Assembly: GCA_001247695.2 (NCBI GenBank)
Contig: LGRX02024683.1
Location: forward strand, 1 to 64,000
Direction: 5' to 3'
Length of the DNA stretch: 64,000 nucleotides
Source of the DNA: Cymbomonas tetramitiformis
Taxonomy: Eukaryota > Chlorophyta > Pyramimonadophyceae > Pyramimonadales > Pyramimonadaceae
The notes beneath the pieces were generated by a model. That model was given only the letters and a program-made list of their open reading frames with translations, was not told where the DNA came from and searched no databases. The stretch's first letter is position 1. Every line of letters begins with the position of its first letter. The position numbers and the translations under genes are program-made. Of this stretch, positions 1 through 64,000 are shown piece after piece.

Positions 1-729
1 ACAGATTTAGATGATATTAAAACTATTTTAGAAACGATTATTTTAGATGTTCTTGTCGACAACTTTGGGTTTGCAAAACCTGCGGATAGCGTTGATGTTA
101 CTTACGATGCAATTTCTGGACATTTCACCATTACACTTAGTAAACCTGCTCCCAATATTAAATTTGTTGCATTTTCGATAACCGGTGATTTCCAAGCAGT
201 GCCTGGCAGTCCATTAGATGATGCATTGAATGATATCTTTAATTCACCAGGAAAGTATAACGATGTCGACCAAGTAGTTGGTGGAAAAACAAACAAATCA
301 GTTGCTGGTCTTACAAACATTTCACAGATTGAAGATTTGTTCGATATCGGAACCGTAGATGAAGTATTTATTTCCAAATTCCCCGGTAATTTACAAACCA
401 ACGATGCTATTTATTTAAGAATTACTACGTTGCCCACAAATAATTTACAAAGCACAAATCTTTCTAATATTTTTAAAGAAAATCAAATCATTAGTAGTGA
501 CATTTTAGGGAAAATATTGTTACCGTCAGATTTAACTAATCAATTTATTACTTATTTAGATTACGATGAAAACTTTTCTATCGATGTGCAAGCTTCTCAA
601 TTTTCTCAATTACGAATTTCAATTACCGATAATAAATCCAGACTAATTCCTACAGCCGTTTCCCGAAATGGAAATGAACAATCTATAAACTATGCATTAT
701 CTTTGAAATTAAAAGAATATGTGAATTAA
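1..729 (+). CDS. Virus-like structural protein, C-terminal part (5' truncated by window edge)
   Basis: The frame is open from base 1 to a TAA at 727-729, so only the last 242 residues are visible. I do not recognise a named family. The protein is rich in Asn, Ser, Ile and Leu with alternating hydrophobic stretches, as expected for a beta-rich virion protein, and contains YLRITTLPTNNLQ near residue 138. It is the first of seven same-strand, closely spaced, AT-rich genes that include a capsid-like gene, so a structural role such as penton or another minor capsid protein is inferred from context. A viral-type N-terminal fragment at 61550-61753 could belong to the same gene family. Confidence is good that it is coding and low for function. 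Confidence 0.6.
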   Translation, partial: TDLDDIKTILETIILDVLVDNFGFAKPADSVDVTYDAISGHFTITLSKPAPNIKFVAFSITGDFQAVPGSPLDDALNDIFNSPGKYNDVDQVVGGKTNKSVAGLTNISQIEDLFDIGTVDEVFISKFPGNLQTNDAIYLRITTLPTNNLQSTNLSNIFKENQIISSDILGKILLPSDLTNQFITYLDYDENFSIDVQASQFSQLRISITDNKSRLIPTAVSRNGNEQSINYALSLKLKEYVN

Positions 730-755
730 AATTATATTATATATATTATAGAAAA
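730..755 (+). promoter_or_regulatory. TATA-rich intergenic promoter-like spacer
   Basis: The 26-bp gap between the first gene and the capsid gene is nearly pure A/T with a TATATATATTATA core just upstream of the ATG. Similar A/T blocks precede the next genes, which suggests a repeated promoter of the kind used by small DNA viruses with one promoter per gene. Confidence 0.4.
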
Positions 756-2106
756 ATGTCTTTACCGTATAGTCTTGCATTTGGACTTCAAAAACTAAGT
801 GGATATAGTACTCAGTATTTTCGCCTTGAAACGACAAACTTGACCGAAGTAAATCCTTACGGTGTTATAACTTTGAATCTTCCAGTTAATGTTTTGTGTA
901 ATCTGAAAAGTTTAAGTATGCATTGTAAAGGTCGTGCTAACAATCCTGCCATAGCGTGTACGGACGCCGCAAATCAAGCTGATTCAGTTATCACAACTTT
1001 GCCAAATGGAATCGAAAAATTGATTTCTCGTGTAGAAATTTACAGCGGTGGAATAGCTATTTCGAGTGGCATGAGTCAATATTCAACGGTATCAACGGTT
1101 TTGGACAATCTTAAAACAACGTTGAACAAAGAGGTATCTTATCAAAGAGTTTTGAAAAATCAAGAAATAAATGTTAATACCGATAGTTATTATCAAGAAG
1201 AAAGACCCTACATTCTGAATAATTTCCTACAATTTATAGGGGAATCTTCACCTGACTACCTAGATACTGCGTTACTTCCTAGTGTCCAAATTCGTTTCTT
1301 CATGCATGGACCGGAAGTTCTTGGAGCGTATCAAAAGTCCTTGGGAGCCGGAAATGGATTTAATGGAACCGCGGCTGCCGAACTTGCTGCAAAAGCGACA
1401 TGGAAATTGACTGATTTGCATTTTACAATTGAAACAATTACATTTTCAAATGGTGTTTACGATAGTGCTGTCGAAAGAAAACTAAAAGAAGATTCTCATA
1501 TTGAGATGCCTTTCACTAATTATTTTACCTTTCAAGATACTCAAACGGAAATGACTAAATCGAATCGATTCTCTTTGTCGGCTCAATCTTTGGATTCATA
1601 TGTTATACGCTGTTCAAAGGCCTTCAAATTACAGTTCTGAAAATACAGGTTTGCATAAAATTGATAATAAAATAGGTGCTACTTATGTTCCAAGTTATTT
1701 CAGATTTTATTCTGGAGACATTCAATCTTGGCAGTATAATGTCAACTCAATTTATTATCCAAATTATCATGCCACCGCTCTCGATGCTTTTAACTTGGTC
1801 ACTATTGGCAAAGCTGATAATTATTCCGACGATTCAGGTTGTAAAGTTAATTCTTTAGAAAATTGGTACAATTCTTATTGGACTGCTATGCTTCGATTAA
1901 ATATGCCTATGCCAGGTATGGGACCTCGTAATTGTAGTGGAATAGATACCCGGGGTTTGAATTCTTCATTCTTTCTTCAAACTCAAAAATCATCGACCGC
2001 AGACCCACTTCAAACACCTTTGACGAATAACGAAACATTTATTATTGCACAATGTACAAGTATCATTCGTATTGGTATGGGAAGAATGATTGAAGTGGTT
2101 GTATAA
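756..2106 (+). pseudogene. Major capsid protein-like gene of Polinton-like virus, broken by one frameshift
   Basis: Two overlapping frames (756-1640 and 1600-2106) together make one protein of about 450 residues, the usual size of a Polinton-like virus or virophage double jelly-roll capsid protein. The first starts MSLPYSLAFGLQKLSGYS and includes segments such as SVQIRFFMHGPEVLG; the second ends in IIRIGMGRMIEVVV. The frame changes by +1 within about 1600-1640, where the first frame runs into a stop and the second continues through a Tyr/Asn-rich segment. A single indel therefore inactivates the gene unless it is a sequencing error. The capsid assignment rests on length, composition, position beside other structural genes and remembered resemblance to this virus group, not on an alignment. 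It implies an integrated, decaying viral copy. Confidence 0.55.
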
Positions 2107-2136
2107 AAACTAATTTAATTGTAATTGTATATAATT
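2107..2136 (+). promoter_or_regulatory. TATA-rich intergenic promoter-like spacer
   Basis: This 30-bp A/T-rich gap contains GTATATAATT directly before the ATG at 2137. It has the same layout as the other spacers in this gene array. Confidence 0.4.
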
Positions 2137-2454
2137 ATGGCTGAACAAGCGGGACAAATTTTTGCTTCAAACTTAGGAAATAAACCATTAGGAAAAGTCG
2201 ATGTTAAATTACCAAATATGATGTTAACTTCAGGCTTTCGAAGTTCTTCAATGATGATTGTTCCATGTAAAACAATACAAGATTTGCGACCACCGGCAAG
2301 AGTTTCTAATGTGGACCCTATGTCAGGTTTCAAATCGTATACATTAGGACACGGTGATAAAATCACAAAACAAAATGCTATGTTTTCATTCCCCAATATT
2401 CATCCATTAAACAATAAACTGACACCTTTGGCTCCGACATTCTTTGTGAAATAA
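2137..2454 (+). CDS. Small virion-associated protein next to the capsid gene
   Basis: A 105-residue protein beginning MAEQAGQIFASNLGNKPLGK and ending LTPLAPTFFVK. An in-frame TTG lies 12 bp upstream, but the ATG at 2137 follows the TATA-rich spacer directly and is preferred. There is no signal peptide or membrane helix. The sequence is rich in Pro, Lys and Met. Its place immediately downstream of the capsid-like gene is typical of small minor capsid or cement proteins in Polinton-like viruses, but no motif proves this. The reading frame is intact, unlike its upstream neighbour. Confidence 0.55.
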   Translation: MAEQAGQIFASNLGNKPLGKVDVKLPNMMLTSGFRSSSMMIVPCKTIQDLRPPARVSNVDPMSGFKSYTLGHGDKITKQNAMFSFPNIHPLNNKLTPLAPTFFVK

Positions 2455-2480
2455 AATAAAATTATAGGATATATTATATA
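2455..2480 (+). promoter_or_regulatory. TATA-rich intergenic promoter-like spacer
   Basis: An A/T-only block with GATATATTATATA immediately before the ATG at 2481. It repeats the spacer pattern of the array. Confidence 0.4.
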
Positions 2481-2822
2481 ATGTCTTCTTTTGGAAATGA
2501 TTTTGTATTAGACAAAAACATTAAGGTAAATAACGGTGTGTTTATTGGTGCTAAAGATAAAACAACAAGAACAACTTTTCAAATAATTGGAGCTGATATT
2601 AATATGAATATTGATGGTAGTCAAAGCGGTGACCCTGGTGTTGTAAATTTAAATATGGGTGCAAAAGAAAATAAAATGAAAGTTAGATTTGAAGGTTTGC
2701 CTATCGTAGACACAAATAACGTTCCTCCGATTGAAACTATTACACCAATAAATGGATTATATGTATTCAAAACGAATCCAACTGATAAATTTGGAACTGT
2801 ATATATGAAACTTGCAAATTAA
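2481..2822 (+). CDS. Short fibre-like protein, MSSFGN family member 1
   Basis: A 113-residue protein starting MSSFGNDFVLDKNIKVNNG. The opening MSSFGN is shared with the 638- and 407-residue proteins downstream, which marks a three-member paralogous set with a common N-terminal anchor. The rest holds short beta-prone stretches (INMNIDGSQSGDPGVVNLNMG, in part) such as are found in phage and giant-virus fibres. No enzymatic motif is visible. I infer a virion surface or fibre-base role with low confidence; coding status is strong because start, spacer, frame and composition all agree with the neighbours. Confidence 0.6.
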   Translation: MSSFGNDFVLDKNIKVNNGVFIGAKDKTTRTTFQIIGADINMNIDGSQSGDPGVVNLNMGAKENKMKVRFEGLPIVDTNNVPPIETITPINGLYVFKTNPTDKFGTVYMKLAN

Positions 2823-2852
2823 TAAAATTTTTTATTTATATTGTAATTTATA
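2823..2852 (+). promoter_or_regulatory. A/T-rich intergenic promoter-like spacer
   Basis: A 30-bp A/T-rich gap with TTTATATTGTAATTTATA before the ATG at 2853, matching the spacer style of the array. Confidence 0.35.
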
Positions 2853-4769
2853 ATGTCTTCATTTGGAAATAATATAGTTGCAAGTACATTTAATGGTAAA
2901 CAAACTCCATCCATAACTATTCCTGACCCTTTAACAATTAATCAAATAAATGTAAATCAAATAGGTGATAATTCAAACCATTGTCAAACAATTCATATGG
3001 CTTCAGATTTTTTATATCAAAATGATATTGATTTTATTGATAATTCAGATGTAAATAATCAAAGAGAATTCATGAAATTACAAACTGATGGTGATTTAAA
3101 TTTGGTTAATAATATCAATTTTTATGATTTCATTTTGAACAATCCTGCAAGTAAATCAAAATTTTCGATAGGTTTAGATGAACTTGATAGTTCTTTTGAA
3201 ATTAAATCAAATGACCCAGTTTCTCAAACTCGCTTGAAAATTGGAGACACCGGTATAAATGAATGGTCTTTTATGCAAACCACATTGAATGTAGAACCAC
3301 TTGGAAATGGTGTACTCATCAATGATGGTCCATTGATTTTAAACACCGGTGATATTACATTAAATTCAGGAAAATTTATTGGTGACGGTTCTTTGCTTCA
3401 AAATTTACCATATCCTGCCGAAAATCAATCTCTTCAAAATGTTTGTGACATTTCTCCTATCACAACGACTAACATTACAGCAAATTCTTTTATCGGTGAC
3501 GGAAGTCAATTGACTAATTTACCGGTTCAACCTGATACCTCAACCTTACAAGATGTAACCACACGTGGCTCAATATCTACAACAAACGATATTTCTTTTA
3601 CCGGAACTGGAAAACTTATAATAAATCAGGAAGAATGTGATGGAAATTTATTTAGAATTAGGGCTGGTACTTCCGGTGATGGTTTGGTTTCTATTGGGGA
3701 ATCAACTCAAAATGATAGTTTCACAAACGCAGAACGTTCAGTTTTGATAGGTAGGAATAGTGGAGCTTTCAATTGTTTAAACGATTCAATATGTATAGGT
3801 AGCGGAGCCGGTAATAATCAATGTAAGGCTTACGTTGTAAACGTTGGGGACGACGCAGGTCAAAACTTTGCTTCGGAGAATTCAGTCAATATTGGTAAAT
3901 ATAGTGGGGAATATTTGGCTGGCGAAAATTCAATCAATATTGGTGCTTTGGCCGGTCAAAACTCTGCTCAAAGTGTTACGGCTATTGATAATACGATAAT
4001 TTTAAACGCAAGCGGTTTTGAACTTAATGCAGGTGTAAATAATTCGTGTTATATTAGACCTATTAGGGCAAGTCCTGATGTTAGTTCAGAAAGTTTACAA
4101 TTATATTATGATTCTGCTTCAAATGAAGTAAGAACCGGTGCTATAAATTCTGGAAGTATTGGAAGTCTTTCGCAGGTTTTAGCGGTTGGGAACAGCGGTT
4201 CTAACATTAATTTGACCGGAGATTTGGATTGTAGTGCTATACGACTTGTTAATAGCATCGACTGGGCGTATACAACGCCAACATCATCATTGACAACCAT
4301 AGGTATTCCATTAACAAATTTAACAAATGCATACACGGCTTCATTACCATCGAGTCCGGTTCCTCATACAGGTGACGTATTTACTTTTGAAAATAATACC
4401 GGAGGTACAATAAGTGCCGGAGATATTGTTCAATTTTCTGATGATTTTTCAGATGTAAATGGTGTAAAAATATATGCAGCTTCGGCAAGTCAATCTAATC
4501 AAAATTGTATGCCTATTGGAGTTTGTGTTCAAAATTCAACAACCGGAAATTCTTGTTTCGTTTGTACAAAAGGATTCACAACTTGTAAAGCTATTGATGG
4601 AAGTTATGTCAAAGGTCAAATGTTGGGTTGTGCACCGGGAGGGTCAGTCAATTCTTCACAAATCACTACAAATAATGTTGGAATTATCGGTGTATGTATG
4701 GAAAGTAAAGTTGTAACAATCTCGGGTTCAGGATTATTGGTTTGGATTAAACCTGATTTTAAATTGTGA
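2853..4769 (+). CDS. Large fibre/adhesin-like protein, MSSFGN family member 2
   Basis: A 638-residue protein. Its N-terminus MSSFGN matches both neighbours. Two copies of an FIGDGSxLxNLP motif occur near residues 174 and 211; this motif is common in phage and giant-virus tail-fibre proteins. Residues about 290-385 contain repeated IGxxxG turns (IGRNSGAFN, IGSGAGNN, IGKYSGEY, IGALAGQN), which resemble the head repeats of trimeric adhesins. Near residue 445 LSQVLAVGNSG precedes another beta-rich segment, and the C-terminus is Cys-containing. I infer a trimeric surface fibre used in host attachment. No catalytic or membrane segment is visible. The frame is fully intact. Confidence 0.65.
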   Translation: MSSFGNNIVASTFNGKQTPSITIPDPLTINQINVNQIGDNSNHCQTIHMASDFLYQNDIDFIDNSDVNNQREFMKLQTDGDLNLVNNINFYDFILNNPASKSKFSIGLDELDSSFEIKSNDPVSQTRLKIGDTGINEWSFMQTTLNVEPLGNGVLINDGPLILNTGDITLNSGKFIGDGSLLQNLPYPAENQSLQNVCDISPITTTNITANSFIGDGSQLTNLPVQPDTSTLQDVTTRGSISTTNDISFTGTGKLIINQEECDGNLFRIRAGTSGDGLVSIGESTQNDSFTNAERSVLIGRNSGAFNCLNDSICIGSGAGNNQCKAYVVNVGDDAGQNFASENSVNIGKYSGEYLAGENSINIGALAGQNSAQSVTAIDNTIILNASGFELNAGVNNSCYIRPIRASPDVSSESLQLYYDSASNEVRTGAINSGSIGSLSQVLAVGNSGSNINLTGDLDCSAIRLVNSIDWAYTTPTSSLTTIGIPLTNLTNAYTASLPSSPVPHTGDVFTFENNTGGTISAGDIVQFSDDFSDVNGVKIYAASASQSNQNCMPIGVCVQNSTTGNSCFVCTKGFTTCKAIDGSYVKGQMLGCAPGGSVNSSQITTNNVGIIGVCMESKVVTISGSGLLVWIKPDFKL

Positions 4770-4792
4770 TTTAATATATATATATATATCAG
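4770..4792 (+). promoter_or_regulatory. (TA)n promoter-like spacer
   Basis: A 23-bp gap made largely of alternating TA directly upstream of the ATG at 4793. It is the purest TATA block of the array. Confidence 0.4.
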
Positions 4793-6016
4793 ATGTCTTC
4801 TTTTGGAAATGATATTGTTTGTAAAAATATACAATGTGATACGGTTAATGGAAATTCTCCTACTGGGGGGTCTACTAAGTGGCAAAACCTACCCGGTGGT
4901 AATGATATAGAAAGGACAGTTGGTGACGTATACGTAAACAATCTATACGGCAGAGACGTTTTGAATACTTCAATTATAAATTTTCGATATTTGAAAAATA
5001 TTTTAAATAATGGAAAGGCACAAATTGAATTGAAGGATGGAACTGATAATAGTGTTATAATCGTTACAGGCAGTGAACTGCAAATAAATACAACTTTCGG
5101 TTTGATAGTAAACGGTGATGCAAAAATCAATGGACAAACAGAACTGGTCGCACCAGATAATACCCTAAATCTTAATTTATTTGGAAAAAAAATAGCAGGT
5201 AATTCATTTATTGGTTTGAATACCGCACAGGTAGATTTATCGAGTGTTTCAACGATATATTTTATAAAATTTCAAACGAAACCTGATTCAGCTGTACCTA
5301 AATTTTTTAGAATCAATATGAAAGGTGATATAATAGGATGTAATGATATAGAATGCAATAACATTATAATTAATGCACAATTAAGTTCCAAGACAAATTT
5401 AGAATTACAAGGGCCAAAATCTGCTAATTCAACATTTATAGATTTGAATACATCACTGGTTGATGAAGCAGCAGTTGATTCAGTGTATGCTTTGCAGTTT
5501 CGAAAACGACCTGATATACCATCAAATGAATTTTTTAGAATTAATATGTTAGGTGACATAACAGGTTGCAAGAATATAGAATGTAATGATATAGAATGCA
5601 ATGAGTTAACAACAAAAACTTTACAATACGAAAATCTCAATTTGTCAAATTTTCCTAGAATACTACCTACAGCTGGTCAAGGTACTCGAATATTGACATT
5701 CCCTTCAAATACTTTTGGTGTAATGTGTATATTTGAGCTAGCAGGTAATGAAACAGGTACTCAACAAGCTAATTTCAAAATTCAACACGCTGATTCAGAT
5801 GTGAATAATAACATTGTAGACAACTATGTTTTGATTTGTGAAGGTTTAGGCTTCTTTCCTGGCTCGGGCGAAAATAGGAAAACTACATTAGTTGCATCTT
5901 CAAATTTACTTGGAGGCAATAATTTGGAGCTTAGAATCTCTTCGTTAGTTGAAAATTTTTCAGACGATGTTATTAGATTTTTCTTGAAATTGACTCCTCA
6001 TTCTCCAAACCCGTAA
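4793..6016 (+). CDS. Fibre-like protein with internal duplication, MSSFGN family member 3
   Basis: A 407-residue protein starting MSSFGNDIVCKNIQCDTVNG. It contains an internal repeat of about 75 residues: a segment with FFRINMKGDIIGCNDIECNN near residues 163-185 is echoed by FFRINMLGDITGCKNIECND near residues 240-262, each preceded by an F/YxLxF/KFxxKPD-like strand. This looks like tandem beta domains of a fibre shaft. The C-terminal about 120 residues are different and probably form the tip. It shares the N-terminal signature with the genes at 2481 and 2853. The function as a structural fibre is inferred. Confidence 0.6.
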   Translation: MSSFGNDIVCKNIQCDTVNGNSPTGGSTKWQNLPGGNDIERTVGDVYVNNLYGRDVLNTSIINFRYLKNILNNGKAQIELKDGTDNSVIIVTGSELQINTTFGLIVNGDAKINGQTELVAPDNTLNLNLFGKKIAGNSFIGLNTAQVDLSSVSTIYFIKFQTKPDSAVPKFFRINMKGDIIGCNDIECNNIIINAQLSSKTNLELQGPKSANSTFIDLNTSLVDEAAVDSVYALQFRKRPDIPSNEFFRINMLGDITGCKNIECNDIECNELTTKTLQYENLNLSNFPRILPTAGQGTRILTFPSNTFGVMCIFELAGNETGTQQANFKIQHADSDVNNNIVDNYVLICEGLGFFPGSGENRKTTLVASSNLLGGNNLELRISSLVENFSDDVIRFFLKLTPHSPNP

Positions 6017-6102
6017 TTTCTTCGGTTTTTCCAGGGGGACAAAAAACCTCAAAAAATAAAATCCACTTAAAGAGTGTAACTCAGTAGGATAAACCAATCA
6101 AC

Positions 6103-6468
6103 ATGAATACATTAGACTTACATTGTTGGATTGAACGTAAGGATGGTTCTATTTATGACCCGACTCCAATAATTATGGAAGATTTTATTTTCATGTTTCG
6201 TAATATAAGTGACAAAACAAGATACTATGAAAAATATGAAGGTGATGAATTAAACAATGCTTGCAAAAATGTTTTTGATGCTATCAAAAAATTTGAAAAA
6301 GATAATGAAAAAAATGGAATTAATATGAGAACTTTAGTGAAAAACAACAAGTATTCTTTACCAAGTCTTTGTTTCTTGAATGCTTATTATTGGGTACAAG
6401 ACCATAAAGGTGAAGGTAGAATGAAAATAGGGAAAATGGGTTGGAAAACAAATGAAGGAAACATATGA
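6103..6468 (+). CDS. Hypothetical protein of the viral array
   Basis: A 121-residue protein beginning MNTLDLHCWIERKDGSIYDP. The combination HCWIE..DGSIYDPT with a later SLCFLNAYYWVQDHKG (Cys, Asn, Ala, His) is a pattern I associate with small uncharacterised proteins of large algal viruses and phages, but I cannot name a family. It is charged and soluble, with no membrane segment. It is the last AT-rich gene of the array, preceded by an 86-bp gap instead of the 25-30-bp TATA spacers, and may use a different promoter. Confidence 0.5.
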   Translation: MNTLDLHCWIERKDGSIYDPTPIIMEDFIFMFRNISDKTRYYEKYEGDELNNACKNVFDAIKKFEKDNEKNGINMRTLVKNNKYSLPSLCFLNAYYWVQDHKGEGRMKIGKMGWKTNEGNI

Positions 6469-6758
6469 TGGGAATTTGGATGAATGATTTAAGAACAATT
6501 AACATATATCTTATTGAAACATTAATTAATTTACTTTTTATTTACTTTCAATTTTATCTTTATCTTTTATTGTAGATTTTTTTATTTATTTTTTATTGTA
6601 GATTTTTTATTTATTTTTTATCGTACTCACATTTAATCACGTAATTTATTCCCTATTTATTACGTAATTATTTCTTTAGGGTTTTCTCTTGTATTTATTA
6701 ATCATTTATTATCGTCTTTAGGGTTTTGGGTGGTGGGCTATAATCGGTAGTATAGTAG
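6469..6758. repeat. AT-rich spacer with a short tandem duplication
   Basis: No gene is visible. Around 6560-6625 a unit of about 28 bp containing ATTGTAGATTTTTT and TTATTTATTTTTTAT occurs about twice. Composition shifts from AT-rich viral DNA to GC-rich DNA across this segment, so it probably holds the junction between the viral array and the recombinase gene region. Confidence 0.4.
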
Positions 6759-8948
6759 TGGCTTGGCCAACCGATCAAAAGGACGTCCTTGATGAGTCTA
6801 TGGAGTGGGCTAATGCGACATTGGAACGATCACAAGCTGCTCGAGTATCATGCTAACGGGGTACGTTTCATTTCAACCTTTTGAAACTTTCTTCACTCTT
6901 TTTTCTTTCTTCAACCTCCTCCAATGAACTGTTACATGTCGCTCATGCCTGTATACCCGACGCTGAATGCCTGTATTCGCGGGTTTCAATATTTTCAACC
7001 CCACTTGCGTGTGTGTTCACTATTTTTTTTCTTCGAAGTGTTCGTCTTCAGGCGTCCGATTCTACGTTCCACAAGGACGATTGGAACAACGAACCTTTTT
7101 GGTCTTTGGCGTACAACGCCATGTTCACGCGCTTCGAGAAGTGCGTTGCTGACAAGGACCCCCACAAGGCCCCCACCAAAGAGGACCTCAAGAAGATCTA
7201 CGGTTGCGACTTTCTTCGTCAAGATGACCCTTACGCCTACACCCATCGTCGCGGCTTCGCCGCCATGACCGAGACTTTCAAGCGTGGTGGCAAGGAATTC
7301 CGAAGTTTGACCATGGACCACTTTTCCCCCATCTCTGGTGAGTGCCTTTGCTGAATTCGTGTGTCTTTCGTGCCATACTTCACTTGTCATATTTCCCTTA
7401 ACTTTTCATACTTATCTCGTCACATTTAACTTGTTCTCACACTTTACCTTTGCGTTATTAACATTTTCGTTTTTGGGGTTTTCCTTTCTTCCCTACGTTA
7501 CAGCCACAAAAGACGAGCCTGAGCACTACTTGTTCCATCGCCAAAAGTTGGACATCAAGAACCGTGGGGCGGCTGCGTCGTTGAAGAGGACGTTACCCGA
7601 TTTACCAATCTATTGCAACGAGGAGAACCCCGACTATTGCTTCGTCACCCACATGCACGCGGAGCGTGCATTCCGCAAGGAGTGTGGCTTCACGTGCAAC
7701 GCGCTGTTTTTGAAGATCAAATTTGCGGTGCGCTCTAAACACTTCTCCCTCACACCGGATATGCAATTTTCATATCAAAATTCCTTTGCATACACTATCA
7801 TGTGCTTGCCTTAAAGCCCACATGCAAATAGCGAAGACATTTAGGGTTTCCAGCCATTTCCCTTCCAGGTCGATGGCAAAGGTGGGCGCAAGGAGGCCAT
7901 TGGTTACGAGGACGCCCCCCTCCAAATCGACATAGCCAACCACATCATGCAAACGATCTCCAAGAAGGCCGGCCTCTCGGACATCTACCACAACCACGGC
8001 ATCCGCTCCATGATGATCTCCGCCTCGTACGAGGCTGGTGTGCCCGAGAACGTCATCATGAACCAGAGCTCCCACTTTAGCACCGACGGCATCCGCGCGT
8101 ACAAGCGGCAGTCGACCGTCGAGGCCAAGGCCATGGCCTCGTGTATTCACAAGAACCTCGCCGGTGACAAGACCACCATGGAGATCGAGCGCGACAACCA
8201 CCTTGCGGCTTTGCCCCCTCTCCCACCTCCATCACGGCTTGCCGCGAGTACCCCGCCAACATCCCTGATGGACACTCTTCAGCAATTGAAGGACATGCAC
8301 AACGCCTTCATGTCCACTCTCCAACCTCAACAAGTAAGCCCTTGCACCTGTAATGCCATGAAGGGTTTTTGGTGCTTGCCTTGCCGTGTACGTGCCGATT
8401 CTGCCTATGGCATCATCCCGCCTTCATATGATCCAAACCGCTGTCCCGAACCCGATCTCCAATCACGGCCATCCGAGCTGCCACCACCTCCTCCATGTTT
8501 GCCCAAGACCATGGCCAATGTCAACCGCATCTTGGACCACCACCCTGTTTGCACATGTTCCATCATGCGCGGCTACTGGTGTCAACGGTGCCGTGTCTTG
8601 CATGATCCGAACTACAAATTTGACCCCAAGCAAAACTTCCTTCGCCATGCCCCACCCCATGAAAACTTCATCCCCTACCGTGCACAAGAATCTTTGTCTC
8701 CCCCTTCAAAACCCTCTGCCCGCCATCTCCCTCAGAAATTGACCAATTTCTTCTCGGCTCAGGCGAAGCCTAATCTTCCATCAACATCTTCAAGCCCATC
8801 CTTCCAGGGCTCCACCTTCACGGGCTGCACCATCAACATCACCAACCCCATCCTTCCTCGGCATGAGACCGCCGCCGCCATCATGGCTGAGTGGGAGGCC
8901 GTTAGCAAGACCGACTTTGACCACGCCTTTGACCCCGAGGACATTTGA
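6759..8948 (+). CDS. Tyrosine recombinase, Crypton/DUF3504-like, with introns
   Basis: Four exons fit together in phase: about 6759-6844, 7052-7337, 7504-7727 and 7869-8948, with GT-AG introns. The product is a site-specific DNA strand-exchange enzyme. Catalytic elements visible are an Arg in the box EFRSLTMDHF (end of exon 2), Lys-rich strands in exon 3, then in exon 4 HNHGIRSM (HxxR), a His in NQSSHFSTDGI and the Tyr in RAYKRQST. This order and spacing match Crypton and related eukaryotic YR proteins. After the catalytic domain comes a Pro-rich tail of about 250 residues that holds two copies of a Cys motif, CTCxxMxGxWCxxCR (near 8344 and 8554), probably zinc-binding. The first exon is uncertain and the true start may lie further upstream. 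The gene is GC-rich, unlike the viral array beside it, so it could be a Crypton or an integrase of the neighbouring element. Confidence 0.7.
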
Positions 8949-8975
8949 ATCCGGACTTCCGGCTTCGGACACTTT

Positions 8976-9112
8976 TTGAATTCTGTGTGCTCTTGCACTT
9001 TTGAATTTTGTAGCCTTGGGTAGATTTCAAATTCTGTAGCCTTGACCAGATTTGAATTCTGGACCTGATTTGAATTCTGTAGCCTTGACCAAATTTGAAT
9101 TCTGGTCAAAAC
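8976..9112. repeat. Imperfect short tandem repeats downstream of the recombinase gene
   Basis: Several degenerate copies of a unit of roughly 30 bp built on TTTGAATTCTG and TGTAGCCTTGACCA. They may act as terminator or recombinase-binding repeats; no gene is visible here. Confidence 0.5.
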
Positions 9113-9129
9113 CATATCTGTAATATGTA

Positions 9130-9360
9130 ATTTTTAACTGCCTTTTAGCTCGATATTGGTGCTGTTCAGCCCCAATATTCATGATATTGGTGCTGTTTAG
9201 CCCCAATATTTCTTGCCATGTCACTGCCATGTCACTGCCACCCGAGCATTTCTTGCCACTTCATTGCCACATCATCATTCCACAATTAATACAGCTTAAA
9301 ACGACTGCCTGCGTGGCAACCAGTCATTGGTCCTCAACTGATGTGTCATAAATATATGCT
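9130..9360 (+). repeat. Palindromic block, copy 1 (shared with 61290-61545)
   Basis: Two palindromes of the form ATATTGGxGCTG/AGCxCCAATAT occupy about 9152-9180 and 9183-9211. They are followed by a segment that ends in GATGTGTCATAAATATAT (about 9340-9357). The same order of two palindromes and the same closing motif occur at 61290-61545 in the same orientation. It is likely a terminal or promoter region of a virus-like or Crypton-like element. Confidence 0.6.
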
Positions 9361-9931
9361 AAAATGCAACAGGAAAAGAAAAAAAAACCTGGATATTGTT
9401 GCGTAGAGCCCTCGAATTTGAATATATCGGTGTATGAGGTATTAAAGTTCATCTTTACGACCCACCTCGTTAGAATCCACGGTCAGATTGCTTCAAAAAT
9501 AAATAGCCTTGACAATATTCTACGGGGAAATCATGGGGGATCACTGCCCCCAACAACTTGATATTTGTAATTTGCAACAAGTGTTTGCTACTGCTCTACC
9601 ATCATGGTATTCGAGTTGTATATGGACTGTAAACACTGTAGGCAGTTGACGTCGGTCGAATTGAGAAACATCATACGTCGATGTTTGCCAAAAGTCTGAA
9701 AACTTCTTAAGGGAGCCGTCGATGTAGAAAAATTGTCGATTTTTCTGTGGTTTCATCCTTCATGACAGTGAAAAAGTGTGTATAAATAATACTATACTTG
9801 GTTACTCGAAATGGGCGTTATATGTATATAAACGCTCGAAGCGGCCTTGACGATGAGCTTTTGTCCAGGGTCGATATCGAAGCGTAATGCTAATCGCGCG
9901 ATATAACGACGTTTTTTCCTCTTTGTTGCAC
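9361..9931. other. No gene recognised
   Basis: Short open frames exist, but none shows a domain, repeats or convincing composition. I see no RNA gene or clear transposon end. Confidence 0.4.
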
Positions 9932-9999
9932 GTTTTCTAATCGGCTACGGCTACAGAGCCGACAAATGACACATTTGTAATGGAAACTCGGCCGCTGCA
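9932..9999 (+). repeat. 68-bp direct repeat, copy 1
   Basis: Identical over 68 bp to 11380-11447, in the same orientation. It includes CGGCTACGGCTACAGAGCCG. The pair brackets the minisatellite region and could be a long duplication from insertion or recombination. Confidence 0.8.
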
Positions 10000-10599
10000 C
10001 TGCGTGTGGAAATTATAATGACATACGACTACCCTGTACGACCCTAACCCAAATCGGTACCCACAAGGTCCCACCTCTCACGGATGCTATCCCAAGGGGT
10101 ACCCACACTCCCGACACCACGAGACATAAAATATCCGGCTCTCTCACTCAGAGTTAGGCTACGGTTCAGATACTTAGCTGGGGCTGAAACCCTCCAAAGC
10201 TACAGGGTACCTGCTCATCGCAAGTCAGGTATGTTGGCAATGCACCAACACCCAGCTAAGCCTACTGTACAGCACTTAAAGCAGGAACTAGTATGAGGGT
10301 CCTTCGCAGGCCCCCATGAGGGACAACTGTTGCTAGCCTCTGCCAAAACAGTCAGTACTGCACAGGTGCAATGCCGCAGCCTACTCTCTACGGAGCCTAA
10401 CAAAGATCCGTCTGCCCTTCTGCGGGCCAAAAAACAATCTTCCATCCCATTGCTGCTAGCGCACTCCGATCACCGCTGCCACGGTGCTACCTGCTCAAGG
10501 GCGGGGGGCGGGACTTCCACACAGTTAATCAGAACACGGCAAGAAGCCTTCTCAGTCACTGAGACGGCTCTTATGGCCTCCGACCAGTGTCAACAACGG
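10000..10599. other. Unassigned DNA inside the 68-bp repeat pair
   Basis: No domain-bearing frame is visible. The open frames on both strands are short and overlap each other. The sequence leads into the GGAGCC minisatellite. Confidence 0.35.
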
Positions 10600-11285
10600 A
10601 GCCAGCGTCAACCCGTCTCCGATCGCCGGGTTTCGATTTTAGCCAGGCTCCGGCTCCGATGGAGCTTCAAAATTCAGGCTCCGGCGTGTCCCGTCTCCAT
10701 CGGAGCCACGGACACACAGCCTCCGTCTCCGATGGAGCCTCAAAATTCAGGCTCCAACACTTCCCGTCTCCGTCGGAGCCGCGGGCACGCAGGCTCCGTC
10801 TCCGATGGAGCCTCAAATATGAGGCCCCGACGTGTCCCGTCTCCGTCGGAGCCGCGGGCGCGCAGCCTCCGTCCGCAATAAAGCTTGAAACTATCCGGCT
10901 CCGATGTGACCCGTCCCCGTCGAGACCAAATGTTCCAGTGTTAACAATGTTAACAACGGGACCGACCCGTCTCCGACCACCGGTCCACGACTTTTGCCAG
11001 GCTCCGGCTCCGATGGAGCCTCGAAATTCAGGATCCGACACTTCCCGTCTCCGTCGGAGCCGTGGGCACGCAGGCTCCGTCTCCGATGGAGCTTCAGATA
11101 TCAGGCTCCGACGTGTCCCGACTCCGTCGGAGCCGCGGGCTCGCAGCCTCCGTCTCCGGGGGAGCCTCAAAATTCAGGCTCCGATCTGCCCCGTATCCAA
11201 CGGAGCCGCGTAACCGTGGCCTCCGTCTCTGATGGAACCAGCGAATACCAGGCTCCGACGGAGACGGTCTGGCTCCGTTGTTGAC
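10600..11285. repeat. GGCTCCG/CGGAGCC minisatellite
   Basis: Degenerate tandem units, about 65 bp and higher-order, each contain GGCTCCGATGGAGCC-type palindromes separated by CTCAAAATTCAGGCTCC and GACGTGTCCCGTCTCCGTC. Long open frames here on both strands are products of the repeat and not genes. Confidence 0.75.
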
Positions 11286-11379
11286 ACTGCCTCCGACCGA
11301 TTAGAAAACCTCAGTTTTCAGATCGGTTCCCGGTGACTGTCATACTTCCAGTCACCTGTCACAGATCAGAAAACTCTCA

Positions 11380-11447
11380 GTTTTCTAATCGGCTACGGCT
11401 ACAGAGCCGACAAATGACACATTTGTAATGGAAACTCGGCCGCTGCA
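11380..11447 (+). repeat. 68-bp direct repeat, copy 2
   Basis: Perfect second copy of 9932-9999 in the same orientation. Confidence 0.8.
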
Positions 11448-11512
11448 AGCCCACAAAGATCACCACAAAGCAGTGCGGAAAAGGGGCAAAGACACTCAAC
11501 CAGCATTGCAAC

Positions 11513-12169
11513 TATTAGGGCTGTTATACGAGCCCTCAGTATATTGATATAAGGCTGGTGTTTGTTGAACAGTAAACACGCATGCAACGTATGAGCGGGT
11601 GATGAGTGCAGGCTTCAACAGAAGATACTGCTCTAGCTCAATGCTAGCTCATATACCAGATGTCTCCTATCGCATAGATAGTACCGCCATTGGGTTGTGA
11701 ACCCGAGACATTGGTTGAACGACCAGTATAGGCAGAACGAATGATGCGTTCGCCCTAATATACTGCGCATGCTTGTTCCGCACATGCTAGAAGCGAAGAT
11801 GATTTCTTGTTTGTACTTCAAGATTGTATCTTGCTTTGCCATCTTCGAGTTCGACGTACGAACTCTCGATGACAGGTATCATTCAAGTCTTTCCTTGAAT
11901 AAATGACAGATGATGTGACGTATCATCTCGATGACATGTACAGTCATAGTCGACCGTACTGACGACTGTCTGACGACTGTCTGTCATTATAATATATGAC
12001 ATGACATGACATGACATGACATGACATGACATGACATGACATGACATGACATGACATGACATGACATGACATGACATGACATGACATGACATGACACGGT
12101 ATGACATGTCTGACAGCTATGACACGTATGATATGTATGACACATGTGTCATCGGTCATAACCCTGACA
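11513..12169 (-). repeat. LTR of RE-C, left copy (3' LTR on minus strand)
   Basis: About 657 bp with strong similarity to 59519-60178, including the stretches GGTTGTGAACCCGAGACATT and GACATGTACAGTCATAGTCG. On the minus strand it begins TGTCAGGGTTATGACC directly after a purine tract. It contains an expanded (ATGAC)n tract not found at that length in the other copy. Confidence 0.75.
11996..12095. repeat. (ATGAC)n microsatellite, about 20 units
   Basis: Pure 5-bp repeat inside the left RE-C LTR. The other LTR copy has only about four units at the matching place, so it expanded after insertion. Open frames across it are artefacts. Confidence 0.9.
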
Positions 12170-12186
12170 GATCTCCCCTCTTAAAA
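12170..12186 (-). other. Polypurine tract of RE-C
   Basis: On the minus strand the sequence reads AAGAGGGGAGATC and abuts the LTR start TGTCAGGG. This is the expected plus-strand primer for reverse transcription and fixes the orientation of RE-C. Confidence 0.6.
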
Positions 12187-13228
12187 GAGTTGTGACCTCA
12201 CAACGGGCATACCTTTGTATATGTCTTTGATGTCTTTGTTGTTGTTGCTTCTTGCTGGTACCAGTCTTCTTACACCGATTTGAGGCGTCCCTCATGGTGT
12301 TTTAGGTTATTGGGGGGAACTGAGTCCACTTTAGTCCCTCACCTTAGGCATTAGCCTTACAGTTCTTAGGATGTAGCCCCCTTTGAATTGCGTATCGTAT
12401 TTCAGAGTGACGATTCAAGGTTCAATGAATTGCGTTTCGTGATACAGATTGACGCTGGATTACTGATTGATCCGCACGTATCGTGCGTCAGAGTGACGAT
12501 TCAAAGTATCCGAGGTTTACGTCACGGATTATTGCGCTAGCCGTCGTCGCTTTAGCGAACGATGATCCCACGATTTAACGATTTATAATCGCACGATTCT
12601 CGGCCTGATATAGTGCACCCAACCCTTCCTCCCCTCCTTAAGCTACTTTGGAGGATCATAGGCGGCAACGGGGAGCCCGTGTTTGTTTCCGGAGTTATTT
12701 CACCGGGGGCTTGTTTTAATGCAAACGGAGAAGGCCCTGCTTACGAGATATCGGAGGGTCTTTGTAAGTCCACTTTAAATCCTCACCCGTCTGCCAAACT
12801 CCTTATGTTTTTGTCCAGTACGCACGCTTTGACGAACATTTCATAGGGTGGATTCGCCACGTACTAACTAATGTGAAATTTGTTTTAGTTATGTGTGTCA
12901 AGCATAACTCAGGATCACAACTCCGTCTACCTCAATCGATATCTCCGGTAGCTTCGGATGACTGGCTAAGAATCCGATGACAAACCACGGTTTTGGCAAA
13001 GGTAGCATTTAGCAGTTTTTATTTATCCACAGATATGATATCTCGCATGTGTGCGTATCTGTGCAAGGGTATGATTTTGTACAAGGCTCACTACACCTTT
13101 AGCAAGGAAGGATCAATTTCCCGCTTCTATGCAACATAATGATAAAACATTAAGAGCAAGGTATATAGATGATCGACATGTATTAGTATATATTACAAGA
13201 AGTAAGGGCATCAGGCTTAATATAATGT
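12187..13228. other. Non-coding 3' internal region of RE-C
   Basis: About 1 kb between the chromodomain gene end and the polypurine tract. I see no domain. One 77-residue plus-strand frame (12613-12846) lacks any recognisable feature. Confidence 0.4.
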
Positions 13229-13915
13229 TTAGCCTTCATAGGCAGCTATCATGTCTGCTGCATTGGTCAGCTCTGTGGCTCTGACCCAGGTGTCATGCTC
13301 AGGGCCGTAGCCTGCATATCGCACTAAGTAGTACTTGGCACCTTTAGTGATCTTATCTGAGAGTATGTGTGATATCTCAAACAGTGGTTGCCCTTCTTCG
13401 GTGATCATCTGTGGCAGAGGCAAAGGTGCTTGGATCGAGTCGTTATACAGCTCTAATCTGGATACAGGCTGTACCGGATGAATACGGATATCGAGGTCTC
13501 CGAAATCTAACTCGTATGCACGCCCATGGCTAAGTACTTTGTATATAATGAACGGCCCAATATATGGCTGCTTGAAGTGTCTGCCTGCCTCTGTCAAACC
13601 AGTCCATTGAATAAACTCGGTCCGTAAAAGAACTTTTTGCCCAACTGCGTATTGCCGAGGCATGTGAGTTTTATTGAATCTGGCTTGGCTAATTTCTGCT
13701 GCTCGGGAAATGTTGTCTACCGCGTTGGCATGCACAGCCGAGTACTGGTCAAAGTGATCTCGAATAGCTCTTTGTATTGGAACAGGAGCTTCTGGCGGAA
13801 TAGTGATTACCAGAACATGAGGCGAAAGTGGCTGCGCCATCGAGTCGAGATAGAATGGTGAATAACCAGTTGATGCAGAAACTGTGTTGTTAATTGCAAA
13901 CTCCACCAGAGGCAA
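13229..13915 (-). pseudogene. RE-C integrase C-terminal region with chromodomain
   Basis: The frame opens with PLVEFAINNT, the conserved end of the Ty3/gypsy integrase core, and continues through YAVGQKVLLRTEFI and a GPFIIYKV strand of the C-terminal domain. It ends in a chromodomain around FEISHILSDK, YYLVRYAGYGPEHDTW. Chromodomains guide chromovirus integrase to modified histones. The frame ends in a normal stop. It is separated from the catalytic core by a frame disruption near 13920-13975, so it is a fragment of the original polyprotein. Confidence 0.8.
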
Positions 13916-13975
13916 CTTGTCCTCCCACGAATTGGCTGAAGTATCATTGCAACAACACCTGTGGATGAAAAAATA

Positions 13976-14470
13976 TTATCTAATCAGTTTATAAACCAGA
14001 GGATGGTGAAATCGAATCATGAACCAACAAATTGAGAAGTACCCGAGGACATCCTCAATGAAGGCATGGCAGCTCTCATTGGCTGCATTTGACTGTGGAT
14101 GGTGTGAAGACGTCATGGACAATCTCGTACCAGTAGATTTCCACAGTGTCTGCCAGAATGTAGAGGTGAATCTGGGGTCTCGATCTGAGATGATGTTCCT
14201 CGGAAGACCATGGAGCTTGAAGATATGCTGCATATATATAGAAGCAGTATGCTGAGCTGTCCAGGTCATGTTGAAGGGAATGAGATGACAGCGATGAGAG
14301 AATTGGCACATTACCACAAATATACTGTCGTGCCCATTAGTGGTGATAGGCAGGTCAGTAATCCAGTCAAGAGATACATCTAACCATTTTGTCTTAGGCA
14401 CAGAATATCGTATATGTGCCTGACCATAAGGCTTGTGTCGTCTCGTTTTCTGGCGTTGACAAACGGGGCA
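13976..14470 (-). pseudogene. RE-C integrase catalytic core
   Basis: The minus-strand frame carries WLDVSLDWITDLPIT (first Asp), IISDRDPRFTSTFW (second Asp) and NAANESCHAFIEDVL (Glu), the D,D-35-E triad of retroviral integrases. Just upstream (14402-14470) a CPVC-type half of the HHCC finger is readable. The frame is closed by stops on both sides, so it is a broken piece of the pol gene. Confidence 0.75.
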
Positions 14471-15561
14471 CTACCGAATGTACTGGATGGCTGCCGTTGT
14501 CATTCCTGGCCAATAATATCGGCTACGCAGAAGATGAAGCATGCGATTTTTGCCTACATGACCAGAAATAGTGGCTGAGTGGCACTCATGAAGGAGAATG
14601 TGGCGAAGCTGTGTGATCTCACCGTCATCTGTGGAGACTTTAGCTGTAGGTGGAATGTACAGCTGTCTGCCATATATGGTCTTCCGATAGATCAACCCCT
14701 GAATGAGCTCGAAGCTGAAGCTGCTGAATGACTGTGATGAAGCCGATGATGTCAGTTTAGCCAAAATAGTCTGTGCAAATGTATCACGATCATATTCGGA
14801 TATAATGATGTCGTGTAGCTGATGAGCTGATGAAGAAGATATAAGAGCAATGAATGTAGAATCTGTAGACGGTATGTCAATGAGTGGAACCTCGGTGATG
14901 CCTATATGTTTCAGACAATCAGTGAGTTCAAAGAGTGTAGAAATACGAGTGAGAGCGTCTGCAACCTTATTCTTATCGCCAGCAATGTGCTCTATACGGA
15001 AGTTGTACTCGGAGAGCTCATCCAACCACCTTGCCTGCTTTGGGCTCAGTGTGGATTTGGACTGGAAATAAACCAGTGGCTGATGATCTGAGCGTACAAT
15101 AGAATAGTCTCAGGAGCTCCCAACAAGATGTGGCGAAAGAATCGGAAGCCCTCCACAATGGCAAATAGCTCGATCTCAGGAATAGGCCAACGTCTCTGTG
15201 TATCGGATAGAGTGACGCTGTGATAACCACATGGCTTCATACCTTTTCCTTGATCCTGGAGTATTACTTGACCAACGTGTGTGCCTGATCCATCGACCTC
15301 CATAATAGATGGCAGTTTCTGATCTGGAAGCTGTAGTACTGGAGCATTGCAGATGGCATTTTTGAGGTTATCAAATGCCTGCTGCTGCTCAGATTCCCAG
15401 ACAAACTCTGCATTATCTTTAAGGAGACGATTGAGCGGCAACCTTGGAGAACTTTGGTATGAATCTCCTGAATTGACCGACCATGCCCAAGAATGACCGA
15501 AGGGATGACTTGCCATCTTTAGCCATACGGCGTAGAGGCTGCTTTCCAACGGTAGGACCAT
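14471..15561 (-). pseudogene. RE-C RNase H and integrase zinc finger region, two frames
   Basis: One frame (15561-15046) contains the RT/RNase H connection FVWESEQQQAFDNLKNAI and the RNase H start IMEVDGSGTHVGQVIL, followed by IPEIELFAIVEGFRFF. The next frame (15025-14471) contains YNFRIEHIAGDKNKVADALT, the end of RNase H, and the start of the integrase zinc finger, LLHECHSATISGHVGKNRM. The frame change shows that this copy is degraded. Confidence 0.7.
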
Positions 15562-17014
15562 AAGACACTGGAGGCTGAATTGCCATGACTGCTCGGATTC
15601 TGTCTTCGATGATGGACAAGCCTGCTTCAGAGATGTGATGTCCGATAAAGTCTATAGATCTGACGAACAACTCCACCTTGGAAGGCCTGATGAAGAACTG
15701 GTGTTCTCTGCAACGCTGGAGAAACTGTCGGACATGACTCACGTGGCTGTCAAAGTCCGGACTGTATACGATAGTATCATCCATGAAAATGACAAGGAAC
15801 CGATCGATGAAGTCGAAGAATGCCCGATTTCCTACACGTAGAGCTGTTGCGGGAGCATTGGTCAATCCGAAAGGCATAACTGTCCACTCATAGGAACCGT
15901 ATCTGGTGCGAATAGCTGTTTTGTGAATGTCATCTGGATGTATAGGGATCTGATGGGAAAACTGATTGAAGTCAAATCTGCTAAACCATCGTGCACCTTT
16001 TAGCTGTTCAAGAAGGGTGTCGTGAGGTGGCAATGGATACGTGTCCTTAATTGTGATGTTATTAAGGGCTCGATAATCACAGCACATCCTCCACTTCCCA
16101 CCTGGCTTAGGAGCGAAAATGATAGGACATCCATATGGAGATGATGACGGACGAAGGATACCCAAGTCGACATATTTGATGATCTGTCGTTTGAGCTCTT
16201 CCATCATGGGCACTGGAATGGTACGTACTGGCTGCGATGGCGGCTTGTGCCCAGGTTCAATGTTGATTCGATGATAACCACCTTCAAACCGTTCTGGCCT
16301 ATGACCAGATGGAAGATCCTCCTGGAATATGTCTGAAAAGTCTTCCCTCATTTGATCACGTGCTGCTGTGACCTCTGGGTCTTCCATTGTGGTGTCTGAG
16401 TCTGCTGCTGCGAAGACCAGTTCACCATCGACATCTGAGAGAAAGAAGAGATAAGCTACGGCTTCTTCAGCCGAACCACTGGATCGAATACGACGAAGGT
16501 GCTTTCTCATGGTGGTGGCGCTGACCATTTCCATTTTAGGAAGGTCGTCTGAGCGTGGAGTCTGCTTAACTCTGGATAATATTGTGCGAATACTGGAGCC
16601 TGATGAGTGCTTCCTAGTGATCGTCAGATTTTTGGTCTGGAAGTCAATGTGTGGATTTCTTCTCTCCAACCAATCTTGACCCAGGATGATAGTGAATGAT
16701 TTCATGTCAATGATGTAGAAATCTTCTGTGTCCTTATACTTACCCAGCGTAAATGTAGCCTTGGGAAGATAGGATGTGCATGGTAGTTGGCTTCCTCCAG
16801 CCAATCCCACTGAAAATGATGAAGAATCTGTGGGTGCTATACCAAGCTGAGCAGCGAACTGTCTGTCAATGAAAGACGATATAGCTCCTGGATCTACCAA
16901 AATGTGAGTACTCTGTCCATATACTTTCCATTTGTACAACAACAGCTTCTTCTGTGATTTCAGCTGTGCTGTCTGAGACTGCATCTGTGCGATGTGCTCT
17001 GAGGGAGTGTCCAT
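15419..17014 (-). pseudogene. RE-C aspartic protease and reverse transcriptase
   Basis: A 531-residue frame. Protease: STHILVDPGAISSFID near residue 38, where DPGA replaces the usual DSGA, and IILGQDWL as the flap-side motif. Reverse transcriptase: LGILRPSSSPYGCPIIFAPK, WRMCCDYRALNNITIKDTYP, RFDFNQFSHQIPI (first Asp), MPFGLTNAPA and FLVIFMDDTIVYS (FMDD). The frame runs out at the RT thumb, where a shift moves the coding to the frame above. The Ser-to-Pro change in the protease triplet would probably impair it. Confidence 0.85.
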
Positions 17015-17103
17015 CTGCTGAAACTGTAATGTCAGACTGGAAAGGACTTCTTCTGAGATACTCTCAACCCGGCCACTTGCTTCAGTGACATCTTCAGGCT
17101 GAT

Positions 17104-17493
17104 CTACCCTCGGGGTGCTCTCAACACCGGTACCTGTGCAATACCCTGAGAGTTTCCCTGGAGAGGAGCTGGAGCTGAAGCTGGAGCTGGAGCTGGAGTT
17201 GCAACTGCTGCATTGATGCTGTACCGACTCTTCAGTTCCTTAATAACCAGGGTGTTGATCGTATTGATGAGTTTGCCAGACCCATCCTTAGCACCCTGAT
17301 TCTGTTGCTGCTGTCTCCGGATCTGGAAAGGATTCTGAGCTGGTGGCTTGCCCTTGATATCTTTTCCATCTGGGGTCTTGGTGGAATAACAATCCTTTGC
17401 GATGTGACCAACACGACCACAACGCTGGCAAGACTTAGGAGGATTTGGTGCTATCCCGTGCCAGCGCTCCTGCTGCGACAACTTTTCCGACAT
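17104..17493 (-). pseudogene. RE-C Gag nucleocapsid with CCHC zinc knuckle
   Basis: A 129-residue frame with one zinc knuckle, CQRCGRVGHIAKDC, near residue 21, followed by a Gln-rich and Ala/Pro-rich tail. A normal Gag has 200-300 more residues upstream; here a stop precedes the ATG and the sequence beyond about 17500 belongs to other material. The 5' part of RE-C is therefore missing or displaced at this point. Confidence 0.7.
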
Positions 17494-17688
17494 TTACGCC
17501 TCCGCAAGACTGAAGACCCGCTTTAAATTCCAAGCGGCACCCTCCTTCGTGAAACTGGTGCCTTGGTAGCGGCAGGCAAGTTGTGCTCGAAGAGGAACCA
17601 GAGAACCTAAGAACTGGAAACAGAAAGAAACCAGAAAACCTAAGAGCTGGAACTTAGATGGGTACCTTAGCGGAGTGATCCCAGGAGG

Positions 17689-18117
17689 TAGACCACTCCT
17701 AAGGGGGGGAGAGTTGTGCCCGGAGGCACAGCGTGAGCCGATATACCTATGCGTCCGTATGTGTGTCATCGGGGGTAATCTGGGATTGGCACGATGACAG
17801 TGAAATTGGGCTTGAAATCACGATGAGAATGAATACCAGATGTCCGGGGTATGAAAGTATGACACTATGACACTATGACACTATGACACTATGATACTAT
17901 AGTAGTATGACAGTACTGTGGGGGGTGTCATCGTGGCACTCAGTCAGACCCTCGAAGAATGGTCAGATTCGCATCGGGGTTGAAAAGACAATGGAATCGA
18001 ATATCAGATGCCAGGGCTATGACAATATGACAGTATGACGCTATGACAGTATGACAGTATGACAGTACAGTAGTATGACAGTACTGTGGGGCAGTCATCG
18101 TGTCAGTCTGTCGACAT
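17689..18117 (+). mobile_element. Orphan polypurine tract plus LTR-like fragment related to RE-B
   Basis: CCACTCCTAAGGGGGGGAGAG is followed by TTGTGCCCGGAGGCAC, which matches the RE-B 3' junction (51196-51232) almost base for base. This marks a plus-strand 3' LTR start at 17717. The LTR-like part contains two blocks of short (ATGACACT/ATGACAGT) repeats at about 17860-17925 and 18000-18090. Its right end near 18117 is uncertain. No coding part of this element is visible. Confidence 0.5.
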
Positions 18118-18153
18118 AGCATCTGAATCGAGAATGACGAATCGGAATTAGAA

Positions 18154-19480
18154 ATGAGATCGGATCGGGAATTGAACGTTGAGCCATTCTACACATGTGG
18201 GGAGTTTGGGAGTTTTGGGAGTTGGGGAGTTTTACAATGGGAGGCCCTGACCGACGAGCAGGTGTTGCTGATGACTCAGGTGCAGCCCATCTGCAAGTTG
18301 CAGAATGCCACCCTGTATGAGGGTCTGGCGTTGGTGTCGTCTGGTGGTGAGCTTATGCTGTATCGGACAATCCTCATGGACACCGGCGCCAACTGCAACA
18401 TCATCTCCATCGCGGTCGTGAGGCGGCTGGGCCTCACGGTGTACGAGGCCAGCACCGGCGCCAAGGTCACCAGGTGTGACAACAGCCCTACGAAGTTCAC
18501 GCATTACTGCTATGTGGACGTCATACTGGCTGCGGGCACGCCGCACATGACGCTTCACCGGTTGTACGCCTTCGTGACCTTCGAGCCCGAGAACTCTTGG
18601 GATCTGCTGATAGGCACCGGGCCGCTGAAGAGCTCCTTGATGATCGATATCAAGCTTGGAAGTGGCGTGGCAGTGTCACATGCGCCGACGATTCTGGGCA
18701 TGGATGCTCAGGTGGTGCTTCCGTTGGTCGACATGACACCACCCAGGCGTCCCGACCTGCCCAGGCGGGTGGACCCGGCGGTGTGTCTGAAGTCGAAAAT
18801 CTTTGGAGAGGGAATGGAGTGTGAGTGGCTAAAGCACCCACCTCTGAGCACAAGGGAGGAGAGATTTGCTGCTTCTGGGATTCAGCCTGAGCACATCGAT
18901 GACAATGACGAGTCACCATTGGGGTCACCAGCGCCTTCGCCAAGACCTCTTGCTGAGCGCCCACGACCTCGAGCCATCACGCGAGCGGAGCTCGAGGAAA
19001 GATGTCGCCATCGGACGTGTCCCCTTGAAGGCGGCCGAAGGAGTGACCTGGCGTCTCTGGCGCCCGCCGTACAGGCAGCATCGGAGCGCATGCTCGAACA
19101 GTTTTACGAAGAGCCGAACCCTTGAAAGGGTGGGCACGCGAGATGGGTCACTGAGGACCAGGTTGCCGGGGATCGTCCGTCTCTAGACGCCCCTCCCGAC
19201 TACAACTGGGCGAATCAGAGACTGTACCTGGACCGGCACCACATCGCGCGTCTCTGCCGCATCCTCCAGGACCCAGCCCAGGACATGCCAACTAGACCTT
19301 CCCAAGATCATGTCTGCGTGGAATTCGCCCGCTGTCGCGAGCAGAAGTGGGTGACGGTGGACCAGCTGATGCCCCCTAACTAGCTGCACGTGGACCAAAC
19401 GGCTGGATCACGACGAGGAAAAGGACCGCTGGATGCTCGATGGCGACTACATGACGCACGTACCGTCCTCTGCCAGCAAG
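18154..19480 (+). pseudogene. RE-A aspartic protease region
   Basis: The open frame 18154-19122 holds a retropepsin-like domain: YRTILMDTGANCNIISIAVV (Asp-Thr-Gly triad and flanking strands) near residue 70 and WDLLIGTGPLKSSLMID near residue 150. A TGA at 19123 interrupts the frame, which then continues in the same register to 19380 (DYNWANQRLYLDRHHIARLC). It next shifts by +1 in a C-run near 19372 and reads LDHDEEKDRWMLDGDYMTHV up to the CACTA insertion. The reading frame resumes at 34128. The first residues before the protease may not be real coding sequence. Confidence 0.7.
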
Positions 19481-19504
19481 CACACTAGGAAGGATTTCTG
19501 TTAA
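19478..19504 (+). repeat. Left target duplication (AAG) and terminal inverted repeat of the CACTA element
   Basis: AAG (19478-19480) is followed by CACACTAGGAAGGATTTCTG and TTAA. The right end read in reverse is CACAC, five different bases, then AGGATTTCTGTTAA: 19 of 24 positions agree. Confidence 0.8.
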
Positions 19505-19812
19505 AAACTGTTAATGATGTGTTAAAAAATGTTAATCGAGTGTTAAATAGTGTTAATGTGGAAACTGGGTGTTAATCAAGTGTTAATACGCGAAAAATTT
19601 CATAATGGGCTATATTATAGGCGGAAAAGTGTTAATGAGGTGTGAAGAAAGTGTTAAACGTTGGCGAGGGAGTGTTAATGGGACAGTTCAGGAGTGTTAA
19701 CGGAAGGCTGCATCTGTTAATCGCGGTATAATCACGCTGCTGCGAATTATATTGGAGCCAGAACACACGCCTGTTTCGCCGATGCATTTGAAAAGTGTTA
19801 ATACCCAGCGCA
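19505..19812 (+). repeat. Left subterminal GTGTTAA repeats of the CACTA element
   Basis: About a dozen GTGTTAA or TGTTAAT motifs in one orientation over 300 bp. In EnSpm elements such arrays bind the transposase-associated protein. Confidence 0.75.
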
Positions 19813-20409
19813 GCCACCGTGATGTGGGTGTCCTGGCGAGATAATCATTTCAAAATGCAGTCGCCACTGACAACGCCCATACCCATCGACGATCGACAGG
19901 ATCATCTACGGTAGATATAGGTGCATCCGCGAACACCAAACGCATGAAGACCTTATTAAGACCTATCTAGCTACGTACGTAGGATGGAACGATAGTTGGA
20001 CGTAGGTAGCTTGCGAAATCATTTCTGAGCTGACGTTCTGCCCGAGCAGACCAGCATATATAATATATTTGTTACGAGAGAAACCCGAGTCTGTAAAATT
20101 TGTAAGGTGCCAAATCGTTGCACGGTCGCTGTTACGTATATTTTTATCCACACGTTTATAGACTGCAAACCAAAGGGTGGGGTTGCGTGGTGTTCGTTCA
20201 TAACAGATGGATGACCAGTGGAGCGCAAACTTGGCGACTGCTGGAAAGCAACCGCGAACTGCTACTAACGCGGTAAGTGCAGATTGTGGAACAGAATCTT
20301 CGTTTATTTTAAGTGTGAGTAAACTGATGCGGGCGATGTTCAGGCTCCCGGTGGCGCACATCCGGGCGCGGGGTTAGTTGGGCCCGCTAAGGTAAACGCC
20401 GGCACCGGA
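19813..20409. other. CACTA element 5' region, no gene recognised
   Basis: No open frame with a recognisable domain. It might hold the transposon promoter. Confidence 0.35.
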
Positions 20410-21860
20410 GCATTTATGCAAGCCTCTTGTCCCTGTTTTTTTAAGGGTGTTCTTCGTATAAGCCGGAGGTCACGCTGGGGACATACCGTCGCCAGCGTGG
20501 CCTGCTTCTGGTTGGTTGAAGTGTTTCATTTTCGTGTTCACCGGGTTTCATTTTTTACATGTGTTGAAGCCTCTGCGGACCGTGTAGCGCGTGCGCTGAT
20601 CGCCAACGGGCCGGTCGCGCAACGATGCGGCGGTTATGCAAGCCTCTTGTCCCTGTTTTTTTAAGGGTGTTCTTCATATAAGCCGGAGGTCACGCTGGGG
20701 ACATACCGTCGCCAGCGTGGCCTGCTTCTGGTTGGTTGAAGTGTTTCATTTTCGTGTTCACCGGGTTTCATTTTTTTACTGTGTTGAAGCCTCTGCGGAC
20801 CGTGTAGCGCGTGCGCTGATCGCCAACGGGCCGGTCGCGCAACGATGCGGCGGTTATGCAAGCCTCTTGTCCCTGTTTTTTTAAGGGTGTTCTTCATATA
20901 AGCCGGAGGTCACGCTGGGGACATACCGTCGCCAGCGTGGCCTGCTTCTGGTTGGTTGAAGTGTTTCATTTTCGTGTTCACCGGGTTTCATTTTTTAATG
21001 TGTTGAAGCCTCTGCGGACCGTGTAGCGCGTGCGCTGATCGCCAACGGGCCGGTCGCGCAACGATGCGGCGGTTATGCAAGCCTCTTGTCCCTGTGTTTT
21101 TAAGGGTGTTCTTCATATAAGCCGGAGGTCACGCTGGGGACATACCGTCGCCAGCGTGGCCTGCTTCTGGTTGGTTGAAGTGTTTCATTTTCGTGTTCAC
21201 CGGGTTTCATTTTTTTACTGTGTTGAAGCCTCTGCGGACCGTGTAGCGCGTGCGCTGATCGCCAACGGGCCGGTCGCGCAACGATGCGGCGGTTATGCAA
21301 GCCTCTTGTCCCTGTGTTTTTAAGGGTGTTCTTCATATAAGCCGGCGGTCACGCTGGGGACATACCGTCGCCAGCGTGGCCTGCTTCTGGTTGGTTGAAG
21401 TGTTTCATTTTCGTGTTCACCGGGTTTCATTTTTTATGTGTTGAAGCCCCTGCGGACCGTGTAGCGCGTGCGCTGATCGCCAACGGGCCGGTCGCGCAAC
21501 GATGCGGCGGTTATGCAAGCCTCTTGTCCCTGTTTTTTTAAAGGGTGATCTTCATATAAGCCGGAGGTCACGCTGGGGACATACCGTCGCCAGCGTGGTA
21601 TGCTTCTCGTCGTTTTAAGTGTTTCATTTTCGTGTTCACCGGGTTTCATTTTTTTACATGTGTTGAAGCCTCTGCGGACCGTGTAGCACGTGCGCTGATC
21701 GCCAACGGGCCGGTCGCGCGACGATGCGGCGGGTTATGCAAGCCTCTTGTCCCTGTTTTTTTAAAGGGTGATCTTCATATAAGCCGGAGGTCACGCTGGG
21801 GACATACCGTCGCCAGCGGTCGTCTTCTGGATGATGAAGTGCTTCCGGTTGTTTGTTGCG
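20410..21860 (+). repeat. 220-bp tandem satellite, block 1, about 6.5 units
   Basis: Near-identical units begin with ATGCAAGCCTCTTGTCCCTG at about 20416, 20636, 20855, 21075, 21294, 21514 and 21735. Each holds an inverted pair CACGCTGG...CCAGCGTG around ACATACCGTCG, and a GCGCGTGCGCTGATCGCC segment. Open frames across it repeat with the unit and are not genes. Confidence 0.9.
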
Positions 21861-22099
21861 TCCTACTTAGGAAGCTCCATCAGCGACCGCAGCCGAAGCT
21901 GGAGGGGGTGCCTCCGCCCCCCCCGCTGCTGAAGACGCGGCGGCTGCGGCTGGCAGCAAGGTACGCATTGCACCCGCCATTCCCGCTTCCTGCTGCGTTT
22001 TCCCCGCCCCCCCCCTAAATATACACACTTCATTCCCAACGAACGAGTATGCGGTCATCCATCTTGCAGGCCGACCCCCGGTTCTTATTTTGGCTTCCA

Positions 22100-22480
22100 C
22101 CACCGGCTGCCTGTGACGCGTGCCGTGTTGCTCGTGCGCTGCTCGCCAACGGGCCGTGCGCGCCTCGTAGCCGCGGCGTTTTAGCGTTTCACCTCACGCC
22201 CGTGACGTGTACCGTGTTGCTCGTGCGCTGCACGCCCACGGGCCGTGCGCGCAACGGACCCGCGGAATTTAAGCGTTTCACCTCACGGCAAGCTGCGGGT
22301 TATTTCCTCGCGCGAGCGTGCCTCGTCCATATCGTCCCCCGGAGTCCTCCTGTCCGGTTCGGGGTGTGTCCAAAGATGTCCGGTTGCGGCCCGCCGCTCT
22401 AAGTTGAACCGTGGCCGTGCCGTACTCGTACCTCGTCGGTGGCCCGCCAACGGGCCGGGCGCGGAAGGTGGCCGCGGTGT
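22100..22480 (+). repeat. Diverged short repeats related to the satellite
   Basis: Three imperfect copies of a unit with CGTGTTGCTCGTGCGCTGC and GCC(A)ACGGGCCGTGCGCGC, spaced by about 90-200 bp. The GCCAACGGGCC core is shared with the 220-bp unit. Confidence 0.55.
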
Positions 22481-22764
22481 GCGTCCGTTTTGCCTAGCGT
22501 ACCTCTCCGATGTTGCTGATACCATGGTGTCCGCAACCGACACCTAACCTGTGACACAGCGGACCAGTCCTAGGCAGGCATGCTAGCTTAGGGGGCATAT
22601 CGCTCCCATCGTTCCGGTTCTTTTCGTTGTCCAACATGTTTCGGTTTGCGCCACCGTTTGCCGCCGTGTGTGCATCGGGTGGCCGCAATATCCCACACCG
22701 TATATACGCACAGTACACTGATCCAGGTTAATCAACAACCCTGGGTTTGCGGTTTGTTTCCTAG

Positions 22765-23898
22765 CGGGGGAAAAAATTCAAACGGCGCAGAAATCGTTTC
22801 CTTCGGCGCCAGCAGCAAGGAATCACTACTGCGGACAACCGGGATTATGACGAGGGTCTCCAGGAGTATCTGGAAAAACAAATTCGCACCTTGTTCGACG
22901 GCATCCCGTTTTTACGTGCCGTCGCCACGCGCGCGGGGTGTTCCAATGTGGATCCGAAGAATATCATCGAGCCTCAAAATGCCGAACCGGTGAGTGGCGC
23001 GTACGGCGCCGTCACACGAGGTTGCACACTGGACCGCACGGACCTGGTCGTGGTCAAAAGGTTTTGCAAAACCTCGGAGCTACAGCCGCACCCCAAGACC
23101 AACGGAAACCTCCAAAGGAAGGCAGCGCCCACCCAGCCGCCCAAGGAGTTCAAGCGGTGTGCGCAGGAGCTAGTCATGACAAAACTGGCGTCGCAAGCGG
23201 CACCCACTTACGTCGTGCCCTGTACACGATGGGGTGTGGAGACCAAAACTCGGCTAGCGCTGCGGGTCGGGCCAGTTCCGATGCTCGTCATGCCCGATCG
23301 CGGCCGGACGCTATGGGAATTCATGCGGGATCCGCCTGAGGGTGACCTCTCCTTGGAGGTCAAGCTGCTACTTGCCAAGGAGGTGCTGAAGGCGTTTGAG
23401 CAGTTGCACTCCAAGGGTATCGTGCACGGCGACGTCAAGGGTAACAACGTGGTCGTTGCCGAAGCGCTGCAATCACCATATCCCATCACGCTGCGAGTCA
23501 TCGACTTCGGAGTTGGCTGCGTCGATCGAGAAAACCTGAAGTCTGCGCATGACGAGCGTCCTCTCGGTCGAGAGGACCGCCGTTATCTTGCTCCTGAGCA
23601 CCGGGATCACGGCCCAAGCAGGCCAGGAGACATGTGGTCTGTGGGTGGACTCCTGGTCCAGCTCTTCCAGCACCCGCAGGCTGGTGGCGAACGTCACCAA
23701 TGGGACTATATCCTAAGTCAAGCGAAACCGCAGAATGGATTCATGAAGCATGCACTCATGCAGCGCCTGAAGGAATGCTTCAGCGTAGACATGGCCAAGC
23801 GTCCGACAGCCGCGAATCTGCTGCGCACGTTTGACAACACTAGGATCCAGACCTTCGGTGACAAAGGCTTTCCGCCTCGCATTGAGCTGGCTGGGTGA
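22765..23898 (+). CDS. Protein kinase carried by the CACTA element
   Basis: The last exon of a kinase gene. It starts at a strong acceptor, TTTGTTTCCTAG, and runs 377 residues to TGA. Visible kinase elements are a short Gly loop (SGAYGAV), VVVKRF (ATP-binding Lys), an ELVM helix, HGDVKGNNVVV (catalytic loop, Asp present, Arg of HRD replaced by Gly), VIDFGVGC (DFG), YLAPEH (APE-like) and a DMWSVGGLL helix (subdomain IX). All catalytic residues except the HRD Arg are present, so activity is plausible. The N-terminus has a basic run, KKFKRRRNRFLRR, that could be a nuclear localisation signal. It lies between two satellite blocks upstream of the transposase gene in the same orientation. It may be a captured host gene or a regular gene of this CACTA family; upstream exons are not resolved. 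Confidence 0.8.
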   Translation, partial: RGKKFKRRRNRFLRRQQQGITTADNRDYDEGLQEYLEKQIRTLFDGIPFLRAVATRAGCSNVDPKNIIEPQNAEPVSGAYGAVTRGCTLDRTDLVVVKRFCKTSELQPHPKTNGNLQRKAAPTQPPKEFKRCAQELVMTKLASQAAPTYVVPCTRWGVETKTRLALRVGPVPMLVMPDRGRTLWEFMRDPPEGDLSLEVKLLLAKEVLKAFEQLHSKGIVHGDVKGNNVVVAEALQSPYPITLRVIDFGVGCVDRENLKSAHDERPLGREDRRYLAPEHRDHGPSRPGDMWSVGGLLVQLFQHPQAGGERHQWDYILSQAKPQNGFMKHALMQRLKECFSVDMAKRPTAANLLRTFDNTRIQTFGDKGFPPRIELAG

Positions 23899-24035
23899 TT
23901 TCCAATAGGGCCGACATGTGAACTTGACAAATGTATACATTTAAATATAGCGCCGACATTGCCGTAAACAAATCGGTCCATGTATGTATTCCTATCGCAT
24001 CACGCATAACGCGCTAGACACACACATGCATTTGC

Positions 24036-24770
24036 CTACCGGAGGTCACGCTGGGGGACATACCGTCGCCAGCTTGGCCTGCTTCCGGTTGGTTGAAGTG
24101 TTTCATTTTCGTGTTCACCGGGTTTCATTTTTTTAATGTGTTGAAGCCTCTGCGGACCGTGTAGCGCGTGCGCTGATCGCCAACGGGCCGGTCGCGCAAC
24201 GATGCGGCGGTTATGCAAGCCTCTTGTCCCTGTTTTTTTAAGGGTGATCTTCATATAAGCCGGAGGTCACGCTGGGGACATACCGTCGCCAGCGTGGTAT
24301 GCTTCTCGTCGTTTGAAGTCTTTCATTTTTCGTGTTCACCGGGTTGCATTTTTTAATGTGTTGAAGCCTCTGCGGACCGTGTAGCGCGTGCGCTGATCGC
24401 CAACGGGCCGGTCGCGCAACGATGCGGCGGTTATGCAAGCCTCTTGTCCCTGTTTTTTTAAGGGTGATCTTCATATAAGCCGGAGGTCACGCTGGGGACA
24501 TACCGTCGCCAGCGTGGTATGCTTCTCGTCGTTTGAAGTCTTTCATTTTTCGTGTTCACCGGGTTGCATTTTTTAATGTGTTGAAGCCTCTGCGGACCGT
24601 GTAGCGCGTGCGCTGATCGCCAACGGGCCGGTCGCGCAACGATGCGGCGGTTATGCAAGCCTCTTGAGCTCTTGTCCCTGTTTTTTTAGAGGGTGATCTT
24701 CATATAAGCCGGAGGTCACGCTGGGGACATACCGTCGCCAGCGTGGTATGCTTCTCGTCGTTTGAAGTGT
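24036..24770 (+). repeat. 220-bp tandem satellite, block 2, about 3.3 units
   Basis: The same unit as at 20410-21860, in the same orientation, starting inside the unit at CCGGAGGTCACGCTGGGG. The kinase gene lies between the two blocks. Confidence 0.9.
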
Positions 24771-25260
24771 TTTCGTTTCGTGTTCACCTACACATACATG
24801 CATTTGCCTACCGGATGGTGACCTTTTGCAAGGCTAGTGTCCGCATAGTAGTTACAGTCTACCATTGTGGCGTGCCGGATATAGCGGACAACTCCTCTGC
24901 CAACCCCTCATCAGTGGTTACCTATCTAGCTGTAACAAAACACTTTTATATGAATAATATTGATCTCCATTTGCCTGGAGGCCGTGTGCTGCCTACTCGA
25001 TAATGTTCCGGGAGCGATTGATGTCTTGCGCGCATCGTAATATCACTCTGCTCACGCGCGGACCGTGTAGCACGTCCGCGTGCTTTGAATGCAACCGCCG
25101 TTTACAATCGGCGCTCACTCCTTTCCGTGAAATCACCTAGAGCTCGACGATGGGGCACGCTCAAGCGAAGTATCGGCGGTAGAGGGGGCGGGGGCCGGGT
25201 TTTGTATACAGAAACGCAAACGGAAAAGTCATGAGTTTTGGCATTCAACCGTTTCCTTAG
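24771..25260. other. CACTA internal spacer
   Basis: No convincing gene; probably 3' flank of the kinase gene and intron or promoter of the next gene. It ends in the splice acceptor CCGTTTCCTTAG. Confidence 0.4.
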
Positions 25261-27784
25261 GCGCAACAAATCTCCCCGTCGGTCTTCTGGAGAATTATAG
25301 GCAGGCCATCAAGCAAGTACCGACTGGGCTCGTTTTGGCCACCGGCGCGTTTGCCCATAACGGCAAATGCCCCGAGTGGCAGGCGGCCAACTACACGGTC
25401 TTACGCGATACCATATACGCGAACGCATCTGGGTTCCACGTTTTGAGGACCATGCCAGAAAGCCAGGGGAAGAACGAGGCGAAGGAGCAGGTGATCGCGC
25501 AGCTAGAGATTTGGCTGAAACAAAACCTGAAAAATCATAACGTCCTAACCTGGGTTAGGCACTGCTCATCCCAGGGCAAGTGCATCGCGGATTCCCCCGA
25601 CCCGGCGTCCCCATGTGAAAAGTGCGAACCCAAGATTTTACAGCACCTGACAACCGTCTACCGCTTCGTGCAAACCAAGAACAGTCAGTTGGGGCATACC
25701 ACCCTCGCGTTCCCTACCGAGAAGGAGATCGCTGCTATCAAGGCCCGGTTCCCCGAATTGTGGAAGAAGGCATGTCAGGGGACCGGCCCGAACCTGCCCG
25801 TCAATAGCGAACCGCCCCCTCCTCCAACAGCGCCAGCCCCGGCGTCACGGAGTACAGCCCTAGTTCATGTCACGAACGACGCGCCCCCACCTACTGCTGT
25901 GCGAGCCCTAGCGCCACCGAGCACTGCCCCGTCTGAAGCCGTGCAGGCCGCGGCCCCACGTCCAACAGGGCCAGCAAGGCCGGCGGTGTTTATCGGAAAT
26001 GTCACACAGGAACTTCGTGCACACTGTCCATGGTTCATGGTGGACACGGTTTCCCGGACGGTACATGTGTCACCAGCCCCCCGGTACCAGGCCAATGTCA
26101 ATCCCGAGTACCCGTGGATGCAGCACGTCGCAGACCTGTTGACGCTGCTGTGGCCAGCGGAAACCGGGACGTTGGCCCAGGCGCCGGCGAGTACGCTATT
26201 GCCGCCCCCTCCAGCCAGGGCGCCCCCACAGATTGCCACCGTTGATCTGGCATTCCCACCCCAAGAACCTCCCTCGATTCCCAGCTTGGTGCAGGCCGCG
26301 TCCACCGTGCAATCCTGGCAACCGACCGCCAAGGAAGGGGTCCAGCAACAGCCGCAGCGCGCCGTTGAAGCAGCAAAGCAGGGTGTCCTTGCACGGGACT
26401 GCCTGCAATCTGCCCCTCCCGCGGAACCCGCGGTGTCCCCGCTGAGCCACGGTCCGGTGGTTTTCCAAGAGAAGCCTTCCGACAGTGGCCCACAGGCCCC
26501 CGCTAACAACCCATCACCTGTACAGACCCCAGAGTTTGAGCGCAGCAGGAGAGTCACGATGCAGAGGAACAAAGACAGGATGAAACCTATGCTCGAAGCG
26601 GCAAGACAGTTGCAAATAAACGCCCTGAGCGCGGCCGACTCCACGCCGGCAGCAGGGCTGAAATTGCTGAACGAAGTATCCGACGAGCGTCTTCTGGAGC
26701 ACATGCAACGTCTGGCCGCGGATGGCAAGCTCCAAGCAATTACTTACAAGAACGTGCTGGAAACATTGCCGCAGCCTTACACATTCGGCGCTTACAAGCA
26801 CTTGCCACCGGTGCTGGAGAAACCGATGAACTCAGCGCTCACGGTTGCCTTGAAGACACGGGTGGCGGCCAACGCTGCCATGTCCCTCCTCCAGCAGGCA
26901 ATCAGTAAAAAGCGCAACGCCCCCCCTACAGTCCCTCCGCGACAGAGCAAGGCGCGGACGGCGTCTTCTGCAGGGGCCACACGCACAGCCAGCGCCCCTC
27001 CAGCCGACAGTCGCCAGGTGCAGGTGTCCGGGCAAGGCATGCCCGAGCTGATTGAGAACATACGGCTGAAGGCCCTCGAACGCGCTAAGAAGAACCGTGT
27101 TAAGGACCTCCCCAAAGATGCTGATGTAACGAAGTGGACCAAGGAGATGAAGAAGTCCTTGGACGGGAAGTGTAAAGGGATCGCGTGGGCGGACAACGTG
27201 TACGGAGCAATGTTCGAAATGGAGCACGCGGGCGGTGTCCTCTCCGGCTCAATTGGCCGATCAGTGCATGCCCTCACCAACGACGAATGGTCAAGCGACC
27301 ATGATTACTACTTCATGGTGGCGGGGCACGATGACGGCAGCCACCTCCCCGTAAAAGTAGCCGCGGTGTACATGGAGTTCGCTCCCTTCCATGCCGAGTT
27401 TGACTCTCGCCCTGAGAACAAGAATCAGCTTGCCAAGATGCACGTGCGCACCGTGCCGAATGTGCACGTTTCCGAGGAGGGGCTCGTGTACATCACCTCT
27501 ACCGGAGAAGCGTTGCCTATGGACAAGCTGCCGGAGCTGCTAAAGAAGCGTTCCACGGTCCCGGATGCCTTGCGCCTCGACCTGCCGGCCGAGGCTGCTT
27601 CGAGCGGCCAACGACGACAGCCGCGGACTGCAACCAGGTGCGTGACTCACTCTCTTTATTAGTGTGTTGGCAATTCCTCGAATCAAGTCGGCCTACAGGT
27701 GTTTTAGGGTGAGAGTGGGTGGGGGGGCTGATACAAGATGTGCCCCACGCTTTCCTTCGCAGGCTTGCAGCCGAGGATGTGTGA
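25261..27784 (+). CDS. Unknown 800-residue protein of the CACTA element
   Basis: Exon 25261-27637 begins after a splice acceptor; a 125-bp GT-AG intron follows, then a short last exon (27763-27784) that closes the frame with LAAEDV. The N-terminal about 170 residues contain two Cys pairs (CIADSPDPASPCEKC), the middle about 400 residues are Pro/Ala-rich low complexity, and the C-terminal about 200 residues are compact and conserved-looking (GIAWADNVYGAMFEMEHAGG, SSDHDYYFMVAGHDD). I recognise no family. By position it could be the accessory DNA-binding protein (TnpA role) of the transposon, but this is only inference. Upstream exons may exist. Confidence 0.6.
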
Positions 27785-28308
27785 ATTTGAAGCTTCACCC
27801 GAAACGAAGACATGTGCCGCGGAAGTCCGAAGAGATGCGGCGCGGCAGATCTGCGCACCTCTTAAAGCAAGCTGAGACGGCATGTTGTATACAGTGTGTA
27901 GGCAGTAGTACTGTAGTTAGTACCTGGTGGAATGCGCGCCGATGGTACAGCCAACAAACTTATACCTGTTTATTTGTGGATGTGATGAACCATGCCGAAA
28001 GCTGCTTCGGGTCAATCACCGTAACACCGGGTATATTGTAATTGCGATATGGTATGGGACTCCGTCTTAAGCCGTGAACACTGGTGCTGAGAGCGGTGCT
28101 GGCACCTCGTGCACCTGCGTCACGGCACCTGTTGCATGTTGCATGTGTATAATGCCATCATACGGCGCGCACGCACCCTGCCAGCATGTGTGCAATGCAT
28201 GAATCAACGGAGTGGCCAGCGCACGCACGGCACATGGACTTGCGGTGCATGTTGATGCCTTGATTTTCGTATCCAACACCCTCCTTCTTCCATTGCTCTA
28301 TTTTTCAG
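27785..28308. other. Spacer between CACTA genes
   Basis: No gene recognised. It ends in the acceptor CTATTTTTCAG before the transposase exon. Confidence 0.4.
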
Positions 28309-31300
28309 GGACTCTCCTTCCCCGACGACGCTGTGATTCAGGATCGCTTGAAGGCCATGGGTGCAAGCGAACGCCCGACGGTTTCAACGTTTGGTGCGGA
28401 TAATGGCTGGATTCCGCGATCTGCCCGTGGTAAGGACCAAGCTATGGCGAAGCGCGACCTGGTCAATCGGCTCGCAGGTCGTCTGCCGGACCTCGGGTAC
28501 ACAATTGACGACAGAGGGCGCATCAAGCCCCGGCGGGAGGCAATGCCACCCGAGGATGGCGGACGCCCTGGTACTGCTGAAGCCCCCCGACAAGCAGCCA
28601 CCCAACCTGCTGCTGGTGAAGCGAGCGCCCCTTCCACCCCTTGGGACAGCAGTCACGTGTCCGACCAACGCCTACTAGACTTGGCGCGCCAAGCATACAG
28701 CACGTCGGACATCGTGTTAGAGCGGCGGAGCATCCGTTCCGTCTTCACCTTAGAAGACTTGCAGATGCCAACGAAGACGGCGACGAAATGGCACAAAGAG
28801 GCAGAACGGAGGTCAGACGTGCTTCTCGCACGCATGCGCCGCCTTGGAGTGGCGCTCGATGCCAGGAACAGGGTGTGCGGTGCGCCGGCACCCTACGGGG
28901 AGACTGGATCGTCTGACGTCCTCCTCAGTTGTGATGAAGGGCAGGACGTGGTGATGGAGGAACCGGACACCAGAAGCCGTACTGATCGGTGGCGTAGCGG
29001 CAACTTGGTAGGTGGCGCTGGGACAAACGGTAACCAGGTTAACCACGACATGAGGGACCTGTTGGCGGCGGATCTCAATTGCCCACTGCAGCAGCTGCCG
29101 GAGTGCACGCTGATGTCCGGCCTGATGGCATTTGGGGAAATGTTCTGCGGATCGGTGCCCTCCCCGGCTGAGAAGGAATACTGGGAGGAGGCGAAGGAGA
29201 ACCAGGACATCGTTGTGGAAGATGTCGTAGAAGCTCTGGAAAAGACCCACCTTGTGGCGGACGAAGAAATGAATACGCCTACAGAGGATATGCTTGATCT
29301 GCCAGACTTCTTGTTTGAGGTATGCAGCCCGCCCTGCCCATACTGGCACCAAAATGTTTCCCCTGTAACCCACTAACGATGCGTGAGCGAGATAGAGCGT
29401 AGTAATATGACGGGGAGCGCTGGTGGTGTGACTGCCATTGTAAGCAGGAGTTGGCAGTGCTGGTGGAAATGAATACCGAAGTCAGTATCGCGACGGAGTC
29501 CGTGCAGGGCATTGTGCTGGCCCTGCAGCCTGAGCCCGACCCCGCGATCACGTTGTGTGTGACGGACGTGCCAAACCTAGCAGCAGGAAAGCAGTCGCAA
29601 CCGCTGGTCACGCACGGGAAGGCGAGTCCGAACGGGGTGACCGTGCAGGAGGCCGTATGGTACTTCATGGATATGAAAAGGCGACAGAGGTGGACTGATG
29701 ACCATTTCGACACCTTCCTGAAAGTCCTGAAGATGCTCCTGGGCGGCAATACTTGCAACCTGCCGGGATCGCTATGGCACATGAGACGGGCGCTCGGTGC
29801 GGAGAGCGTATGGGACTATGCGATACACGTGTGTCCCAAGTTCCACCGCAATTTCGCATGGCAAAACGGGGAGGGAAAGCTGGGGAAGAGGGTGCAAGAG
29901 GTATGCGGCGTGCCCACGAAGCGTGGGGCGGATGGCGAGCCCACGGAGTGGTGCACGGAGGAGAGGTACGACGTTGTTAAAACGGCGCGCGGGGAGGAGT
30001 ATCGTCCCAAGGAGTACTACTTCTATTTCACCGTGAAGCGGCTGGTGCGGCGCTGGATGATGGACTACGACTTTGCTAAGCAGCGTGCGAGTCCCACGGC
30101 CAGAGCTCCCGAAAACGCTTGTGTCATGAGCAGCCCGCACGGGCTACGAGTAAACGAGCACCCTAGCGTCGGTGGCAGACTACTGCGTGAGACGCCGAGC
30201 GGGAACCAGGAGAAACCAGGGGTATTACGAACTGGGATGGGCATCGAATATGGAGAGGACGACGGGCAAGCAAAGAAGCATGACAAACAGTGCGACCCGT
30301 GCCGATGTCCTTACTCCTTGTAACGGACGAGTGCCGCGGCTGATCGTATACGAACGTTGCCGATGGGCGATGCGAGATGGGTGAAAGGACCGCAACTGAC
30401 TAGCGCGTTGCCATCGCAGGAATTGGTCCACGCGGTTCGGCGCGTTGCGAAGTGCGGACCTTCCTCCCAAGGTAGGTAGTGCGTAAAGCCCAACCCGCGG
30501 TGAACATCTACACGAGTGTGTGCGCACGGAGGTGTGACGCTCCAGCGCGGCTTGAAGAGATCATAGGCTATTGCGCTTGACTGCGTGTGCAATGGAGGGT
30601 ATGCGCAGGAACGTGTGAAGATGAAGCACTGCGGTGTGATCTCGATTGCCCCTGGCCCACGTCAACACTGGAAGGACGTCGACGTGTTGCTAGAACCCAT
30701 GATGGAAGAGCTGAAACAACTGAGTAAGGGCCATGCCGATGCTGACCAAACCCCTTTCAGGGTGTATGACGGGTACTTCCAGGTGTGGCATGAACAGTTC
30801 AGCGTGTTCCTGATGTTATGCTACTGCGATACGATTGCGCGTAACGACTTGGGGAAGTTCGCTCCCGTGGCGGCAAGGCGCAACGACTTCAAAAGCATCT
30901 GGGAGGCCACTAAGGGCCCTAACGGAAATGGCATGTACTGCTTGGGCTATGCGAACCCCATCTCGCAGACATACTTGGACGAAGGGGAGGTGTTGTATGC
31001 CAATGATCCGAGTGTGTGGTTAACCAAGGAGGACCACAAGGAACTGGTGAGGCTGACCGCGGAGGATGGTGTGGATCCGATGCGGACCGGCCGATATGCA
31101 GCCGGGCCGTTAGAGCAGCTGGACTACTTTGACCCCATCTACGGGTACGTGCTGCCGTTCATGCACATGATGTGTTACGGCGTCATCAAGAAGTTCATGA
31201 AAATGCTGCGAAACAAGGTGAACAATTGCCCAAACACGTGCTATTTCTCACCCATGCAACTGAAGCAGTTGCAGGCCAACGGAAAGGGACTGACCGCGCC

Positions 31301-33292
31301 GCATGACATGCACCGGGAGTACCAAGACTTCGTGCAATACGCGGGTGAGCACCCGGATCTAACCACGGATACCGACACCCATCACCTTGCATGTGCCTTG
31401 TTTAGTAGGAACGGGCGTGGCAGATGCGCCAACCTTATTCCCCCGGTCCGCGTGCAACCATGTTTGTGTGCACCGGCAGGGAATGGCCACACCTACTAAC
31501 CGTAGGGATGAATGCTACTACAACCAGGTACATATGTAAGCACTGTTGTTAGTTTGTTGGTGTCTGACCGCGAAGGGTCTGAAAAACCGTGTATCTTTAA
31601 GAGGAAGATGGGAAGATAGTGAAAGAGAGTCTAGTGTGTGGCATCTCGGACTTTCACCGAGAACCTCCAAAGTAACCGATAGGTTTGGCGCTCTAGAAGT
31701 TGAGCTAATGCCACTAGAAACTATCAAACTGAAAAAACTGTAGCCTACATCGTAGGGTTGCGAAGTGAGAACCCATTTTCCCGATAAATTACTCAAACCA
31801 TACGAATGATGTGGCTTCTATTCGTATGGTTTGAGTAATTTATCGGGAAAATGGGTTCTCACTTCGCAACCCTACGATGTAGGCTACAGTTTTTTTCAGT
31901 TTGATAGTTTCTAGTGGCATTAGCTCAACTTCTAGAGCGCCAAACCTATCGGTTACTTTGGAGGTTCTCGGTGAAAGTCCGAGATGCCACACACTAGACT
32001 CTCTTTCATTATCTTCCCATCTTCCTCTTAAAGATACACGGTTTTTCAGACCCTTCGCGGTCATCTCCGGTTGGTGTCATTTCATACGCGGGGAGGATGC
32101 ACCGGTTGCCTAAGATCTGTAAAAGGCTCGCTGTTGCAGGGAACTACACCATGGAGGACATGCTGAACTTTATCTTGATTTTCAGTCCGATGGTGTTCAT
32201 GGATGTTCTGAAGAACTTGAATCCGGAGTTGGACAAGGCTTGGTGGACTTTGCGGCGGGCGGTGCTCTACTTTATGAGAGGGCCTGCAATAGGATTGTGT
32301 GGGGACCTCCAGTCCCGTGCGGAGCCCCGGAAGGAGGCCGGGAAAGAGCTGTGGGCCTTTGCGGTGATTGTGGAACAGCAATGCCCCATGAACATGTTGA
32401 CGTTGAATCTGCGCATGGCGGTCGTTCACTTGTGCAAGCAAGAGGAGGAAACCGGCGTGGTGAGCAGCACCAACGAGCTCTGGGTCGAGCGTCTCCTGGG
32501 CGACAGCAAGGGGGTGGTGCCAGCCCCGGTCGGAGGTAAGGCGATCGACACGTGCATAGCGAACGCGTATCTCACGAAAGAGGCGGTGGACGACATGGCG
32601 TGGAGCTACGAAGGGATCCGCTTCCTTCCGGACATGCTCACGGAGATGGCCATGGCCAAGGGCGGCGAATACCATGATTCTGGGACCACCCGGGCTGACG
32701 ATTCCTCCAAGGTGTGCCATCTCCTTGACACCGGCCACTATCTCGTCCGCGACGGTGTACCAACCGCTGCGTTGGCAAACGAGGAGGGGGTCGTCTGCAC
32801 CGGGAACTCGTGGGGTGCGTCCGATCCCTTTTTAGCGATCATGCAAGCCCTTCCCTGGATGCAGCCATGGACGTCCTTCGATTCTCGCGCATGCGAAGAG
32901 GCGATGAGGACTTCACATCCCGGGTTTACACCCGGGCAAAAACGCGTATCTCCTTCAACGTGGCTTTGAGTACATGCGCGGCCGACGCTTTTGAGTACGG
33001 CACCGTGGAGGCTTACTACTTGATCTTCCTGAAGCGTTCCGCCGAGAACTCCGCCGCCAACGACACCGTGTGCCGCCTGGCTATGGTGACCGCCTACCCC
33101 ACTGTTGAGGACCTTACCATGAACAGCCGGGGCGTGTATGTGTGCAACGAGGCAGAAAAACGTACACTTCTCCTACCGGTAAGCCGTCTCGAAACCAAGG
33201 TCATTATCCATCGCCCACCTGGAAACCGCGTACCTCTACACGCCACTTACCTATGGCCGGGGATGAAAGCGGTACGTTGCAAGAAGCAATAG
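28309..33292 (+). pseudogene. Tnp2-type CACTA/EnSpm transposase, multi-exon, disrupted
   Basis: Exon 28309-29319 joins 29448 onward in phase across a 128-bp GT-AG intron; further exons are near 30421-30471, from 30609 and from 32070. The exon 2 product has the Tnp2 N-terminal pattern: WTDDHFDTFLKVLKMLL, WDYAIHVCPKFHRNFAW and KEYYFYFTVKRLVRRW. Exon 30609 on has APGPRQHWKDVDVLLEPMME and FRVYDGYFQVWHEQFSVFLM, which correspond to the IPGPKxPGNDIDVYLxPL and following block of the family. The 32097 frame has NMLTLNLRMAVVHLCKQEEE and AYLTKEAVDDMAWSYEG, matching the Tnp2 C-terminal part. At about 32900 the frame shifts to 32810-33292 (KTRISFNVALSTCAADAFEY). A 499-bp foldback separates the 31499 and 32097 frames. 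The transposase is probably inactive unless the foldback is spliced out. Confidence 0.75.
31565..32063. mobile_element. 499-bp foldback element (near-perfect palindrome)
   Basis: The arms 31565-31807 and 31820-32063 are reverse complements with about one substitution and one 1-bp indel, around a 12-bp loop. The ends read TGACCGCGAAGGG. A 9-bp repeat, GTTGGTGTC, sits directly left (31556-31564) and six bases beyond the right end (32070-32078), which fits the 9-bp target duplication of Mutator-like elements with long inverted repeats. It lies within the Tnp2 transposase gene. Open frames in the arms mirror each other and are not genes. Confidence 0.8.
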
Positions 33293-33460
33293 CGCAAGCT
33301 ACCTCATGAGCTCCGCGCAGCAATCGAAGGAGGACACCGAACGCCAGCGCAGCTTCATCAGCTCCGTCCAATTGCTCTGTGTAGCTAGCGAATGCCTGCT
33401 TGCCACATGCAACGAATCTGTTCCAGTGGTACTTTTAGTAGCATCGGCAGTCCCTCTTAG

Positions 33461-33720
33461 CATGCCACGTGGAACAATCTGGAATTTCTGTTAATAGCTA
33501 GTGGTGCTAGTGTTAATAGACATGCCACGTGGAACAATCTGGAATTTCTGTTAATAGCTAGTGGTGCTAGTGTTAATAGACATGCCACGTGGAACAATCT
33601 GGAATTTCTGTTAATAGCTAGTGGTGCTAGTGTAAATAGACATGCCACGTGGAACATTCTGGAATTTCTGTTAATATCTAGTGGTGCTAGTGTTAATAGT
33701 CATGACACGTGGACGATCCG
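33461..33720 (+). repeat. 60-bp tandem repeat, about four units, right subterminal region of CACTA
   Basis: Units start CATGCCACGTGGAACAATCT and include two TGTTAATA motifs around AGCTAGTGGTGCTAG. The copies are almost identical. Confidence 0.85.
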
Positions 33721-34103
33721 GTCAAATCTGTTAATTTATGACCGTTTACAGTCAGCCAAGTGTTAGTATCCGGTAAAACTGTTAATCCGAGTGCCACGTG
33801 TATGATTCCTATTAAAAGTGTTAATTTTCTGTTAATATTCCTTACATGTGTAACGATCTCGCGAGGGGGGCCTATTTCAACTCCCTCCGGCACCCCTCCG
33901 ATTAAGTGTTAACATTCTGTTAAAATTGTGTTAAATTAACATTCTGTTAACATTCTGTTAACATTCTGTTAACATGAATTATATAATTCCTTAACTTTTT
34001 CCCAAGCCAATCATTATTTACCATCGGGATTTATACCACCACTATTAACAGTTCCTACCCGTTAACACTTTTTAACACTTAATTAACACTTTTTAACACT
34101 TTA
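33721..34103. repeat. Right subterminal TGTTAA/TTAACA repeats of the CACTA element
   Basis: TGTTAA motifs in both orientations become purely TTAACAC in the last 60 bp, inverted with respect to the left end. Confidence 0.75.
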
Positions 34104-34130
34104 TTAACAGAAATCCTCGGTGGTGTGAAG
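34104..34130 (-). repeat. Right terminal inverted repeat and target duplication of the CACTA element
   Basis: TTAACAGAAATCCT, five divergent bases, GTGTG, then AAG (34128-34130), the copy of the left target site. Confidence 0.8.
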
Positions 34131-34510
34131 CAGGATGTCGTCAAGCCTAGGGAGAGAGGCAGATCGCGGCTCGACCTCAACCCGATCCAGAAACTGCAGG
34201 ACACGCTCCAGGCGTTGTTCAAGTACCCCAGTGGTGAGGTCACTGGCACCCTTATGTGGGATCTGAAGGAGCGCGTCCTCTGTGTCCAACCGAGCGCAGC
34301 CACGCAGTACCTCGATTTGATGCGCTGCACGTTGGATCATGCGCTCGTGCACAATGGCGAGGAGTTGCTGGACGAGCTCCAGCTCCCTCACTGGTACGAG
34401 AGCACTGGTGTCTGGGCATACCAGTTGCTCAGGTACCTCTGCCCAGTGGACATGGAGTCCCTCTCGGATGGCATACTCCGGCGATATGGTCGACATGGCC
34501 GCAAGCAAGG
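34128..34510 (+). pseudogene. RE-A conserved segment following the CACTA insertion
   Basis: The frame continues the RE-A coding from 19480 and reads QDVVKPRERGRSRLDLNPIQ, later MRCTLDHALVHNGEELLDEL, up to about 34490, where it shifts by +1 into the next frame. I recognise no family. The shift is probably a decay mutation. Confidence 0.55.
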
Positions 34511-36255
34511 GATCACCCCTGGAGCTCGTCTCGCTGGATTCCAACGCCAAGTACTACCCAGTGGGGGATGGTCTCGGGGGGCCTGGCAGGGTGTTCTCCG
34601 AGAATGCAGCTGCCCAGGAGTACGTGCGCCTGGGGGAGATGAGGAAGATGCTCAAGTCAGTCAACACCAGGCAGCAGGGATACGATGCGCTCGATGCAGA
34701 CGCAGTGCGCAGGCCACCGCCATCCAACGACATGGCCAGCACAAGGCTCACGAAGCGAGCCCCTACGCAGCCACCTGCTCCTGCCGCAGGGGCAGGACCA
34801 TCTCAGGCTGCCGCTGGGCCGTCTCGGGCCGCCGCTGGGCCGTCTCGTGCCAGGTCCATCAGCAGGTCACCGCCGCGCATGTCGAATATCGCACATCGCG
34901 CAACGCCGTCGCCATCATCCAGCGACGTTGGGCCAGCGAACAATTCTCGTGAGTTGTCACCTCAACTCGTTTGCGCCACCGCAGCTTGGCCGTCGGATCC
35001 TGCCGCTAGCCCTTCTCGAGGGAGATCGCCCCCTGCATCGCCTGCTTTGAGCAACGTTGGCTCATGGGCGGACTCGATCCGTGTCTCACGTGATGCCCGA
35101 CCACGTTCCCCGGGAGACCCGCCTTCTACGCCTCCGAGTCCTCCACGGGCGCACCATCTGTCTCAGTCCCCTGCGAGAGCGCCTCCATCTCCATCGGGGT
35201 CAGATTGGGATGCCGTGCAAATAGCCACCTCATCTGTCAGTTCGGTGGGCAGCTTTCTGTCCGTGGAGGAGGTGAGGGCCTTGAAGGATCGCCGCAATCT
35301 CACCGTCTTCATGGTGAAGTTTGGCTTGACATTCGTGGACCATTGTCGAGGCCAACGAGTCGTGTATGAGCGTGGCGTGTGCAACAAGGAACGAGGTCTC
35401 AGGCTGCGGAAGTATCCGGGCATCACCAGCAAGGTCGCCAAGAAGCACGACAAAACCATCCATTGCGGACACCGGGGCTGGCGCCTCCCTCTTGGGGGAC
35501 AGACGACGTCTTCCAACCTGCTGGAGGCTATCATGTCGGCCTATGCTGATCTGTCGCACCGTAGCTCAGGGCACAGGCGCGAAGGGGGTCATGCGAGGAA
35601 CATCGAGTTCTCGCTGTGCACCTACGTGGAGCTTGGGTCAGCGCACGTGCTGCGCTGCATGGCGCACCCGAATGCCACGCCGGTGTACTACATCTTCATG
35701 GAGAACCAGCGGTGTTTGTCTTGGCACGCTGAGTTCACAAACGATTACCTCATGCGAGACGACCGGAAGTTCACATGCTTGCAGTGGGGGACCAGGGACG
35801 TGGCCGCGCCATGGTTGCTGCCAGCCCTGGGGGCCTTGGAGGCGCGTCGTCTCCCGCCGCCGCCGCCCGCCCATCAGGCTCGAGTGGCCGAGAGGCCCGA
35901 ACACATGGACACGATCTGGGCGAGGAATGTGGACGAGGTTCGCGACCCCCCTGCGCGTCATCAGTGCCAGCCTTCTGTCAGGACGTCTGAGCATCGACCG
36001 GGCGCGGGCGGTGCTGCGCGCTCGTCTGCTCCTTCCGTTGACCGCCATGGGACTGCTACCCATGTCGTCCACGCGCCGAGGGCGTCCAGGATGCCGGCCA
36101 ACCACGACTCGCGGCGTCTTCCTTCTCCGGCGGTTTCGGTATGCAGCGAGGTGACAGAGGCGTTTGAGCGCTACACAGACGATCGACGTGAGGCGCAGAG
36201 ACAACAAGCGTATTTTCATCAGGGCTCCCCGGGCACAGCGGGCGGGTGGCCCTGA
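34504..36255 (+). CDS. RE-A Pro/Ser-rich protein with conserved unknown domain
   Basis: From MVDMAASKGSPLELVSLDSN the frame runs to TGA at 36253. After about 70 residues comes a Pro/Ser/Ala-rich linker of roughly 170 residues with SR and SPR motifs. A compact domain of about 200 residues follows at 35220-35830: RNLTVFMVKFGLTFVDHC, HCGHRGWRLPLGGQTTSSNL, NIEFSLCTYVELGSAHVLRC and CLSWHAEFTNDYLM. It is followed by another Pro/Arg-rich tail. I do not recognise the domain. In an element that otherwise lacks a visible Gag, a capsid role is possible but unproven. Confidence 0.55.
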   Translation, partial: SKGSPLELVSLDSNAKYYPVGDGLGGPGRVFSENAAAQEYVRLGEMRKMLKSVNTRQQGYDALDADAVRRPPPSNDMASTRLTKRAPTQPPAPAAGAGPSQAAAGPSRAAAGPSRARSISRSPPRMSNIAHRATPSPSSSDVGPANNSRELSPQLVCATAAWPSDPAASPSRGRSPPASPALSNVGSWADSIRVSRDARPRSPGDPPSTPPSPPRAHHLSQSPARAPPSPSGSDWDAVQIATSSVSSVGSFLSVEEVRALKDRRNLTVFMVKFGLTFVDHCRGQRVVYERGVCNKERGLRLRKYPGITSKVAKKHDKTIHCGHRGWRLPLGGQTTSSNLLEAIMSAYADLSHRSSGHRREGGHARNIEFSLCTYVELGSAHVLRCMAHPNATPVYYIFMENQRCLSWHAEFTNDYLMRDDRKFTCLQWGTRDVAAPWLLPALGALEARRLPPPPPAHQARVAERPEHMDTIWARNVDEVRDPPARHQCQPSVRTSEHRPGAGGAARSSAPSVDRHGTATHVVHAPRASRMPANHDSRRLPSPAVSVCSEVTEAFERYTDDRREAQRQQAYFHQGSPGTAGGWP

Positions 36256-36404
36256 TGCACAACCAACGCTGTGGCCGTGGGCTGCCTGCACAGGCAGTCC
36301 ACTTGAGGCCAGGTGTCCTGCGGGCGTGTATCTCGCTTGCAGGCAGTGCAGTGGTTTGGTGGTGGCTGGGACGAGGTCCCGTGCCCATGGTCGCCGTTTG
36401 AGCG

Positions 36405-37073
36405 ATGTGGGAGGCAACGGCATGGCACTTGACATGGTGCCCTTTTCAAGTTTGGTGGAGGCCCTGCGTGGCCTCGTTTTTGGACCAGCTGCCAGTGTGG
36501 TGGTCGACTGCTCGACGTTATCCCCGTCGTGCATATTACGACATTTGGATCTTATGGGCCCTCGCCTATATTTGGTACGTTGGGTTGCTTATCGTGCGCA
36601 CCACGGGCATTTATGCTGGCGTGCACCGTGTTCGTGCAGAAGGTTGGATGGCGGTGCCCCTCCGGGGGGTGGTCGTTTCCTTGGCATACTGGTCGCAGTG
36701 TGCAGCCGCCCTCCTCCTCGTGGTCCTCGCCTGGCTTTGGGTTTGCACCAGCATTTATACTGAGGATGTGGCGCGCCACGCTTCTTATGTCGTGGACAAC
36801 CCTCTGGACGCAGGTCACATTCGACGTGGCCGTGGATGGACTATTCCGTCCCTGCGTTGGTCCCAAGTTTTCTTGTTGGGCCGCGTGTGCCTGCCCGCTT
36901 TGCCGGCCAGGTTGGACAAGCCTCGCTTTGCGGCGCGCTGGGCGCAGCTTCGGCGCAATCTCCAACTTCATCGCATCGCGCAGGCCGCCTACATGGCGCT
37001 TGTCCTCGCAGTCGTGGTCTCCCGACCGCCGCTGGTGGGAGTACTCGCTTGGCGCACGGGGGGTGGAGAGTAA
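36405..37073 (+). CDS. RE-A putative multi-pass membrane protein
   Basis: A 222-residue frame with three strongly hydrophobic stretches: IWILWALAYIWYVGLLIV (about residue 47), a long one around AAALLLVVLAWLWV (about residue 100) and YMALVLAVVV (about residue 195). The stop overlaps the next ATG as TAATG (37071-37075), which suggests coupled reinitiation. A membrane protein just before RT is unusual; an envelope-like role is a guess. Overlapping frames of similar length cover the region, so coding in this frame is probable but not certain. Confidence 0.4.
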   Translation: MWEATAWHLTWCPFQVWWRPCVASFLDQLPVWWSTARRYPRRAYYDIWILWALAYIWYVGLLIVRTTGIYAGVHRVRAEGWMAVPLRGVVVSLAYWSQCAAALLLVVLAWLWVCTSIYTEDVARHASYVVDNPLDAGHIRRGRGWTIPSLRWSQVFLLGRVCLPALPARLDKPRFAARWAQLRRNLQLHRIAQAAYMALVLAVVVSRPPLVGVLAWRTGGGE

Positions 37074-37446
37074 TGGCGTGCTTCTTCGCTTCGAACTCGC
37101 CGGCAGCCGCAGTGCATTTCAACAGAATTTTGCGATTTTTTCTGCTTTTGTGCGGAATCTTGTGGGTCGCTGGCAAGCTGACTGAGAGTGTGCCTACGTA
37201 CGATGGCATGTCACCCACGCGCAGTGCCTGGGGTGTGTCCCCCTGCACTTCTTGGGAGGCTCAGCAATCCTCGAGGCAATGGGAGCCGGGCTGGGAAGCC
37301 AACGTCGCGGAGCAGGATGAGGTCTTGCCGTACACCGTGCTGCACGAGCTTCAACCTCTAGGTGACACGACAGTGACCAAGGACGAGGCAGCGTGGCTCG
37401 ACACTGAGCTCAATGCCACGTTTGGAGGACATCCTGACTTCAAGGA
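37073..37446 (+). CDS. RE-A RT polyprotein, N-terminal part (split by RE-B)
   Basis: It starts at the ATG of the TAATG overlap. The first 40 residues include a hydrophobic segment, ILRFFLLLCGILWVAG. The frame runs in register to the RE-B target site and continues at 51539 (DFKEEHWEEMRNVL across the join once the insert and one AAGGA copy are removed). The later residues (VLPYTVLHELQPLGDTTV) lead into the RT domain. The gene is inactivated by the insertion. Confidence 0.7.
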
Positions 37447-37763
37447 TGTGCCAGGAGGCACGACGTACCTGCTGAGACACCCATAGTAGGGGGGGTCTGA
37501 TTTCGATGAGCATAAGAGTAGCGAACTATTAGGGAAATTAGTGAGTGGATGTGACATTGCCTGAGCGAACAGTTGGGGAAAATAATATGTGAGCTCAGAG
37601 GAGAGAATAAAGAGAGGTAACAGAGTTGGTCTCTCAGACTTGGACAGCAAATGATATAACTCTTGCTGTCTGGGTTTATGTTAAATAGTATATCTGAATA
37701 TATGATATGATTCCTCAAGATAATAGAGGATAATAGTCTACTCCTGGGAATTCCCCTGGGACA
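37447..37763 (+). repeat. 5' LTR of RE-B
   Basis: 317 bp, TG...CA ends, 315 of 317 positions equal to the 3' copy. An inner short inverted repeat, TGCCAGGAGGCA, lies at the start. Confidence 0.9.
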
Positions 37764-37766
37764 ATT

Positions 37767-37779
37767 TGGTATCTTAGGC
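37767..37779 (+). other. Primer-binding site of RE-B
   Basis: TGGTATCTTAGGC begins 3 bp after the LTR end. It has the usual TGG start, complementary to a tRNA CCA end; the first seven bases match the common initiator-Met type site. Confidence 0.6.
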
Positions 37780-39203
37780 GTGTGAGCGTCTTTTTAGCTC
37801 GCTCTCGCTCGCTTTGCGTGCTTGCATGCGCACTTTGGACCTGTGGCGAACTGCTTTCGGCTTCCGTTGCGACGTTCTGATATGTCTTTGATGTGCATTC
37901 CGGTTGTTCTGGCGGCTTGACGGGTTAGCGTCCTAAGGCGGGACCGTTTTTGTCGTTGGTTATACCGGTTTCACTCGTTTTTGGCCTATTTTGGCTCACT
38001 TCCGTGTGCATCCTGGTAAGTGAACTCTACGGCACATATTGGGGGGGAGGTATGATGGCTTACAACAACTTTTGTGCGATTTTTATGAGTTATTTACAAT
38101 TGTTTTAGTCTTCATCAACTCATAGTATGGCCTCAAACAGCTTATTTCTTCAAAATATGTGCGGATTCACTCCCTTTTTAGAGCTTAAAAAGAGTTGATG
38201 CACCTCCTCAACTTCGATAACTGGGCTTCTGGATGGTTGTGAAAAGTTATTTTAATTATTTTGGATATATTTTACCAAACTTTACCAGTCCTCATCAATT
38301 CTTGGAGCTTTGAGACCTTTTTGAGCCTTTTTGGGAGCTGCATTCACTCCTTTTTGGCCCATCAACCCTGAGTTTTAAGAGTGGATCAAGCTTCTAGACT
38401 TCAATATGGAACTTTTGAACGATATTATTATTTTATTCTACTCAGTCTGGATATTATTTACCGTTCTCAACAGTTCTTGAAGGTCTACAGCCCTTTGGTG
38501 CCCTTTTTTGGCTGATGCATGCACCTTTTTCAGCCCCAAAATAGCCCTTTTTGACTGAAAATGGACTTTTCAGACTGCCAAATACTTATTCTGGACAGTA
38601 TACACGGTTTATCTTTCAAATATGGACCTTACTGAAAAGTTTTTATCAGTGTATGGAGTTATGGGACCTTCTGGGAGCTATTTGGATACTTTTGGCTGCA
38701 GCATGCACTCTCCATCCACACCTAGCACTTGAAAACTGTGTCGCGGAGCCCTGGCGAATTTTCTAGAAATGGACAGAAGTGAAGTAAGGACTACGTTGAC
38801 AACATAAAGAGTACTTCTTCAACTTTGTTTTCACTTCCAATAGTGTTACAAGCAACCTCATCAGCTGGCAGCAAGTGTGCTTTCGACTGCTGAACATACA
38901 TCCACTTTTCCAGCCCCCTTAACACTGTGGGCTATTTTTAGTAACCTACCAGCATATGCCCATACCCTTTGGTATTGGTGACACGTACAGACGACAGTGG
39001 TGAAAGCAGGGCTTTGACAAGTGGGTCTACCCTCCTGGACCTCTTCAGCAACCTGGTATTCCATTTGGCGGCTTCCCTCCTTCACCTTCAGCGTCCCCCA
39101 CTACGTCGGACGACGAAGAGGACCCGTTCACACTTCCTGAAGGTTTCCAGCCCCTACTGTTACCTCAACCTCCACAACAGAACTAGCCTGCCTATTTCCA
39201 GAT
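37780..39203 (+). repeat. RE-B leader with degenerate tandem repeats
   Basis: A 1.4-kb untranslated leader. Between about 38080 and 38790 four loose copies of a 150-200-bp unit recur, each with a TTTACC/TTTATC...CATCAA/CTCAAC core, a short GGAGCTTTGAGACC-like stretch and GATGCA. They may form packaging or translation-control structure. No convincing gene. Confidence 0.5.
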
Positions 39204-42200
39204 ATGCAGCCGCCCTACGACCCATACGCCGTACCCCCGTCTCCATTCACCTTTCCACCCTCACTTGCTGCTGGCTCCTTTCCACCCTCCACCACCGGAC
39301 CTGCAGCACTCATGGCCCCAGGACAGCCCAGTCCCCTGCCATATCAACCACCTCAGGTCCCCCTCGCAGACCCCCGCCTTACTCCACTCAGCCCTTACCC
39401 ACAGCCACATCCCTCAGGAACCGTCCCGGTGTACCACACCCCAGCAGCAGTTCCTGGACCGGTCCCCGCTGTACCATGGACCTGGTCTGGGGGTTTCCCC
39501 TTCGGGGGGGTTCCCTCCCCTTACGCCCCTGCACTTCACTCCCCGGCTCAGACGCTGCCAGGGACTGCTAGGAGTGCTGAGGAGGCGGCACGCTGGCTGG
39601 CGTATCGTCGGCAGGAAGAGGCGGCGGTGCTGGCTGCGTCAGGCTTGCAGGTGGGAGCTCAGGCCACCTATGGTGCTGGAGGGGTGCTCGCAGAGCGCCC
39701 CGGCACGGGCTACCCAGCAGGGACCTTTCGTACCACTGGAGGGGTGCACGCAGAGCACCCCGGTGAGGGCTTCCCTGCAGGGGCCCACGCGACGAACGCT
39801 GGAGGGGTACAGGAGGATGAGCCGGAAGAGGAGCCTGTCGCAGACAATCCCTGCCCTCACGATGAGTACCTGAGAGCAGGGGGCTACAGTGACGTAGACC
39901 CCGACAACCCATTTGGCCGTAGTGCTGGCGAGGAGTCTGCGTATGAGTACGAGGCGGACCCCGACGACTACGACGAGTATCTGCGGGCGGGGGGCCACAG
40001 TGACGTGGACCCCAACGATCCGTACGGGGAAGGGCAGCGCTGGGACGAGGTAGATGACGACGAGGAGGAGCAGGAGGAGCTGGTCGTCTCCATCACTGCG
40101 TCAGCTTCAGCGCAGCGCGTTGTCATTGTTGGCGTGGACGAGACGTCCGCAGCACCGCCACAACCGCCTGAAGTGTTCGTCTCGAACAACGCAGGGCGTC
40201 GGCGGTCTCGTCGTTCGTCGGGACCGGGGAGCTGGGACGAGCGCAACCTACCTTTCCGCGAGGAGTCCGACTCCAATTCTGGCGGGGGCTCTTCGTCCGT
40301 CTCGCAGACGTCCTCGTCGAGGTCATCAAAATCTTCGAGGTCGTCTAAGTCGGGCAGGAGCGGGCAGAGTGACGGACTTAGTGACCGTGCCCGCAGGCAT
40401 CGCGACGCCAAGGAGAGGAAGCGGAGGCTGCGGCGTCGAGAGCGTGACGAAGGGCGGACCCTTACCCCTGCAGCCCTAGCGGCCACCTTCAGGGAGTGCC
40501 TGAAGGAGTTCCACAGCCAAGGGGGGGGCACACGGTCCGCTCCTGCAGACCCCACAGCTGAGACCGCCAGTGCAGACCCCCAGGCCGGGGTTAATTCAGT
40601 CGCTGGAGGGGTGCCCGCGGAGCACTCCGGCGCGGATCCTCCAACGGGGGTCATTTCAGACGCTGGAGGGGTGCACGCAGAGCACCCCGGCGCAGACCCC
40701 CCAGCGGGGATCGCTTCGGTTGATCCGCAGCTGGCGGAGGGCGGGGGAGATTCACCCGCAGCGAGCTGGTGTTGCCCCCCTGACCGCGGTGGTGGCCCCC
40801 GATGTGGGGGTGCAAACTGGGCAGCCCGGCGGCAGAGGAGGAGCTGGAGTCAGCAACGGGGACGTGACCCTGCAGCAAACGGCGGGCAAGGGCAGCGCCA
40901 CACGAGAGCGCGAGACCGTTGGCTCCCGCCAACTGGCCCGGCTACGAAGGCAGTCCCTGGAGACGGTGGTGGTTCTCGGGTCTGGTGAAGGAACCCCTGC
41001 TGACCACACACCAGGCACTGACTCGACAGCTGCCGTTCGACATGTGAACTTCCGTGAGGCGAACGGGACCCCTGATGGTCCTGGTGCAGTGACGCCTGGC
41101 GGGCCCTCAGCGGAGCTGCCTCCCCCTGCACATGACCCTGCTGTACCAGCACTTGGAGGTGGCGATGGGGGATGTGCACCACCTGGACCTCCGACAGCTG
41201 CTCCCTTGCCACCCGCGGTGCCACTCCCAATGCCCAGTGGGCCACCGCCACCTCCTCCTCCTCCTCCACCTGGTAGCACGCTTGCGTTACCAGCACCAGA
41301 GCATGATGGTGGAGGTCGTGACGGGTCACCAGGGAGACCTCCCCCTCCCCCTCCGTCTGGTCGAGGTGGGCATCGAGGGCGGGCCCTACTGGCCACACGA
41401 GATGGCCACACTCTGTGGGTACCGCAGCCTTGGGGGGACACTGGATACCTCGGACTCGGAATGCCGACGGCTACGGTCAGATCGGCTGCAGATGGTGGCC
41501 TTGACCTCTTCTACAAGGCTATCCTCTTGCTGGGGGTATCACTGAGGGAGTACCTTGACATGGGGGGCACTGTGGCACAGCCGCCAGTCATGCTGATGAC
41601 CCCGGAGATGGAGACGCATGCGTGGGTGGTGGACCGGGGCGTGGTGGACGCGGCCCTTCTGGCATACCGCAGTAGGCCTGCGGGCTCAGGACACCCCCGC
41701 CCGGAATGGAAGCACGTCTCCAGTACCCCTGAGTCCGAGATGCACCTCCTGGATCCCGACTGTCTTACAGCATGGGCCGAGGTGGAGCAGTCGGAGTGGT
41801 ATCGGCAGCTGCAGTCACGGTCAACTCCTACGCCGACTCCAACCCCGCCTCCATCTGATGGTCGAGCCCATTTTCTAGCTCTGACGGCAGCCCCCACCTC
41901 TGTGCATCATCCGACGACCCCCGCGCCTGCGACGGCTCCGACTAACCTTGGTTCACGTCACCCTCGACCTCATCTTTCACCTAACGCAGCAACCTTTACC
42001 CCTGCAGCTACTTCATCGTCCACCGCGGGAGAGCCCAGCAGCCGTGACCTCATCGGCGAGCAGAAGGTGGAGGACGCGCTGCTGAAGCTCGTGAACAAGC
42101 TGCCGAAGTTCCCTTCAGAAGGGGATTTGTCCGAAGACGACAAGGTCAACCAGCTGGAGGCTTTCTCTCGAAAGGTCCAGAACTTACTGGACAACAAGCT

Positions 42201-43290
42201 GGTGATGAGGGCGTGCCGCCAAGCTAGCTGCACCGGTGAGGGATACATTACCTCTGTCCCTGACATCATGTGGATTGTGGCGGAGGAGTGTTTGCGAGGT
42301 GAGCAGCGGGAGTTTGTGGAGAAGGCCGCGGGAGGTGTCGGCACGTCAGCGGGGTGGATACAACGGTACGCTGACGCTGACATATTCTTCGGGGACCTGG
42401 CCCTCAGCCTGCTGGCCATCGAGAAGCTGCAGAAGCTGCGTGATGGACTCACCCGAAGACAGTCGAGCAAGGAGACGGCCAACGCTTACCACTCGCGACT
42501 GTCTGCGCGACAGCGCACCGTGAACTTCCTGGCCAAGGTAGTGCCTGGTTGTGTGCCCGTCTCCGACGAGGATTTCGGCCACCACTTCTGGCGGGGGTTG
42601 GTGCACCACAGCAAGGTGGGGCTGGAAATGAGGAGGGTGAACCTGGACCTCAATGATCCAGGGGAGTGGGAGGATCGGGCACGTGCTGAAGGGCACAGCC
42701 GAGGCGTTACCTCGGCTGTTCTCAAGGTGCTCGAGTTCGCCAGTGACATCGAGGCGAGCAAGGCATCCAAGGCGGCGGACGCAGCCAGCAGAAGAGCCCC
42801 AGCACCTTCTGCACCTTTCTGGCAGCAACGTCGAGGACGTGCCCTGAATGCACTGACGGAGTCTGAGCTCGATCTGGCCGCGGCATCCACACCTCCTCCT
42901 CCACCTGGACTGCCCCTTCCTGGTGCTCCACCTGGCCTCCCGGCTCCAGAGACACGGGAGTGCTACGCGTGTGGAAGGCGTGGACATCTGGTGCGGGATT
43001 GCAAGGACGCGGCCAAGCTGGCTGCGTGGAAGGCGAACGCTCCTAAAAGGTTGTCTCGAGACAGGCGGCAGGTGGCCGCTATGTTCTTCGCCATGGCACA
43101 CGACGAGGACATCTCGTGGGCACCGGCGGAGCTGCGGGGAGAAGTGGAGGCCCTTGCAGCCGCAGACGTCAACGCTGTTCTAGAGTTGGCGGCTCTCACT
43201 GATTGTACGGATCTGGTGGAGGGCATCATTGAGGCGCAGCGGGCGTCCCCGGCAGCCGGCGAGTTGCCGGCCGACTCGGATCGGCAATAG
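39204..43290 (+). CDS. RE-B Gag polyprotein (one +1 frame change)
   Basis: The frame 39204-40988 starts MQPPYDPYAVPPSPFTFPPS and is Pro-rich, then acidic, then Ser/Arg-rich. Near 40780 the coding moves +1 into the frame that ends at 43290. The second part has a Pro-rich linker (polyproline with PPPPPPPPPP), a capsid-like helical region (VEDALLKLVNKLPKFPSEGD to VLKVLEFASDIEAS) and a zinc knuckle, CYACGRRGHLVRDC, near 42961. The motif GGVxAEHPGADxP recurs four times and returns in Pol. The protein assembles the particle. The frame change lies in a C-rich stretch and could be programmed or an indel. The stop TAG at 43288 is followed by open pol in the same frame. Confidence 0.75.
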
Positions 43291-46200
43291 GGTCTGAGGA
43301 CCCTTTCGGCTGAGGGGCCAGAAAGTGACACTGGACGTCGCTCTCTTGCCGAAGCCCCTCAACCGGCTCCCGCAGCGGCGGGGGTAACCCCCATCATCGA
43401 CGACCCCATGCCTGAGCACTACTCCGTACTAGAACCCTGGGCCTACGAGGGTATCTACAGGCCCTGCTTGGCCGCAGTGTCTGACCGTTTGGATGCTTGG
43501 CACTTCAGGCGGCCAGTGGGGGCGCTTTCCATGGAAGTGTTGATGATGCGACTGCGCAAAAGCCTGAAGCGCAAGTCGACGACGGGGATCCGTACTGCAT
43601 TGGAACGGATGCAACAAGGTCGTGGCATGAGGTCGTCTGCCGCGCCAGCTCGGAGGTACAAGAGACGGTGCGAGCTGGACAACTTCAGGAATGAGGTGGA
43701 CCTGATGTGCCTGCAGAAGCAAGCCCCGGCCCACCACACTCCGTTGGGCACGCTGCCACTGCCGACGCGGCAACAGCGCATGGTCGAGCACGTGTCGGCA
43801 CTGTTGCAGGGCCCTTCGAGGTCACGTGGGATGTGCAACGACTCCCAGCAGGTTCGGGCACTGGACCTGGCGGAGACACGGGCCCACGATCTATCCCTTG
43901 CGTGGGACGAGATGACTTCGGCGGAGCAGGCTGACGCCCTGCAGCAGGATGCCCCGATAGGGCACCGCGCGTGGGAAGCGGAGGGCCTTCTGCGCTGGCG
44001 CGGCCGACAGCGTGGGATGCCGGCGGAGGAATCGCTGGCCGTCATGGACTCGCCCCCCTACCCTTGGGCTGCGGGGGATGTTGGTGGAAACTCCGTGGGA
44101 GTGCCCGCGGCTTCTGTTTCGGCCACGGGGACCATCCCTGGCACAGGGGGGGACATCCCCGGGATGCCGGATGCATGGTGCAGCTTGTACAGGGTGCACC
44201 AGTACCGTGAGAGGCAGTCGGCGGTGACTCCTGCAGAGGTGAGAGCGGATCTCTTTGGCGAGCAGCCGGAGCAGCAGCCAATTGAGGTTACACCGCCCGA
44301 TGCCGTGACTCCTGACGAAGTACTGGAGGGTGGACCAATGAGCGAGTCTCCGGAGCACCTGGAGGACAATTTGACCCAGCAAATGGCTGCAGACAGGGGC
44401 CAGCAGCGGAGTGCAGACCCGCCAGCGCCGGACGCTGGTGGGGTCGAGGACAGCATGACCCAACAGCTGGCCAAAGCTGGGGCCCCAGAGGAGATTCACG
44501 CACTGAATACTCACCCCCTGCAGGAAGACACTGAGGAAGAAAGCATGCGCAGTCACCCACTGACGGAGGATGATGATGACGACGATGATGGTGATGAAGC
44601 GTGTGGGGGTGACAACGACACGAGCATGGGTGTCGGCCGTTGCAAGCGCATCCTGCGTGACGGGGGTGTGCTGTGGGCATCTCAGCTCGCTGCGGCTCAT
44701 GATGAGGAAGGAGCGTTGCTGTTAGTCTTCTACGCGTATCTGCGTGGCAAGCTTGTCAAGCTACTCGTGGACTCCGGTGCCTCGGACAACTTCGTGTCTG
44801 AAGACTGTGTACGACGTTGTGGCCTACGCGTACGGCAGGGCCCGCGAATGAAGGTCACACTAGCGGACGGGTCGGTGAAGACCACAGGGGCTGTGGCCTA
44901 CTCGAAGTTCACGGCCCCCACCGCAGCGGGCTCCACTTATAATGAGTCGGCCATGGCCATGCGGGTGTTGCCACTCGGGATCCGAGTGGACGTGGTGCTG
45001 GGGGGGAAATGGTTGCGTAGCCTTTCTCCCATCATGCTGGATTACGCCGGTCACGGCTCCGTGTCCTTCGCGCGCAGAACGAAGGGGGGGGGTAAAGAGC
45101 TCGTGACCATCGCCGGCTGCAACCCGGGTAGAAGTGCTGGTGGACGCGGAGACAACTGTGCTGGACTTATCGATGAGGTCTTCCTGACGGCTGTGCAGCT
45201 GCGTAAACACCTCCTGTACGCAGAGACTCAGAGGCTTACGGGCGACGCCTCCGCTCAGCCGGCGTGGCTTATGATGGCGCGCAGGGACGGCAGCGAGCAC
45301 GATTCGGCCTTCGCTGCTACTGCAGCCGGAGATCATCCCGACGCGGAACTCCTCGCGGTCGAGGCCGAAGCAGTATGCCTCTCGGTGGACACTGCAGCTG
45401 ATGCGAAGCCTGTGGCCAGCACCCAGGTGAAGCTGGAACCCCCGGATACTGGGGGCACCGCCAAAGACATCCCACAGGACACGAGGGACGCCAAGGTGGC
45501 ACCCCGCTGGAAGGAGAAGTTCCGGGCACTCTTCGAGGAGTTCTCCGAGGAGCTGCGTGACGCCCTCCCCATGATGTCCAAACTGCGGCGGTCGATGGAG
45601 GATGAGGCCAGAGTCACCCTTAAGCCAGACAAGGAGGGAGGACCTCCATTTCGCCGTCCCTACCGCATGTCTGTGGAAGAGCTTCGGCAACTGCGGGAAC
45701 GCATCGAGCAGCTGGTGGAAAAGGGCTACATCAGACCCTCATCCAGTCCTTACGCGGCACCATGTCTCATGGTACCCAAACCGGGCCAGCCTAACACGCT
45801 GCGCCTGGTGGTGGACTACCGCCAGCTGAACTCTCAAACAGTGAGAGATCGGTACCCGCTGCCGGACATTCAGTTGATGTTCGACGAGATGCAGGGTGCC
45901 ACCCACTTCTCCTCCTTCGACGCCGTGGATGGATTCTGGCAAGTCCCCATGGCTGAGGAAGACGTGGAGAAGACAGCATTCACCACCCAGATGGGCTCCT
46001 ACGAGTGGCTGGTGATGCCACAGGGATTGCAGAATTCCCCGTCACAGTACCAGCGGAGGATGCAGAGAGCCTTAGGACACTTACCTTTCGTCCGAATCTT
46101 CATCGACGATGTGGTGGTGTTCTCGAAGGGTGGAGTCCAAGAACACTACGACAACGTCCGTACCTTCCTTCAGACCTGTCGCGAGAAAGGAGTATACCTC

Positions 46201-49200
46201 AAGGCCTCTAAGGCGCAGATGCTGAAGGAGTCTTTGAGGTTTCTTGGGCACACCCTGTCCAGCGAGGGCTGCAAGCCGCAGCACGACAAGGTGGCGGCAG
46301 TGCGCGACTGGCCGGCGCTGGAGAATGTCACTCACGTCCGGCAGTTCCTGGGCCTAGCCGGTTATTATCGTCGGTTCATTCACTGTTTCTCCGACATCGC
46401 GCAGCCCCTCACCATGCTCACCAAGAACGAGGTGGAGTGGAGATGGGGCCCTGAGCAGCAGTGGGCCTTCGAAGAGCTGAAAGCAGCACTGGTGGACGCC
46501 CCCGTTCTGGCCCTGCCGAACGTGAAGGCCGCAGCGGACGGATCAGCCCCCTTCGTGGTGCAGACCGACGCGAGTGGGGTGGCGCTGGGTGGAGTCCTGA
46601 TGCAGGACTGTGGTGAAGGACTTAAGGTGATAGCCTACGAGAGCCGGCAGTTCTCCGCGGCTGAGCAGAACTACCACACGGGCGAGAGGGAGCTCTGCGG
46701 ACTTCACCACTGCACCACGGTGACCTGGCGGCACTACCTGATCTTCACCGCCTTCAAGCTGCAAGGCGACCACCGGCCACTGGAATGGCTGATGGAGCCG
46801 GGGAGGGAGCTGAGTCGGCGGCAGGCACGATGGTACATGGATCTCGTGGAGGTGGGGGTCCCCCGCATGGAGTACGTGAAAGGGGCCCTGCTACTGGTTC
46901 CAGACGCCTTGTCACGGCGACCCGACTACTCAGCGAAGACACCTCGGGAGGGCTTGAAGGAGGCCGGCATTCTCGACGCTAAGTCGGACCTCCCGAAAGA
47001 CCCCCTCTCTGTGTTGGACACCTCCGACCTCTTTGAGGAGGGCCCAGCCTTGGGCACCCTGACCCAGCTTGCTGAGGTGAACAGCTGGTTGGACGCGGTG
47101 GACACTCTGCAGCTGGCGGAGTTGGCTATGGAGTCCCAACTTGGTGCCAAGGAGCTTCGAGCCCCGCATCATTGCGAGGACCTCCCAATAGAGGTTGCAG
47201 CGGGTGCTGGGGGGGTGCAGACGCAGCACCCTGGCGCGGATCTCCCGACGGAGGTCACATCAGACGCTGGAGGGGTGCAGATGCAGCACCCTGACGCGGA
47301 TCTCCCGACGGAGGTCACATCAGACGCTGGAGGGGTGCAGATGCAGCACCCTGGCCCGGATCTCCCGACGGAGGTCACATCAGACGCTGAAGGGGTGCAG
47401 ATGCATCACCCTGGCGCGGATCTCCCGACGGAGGTCACATCAGATGTTGGAGGGGTGCAAACTGAGCACCCCGGCGCGGACCACCTGACGGAGGTCACAG
47501 CGCCCCCCACGAGAGGGGCGACGCTGGCGTTTCAGCGTGCTTCCCTGAAGAAGAGTGCAAGGGCTCTTCGGGGGGCCTTCAAGTCCCTTCGCGCAATGGG
47601 ACGGTCCAAGCTACCAGGAAAGGCGGCATTGGAAATGCCAGCGGAGGCCTCAGAGCAACCTTGTAGCGTGGTGGCCTCACGCACCCGGTCAAAAACTGGG
47701 TTACCCCCTGCGGGGGGGACGTCGGGGTGCCAAGCACCCATAGCGCCTGCACAAACTCCGCCGCAGGTATCAGCCAAGGTCCCTATGGAGCGCCCCAGCG
47801 GCACGGTGACCTCTCGCTCGCGGTCGAACACCAAATCGCCGCCCCAGCAAGAGGCAGTAAAGCCGGCGACACCTCCGACGGTGGTTCTGACTGACGCCCC
47901 CAGGACAAGGAAGCCCCCTGCGAAGAGCGCGTCTCAATCGCGGAGGGAATCGACGGGGCGGTTGCACCAGGCATTGTTCGAACGGCTACAGTCGAAATAC
48001 GGGAAGTTCGACGTGGATGCCTGTCGCGGACCAAAAGGCCGCGGTCAGCTGGTGGACAAATACTGGGAAAACTGCCTAAAGGAGCAGTGGAGAGGACTTC
48101 ACGTGTGGTGCAGCCCCCCACATGACAGCGACCATCTCACCATCGAGGCTGTACTCCGCACCTACGTGCATGAGTGGCGGCAAGACCCCGAGAACACCTC
48201 TGCAGTGTTCCTGCTGCCGGACCTACAGTCGCGCATGCCGCAGTGGAGGAAGCTTTTCAGACGCGCGGGGATGCGTATTGAGGAGGTCATCCCCACACAT
48301 GACTCTCAGGGGAATCCCACCCAACTGTTTAAGGGAACAGATGGAGTGCTGCAGGACCTCCCGTGGCCGATGCTGGTGGTGTATGCTCCACCCTCGAGGT
48401 CAAGACCGCAGAGGATTCGACACCAGCGAGTGCCCCCGCCAATTGTTGATGCAGGCAAGGCGTCAAAGATGCGGGACGCGCAGGGCACAGTTTCTGGAGG
48501 AGATTTCCTTGAGGCCCTGCGGGACGAGTACAGCCGAGACGGGCCCCTTCGTACTCTGCGGGAGCAAGTACAGTCAGCTCCCCATCACAGCACGAAGCAC
48601 TTCTGCATTGTTGGCGAAGTGCTGTGGCGGGTAGCTGCGGGGCACTACCAGCTGGTCCTGGGTGAGGACTCACCCCTCCGGGAGATTGTGTTCCGCGAAG
48701 CCCACGACTCCCTGGCAGCGGGTCACACAGGGCGCGACAAGACACTTGAAAGGGTTCTTCGTCGATTCTGGTGGAAGAACGCCTCGGATGATGTGGGGGC
48801 TTGGGTGGCGTCCTGCCCCACTTGCCAGGCTGTGAAACCACGATCGTCATACCCTGATGGACTGCTTAACCCGCATTCGATCCCGTCGCGAAACTGGCAG
48901 GACGTGGGTGTGGACTTTGTCACCGGTCTACCTTTGACCGAGCAAGGAAACGACGCGTTCGTCGCCTTCACCTGTAAGCTCTCGAAGATGGTCCACGTGG
49001 TCCCCATTAACTTCGGGGACAGCTCAGCAGCCACTATTGCTCGCATCTACTTCGACACCGTGTGGAGGCAGCATGGCGCGCCTATGAAAATTGTCAGCGA
49101 CCGGGACCCACGCTTCCAAGACGCGTTCTGGAAAGAGCTGATGCGGTTGATGGGGGTCAAGGTGGCAATGACCACCCCTTACAACCCCCGATCTGATGGT

Positions 49201-49773
49201 CAAGCGGAGCACACCAACCGGGTCGTGGAAGATATGCTTCGCTCCTTCGTCGATGATAGTCCGGAGGACTGGGACCTGTACGCCACCAACGTCGAGTTTG
49301 CTATCAACGACTCGCGCAGTGACGTAACCGGTTTCACCCCCTTCGAGTTGTGCTATGGTGTGTCACCCATGTCACAGCTTGACATGTTTCTAGAAGCTGC
49401 CCAGTCTACCGATGGGCGACGCAAAGGAGGGGTGGGGACTGCACATGAATGGGCGTTTCGTTTTTCGTCGCAGCTGCGGGACGCGCGGGGTAGACTGGAG
49501 TTGGCACAGCAGCGGCAGCGAGATCTCTTCGATCAGCGCCATGGGCAGCGAGAGTATGCGGTGGGGGACCTCGTCTGGGTAGAAGCCAAGCACCTCACGG
49601 AGAAGCTCATGGACAGGTCCCTTTGCAGGAAGCTCAGCAAGCGCTGGCATGGGCCGTTGGCGGTAACGGAGCGGTTCTACAGTGACATGCAGGCGGGTCT
49701 TCCGGAGGCAGACCGAGCGAGGTGCTCCGGTGGCTTATCGACTGCAGCTCCCCCCACGCTGGCGTATACATGA
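43291..49773 (+). CDS. RE-B Pol: protease, RT, RNase H, Dam-like domain, integrase
   Basis: Open in the Gag frame directly after the TAG; the first ATG is at 43408 (2121 residues from there). Protease: VKLLVDSGASDNFV (about residue 453). RT: GYIRPSSSPYAAPCLMVPK, TLRLVVDYRQLNSQTV, SSFDAVDGFWQVPM, MPQGLQNSPSQY and FVRIFIDDVVVFSK (FIDD), residues about 745-950. RNase H: FVVQTDASGVALGGVL, GERELCGLHH and QGDHRPLEWL, about 1045-1170. Five 20-residue repeats, about 1263-1363. Dam-like domain, about 1517-1665: LFERLQSKYGKFDVDACRG and VWCSPPHDSDHL, where the usual NPPY is SPPH. Integrase: HTGRDKT and CPTCQAVK (HHCC), VGVDFVTGLPLT, IVSDRDPRFQDAFW and GQAEHTNRVVEDML (D,D,E), about 1750-1985. The end runs out of frame near 49720, where coding moves +1 into the chromodomain frame. 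Confidence 0.85.
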   Translation, partial: GLRTLSAEGPESDTGRRSLAEAPQPAPAAAGVTPIIDDPMPEHYSVLEPWAYEGIYRPCLAAVSDRLDAWHFRRPVGALSMEVLMMRLRKSLKRKSTTGIRTALERMQQGRGMRSSAAPARRYKRRCELDNFRNEVDLMCLQKQAPAHHTPLGTLPLPTRQQRMVEHVSALLQGPSRSRGMCNDSQQVRALDLAETRAHDLSLAWDEMTSAEQADALQQDAPIGHRAWEAEGLLRWRGRQRGMPAEESLAVMDSPPYPWAAGDVGGNSVGVPAASVSATGTIPGTGGDIPGMPDAWCSLYRVHQYRERQSAVTPAEVRADLFGEQPEQQPIEVTPPDAVTPDEVLEGGPMSESPEHLEDNLTQQMAADRGQQRSADPPAPDAGGVEDSMTQQLAKAGAPEEIHALNTHPLQEDTEEESMRSHPLTEDDDDDDDGDEACGGDNDTSMGVGRCKRILRDGGVLWASQLAAAHDEEGALLLVFYAYLRGKLVKLLVDSGASDNFVSEDCVRRCGLRVRQGPRMKVTLADGSVKTTGAVAYSKFTAPTAAGSTYNESAMAMRVLPLGIRVDVVLGGKWLRSLSPIMLDYAGHGSVSFARRTKGGGKELVTIAGCNPGRSAGGRGDNCAGLIDEVFLTAVQLRKHLLYAETQRLTGDASAQPAWLMMARRDGSEHDSAFAATAAGDHPDAELLAVEAEAVCLSVDTAADAKPVASTQVKLEPPDTGGTAKDIPQDTRDAKVAPRWKEKFRALFEEFSEELRDALPMMSKLRRSMEDEARVTLKPDKEGGPPFRRPYRMSVEELRQLRERIEQLVEKGYIRPSSSPYAAPCLMVPKPGQPNTLRLVVDYRQLNSQTVRDRYPLPDIQLMFDEMQGATHFSSFDAVDGFWQVPMAEEDVEKTAFTTQMGSYEWLVMPQGLQNSPSQYQRRMQRALGHLPFVRIFIDDVVVFSKGGVQEHYDNVRTFLQTCREKGVYLKASKAQMLKESLRFLGHTLSSEGCKPQHDKVAAVRDWPALENVTHVRQFLGLAGYYRRFIHCFSDIAQPLTMLTKNEVEWRWGPEQQWAFEELKAALVDAPVLALPNVKAAADGSAPFVVQTDASGVALGGVLMQDCGEGLKVIAYESRQFSAAEQNYHTGERELCGLHHCTTVTWRHYLIFTAFKLQGDHRPLEWLMEPGRELSRRQARWYMDLVEVGVPRMEYVKGALLLVPDALSRRPDYSAKTPREGLKEAGILDAKSDLPKDPLSVLDTSDLFEEGPALGTLTQLAEVNSWLDAVDTLQLAELAMESQLGAKELRAPHHCEDLPIEVAAGAGGVQTQHPGADLPTEVTSDAGGVQMQHPDADLPTEVTSDAGGVQMQHPGPDLPTEVTSDAEGVQMHHPGADLPTEVTSDVGGVQTEHPGADHLTEVTAPPTRGATLAFQRASLKKSARALRGAFKSLRAMGRSKLPGKAALEMPAEASEQPCSVVASRTRSKTGLPPAGGTSGCQAPIAPAQTPPQVSAKVPMERPSGTVTSRSRSNTKSPPQQEAVKPATPPTVVLTDAPRTRKPPAKSASQSRRESTGRLHQALFERLQSKYGKFDVDACRGPKGRGQLVDKYWENCLKEQWRGLHVWCSPPHDSDHLTIEAVLRTYVHEWRQDPENTSAVFLLPDLQSRMPQWRKLFRRAGMRIEEVIPTHDSQGNPTQLFKGTDGVLQDLPWPMLVVYAPPSRSRPQRIRHQRVPPPIVDAGKASKMRDAQGTVSGGDFLEALRDEYSRDGPLRTLREQVQSAPHHSTKHFCIVGEVLWRVAAGHYQLVLGEDSPLREIVFREAHDSLAAGHTGRDKTLERVLRRFWWKNASDDVGAWVASCPTCQAVKPRSSYPDGLLNPHSIPSRNWQDVGVDFVTGLPLTEQGNDAFVAFTCKLSKMVHVVPINFGDSSAATIARIYFDTVWRQHGAPMKIVSDRDPRFQDAFWKELMRLMGVKVAMTTPYNPRSDGQAEHTNRVVEDMLRSFVDDSPEDWDLYATNVEFAINDSRSDVTGFTPFELCYGVSPMSQLDMFLEAAQSTDGRRKGGVGTAHEWAFRFSSQLRDARGRLELAQQRQRDLFDQRHGQREYAVGDLVWVEAKHLTEKLMDRSLCRKLSKRWHGPLAVTERFYSDMQAGLPEADRARCSGGLSTAAPPTLAYT
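47195..47500 (+). repeat. Five 60-bp tandem repeats inside RE-B pol
   Basis: In-frame units encode GGVQxxHPGADLPTEVTSDA. They lie between RNase H and the Dam-like domain and act as a linker; the same motif appears in Gag. Confidence 0.85.
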
Positions 49774-50944
49774 TGTGTTCGCACAACATCGACTGAAGCC
49801 ATACGTGGGAGGGGCAGATGCGTTCGCGTCACGCCGACAGCCAGCAATCCCAGAGGCGGTGATAGTTGATGGACAACGCGAGGCCCATGTGGATCGCATT
49901 CTGGCTCGACGAGTTCGCATCTCCCGAGGAAAGGAGATTGTGGAATGGAAGGTACGCTGGACGGGCTACTCAAAGGCCCACGATTCGTGGAGGACTCGAG
50001 ACAAGCTGGAGCGTGGAGCACCTCTGCAGCAGCTTAAGGACTTTGAGACCGAACGTCTGGCCATGGAGGGCCAGGTACGTGACGCTGCATTACGTCGTCG
50101 AGAGCAACGCCGTGATACACCCAGTTCTGCTGCGGTGGCGTCAGGTGCCTCTTTAGCCTACCTGTTGGTGAGACCCTGGGAGGAGGAGTTTGAGAACCCC
50201 ACCGACGAATGCCTTCCTTGGGAACAACGTGGAATGACGAGAGAGGGCGAGGTCACCTATGTTACCACCCTCGCTGCACTTGATACTCGGCCAGTACGGA
50301 TATTGGTATTGTTCAGTGGAACAGGCTCCGTGGAAAAGGAGTTTGCCCGCTGCTTCCCAGCCTCGAGATCGGTAACTCTGGACGCTGACCCGCTTTGGCG
50401 GCCGACTCACGTGACGGCCATTGAGAGCTGGGATTATTGGAGGTATCCCCCAGGGTACTTCGACGTGGTATGGGCAAGCCCCCCTTGTACCCAGTACAGT
50501 CAGGCCCGCACCACTGGAGGTCCGCCCGATTTCGTTACAGCGGACGCGTGCGTACAACGCACCCTAGACATCATCGAGTATCTCCGTCCTCAACACTGGT
50601 TTGTGGAGAACCCGATGGGCCGTTACCCTGACGCCCTGCGTTTCAGGCCAGTAATGAGCCACTTGCCGGCGCCCCTCACTTGCACCTACTGCATGTATGG
50701 GAAACGATACATGAAACCTACGTGTATATGGGCGAGCTCGCCTCCGCCCGAACCCTTACTGCAATGCTCTGCAGCGACTCCTTGTTCGCATCGACGTGCA
50801 ACAGGAGTTCACCCTGATACTGCACAACTGGGACCGAGTGGTCATCGGAAGGGGATGCAGAAGTCACACGCAGTGTATCCAGTTCCAGAGGGTCTACTGC
50901 GGCATCTGTTCCAGCACTTGACTTTTGGAGGCACAGGAAAGTAA
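49682..50944 (+). CDS. RE-B chromodomain plus cytosine-5 methyltransferase-like domain
   Basis: Coding enters this frame near 49720: APVAYRLQLPPRWRIHDVF continues the integrase C-terminal domain. A chromodomain follows (HVDRILARRVRI, EWKVRWTGYSKAHDSW), then a linker. From about residue 200 comes a C5-MTase-like fold: VRILVLFSGTGSVEKEF (motif I), VTLDADPLWRPTHVTAIESW, FDVVWASPPCTQYSQA (motif IV with the Pro-Cys nucleophile), WFVENPMGR (motif VI-like ENP) and TYCMYGKRYMKPTCIW. This architecture matches phage-type cytosine methyltransferases. The C-terminal part is shortened or diverged, so activity is uncertain. It sits at the 3' end of the element before the polypurine tract. Confidence 0.75.
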   Translation: MTCRRVFRRQTERGAPVAYRLQLPPRWRIHDVFAQHRLKPYVGGADAFASRRQPAIPEAVIVDGQREAHVDRILARRVRISRGKEIVEWKVRWTGYSKAHDSWRTRDKLERGAPLQQLKDFETERLAMEGQVRDAALRRREQRRDTPSSAAVASGASLAYLLVRPWEEEFENPTDECLPWEQRGMTREGEVTYVTTLAALDTRPVRILVLFSGTGSVEKEFARCFPASRSVTLDADPLWRPTHVTAIESWDYWRYPPGYFDVVWASPPCTQYSQARTTGGPPDFVTADACVQRTLDIIEYLRPQHWFVENPMGRYPDALRFRPVMSHLPAPLTCTYCMYGKRYMKPTCIWASSPPPEPLLQCSAATPCSHRRATGVHPDTAQLGPSGHRKGMQKSHAVYPVPEGLLRHLFQHLTFGGTGK

Positions 50945-51203
50945 ACGATGTTACGGTCATAACCCTTGGACCGAGTGCAACCGATCTACGGCAAGCAGAG
51001 TTTCGAAGGAGAAGACGAAGACTGAAGACCTGCCTTAGATATCGGTTGTGTGCGGTTGGGTGAATCCGGGATGAGCGTTGGCAGCGTGATCCTTGGTGAA
51101 GCCCTTCTGCTACGCTGATGAGCAGAGGAATCACGAGACCCCTGTACGCTATTGTATGTGTGATTATGCTCTAGTCGTGGTTTCAGGGGAAAGTCCACTC
51201 CTA

Positions 51204-51216
51204 ACGGGGGGAGAGT
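51204..51216 (+). other. Polypurine tract of RE-B
   Basis: ACGGGGGGAGAGT abuts the 3' LTR start TGTGCC. An almost identical junction sits at 17699-17717. Confidence 0.8.
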
Positions 51217-51533
51217 TGTGCCAGGAGGCACGACGTACCTGCTGAGACACCCATAGTAGGGGGGGTCTGATTTCGATGAGAATAAGAGTAGCGAGCTATT
51301 AGGGAAATTAGTGAGTGGATGTGACATTGCCTGAGCGAACAGTTGGGGAAAATAATATGTGAGCTCAGAGGAGAGAATAAAGAGAGGTAACAGAGTTGGT
51401 CTCTCAGACTTGGACAGCAAATGATATAACTCTTGCTGTCTGGGTTTATGTTAAATAGTATATCTGAATATATGATATGATTCCTCAAGATAATAGAGGA
51501 TAATAGTCTACTCCTGGGAATTCCCCTGGGACA
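51217..51533 (+). repeat. 3' LTR of RE-B
   Basis: 317 bp, two differences from the 5' copy, followed by the target duplication AAGGA. Confidence 0.9.
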
Positions 51534-51538
51534 AAGGA

Positions 51539-53081
51539 GGAGCACTGGGAGGAAATGCGAAATGTTCTTCGCAGGTGCAAGACTACTTTTGCCAACAGTC
51601 CTCACGATCTGACAGGCTACAAGGGCAAGGCGGAGCACAACATGTTCTCCATTCCTTTCATAGACGAATCCAAGGCCGCCTACCAGAGACCCAGGAAGTA
51701 CAGCCCGGGCGAGCAGGAAATCATCGATATTCACTGCAAGGAACTTTTGGAGTATGGCTTCATAGAGCCTGCAGCCAAGCATTGCAGGCATGCGAGTAAC
51801 GTCGTCGTGGCTGGCAAGAAGGATCATGAGACTGGCCTGTGGACCCAGACGAGATTCTGCGTGGATCTCAGGGGTGTCAACCGGCACTCCCTCAAAGACA
51901 ATACGCTGCCACATCGACCAGAGGAGCTCTACCAGAAGGTGGCGAAGGCCAAGTTCAAGACCACGCTGGATGCCACCAAAGCCTTCCACCAGATTCCCAT
52001 GGCCACGGAAGAGGACAGGAGCAAGACGGCGTTCTGGTGGAAGAATCAGCTGTACCAGTACACCTCGATGCCTTTTGGGGCAGCTGGAGCCACTTCTGCG
52101 TTTGTGAGAATCATGGACTACGAGTTACGTCACTTGCAGCATTGTACAGTGGCATACGTCGACGACGTAGTGGTCTACACGGATTCCACGCCTGAGCAGC
52201 ATCTGAAGGACGTTGAGGACGTGTTGCGCACCTTGGGGGACGCTGGCATCCGATTGCATGCAGGCAAGAGTACCTTTGGTGCAGCCACGGTGGACTTTCT
52301 GGGCTACCGCATTGGTCATAACTCCATTGGCGCGCAAGAAGCTAAATGCAAGGCCATCCAGGAGCTTCCAAGCCCCCAGGACAAGACTGGGCTCCGCTCG
52401 ATCTTGGGCATGATGAACTACTACAAGGGCCTGGTGGGTGAGCCAGGGGGGCCAAACTACTCTGAGATGGCCCGCCCTCTCAATGACCTGCTCAAGAAGG
52501 AGATCACTGACATCAAGGGAGCTTGGGGGAAGGAGCAAGATCAAGCACTTCAAGACCTGAAGGATGCCCTCTGTTCTGGGAGATGTCTGAGGCCTATCGA
52601 TTATGATAGACCCCTCATATTGTACACCGATTGGAGCACCTATGGCATTGGCACAGTGTTGGGCCAGAAGGACGACGATGGGAAGGAGTACATCTGCATG
52701 GCAATCAGCCGATCCCTGAGTAAGACGGAGAAACAGTACGCCAGCTTCAAAGGGGAGATGCTCGCAGTGGTGTGGGCAGTGCGCACGCTGAGGCAGTACT
52801 TGCATGGCGTTCACTTCACGCTGGTGACCGACCACTCACCGCTCACCACCCTGATGGAGAAGGCCGATCTCCAAGGGCAACACCTACGCTGGGCAATCAG
52901 TTTGCAGGAGTTCGACTTCACGGTGCAGTATCGCCCAGGAGCCAAGAACAGCAACGCTGACGTGCCGTCTCGCTATCCACTACCGTCCACGACAGACGAG
53001 ACTGGGGCGAGGCATGAGAGGGAGAAAGGTGACTGCGTTTCACGCAGGCGTGGGGGAAGTTCACACGAAGGACTTCTGTGA
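51539..53081 (+). CDS. RE-A reverse transcriptase and RNase H (continues from 37446)
   Basis: RT motifs: LEYGFIEPAAKHCRHASNVV, RFCVDLRGVNRHSLKDN, TTLDATKAFHQIPM (Asp), MPFGAAGATSAFVR, VAYVDDVVVYTD (YVDD) and DFLGYRIGHNS. RNase H: LILYTDWSTYGIGTVL (Asp), KGEMLAVVWAV (Glu), FTLVTDHSPLTTLM (Asp) and NSNADVPSRYPL (Asp). All catalytic acids are present. Near 53040 coding moves +1 into the methyltransferase frame, so the last 25 residues before the stop at 53081 are probably out of frame. Confidence 0.85.
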
Positions 53082-54120
53082 CCACTTGTGCTTTATGTTG
53101 GCTGGAGATGCTTCCCCAGGGGAAGAGGCCACGCCAGAGGTGCAGGTCGCCAACTACTGCAGGATGGCTGCCATGGAGCAGCTGGGCACGGGACCAGTGC
53201 ATCGTTTATTCGACTTACACCACCAGGAGGAATTGGAGTGCAATCACGGGGACATGTTTGATACTGACTTACCCGAGCTGGTGACCGACTCTGGGAGGCT
53301 AGCCAGAGCAGCTTGGAAGGCGCTGAGCTTGGTGAGGCCTACGCGAGGCACGCACGGCGAGGGAAGCCCCGCGGTGTACAGCAATGAGTACTTTGAAGGC
53401 GAGCGCATCTTGAAGCCTGAGAAGGTGGACACTAGGGTGCTGGGCAGGCAGTTCTTCTCGCAAGCTCGGGAGGAAGGTGTGGTGTGCTACGAGCCATGTG
53501 GAGGCCTCTGTGCTGGCCTAGAGATGTTGCTCCGCAGTGGGATGAAGGTGGATCGCTACCTGTATCAGGACATATCCCCGAGCAGTCGGACAGTTGCCAG
53601 GGCCAGGTGCACGGCGTTGCTAAGACTCCGATATCCTGACCTCATTCCGCCCTGTGCGATAGAGTTTGGGGCTCTACCCCAAGATCTGCACGACACCACC
53701 AGTGCCGACTTCATACGAGCAGGAGCCCTTCAAGGACGCCAGTGGGTCATGGTATGTGGGTTCCCATGCCAGGATCTCTCCACTGCTGGAACACTCACAG
53801 GCCTGGATGGCAGGCACACCAAATTATTTTATGAAGTGGTTCGGCTTCTATCCACACTGCAGCAGCTGCAGTAGCAGAGGCCTCCAGGCTATATCCTGGA
53901 GAACGTTTCCCCGTTGTCGCACAGACCCGGGACCAAGATCAGGGACCAGGTGTTCCCGTACATTGCCAGCGTCATTGGCCGACCAGTGTCCTTTGATGCA
54001 GCACAAGCAGGCGCTTACGCACATCGATTGCGGGCGTATTGGAGCAACTTGTTCCAGATCCACCAGTTTCGCTCCGTCATGAGCAAGGTGGCGAGACCAG
54101 AAGGACGAATTGTATCGTCA
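53014..54120 (+). pseudogene. RE-A DNMT3-like cytosine-5 methyltransferase domain with in-frame TAG
   Basis: After about 150 residues of linker the domain shows YEPCGGLCAGLEMLLRSGMK (motif I region), VDRYLYQDISP, VMVCGFPCQDLSTAG (motif IV, Pro-Cys), HTKLFYEVVRLL, then after a TAG at 53872-53874 GYILENVSPLSHRPG (motif VI ENV) and YAHRLRAYWSNL (motif VIII-like). The strings GFPCQDLS, KLFYEVVRLL and AHRLRAYWSN parallel GSPCNDLS, RLFFEFYRLL and AHRARYFWGN of DNMT3 enzymes. It lies between RNase H and integrase of the same polyprotein. The TAG stands in CAG-TAG-CAG, a context like leaky viral stops, but inside a fold it is more likely a nonsense mutation. Confidence 0.75.
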
Positions 54121-56961
54121 ATCCTATGCAAGGGCTGGCATCCCAGGCCGGTGATAAGAACAGACCGCGCGCCTCACTACGCGGTGAACGTGGTGGGAGA
54201 ACCGCTGAGGGCACTTCCCACCATCATGGCAACGCAAGGGTCGAGAGCGTTCAGAAGAGCAAGGATGGGCACCGTGGTGCGCAACCAGGACGATGAAGAC
54301 GCCGAGGAAGAATCTCGAGAAGTGAACCTCGACGAGAAGGCGCGAGCCATGGGCTACAGCGCAAGTGAGCTACGCATGGCCGATGGGCTGAACGACGTGG
54401 AATTGGCAAGCATTCTGGGCCTGGCCATGGATCGCAGGGCAATGGAACTGCTCATGTCGGTCGCAGAAGCGAGCAGGAAGGGCCTCCCTCATAGCGAGGA
54501 GTCCCCAGAGGCAGAGAATTCCCCAGGACAGCCCATCGCTGTAGACAACAACTGGGCAGACCACGCGAGGTCGGACCTTCAGCAGAGGCAAGCTTTGCTG
54601 GCGGAATGGGTTGAGAATTCGAATGCATATACTCAGCAGGTGGCGAAGACCATGACTCACCGTGACTGGGAAGAGAAGCTGCAGGTAATGTGCTCGCAAG
54701 GGCAGAAAGGTGCAGAAGGAATTGGGGCTCAGCGACAGAAGGCTGGAACCAAGAAGAAGAAGAAGAAGGGGTGGCAGCTCTACGCCATTGAGCGGTATCG
54801 TCAGAGGCACGAGAGTCACTTCGTGAAGGAGGGCGCAACTCCAGCAGCGCGCGTGGATGTGCCTGCTTGGAGTCCGCCTGCCAAAGATTCAGAGATGAGA
54901 CTCCCCAGGTTGGCGTGCACCACCAGATTCGAGGACTTGATGGCCAGTGTGGCCGAGCAACAGGTAGACCGTGACAAGCATCGAGATGTACACAACGATG
55001 CATGGTGCCTCAGATGGTTGAAGTCCAATGGCAGCGTGAGGTTGCCAGAGGATGGAGTTCGTCGTGTGAGGAGGCGCGCAGCACGACATCGATGGGATGA
55101 GGCTACGGACGAGATCTACATGATCACGCTGTCGGGCAAGGAGGTGAGAATACCTAAGCCTGCTGACCGTCTTGCATTGGTCAAGGAGTACCATTCCAGA
55201 ACTGGCCATTGGGGCATAAGGCGTGCGCAGCATCTCCTGTGGCAGCGCCATTGGTGGGCCGATTTGAAGAAGGACGTGGAGGCTGTGGTCACTCAGTGTG
55301 AGACCTGTCAGCGCGTGAAAACTCATTATGCGAGAGAGGAGGCATGTTTATCCCCCCTCGAGATCGTGTCGTTCATGTATCGTTGGTCGCTGGATTTGGC
55401 ATGGCCTTCGAGGAGACAGACCAAGGCTGGCAACAACAGGGTGCTTATCATGACTGAGCACTACACCAGATTCATAGTCTGTGTACCCATTCCCGACAAG
55501 GAGGCGAGGACCATCGCAGCGGCATTTCGCAGTCATGTCCTGGCTGTGTTTGGTGCGCCAGCAGAGTGCTTGGTGGATGGAGGCAAGGAGTTCGAGGGCG
55601 AGTTCAAGCAGCTATGCAGAGACTGCCTGATCGACCGACGAGTCACCTCACCAGACTCACCAGAAGGCAATGGGCTGACTGAGCGAGTGGTGCGCACAAT
55701 GAAGTTTTGCTTCAAGAAGCTTGCCTTGGAGAAGGGTCTCGATTATGAGTGGGATGAGCAGCTCTGGCCGCTAGTGCTGAGTTATAATGCAGCACGCCAG
55801 GAGTCCACGGGGGTGGCGCCGTTCACCCTGTTGTTTGCCCAAGAGGCAGTGGTGCCGCCAGATTTGAAGCAGGCACCCAGCATAGATTTCGGTGCTGAGG
55901 TCGAAGATGAGAAGGATGCCAGAGTCAAGGACCTCCTCCAGAGAGCACAGGTGGTGAGGCGACTGATGGTGCACGCTGGTTGCAGCCTGGAGGTCGCACA
56001 GCATCGTGATACATTACATTATGAAGGGAGAAGGGGTGGGGGCTATGATGAGCCTAGGCCACACCAGTTTAAGGTGGGCGATTTCGTCTACATCAGACAG
56101 AAGCCTCGCAGCGGCATGGAAGTCGCGACCAAGTCCGCCATCTTGAAGCTGGTTAAGATACAGCGGGATGGTGTCGTGGTGCTTGAGGACGCCACCAAGT
56201 TAAAAGAGAAGAGCACTGTGCAGAGCATCGCGCCATGTCACCTACAGGTGAAGGACCAGTATGACTGCAGTGCAGCCGTGCCCAGCAGACACCTTGCATG
56301 TGAAGTGTGCAGGAAGACGGACGGAGAAGCAGAAATGTTGTTATGCGACGCGTGCAACAAGGGGTACCATTTATGGTGTCTTACCCCGGCATTGAATGAG
56401 GTACCAGAGGGCGAGTGGTTATGTCCTGGGTGCTTAGGCACGAGGGTGCAAGCCGCCAATGCTGAGGTACAAGCCCAGGAAACCAAGAGCTCTTGGGCCC
56501 TGGAGGACCGATTGGGAATTAAAGAACAACAGCTGAACGAGAAGCTGTCCTCGGACATGCGCCTGCTTCCAGCAGACGTGGGTCCTCGTCGTGTGGTGAA
56601 GGGAGGCAAGTCGCAGCCATGGCATGCCGTCTCGTCCAGGGACATGCTGTTGGATGAGGAGGACATGTTTCTTCACATGCCAGATCAGATTGATTGGGGC
56701 AGACAGGACAAGCTCTCTGAGGCCGTGCAGATCTTCATGCCAGGGCACTGGAATGAGGGGCATCGCACGGTGCTGAGCAAGAAATATCGGGAACAGAAGG
56801 CAATGGCAAGGCAGCTGAGGGATGCACCTCTTGTGCCTGCTTTGGCTGAAGAAGAAGTTGAAAAACGAGGAGAATTGAGACATATGACCAAGGCTCAGGT
56901 GCGAGAAGCTAGCGCACTGCAGTGGGGCTTGAGCTGGTCATCACAGTGCCCTCCGAGGTGA
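54121..56961 (+). CDS. RE-A integrase with C-terminal PHD finger
   Basis: The frame continues from the methyltransferase. After a charged linker with KKKKKKGWQ comes the integrase: HSRTGHWGIRRAQH and CETCQRVK (HHCC), RWSLDLAWPSRRQ (Asp), ECLVDGGKEFEGEFKQL (Asp) and PEGNGLTERVVRTMKF (Glu), then APFTLLFAQEAVVPPDL and an SH3-like C-terminal part (FKVGDFVYIRQK). At 56290-56440 a canonical C4HC3 PHD finger follows: CEVCRKTDG, EMLLCDACNKGYHLWC and GEWLCPGC. It could read histone H3 tails and steer integration, as chromodomains do in chromoviruses. A tail of about 170 residues runs to the stop at 56961; the last 13 residues overlap the next frame. Confidence 0.85.
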   Translation: MLCKGWHPRPVIRTDRAPHYAVNVVGEPLRALPTIMATQGSRAFRRARMGTVVRNQDDEDAEEESREVNLDEKARAMGYSASELRMADGLNDVELASILGLAMDRRAMELLMSVAEASRKGLPHSEESPEAENSPGQPIAVDNNWADHARSDLQQRQALLAEWVENSNAYTQQVAKTMTHRDWEEKLQVMCSQGQKGAEGIGAQRQKAGTKKKKKKGWQLYAIERYRQRHESHFVKEGATPAARVDVPAWSPPAKDSEMRLPRLACTTRFEDLMASVAEQQVDRDKHRDVHNDAWCLRWLKSNGSVRLPEDGVRRVRRRAARHRWDEATDEIYMITLSGKEVRIPKPADRLALVKEYHSRTGHWGIRRAQHLLWQRHWWADLKKDVEAVVTQCETCQRVKTHYAREEACLSPLEIVSFMYRWSLDLAWPSRRQTKAGNNRVLIMTEHYTRFIVCVPIPDKEARTIAAAFRSHVLAVFGAPAECLVDGGKEFEGEFKQLCRDCLIDRRVTSPDSPEGNGLTERVVRTMKFCFKKLALEKGLDYEWDEQLWPLVLSYNAARQESTGVAPFTLLFAQEAVVPPDLKQAPSIDFGAEVEDEKDARVKDLLQRAQVVRRLMVHAGCSLEVAQHRDTLHYEGRRGGGYDEPRPHQFKVGDFVYIRQKPRSGMEVATKSAILKLVKIQRDGVVVLEDATKLKEKSTVQSIAPCHLQVKDQYDCSAAVPSRHLACEVCRKTDGEAEMLLCDACNKGYHLWCLTPALNEVPEGEWLCPGCLGTRVQAANAEVQAQETKSSWALEDRLGIKEQQLNEKLSSDMRLLPADVGPRRVVKGGKSQPWHAVSSRDMLLDEEDMFLHMPDQIDWGRQDKLSEAVQIFMPGHWNEGHRTVLSKKYREQKAMARQLRDAPLVPALAEEEVEKRGELRHMTKAQVREASALQWGLSWSSQCPPR

Positions 56962-57536
56962 GGCGTTTGGCGACAGAGGTGGACTGGAAGTCCATCGATG
57001 GCGTGTGGGACCCATGGGCAGGTACTGGGGTCATCAGTGAGGTGATGGTGGAGCAATGGCCGCAGTTGAGATTTATGAATAATGATTGGAACTCTCAGTT
57101 GGGTTGGTCTGAGGCGCATGCCGCACTTCAGCCAGGTAACTATCGCATATGGAAGGAGAAGTATGGTGTCTGTGACGCAGTGGTGACTTCACCTTGGTTT
57201 GCAGCGCTGGATATCGCGTTTCCATTGGCAGTGATGGCCAGTCGTGTGGTGGCATGTGTCCACGTTCCATCTTACTACTTGACAGACATGACCGAGAGCA
57301 GGGCTGCGTACTTCAGACGATTGAGTCAGACGGGACGCTTGCATGTGATTGGGCATCTGGAACATGGACCTATTGGCCGCAGGTGTATGTGGGTCTTGGT
57401 ATTCAAGAATCCGCTGGTCAGAGCCAGGATGTTACAGGGTGGAGAAGGTGAAGGCATTGGTATGTTCACTTTCAGTTTGGGCAAGTTCATGGCAGATGGT
57501 GATACGACCCAGTATGCTGAACAAGCCCATATTTGA
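56922..57536 (+). CDS. RE-A N6-methyltransferase-like domain
   Basis: It is entered by a -1 shift from the PHD frame around GTGGGGCTTGAG (56922). Visible features are VWDPWAGTGVISEVM (motif I-like DPxxGxG), FMNNDWNSQ, CDAVVTSPWFAALDIAFPLA (motif IV-like, SPWF in place of DPPY) and VVACVHVPSYYLTDM, GRRCMWVLVFKN at the end. The pattern matches adenine-N6/amino methyltransferase folds. The changed motif IV leaves catalysis in doubt. It is the last gene of RE-A; a polypurine tract follows 27 bp after the stop. Confidence 0.6.
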   Translation: MGLELVITVPSEVRRLATEVDWKSIDGVWDPWAGTGVISEVMVEQWPQLRFMNNDWNSQLGWSEAHAALQPGNYRIWKEKYGVCDAVVTSPWFAALDIAFPLAVMASRVVACVHVPSYYLTDMTESRAAYFRRLSQTGRLHVIGHLEHGPIGRRCMWVLVFKNPLVRARMLQGGEGEGIGMFTFSLGKFMADGDTTQYAEQAHI

Positions 57537-57563
57537 GTCTGTGCTACTGCACGCAGCAGCTAC

Positions 57564-57573
57564 AGATGGGGGA
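57564..57573 (+). other. Polypurine tract of RE-A
   Basis: AGATGGGGGA directly before the LTR start TGTTGGAAATC. Confidence 0.7.
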
Positions 57574-58318
57574 TGTTGGAAATCTGGGCTTGCATGAAAG
57601 AGCTTAGCGTTCGATCTCAGAATATCAGAATTTTAAAAATTTTGTAGCTCTACGATCTTGTGCTGTGTTGAGAATTGCTTGAACAGTTACCGGCACCAGT
57701 GAATGTTAATGACGAACTTATGACCAGCCGCGAGTGTTAAGGTTGCTCGATTCCGAGAAGATTCGTACCATCATACACACGCGTTTGCGACAGCTGTAAC
57801 AAACGCCGGCTTCTCATGGTACCGCGCCGGGTTTGTCCAGCTGGTGACACGCGTGACAGAGGTGACAGTGTGACAGGCTTTGCTAAGATGACCGCCTGAG
57901 AGATACAGACCTGCCAGAGAAGATATGGTCATTATCGGGTGACCAGGGAATGATAAGATGAAGATGGCAGTGACTCCTTTGCCACTGACGTGTCAGTCAG
58001 AATGTGGTAAACGGTAACATTGTTAGAGCTGGCATGGAATAATGACTTTCCATTGGCCAGATGAAGATTTGAGGGCTAGAACCCGTTACAGTTTTGGGAA
58101 ATGTGACAGAGCATTGAGATATAAGTAAACTCAGACCATAGGTCAGGGTAGTGGACTCATTATTGTTTTGCTTCGCAAGTACTAGGTGGCTGTTCGCGTG
58201 CCGGTGCTAGAGTGCTAAGACAGTTCTGCTCACAGCTTTTGTGCACAATAATTCGTATTTTGTGGTTATTATACCAAGTTTGATGAATATGTTTTACTGC
58301 TGTTTTCATACTTTTTCA
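57574..58318 (+). repeat. 3' LTR of RE-A
   Basis: 745 bp from TGTTGGAAATC to ACTTTTTCA, with TG...CA ends. A TATA-like GAGATATAAG lies near 58114. No matching 5' LTR occurs upstream of 18154. Confidence 0.65.
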
Positions 58319-58544
58319 TGTTGGAAATCTGGGCTTGCATGAAAGAGCTTAGCTTTCGATCTCAGAATATCAGAATTTTAAAAATTTTGTAGCTCTACGA
58401 TCTCGTGCTGTGTTGAGAGTTGCTTGCACAGTTACCGGCACCAGTGAATGTTAATGACGAACTTATGACCAGCCGCGAGTGTTAAGGTTGCTCGATTCCG
58501 AGAAGATTCGTACCATCATACACACGCGTTTGCGACAGGTGTAA
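58319..58544 (+). repeat. Second, truncated RE-A LTR joined head to tail
   Basis: 226 bp about 97% identical to 57574-57799, starting exactly at the end of the first LTR. It ends at GCGACAGGTGTAA, where similarity stops. Confidence 0.75.
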
Positions 58545-59115
58545 TGCTGCATGTACTCATTATATACTGCATGTTGGTGAATGCTGCAAGTGGAGTATAT
58601 GTGCATGTGTGTGTGTGTGTGCTGCAATCATTGTAATCTCCGCACACACATATCTTGCACACTATATTGCTGCTAAGTATTCATGATCTGTCATGAAGAT
58701 GTACACAACATTCATGCAGTTCAAACTCTTGATTGCAAATAAGTATACAAATTCTGACAGTGAATAATTTGAAATATCTCTGCAGTCATCAAGGTATAGT
58801 GTGGAATGCTGCAATATGGTCATCATGCGTCCATCCATAAGTATCCCTGCGAGTATACAAATATTTTGCAGAGGATATTGACGCGAGCATGTGATGCACA
58901 GATGATCGTTGCAACTATTTTGACATCGTCATCGTAAAACTGCAAGATGATTGTCGTGCGCTGCAAGTGATTTTATGCAATCGCGCGCGCTGTTGATGAA
59001 GAGCACATATTGTCGCCATATTCTCAGCACATGATACGAGTGCTGACTTGTGCGCGGATCATAAATCCGCTGATGTTTTCTGTGCTCGCATCTTATACTG
59101 CGTAATTTTTACAGC
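58545..59115. other. Unassigned DNA with (GT)n
   Basis: A short GTGTGTGTGTGTG tract near 58605-58620; no gene recognised. If RE-C encloses the nest, this would be its leader or gag region, but no Gag frame is visible. Confidence 0.35.
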
Positions 59116-59245
59116 TGCGAATAGCTTCTGCGCGTGCATATGATCGCCGCGCATACTTCTGACTGCGAATCGCTTCTGCGCGCACATATGATTGCCGCGC
59201 ATACATTTCTTACAGCTGCAAATCGCTTCTGTGCGCATATGTGAC
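59116..59245. repeat. Three imperfect repeats of about 45-55 bp
   Basis: Units carry GCGAATCGCTTCTGCGCG, CATATGAT and CGCCGCGCATAC. Confidence 0.6.
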
Positions 59246-59501
59246 CACAGAGCATTCGTATGCCTCATGCACACCTTTTCGCACAGTGTATACGACGGTC
59301 AGCTGTATGTACGATCCTGCGAATGCGACGATTATCCTCGCGCACTCTCTTCGCTTTTGCAGCGGTATGTGCAGTATATCAAATATTCGTATTTATTCGA
59401 CTGCGTCGCCAGATATGCTTTGCGCTCCGCAACCTGTAAACACAAAATTATTGATATCTACGCGCTGCACTCACACTTGAGTTCTCGTTTCTCGTGCCTG
59501 A

Positions 59502-59516
59502 CGAGTTAGAATACCA
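59502..59516 (-). other. Primer-binding-like site next to the right RE-C LTR
   Basis: On the minus strand TGGTATTCTAACTCG begins two bases after the LTR end (GTATCA). This is the expected 5' LTR-PBS geometry for a minus-strand element. Confidence 0.45.
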
Positions 59517-59518
59517 TC

Positions 59519-60178
59519 TGATACGGGCTGATATGCGAGCCCTTAGTATATCATATAATATAATAGAAAGGACGGTGTTATGGGACGGTAACACACGTGC
59601 AAGTTATTAGCGGGGATGAGTGCAGACTTCTGACAGAAGATACTGCTCTAGCACAACGCTAGCTCATCTATACCAAATGTCTCCCATCGCATAGATGGTA
59701 CCGCCATTGGGTTGTGAACCCGAGACATTGGTTGAACGACCAGTATCGGCTAAACGAATAATGCGTTTGCCATATGATACTGCGCATGCTTATTCAGAAC
59801 ATGCTAGAAGCGAAGATGCATGCTTGTCCGAACCATTTCGGTTCTTCAAGATGGATCTTGCTTTGCCATCTCGAGCCCGCGACATACGGCCTCTCGATGA
59901 CATGTGCCATTCAAGTCTTACCTTGAATGAATGACGGATGATGTGACTTATCATCTCGATGACATGTACAGTCATAGTCGACCGTACTGACGATTGTCTG
60001 ACGAATGTCTGACGAATGTCTGACGAATGTCTGACGACTGTCTGTCATTATAATATATGACATGACTCGACATGACATGACATGACATGGTATGACATGT
60101 CTGACAGGTATGGCACGTATGACATATATGACATATATGACATATATGACACATGTGTCATCGGTCATAACCCTGACA
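59519..60178 (-). repeat. LTR of RE-C family, right copy (5' LTR on minus strand)
   Basis: About 660 bp, strongly similar to 11513-12169 in the same orientation, with many point differences and a short (ATGAC) tract. On the minus strand it starts TGTCAGGGTTATGACC and ends GTATCA. Confidence 0.75.
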
Positions 60179-61289
60179 GGAAGCGTACACGCGCACATTA
60201 AACGGCATTATGCACATTTAGCCGGTTTCGAGTTACCCACCTGTCAGAATACGGAATCTGATGGTGTAGATACAGTCTGACAGAATATTTACGGTCGCGA
60301 TGTAGCCTTTTGGGTCATCATGACTGCGGCGATTACATCGAAATTTTTTGTATAAGATAAATAGTATATGGAGACATAGTATATCGAGTTTTCAGTCGTC
60401 TGTCATCGTCAAAAAGATACTGCCAATCAATGCCTAGAAAGCTGGATTTCTAAGATCGATGCTTCGAACTTCGAAATTAACCCAAAGGGGAGTTCTGATG
60501 CAATTTCAAGCCCATTTCTTGTTTGCATCTTCCCGTGCACCTCCTGCTGTGACCCTGCCGTTGTGACCCAGCCTGCTATGAATATCTTTGTGCATAATGT
60601 TTCTGCGACTGACGTTAAGTGTGTATGCATCGATATGTGTATGCATGACTAACTTTTTGCTTACATGCAGGATCAGTGCTCGACCGCATGATGACCTTCG
60701 ACTAGTCGACCCCTTTCCGCTTGTGTTCATCTTCGACCGACTCCACGCTCAACGCTCGCCTACGAGATCCTCGTTGCATCCACGCATACCATTTTAGTTT
60801 CATATGCACTTTCGGGTGTGTGCCCTTCATGTCACTGTACGTTTTCAGATGACTTGTGTATTCTCCCTAATTCCCCGATCCCCCCCGCCATATGCCCCAT
60901 GTGGCATCCGCGTATGCCCCCTTGTGACACACGCGCCCAATGTGTTTGTTGCTCAACTGGTGTGCCGCATTTTATATGCACTCGCTTACGTGTGTGTATC
61001 GCATTCGTTTGTTTTCATCTTGTATGTTTTCGTTCCGACGTCTTGTGTGGGATCCGGGGGCTTTGGGTTTTTCTCGCCCATCACCGCGCACCGCCAAAAT
61101 CCCGGCCATGCTTTTGCTGTGTATGTTCTGTTTGCATAATGTATTTGCCTGACACGCATTAGAACATTTTTAGGCAGAGCACAACACAACATTTCGCATG
61201 CGTTGTCGGCTTTGACCTAATTTCGGGTCAAAGTCGTCAATGCCACGTGTTCAGGGCTGGGTCACAGGGCATTAGCATTTTCCCAAATT
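60179..61289. other. No gene recognised
   Basis: Several short open frames and acceptor-like CAG sites (for example TTGCTTACATGCAG near 60669) occur, but no domain. It could be the 3' part of a decayed second recombinase gene, by analogy with the left palindromic block. Confidence 0.3.
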
Positions 61290-61545
61290 CGTAATATTTC
61301 ATTTGAATATTGGGGCTGTTTGGCCCCAATATTCTGAATATTGGTGCTGATCAGCACCAATATTCAATGGAATCTTCCGAACATTGGGAACACGTCAATG
61401 CACTTGACCAATCCAGTTCTGAACCGCGTGGCCGCCTTACTTCCACATCAACATTTCATCATTAATATAGGCTCAGAATTGCTGCATGCGTGGCACGTTT
61501 TCATTGGTCCAAACCCGATGTGTCATAAATATATTAAATAGAGAT
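61290..61545 (+). repeat. Palindromic block, copy 2
   Basis: Two palindromes at 61305-61334 and 61336-61365; the second is a perfect 30-bp palindrome with the half-site GAATATTGGTGCTGA. GATGTGTCATAAATATAT closes the block as in copy 1. An AT-rich viral-type gene starts 5 bp downstream. Confidence 0.65.
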
Positions 61546-61549
61546 AACA

Positions 61550-61753
61550 ATGAATCCAATATCTGAACGAACCCTTTATTTATCTAGTGAAGATTTATCA
61601 ACCACTGGTGATTCAAGAATAATAAATGTAAATGTTCCAACACAATTAACAAATTATAGAAACACAAATAGATTAAAAATTATTTTAAATTCTTTTCGTC
61701 CGCCGCAAAAACTTGGTACACCATCAATGAATACCATGGTATTTTTTATATAG
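61550..61753 (+). CDS. Virus-like gene, N-terminal fragment
   Basis: 67 residues from MNPISERTLYLSSEDLSTTG through NVNVPTQLTNYRN and KIILNSFRPP to a stop. Composition and codon use match the viral array at 1-6468. It is much shorter than any structural gene and stops where unrelated sequence begins, so it looks truncated. It may be the N-terminal end of the gene type seen at 1-729. Confidence 0.5.
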   Translation: MNPISERTLYLSSEDLSTTGDSRIINVNVPTQLTNYRNTNRLKIILNSFRPPQKLGTPSMNTMVFFI

Positions 61754-62258
61754 CAAAAACAAGCACAAATGATTTGTGTGGGATATATAGTACCGACTAT
61801 ATACTGAGGTGCTGAAACACAGAATGCTTACACTTAAGATAACATAAGAAGTGAAGTTAGATTGAGTGTCGCTCGGCTTAAGCCCGAAACCCTGAACCTA
61901 TGACAGCCGTACTGTACGGAGTACTAGTACAGACAGAGGACTGTGACACATCCAGCACACCACCCTGTACTATTACGGAGGAAGAGTTAGGGTGGAACGG
62001 GCAGATTGTTAGGTGAAACAAAACACACCATCTCAAGCGGTGGAAACAAACTTCTAGTGGGGGCCTGTGCTCTTGGCCAGGGCGGTCCCAAATCGCTAGC
62101 TAGCACTACACACTGAAGGCTGCTGCGCCCGTGATACAGATCTAGTTGTGCTACTAGGCTTCTGACAGTAACTCTAGCCACCTTGAAAGTGGTCCACAAA
62201 GCAGAGTTCACAGAGATTGAAGTTGTTGTAGGTCTCAAATTGGAAGTCCCGACTGTAG
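61754..62258. other. No gene recognised
   Basis: Unrelated sequence that interrupts the viral-type fragment; no terminal repeats or domains found. Confidence 0.35.
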
Positions 62259-64000
62259 ATGCCGAAGCTGCCAGAGTCCAGATTGAAGATGTTGCCACAG
62301 TATATGGACATAGTAGGTAGCTTGCGTGGGCGTAGGATGATCATAGACTTGGGGAATTTCATAGACTTCTTGAAAACAGATGTTGTGTGCTCTCGATGCT
62401 GTAAAGGTAACTTTTTTGAAATATATTTAACGCCTTATTTAACTGTATTGTTTGTAACTATTTCGTTTTTCTTTTATATCAAGTATATTCCGGTGTCCAA
62501 AGTTGTGTCTTATACGTAACGTCTTGGATGAAAGAGTTCTTGCACTGCCTGCAGGACATATCCTTCCGGCAGTGCAAGATGACCACAGTCCCCACATCGT
62601 GGACTGTGGTCTGGCCTCCATCATACATATGCGGTGTACATATTGCCCCTCCGAGGACTGCTCTATCACTTTTGACACTTCTGCTAAAAACGGACGGAAT
62701 GCATATGAGACAGGGTAGAAGTCTTACCGTGGCGGGCCGGCCCGGGGCCGCAGAAGCTCGCTCCGGGCCGAAACCGGGCCGAAGGGGCTTTCGCCCCCGG
62801 GCCGCACAAAAGTATGAGCCGGCCAAACTTCGGCCAAAAATATAGGCATTTTATGCCACTTTTTATCAAACCCCCATACTTAATTTCAAAATTTCGCGCC
62901 TGCGGCGGGCATTGTTCTTCTTTGACCGTTTTGGCCGAAAGCGGGCCAGCGGAAATATAGTTTACGGCCCGTAAAGAATTTTGGAAGACTTCTACCCTGA
63001 TATGAGATAAACACCTTGCACGTCTTGGGAGAGCAGAACGCTGGCTTGGCCCCTGCTAAGGTTGAAAAGCTCTTCACTTCCATGGGTATCGACTACACCT
63101 TGCATAAGACTAACCACGGCAACCTTCAGAAGCAAGTGGGAGCAGTGGTTGAGATTATGGCCAAGGAATCTTGTGAGAAAGCCTACGAGGACGAGATTGT
63201 TGCCACCATGGAGGTTGAGGGCACCACCGTGATCGAGAATGGTGAGACGTACGTCAACTTGGGCGCCACTGGTGACTGTGCTTGGCCTACTCGAGGCTCT
63301 GGACATGCATATGCCTCGTTTTGTGGCGGGTTCATCCTCATGGGCGCCATGAACAAGAAGATTATGTCCGCGAGCATATTCTCCAAGATGTGCACCGTGT
63401 GTGAGGTTGCCGAGAAGGTCGCCAAGAAGGAGGACAAGCAGCCGGTGTACCCTGAGCATGATTGCTTCCGTGGTTGCCGTGGCATCATGGCCGACAATGA
63501 TCCTCTTTGGCGAAGCTCCTCGAAGGCTATGGAGCCGAAAGGAGCTTTGTCCACCGCCCTCGGCTTGGGCAAGCATCGTTTGAAGCGAGACATCCTCAAG
63601 GCCATCACCGCCCGCATCCGCTATTTCACAGCCGATGAAGACAGCAACATGATCGCGGCCTTGAATGACCCCAAGCTCATGCCCGCCTGGCTTCGACCTG
63701 TGGACAAGCTCTCTGACCCGAACCACATGCAAAAGATACAGTACAAGTTGTTGGAGGAGTTGAGGGTCAGGGAGAAGTGGAAAGGCAACACCCTCTCCAA
63801 GTCGGTCATCGATTACCCGAACCGCCTCTACCGCTACGTGATCAAGTCCGTGGCCGCCAAGGACGATCTGGAGTGGGCCTTCCCTGACTTTGAGAAGGTA
63901 GAGTGGCTTCAGGGGGCGGTCATGAACGTAGTGGACCACGCCTTCGGGAAGCACGAGAACTGCGGGAAGTATCGTGTGCCGTTGACCGATGGCACATGGC
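62259..64000 (+). pseudogene. Mutator-type transposase (PF20700-like), split by a MITE, runs off the window
   Basis: An upstream exon (62259 to about 62406) has GRRMIIDLGNFIDFL and CSRCCK. A likely intron follows, then the frame 62484-62710 with DCGLASIIHMRCTYC and ITFDTSAKNGRNAYE. After the MITE the same register resumes at 63008: INTLHVLGEQNAGLAP, then GDCAWPTRGSGHAYASFCGG (the DGSW-type start of the catalytic core), CTVCEVAEK and a Cys/His stretch, and it stays open to base 64000. The order RxIDLxxL, CxxC, GLASxxxxxCxxC, YEINxxxVL and DxxWxxRG matches the Mutator-like transposase domain of protist and animal elements. The MITE adds 297 bp with stops, so this copy cannot make the full protein unless the insert is spliced out. 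Confidence 0.7.
62703..63007. mobile_element. hAT-like MITE (62711-62999) with 8-bp target duplication
   Basis: Terminal inverted repeats CAGGGTAGAAGTCTT (62711-62725) and its reverse complement (62985-62999) bound a 289-bp GC-rich element without coding capacity. ATATGAGA flanks it at 62703-62710 and 63000-63007. An 8-bp duplication and CAGGG ends are hAT hallmarks. Confidence 0.9.

What the first reader, a model, noticed from the sequence alone, without database searches (positions are those of the whole stretch)
18154..58318. Two nested retrotransposons, each with a C5-type plus an N6-type DNA methyltransferase domain
RE-A carries a DNMT3-like domain (between RNase H and integrase) and a terminal N6-like domain. 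RE-B carries a Dam-like domain (between RNase H and integrase) and a terminal C5-like domain. The families and their positions are swapped, so the pairing appears to have arisen twice. Both also carry a histone reader (PHD in RE-A, chromodomain in RE-B). This suggests retroelements that write cytosine and perhaps adenine methylation on their own or target DNA while reading chromatin. Cytosine methyltransferases in algal and dinoflagellate retrotransposons are known from the literature; the C5 plus N6 pairing is, to my knowledge, not a standard description.
Basis: partly seen in the sequence, partly recalled or inferred. Interest (0 to 1): 0.92.

Follow-up and report, generated by a model that had tools for sequence, protein, structure and literature searches.

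The report
Retrotransposons carrying paired DNA methyltransferases
Two unrelated families of jumping genes in a green alga each build two DNA-marking enzymes into their copying machinery, one that marks cytosine and one that looks like an adenine (or other amino-group) marker, next to a part that probably reads chromatin.

Summary
The window lies in an 852-Mb genome matching the prasinophyte alga Cymbomonas tetramitiformis. The observation largely holds.

RE-B (37447-51533) is a chromodomain Gypsy element with 317-bp LTRs (2 differences) and an AAGGA target duplication. It carries a phage-type Dam between RNase H and integrase and a compact phage-type C5 methyltransferase after the chromodomain. 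Ten of 16 related proteins keep both.

RE-A (about 18.2-58.5 kb) is a separate Gypsy lineage with a DNMT3-like C5 domain, a PHD finger and a terminal amino-methyltransferase-like domain. Ten genome copies, chosen for their long frames, carry these in one 2398-2405-aa frame, and both methyltransferase-type domains look constrained.

Caveats: RE-A's terminal domain rests on motifs only; profile searches missed it and two AlphaFold models failed. RE-A here is broken and holds two insertions. RE-B's Dam here reads SPPH, not NPPY/F: a minority form (180 SPPH-type against 3,649 canonical genome sites). No activity was tested.

C5 enzymes in Gypsy, DIRS and LINE elements and Dam in DIRS are published. 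Eight searches of an open-access library showed no element with both.

The parts
18241..58544 (+). RE-A, broken 5'-truncated Gypsy element, interrupted by a DNA-transposon-like insert and by RE-B
   Evidence: tblastn of relative P0159 and of C1224 ORF1/ORF2 maps to 18241-19483, 34128-37447 and 51507-57527; 3' repeats 57573-58544
18247..18804 (+). RE-A ORF1 part with aspartic-protease-like stretch
   Evidence: 58% identical to residues 877-1062 of ORF1 of copy C1224; PF13650 E 0.0055, below cut-off
19484..34127 (.). DNA-transposon-like insert in RE-A (boundaries approximate)
   Evidence: break in P0159 alignment; inverted ends sharing AGGATTTCTGTTAA; weak tnp2 and DUF4218 matches below cut-off
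37447..37763 (+). RE-B 5' LTR
   Evidence: 317 bp, 2 differences to 3' LTR, TG...CA
51217..51533 (+). RE-B 3' LTR
37442..37446 (.). RE-B target site duplication AAGGA (second copy 51534-51538)
40504..43290 (+). RE-B gag-like ORF with CCHC knuckle
   Evidence: PF00098 8.2e-5
43291..49773 (+). RE-B pol frame: protease, RT, RNase H, Dam, integrase
   Evidence: Pfam
47944..48426 (+). RE-B Dam-like domain; FDVDA at 48007, motif IV VWCSPPH at 48103-48123
   Evidence: PF05869, phrog_111, phage Dam, positions
49667..50944 (+). RE-B chromodomain plus C5 frame
   Evidence: PF00385 3.9e-7
50288..50932 (+). RE-B compact C5 methyltransferase; FSGTGS from 50303, SPPCTQYS 50474-50500, ENP 50600-50614
   Evidence: phrog_757 1.3e-15; phage C5 methylases; profile to DNMT2 1.7e-6 and DNMT1
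51539..53078 (+). RE-A RT and RNase H
   Evidence: PF00078, PF17917
53400..54100 (+). RE-A DNMT3-like C5 domain (approximate), in-frame TAG at 53872; CGG 53488, PCQ 53746, ENV 53890
   Evidence: PF00145 4.8e-7; relative matches DNMT3; positions
55159..55662 (+). RE-A integrase (H2C2 and rve)
   Evidence: residues 429-596 of frame 53875-56958
56299..56433 (+). RE-A PHD finger
   Evidence: PF00628 2.1e-11
56913..57533 (+). RE-A terminal amino-methyltransferase-like domain; DPWAGTG from 57006, TSPWF in 57180-57200
   Evidence: motifs; 77% identical over 201 aa to copy C1224; identity as methyltransferase not confirmed by any profile
57573..57799 (+). RE-A repeat B1
   Evidence: 227 bp, 5 differences to B2
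58318..58544 (+). RE-A repeat B2, 3' end of RE-A
   Evidence: arrangement

Best explanation
Two independent Ty3/Gypsy lineages of Cymbomonas tetramitiformis each acquired a C5 DNA methyltransferase and a second amino-methyltransferase-type domain inside their Pol polyprotein, beside a chromatin reader. Shown by sequence: the domains, their fusion in single long frames, many copies, constraint on RE-A's pair, phage-type relatives of RE-B's pair, DNMT3-type C5 in RE-A. Inferred: cut from Pol and packaged with RT and integrase, the enzymes methylate the element's own double-stranded cDNA before or at integration. The cDNA then carries 5mC (and possibly 6mA or 4mC), so it is spared by nucleases or silencing aimed at unmodified DNA, or sets its own chromatin state where it lands. 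The PHD or chromodomain would dock the integration complex on marked nucleosomes. Confidence: domain pairing in both families 0.85; RE-A's terminal domain truly an amino-methyltransferase 0.65; self-modification of cDNA as the main role 0.45.
For: Pairing: 10 of 16 proteins found with the RE-B Dam region also match the C5 domain, two of them in part. RE-A: at least 50 of the 150 places scored lie in open frames of 2395-2405 codons; 10 of these were fetched and all 10 read as one frame of 2398-2405 aa. Two scanned by Pfam show RT, RNase H, C5, H2C2, rve, PHD; the other eight are 95.3-99.8% identical to one of them, and TSPWF is near the end of all 10. Constraint in RE-A: pair L033/L038 dN/dS 0.013 for C5 and 0 for the terminal domain (dS 0.31), 0.047 for RT-RNase H, 0.375 for the N-terminal region. 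Recent spread: copy C1224 has identical terminal repeats (384 and 227 bp); RE-B here has 2 LTR differences in 317 bp. Canonical Dam motif IV pattern at 3,649 sites, reversed control 0. Separate lineages: RT tree. Precedent: DNMT3 retroelements, with CG methylation de novo shown for some and cDNA self-methylation proposed (PMC5890265, abstract and sections 6, 9, 11). CpG observed/expected 0.67-0.78 in four RE-A/RE-B stretches, 0.94-1.04 in three other window stretches, as past CpG methylation could leave; coding composition confounds this.
Against: No activity, expression or methylation map was seen. RE-A's terminal domain matched no methyltransferase profile; both AlphaFold models were poor and Foldseek on the second gave nothing below E 0.17 (some O-methyltransferases among the 50 rows shown, E 0.31 or worse). 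8 of 19 aligned RE-B Dam domains lack NPPY/F, and the window's SPPH lineage has many near-identical copies, so canonical adenine methylation is not needed by every successful sublineage. In the youngest RE-A pairs C5 dN/dS is 0.46 and 0.19, on few changes. The published SymbioLINE enzyme did not methylate DNA in yeast, and retroelements without methyltransferases also move in such genomes (PMC5890265, section 11).
Confidence: 0.6

Rival explanations
1. Anti-restriction armour: the paired marks protect cDNA from nucleases of algal DNA viruses or rival elements that cut DNA lacking 5mC or 6mA. RE-B's enzymes would have been captured for this from phage- or virus-like donors.
For: Both RE-B enzymes have phage-type relatives; the Cymbomonas genome holds a giant virus and many Polinton-like viruses (PMC10675990, abstract text and passages); chloroviruses carry both kinds of enzyme with nucleases (recalled). 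An antiviral role for retrotransposon methylases was proposed (PMC6338049, passages).
Against: No viral nuclease or donor was identified; in the two phage neighbourhoods looked at the C5 gene had no annotated Dam nearby; RE-A's C5 is DNMT3-like.
Confidence: 0.25
2. Local silencing or targeting: reader plus writers mark chromatin at the insertion site, so insertions become quiet and tolerated; cDNA is not the main substrate.
For: PHD or chromodomain in the same element; a histone-read-DNA-write chromodomain enzyme is described in bdelloids (PMC8885841, passages).
Against: No chromatin data; Pol parts act mainly in particles and the integration complex (general knowledge).
Confidence: 0.2
3. Some of the second domains are kept for folding or DNA binding and not for catalysis, as reported for the inactive adenine-methylase domain of certain DIRS1-type elements.
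For: Motif IV SPPH, SPPC or SLSS in 6 of 19 RE-B rows and altered or missing in 2 more; TSPWF is unusual; inactive domain in ALOG-bearing DIRS1-type elements (PMC3537659, passages).
Against: NPPY/F in 11 of 19 rows, five of them near-copies, and the canonical pattern at 3,649 genome sites; dN of 0 to 0.004 in RE-A's terminal domain in the four within-subfamily pairs.
Confidence: 0.3
4. RE-A's terminal domain is not a DNA methyltransferase but a look-alike or another Rossmann-type enzyme.
For: No profile or structure match.
Against: Order TVP..V, DPWAGTG, NND, TSPWF, VVACVHVP fits an amino-methyltransferase (sequences; reading of the motifs recalled); helices and strands of the low-confidence model alternate as expected, which is weak.
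Confidence: 0.3

Closest known systems
KnitGypsy-Dnmt3 of Klebsormidium nitens (de Mendoza et al. 2018, PMC5890265)
   Same: Gypsy Pol with DNMT3-type domain; DIRS-like repeat arrangement with Gypsy domains (section 9 and Fig. 4 legend); RE-A copies show A-coding-B-A-B
   Different: RE-A adds a PHD finger and a terminal amino-methyltransferase-like domain; 'PHD' does not occur in that paper's text and adenine methylases are mentioned only for DIRS in the passages seen.
SymbioDIRS-Dnmt3 and SymbioLINE-Dnmt of Symbiodinium (PMC5890265)
   Same: retroelements with C5 methyltransferase
   Different: other element classes; RE-A and RE-B have a DDE-type integrase and 4- and 5-bp target duplications
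DNMT3 in LTR Copia and DIRS elements (PMC12344493, passages)
   Same: C5 enzyme in LTR elements
   Different: no second methyltransferase mentioned in the passages seen
DIRS-group Dam domains (cited in PMC6338049 and PMC5890265)
   Same: retroelement-encoded Dam-like domain
   Different: RE-B is a Gypsy element with chromodomain and also carries C5; a DIRS1-type domain is reported inactive (PMC3537659, passages), 11 of 19 RE-B rows keep NPPY/F
Chlamyvir-related chromoviruses in Cymbomonas (PMC10675990, passages)
   Same: Gypsy with chromodomain in the same genome
   Different: 'methyltransferase' occurs 0 times in that text
Compact phage and haloarchaeal-virus C5 methylases (e.g. Haloferax tailed virus 1)
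   Same: 33.7% identical over 70% of the query, a C5 domain of RE-B relative P0115
   Different: separate phage genes
Bdelloid N4CMT (PMC8885841, passages)
   Same: captured amino-methyltransferase joined to a chromodomain
   Different: host gene, not a retroelement; single enzyme

Membership tests
Ty3/Gypsy LTR retrotransposons | RT-RNase H-integrase order with rve-type integrase | tested here: met
Ty3/Gypsy LTR retrotransposons | 4-6 bp target duplication | tested here: met
   RE-B AAGGA; RE-A copies TGAA, GCAA, GCGT, read by eye at 3 of 3 copies with both flanks
Ty3/Gypsy LTR retrotransposons | one LTR at each end | tested here: inconclusive
   RE-B met. RE-A has A1 ... B1-A2-B2 in 3 of 4 copies; in the fourth (C2807) B2 was not found and the 5' end is off the contig
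KnitGypsy-Dnmt3 group | DNMT3-type C5 inside Gypsy Pol | tested here: met
KnitGypsy-Dnmt3 group | common descent with K. nitens elements | not testable with these tools
   no hit is named as K. nitens; metagenomic P0167 shares RT clade and C5
DIRS retroelements | tyrosine recombinase | tested here: not met
   not listed for the RE-A and RE-B frames scanned
Chromoviruses (RE-B) | C-terminal chromodomain after integrase | tested here: met
   PF00385 in window and 3 of 3 relatives scanned
Dam family PF05869 (RE-B) | score above curated cut-off 28.1 | tested here: inconclusive
   window 23.1, P0115 21.9, P0128 27.2 not met; P0127 36.4 met; precomputed PF05869 on 12 of 16 proteins
Dam family PF05869 (RE-B) | catalytic (D/N/S)PP(Y/F/W) | tested here: not met
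   window copy SPPH; 11 of 19 rows NPPY/F
C5 DNA methyltransferases (RE-B) | PC and ENV/ENP catalytic motifs | tested here: met
   window SPPC, ENP; ENP or ETP in 42 of 42 rows and the SPPC pattern in 39 of 42, rows chosen from 105 matches
C5 DNA methyltransferases, DNMT3 type (RE-A) | closest solved structures are DNMT3 | tested here: met
   24 best of 30 hits, weak
N6-adenine methyltransferases (RE-A terminal domain) | profile or fold match | tested here: not met
   the fold test used a poor model
N6-adenine methyltransferases (RE-A terminal domain) | FxGxG-like motif I and (D/N/S)PP(Y/F/W) motif IV | tested here: inconclusive
   DPWAGTG present; TSPWF has W for the second P
Any DNA methyltransferase | enzymatic activity on DNA | not testable with these tools
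   bench test needed

The most novel reading that the evidence does not exclude
Dual-base epigenetic retroelements: at least two Gypsy lineages evolved independently to stamp both a cytosine and an adenine (or N4-cytosine) mark on their cDNA while reading histones, making each retroelement a self-contained chromatin read-write machine, probably in thousands of copies and perhaps shaping the whole host methylome.
Probability: 0.35. Interest if true: 0.92.

Novelty: new variant of a known kind. Interest (0 to 1): 0.78.

Why it matters
Retroelements with one captured C5 methyltransferase were already a surprise. Two unrelated lineages in one alga, each with two different methyltransferase-type domains and a chromatin reader, and with many long conserved copies, point to selection for paired marks on retroelement DNA. 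The genome was sequenced by nanopore (PMC10675990, abstract text), so if raw signals were kept, 5mC and 6mA on young copies could be read and the self-methylation idea tested. The sequences also offer compact phage-type C5 and Dam enzymes inside a eukaryotic polyprotein.

Tried and rejected
Tried without result: viral contigs and genome-contig scans for relatives of P0128, P0131, RE-A's terminal domain and alignment A3 (a few stretches matched a pattern, none was a relative). Rfam and tRNA scans: nothing. PDB by single sequence for RE-B C5 and Dam: nothing, and one chance row. AlphaFold on RE-A's terminal domain with 5 and with 18 rows: too poor to use; Foldseek on the second not significant and not used. 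A count of RE-A's motif by DNA pattern and a search with the window's own RE-A terminal domain did not complete.

Considered and rejected: chance overlap of frames (many long single frames hold the domains); a 5' terminal repeat of RE-A near 18 kb (none seen); a stop-codon reassignment behind the TAG at 53872 (relatives have sense codons there); DIRS identity of RE-A. That P0080, listed under Genlisea aurea, comes from that plant is doubtful; contamination is suspected, not tested. Nucleotide differences among ten RE-B loci were not used as a selection test because those loci were ranked by protein identity.

Limits on counts: the genome search scores only the best 150 candidates, and some contigs may be redundant copies in the assembly. 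The 10 RE-A copies were chosen for their long frames, so 'all 10 intact' is by choice. The 3,649 canonical-motif sites were not each checked to lie in RE-B; at least 9 of the first 100 listed coincide with RE-B places. The SPPH-type pattern also admits T, R, C or W at its first residue. In one search the 40 loci were located by the motif itself. The 7 dN/dS pairs of 10 copies are not independent, and C5, integrase and PHD are saturated between subfamilies. In the RT tree P0158, given as the 26th row, had no RT match and dropped out. The C5 tree used 42 of 105 matches and A2 used 38 sequences.


Full report
Where it is. Window proteins match Cymbomonas tetramitiformis proteins closely (P0129 93% over 89% of a 1028-aa frame, P0133 96% over 59%), and the window is C15971:1-64000 of an 851.7-Mb assembly. 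That species' long-read assembly is reported as 68.3% interspersed repeats, LTR elements 15.3% (PMC10675990, passages).

RE-B. The element spans 37447-51533: 317-bp LTRs with 2 differences, TG...CA ends and target duplication AAGGA. Frames: a gag-like ORF with CCHC knuckle; a 2160-aa pol frame with protease, RT, RNase H, a Dam-like domain, H2C2 and rve; then an overlapping frame with a weak SH3-like match, a chromodomain and a C5-like domain. The Dam-like domain scores 23.1 bits against PF05869 (cut-off 28.1) in the window; of three relatives scanned only P0127 passes (36.4; P0128 27.2, P0115 21.9). It hits phrog_111 and phage Dam genes by tblastn with the P0127 domain (best 7e-7). The C5-like domain is missed by Pfam in the window copy (E 0.093) and below cut-off in P0127 and P0128. 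It hits phrog_757 at 1.3e-15; the P0115 domain hits phage and haloarchaeal-virus C5 methylases (11 records, 28-34% identity); a 38-row profile hits DNMT2 and DNMT1 structures (best 1.7e-6). Of 16 proteins found with the Dam region, 10 also match C5 in the same protein, two of them in part; the other six show no C5 match. Six of the ten are from metagenome contigs and four are NCBI gene models. More remote chromodomain proteins with a C5 match come from metagenomes of unknown organism (P0027, P0031, P0033).

RE-B motif IV. Of 19 aligned Dam domains 11 read NPPY or NPPF (five are near-copies), 2 SPPH (window, P0120), 1 SPPC, 3 SLSS, 1 is altered and 1 has a gap. In the genome, V-W-C-N-P-P-Y/F is encoded at 3,649 sites (reversed control 0) and an SPPH-type pattern at 180 (control 1). 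The window's Dam domain is matched at 100% over its full length by 54 of 150 places scored, itself included, so the SPPH lineage has spread recently. Either SPPH keeps some function or catalysis is dispensable. Between ten proteins (45 pairs) the Dam domain is 43-75% identical: below the rve domain in each pair, usually below RT, and above the neighbouring linker (18-44%) in each pair, closest in P0127/P0128 (49 against 44). It is conserved as a domain.

RE-A. Alignment with relatives and genome copies shows three blocks, about 18.24-19.48, 34.13-37.45 and 51.54-58.54 kb, broken by an insert of about 14.6 kb with inverted ends and by RE-B. Its gag part (ORF1 residues 1-876) gave no match at E 1e-6 and no second copy of its A repeat appeared in the self-comparison. 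In the last block the frame shifts near 53.03 kb, has a TAG at 53872 and shifts again near 56.94 kb; this copy is broken. Domains: RT-RNase H, C5 (PF00145 4.8e-7), H2C2 and rve, PHD (2.1e-11), and the terminal domain.

RE-A family. A search with the terminal domain of P0131 scored 150 of 3,139 candidates; at least 50 of the 150 lie in frames of 2395-2405 codons and a few contain stops. Ten copies chosen for long frames were fetched; each reads as one frame of 2398-2405 aa, in two subfamilies 64% identical. Two scanned with Pfam show RT, RNase H, C5, H2C2, rve and PHD. An upstream frame of 2174 aa (C1224) or 2100 aa (C9638) overlaps it. Terminal repeats are A1-ORFs-B1-A2-B2 in 3 of 4 copies examined: in C1224 A (384 bp) and B (227 bp) are identical; in C10161 A is 99.7% and B 100%; in C9638 A (428 bp) is 96.3% and B 99.6%. 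In C2807 B2 was not found and the 5' end is off the contig. Duplications TGAA, GCAA and GCGT can be read at the three complete copies, as a DDE integrase would leave. De Mendoza and colleagues describe this repeat arrangement with Gypsy domains for K. nitens (PMC5890265, section 9).

RE-A C5. The C5 region of P0131 has as its 24 best PDB matches DNMT3A, 3B or 3C chains (of 30; E 0.0006 to 0.06), then HaeIII, a chain named only DNA methyltransferase, and HhaI. A metagenomic protein of unknown organism, P0167, shares the RT clade and has RT-RNase H-C5 with 36% identity over 305 aa of C5, which suggests that this C5 capture is older than the Cymbomonas families.

RE-A terminal domain. It carries TVP..V, DPWAGTG, NND, TSPWF and VVACVHVP in that order, which by recalled knowledge fits an amino-methyltransferase. 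No methyltransferase profile, PDB sequence or phage match was found; AlphaFold failed twice and Foldseek on the second model gave nothing significant. SPPY occurs in N4-cytosine enzymes (PMC8885841, passages), so the base is open.

Selection (7 pairs). In L033/L038 (dS 0.18-0.33 by domain) dN/dS is 0.013 in C5, 0 in the terminal domain, 0.023 in PHD, 0.047 in RT-RNase H, 0.112 in integrase and 0.375 in the N-terminal region; L033/L040 is similar (C5 0.015, terminal 0.010). Between subfamilies (3 pairs) the terminal domain gives 0.07-0.08, like RT; C5, integrase and PHD are saturated. In the youngest pairs C5 is 0.46 and 0.19 and the terminal domain 0 and 0.09, on few changes. Both domains look maintained, the terminal one more steadily.

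Two origins. In a tree of 25 RT sequences RE-A with P0167, and RE-B, are separate clades (100/99 each) with other Gypsy rows between them on the unrooted tree. The C5 enzymes are of different kinds. In the C5 tree of the RE-B type (42 rows) the chromodomain proteins need three label changes, so a single origin is neither shown nor excluded. P0080 (Dam, retropepsin-like stretch and C5 in one 719-aa protein) shows Dam and C5 together in a third arrangement.

How it may work. Pol-encoded enzymes travel with RT and integrase; the likeliest substrate is the element's own double-stranded cDNA, as proposed for DNMT3 retroelements, for which CG methylation de novo was shown (SymbioLINE failed in yeast; PMC5890265, abstract and section 11). 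RE-A and RE-B stretches show CpG observed/expected 0.67-0.78, three other window stretches 0.94-1.04, a weak sign of past CpG methylation. Whether the second domain adds 6mA, 4mC or nothing is open.

Literature. Eight searches (listings with abstract starts) and passages or sections of nine papers showed C5 in Gypsy, DIRS, LINE and Copia elements, Dam in DIRS elements, and a review that names DAM- and DCM-encoding Ty3/Gypsy and DIRS elements together without describing one with both in the passages seen (PMC6338049). Two reviews I wished to check are not held, and most subscription papers are outside the library, so an earlier description remains possible. The 2025 survey of eukaryotic 6mA has 0 occurrences of Cymbomonas and DIRS (PMC12695648).

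Noticed in passing
window about 13235-17239, minus strand: A third Gypsy element, fragmented (protease and RT frame; integrase-like blocks), grouping with P0171 in the RT tree on a long branch.
   Followed up: partly
window 19484-34127: Large DNA-transposon-like insert with inverted ends, weak tnp2/DUF4218 matches, a protein-kinase ORF (22765-23895, Pkinase 1.3e-17) and two blocks of 220-bp tandem repeats (about 20.3-21.8 and 23.9-24.8 kb).
   Followed up: partly
window 31565-32063: Near-perfect nested inverted repeat (173-bp arms 99% and 76-bp arms 100% complementary), a large hairpin.
   Followed up: no
window 11575-12170 and 59590-60179: Direct repeat of about 0.6 kb, 83% identical, 48 kb apart, on either side of the whole nest.
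   Followed up: no
window 63001-63999 and 7845-8948: Mutator-like transposase (3.8e-36) and a weak phage-integrase-like match (0.00078, below cut-off).
   Followed up: no
window 47106-47559: The RE-B linker before Dam holds a 60-bp tandem repeat with a 20-residue unit.
   Followed up: no
protein P0080: 719-aa protein labelled Genlisea aurea with Dam (NPPF), retropepsin-like stretch and C5: a third Dam-plus-C5 arrangement, perhaps from a contaminating microbe.
   Followed up: partly
protein P0167: Metagenomic Gypsy protein with RT-RNase H-DNMT3-like C5, sister to RE-A in the RT tree.
   Followed up: partly
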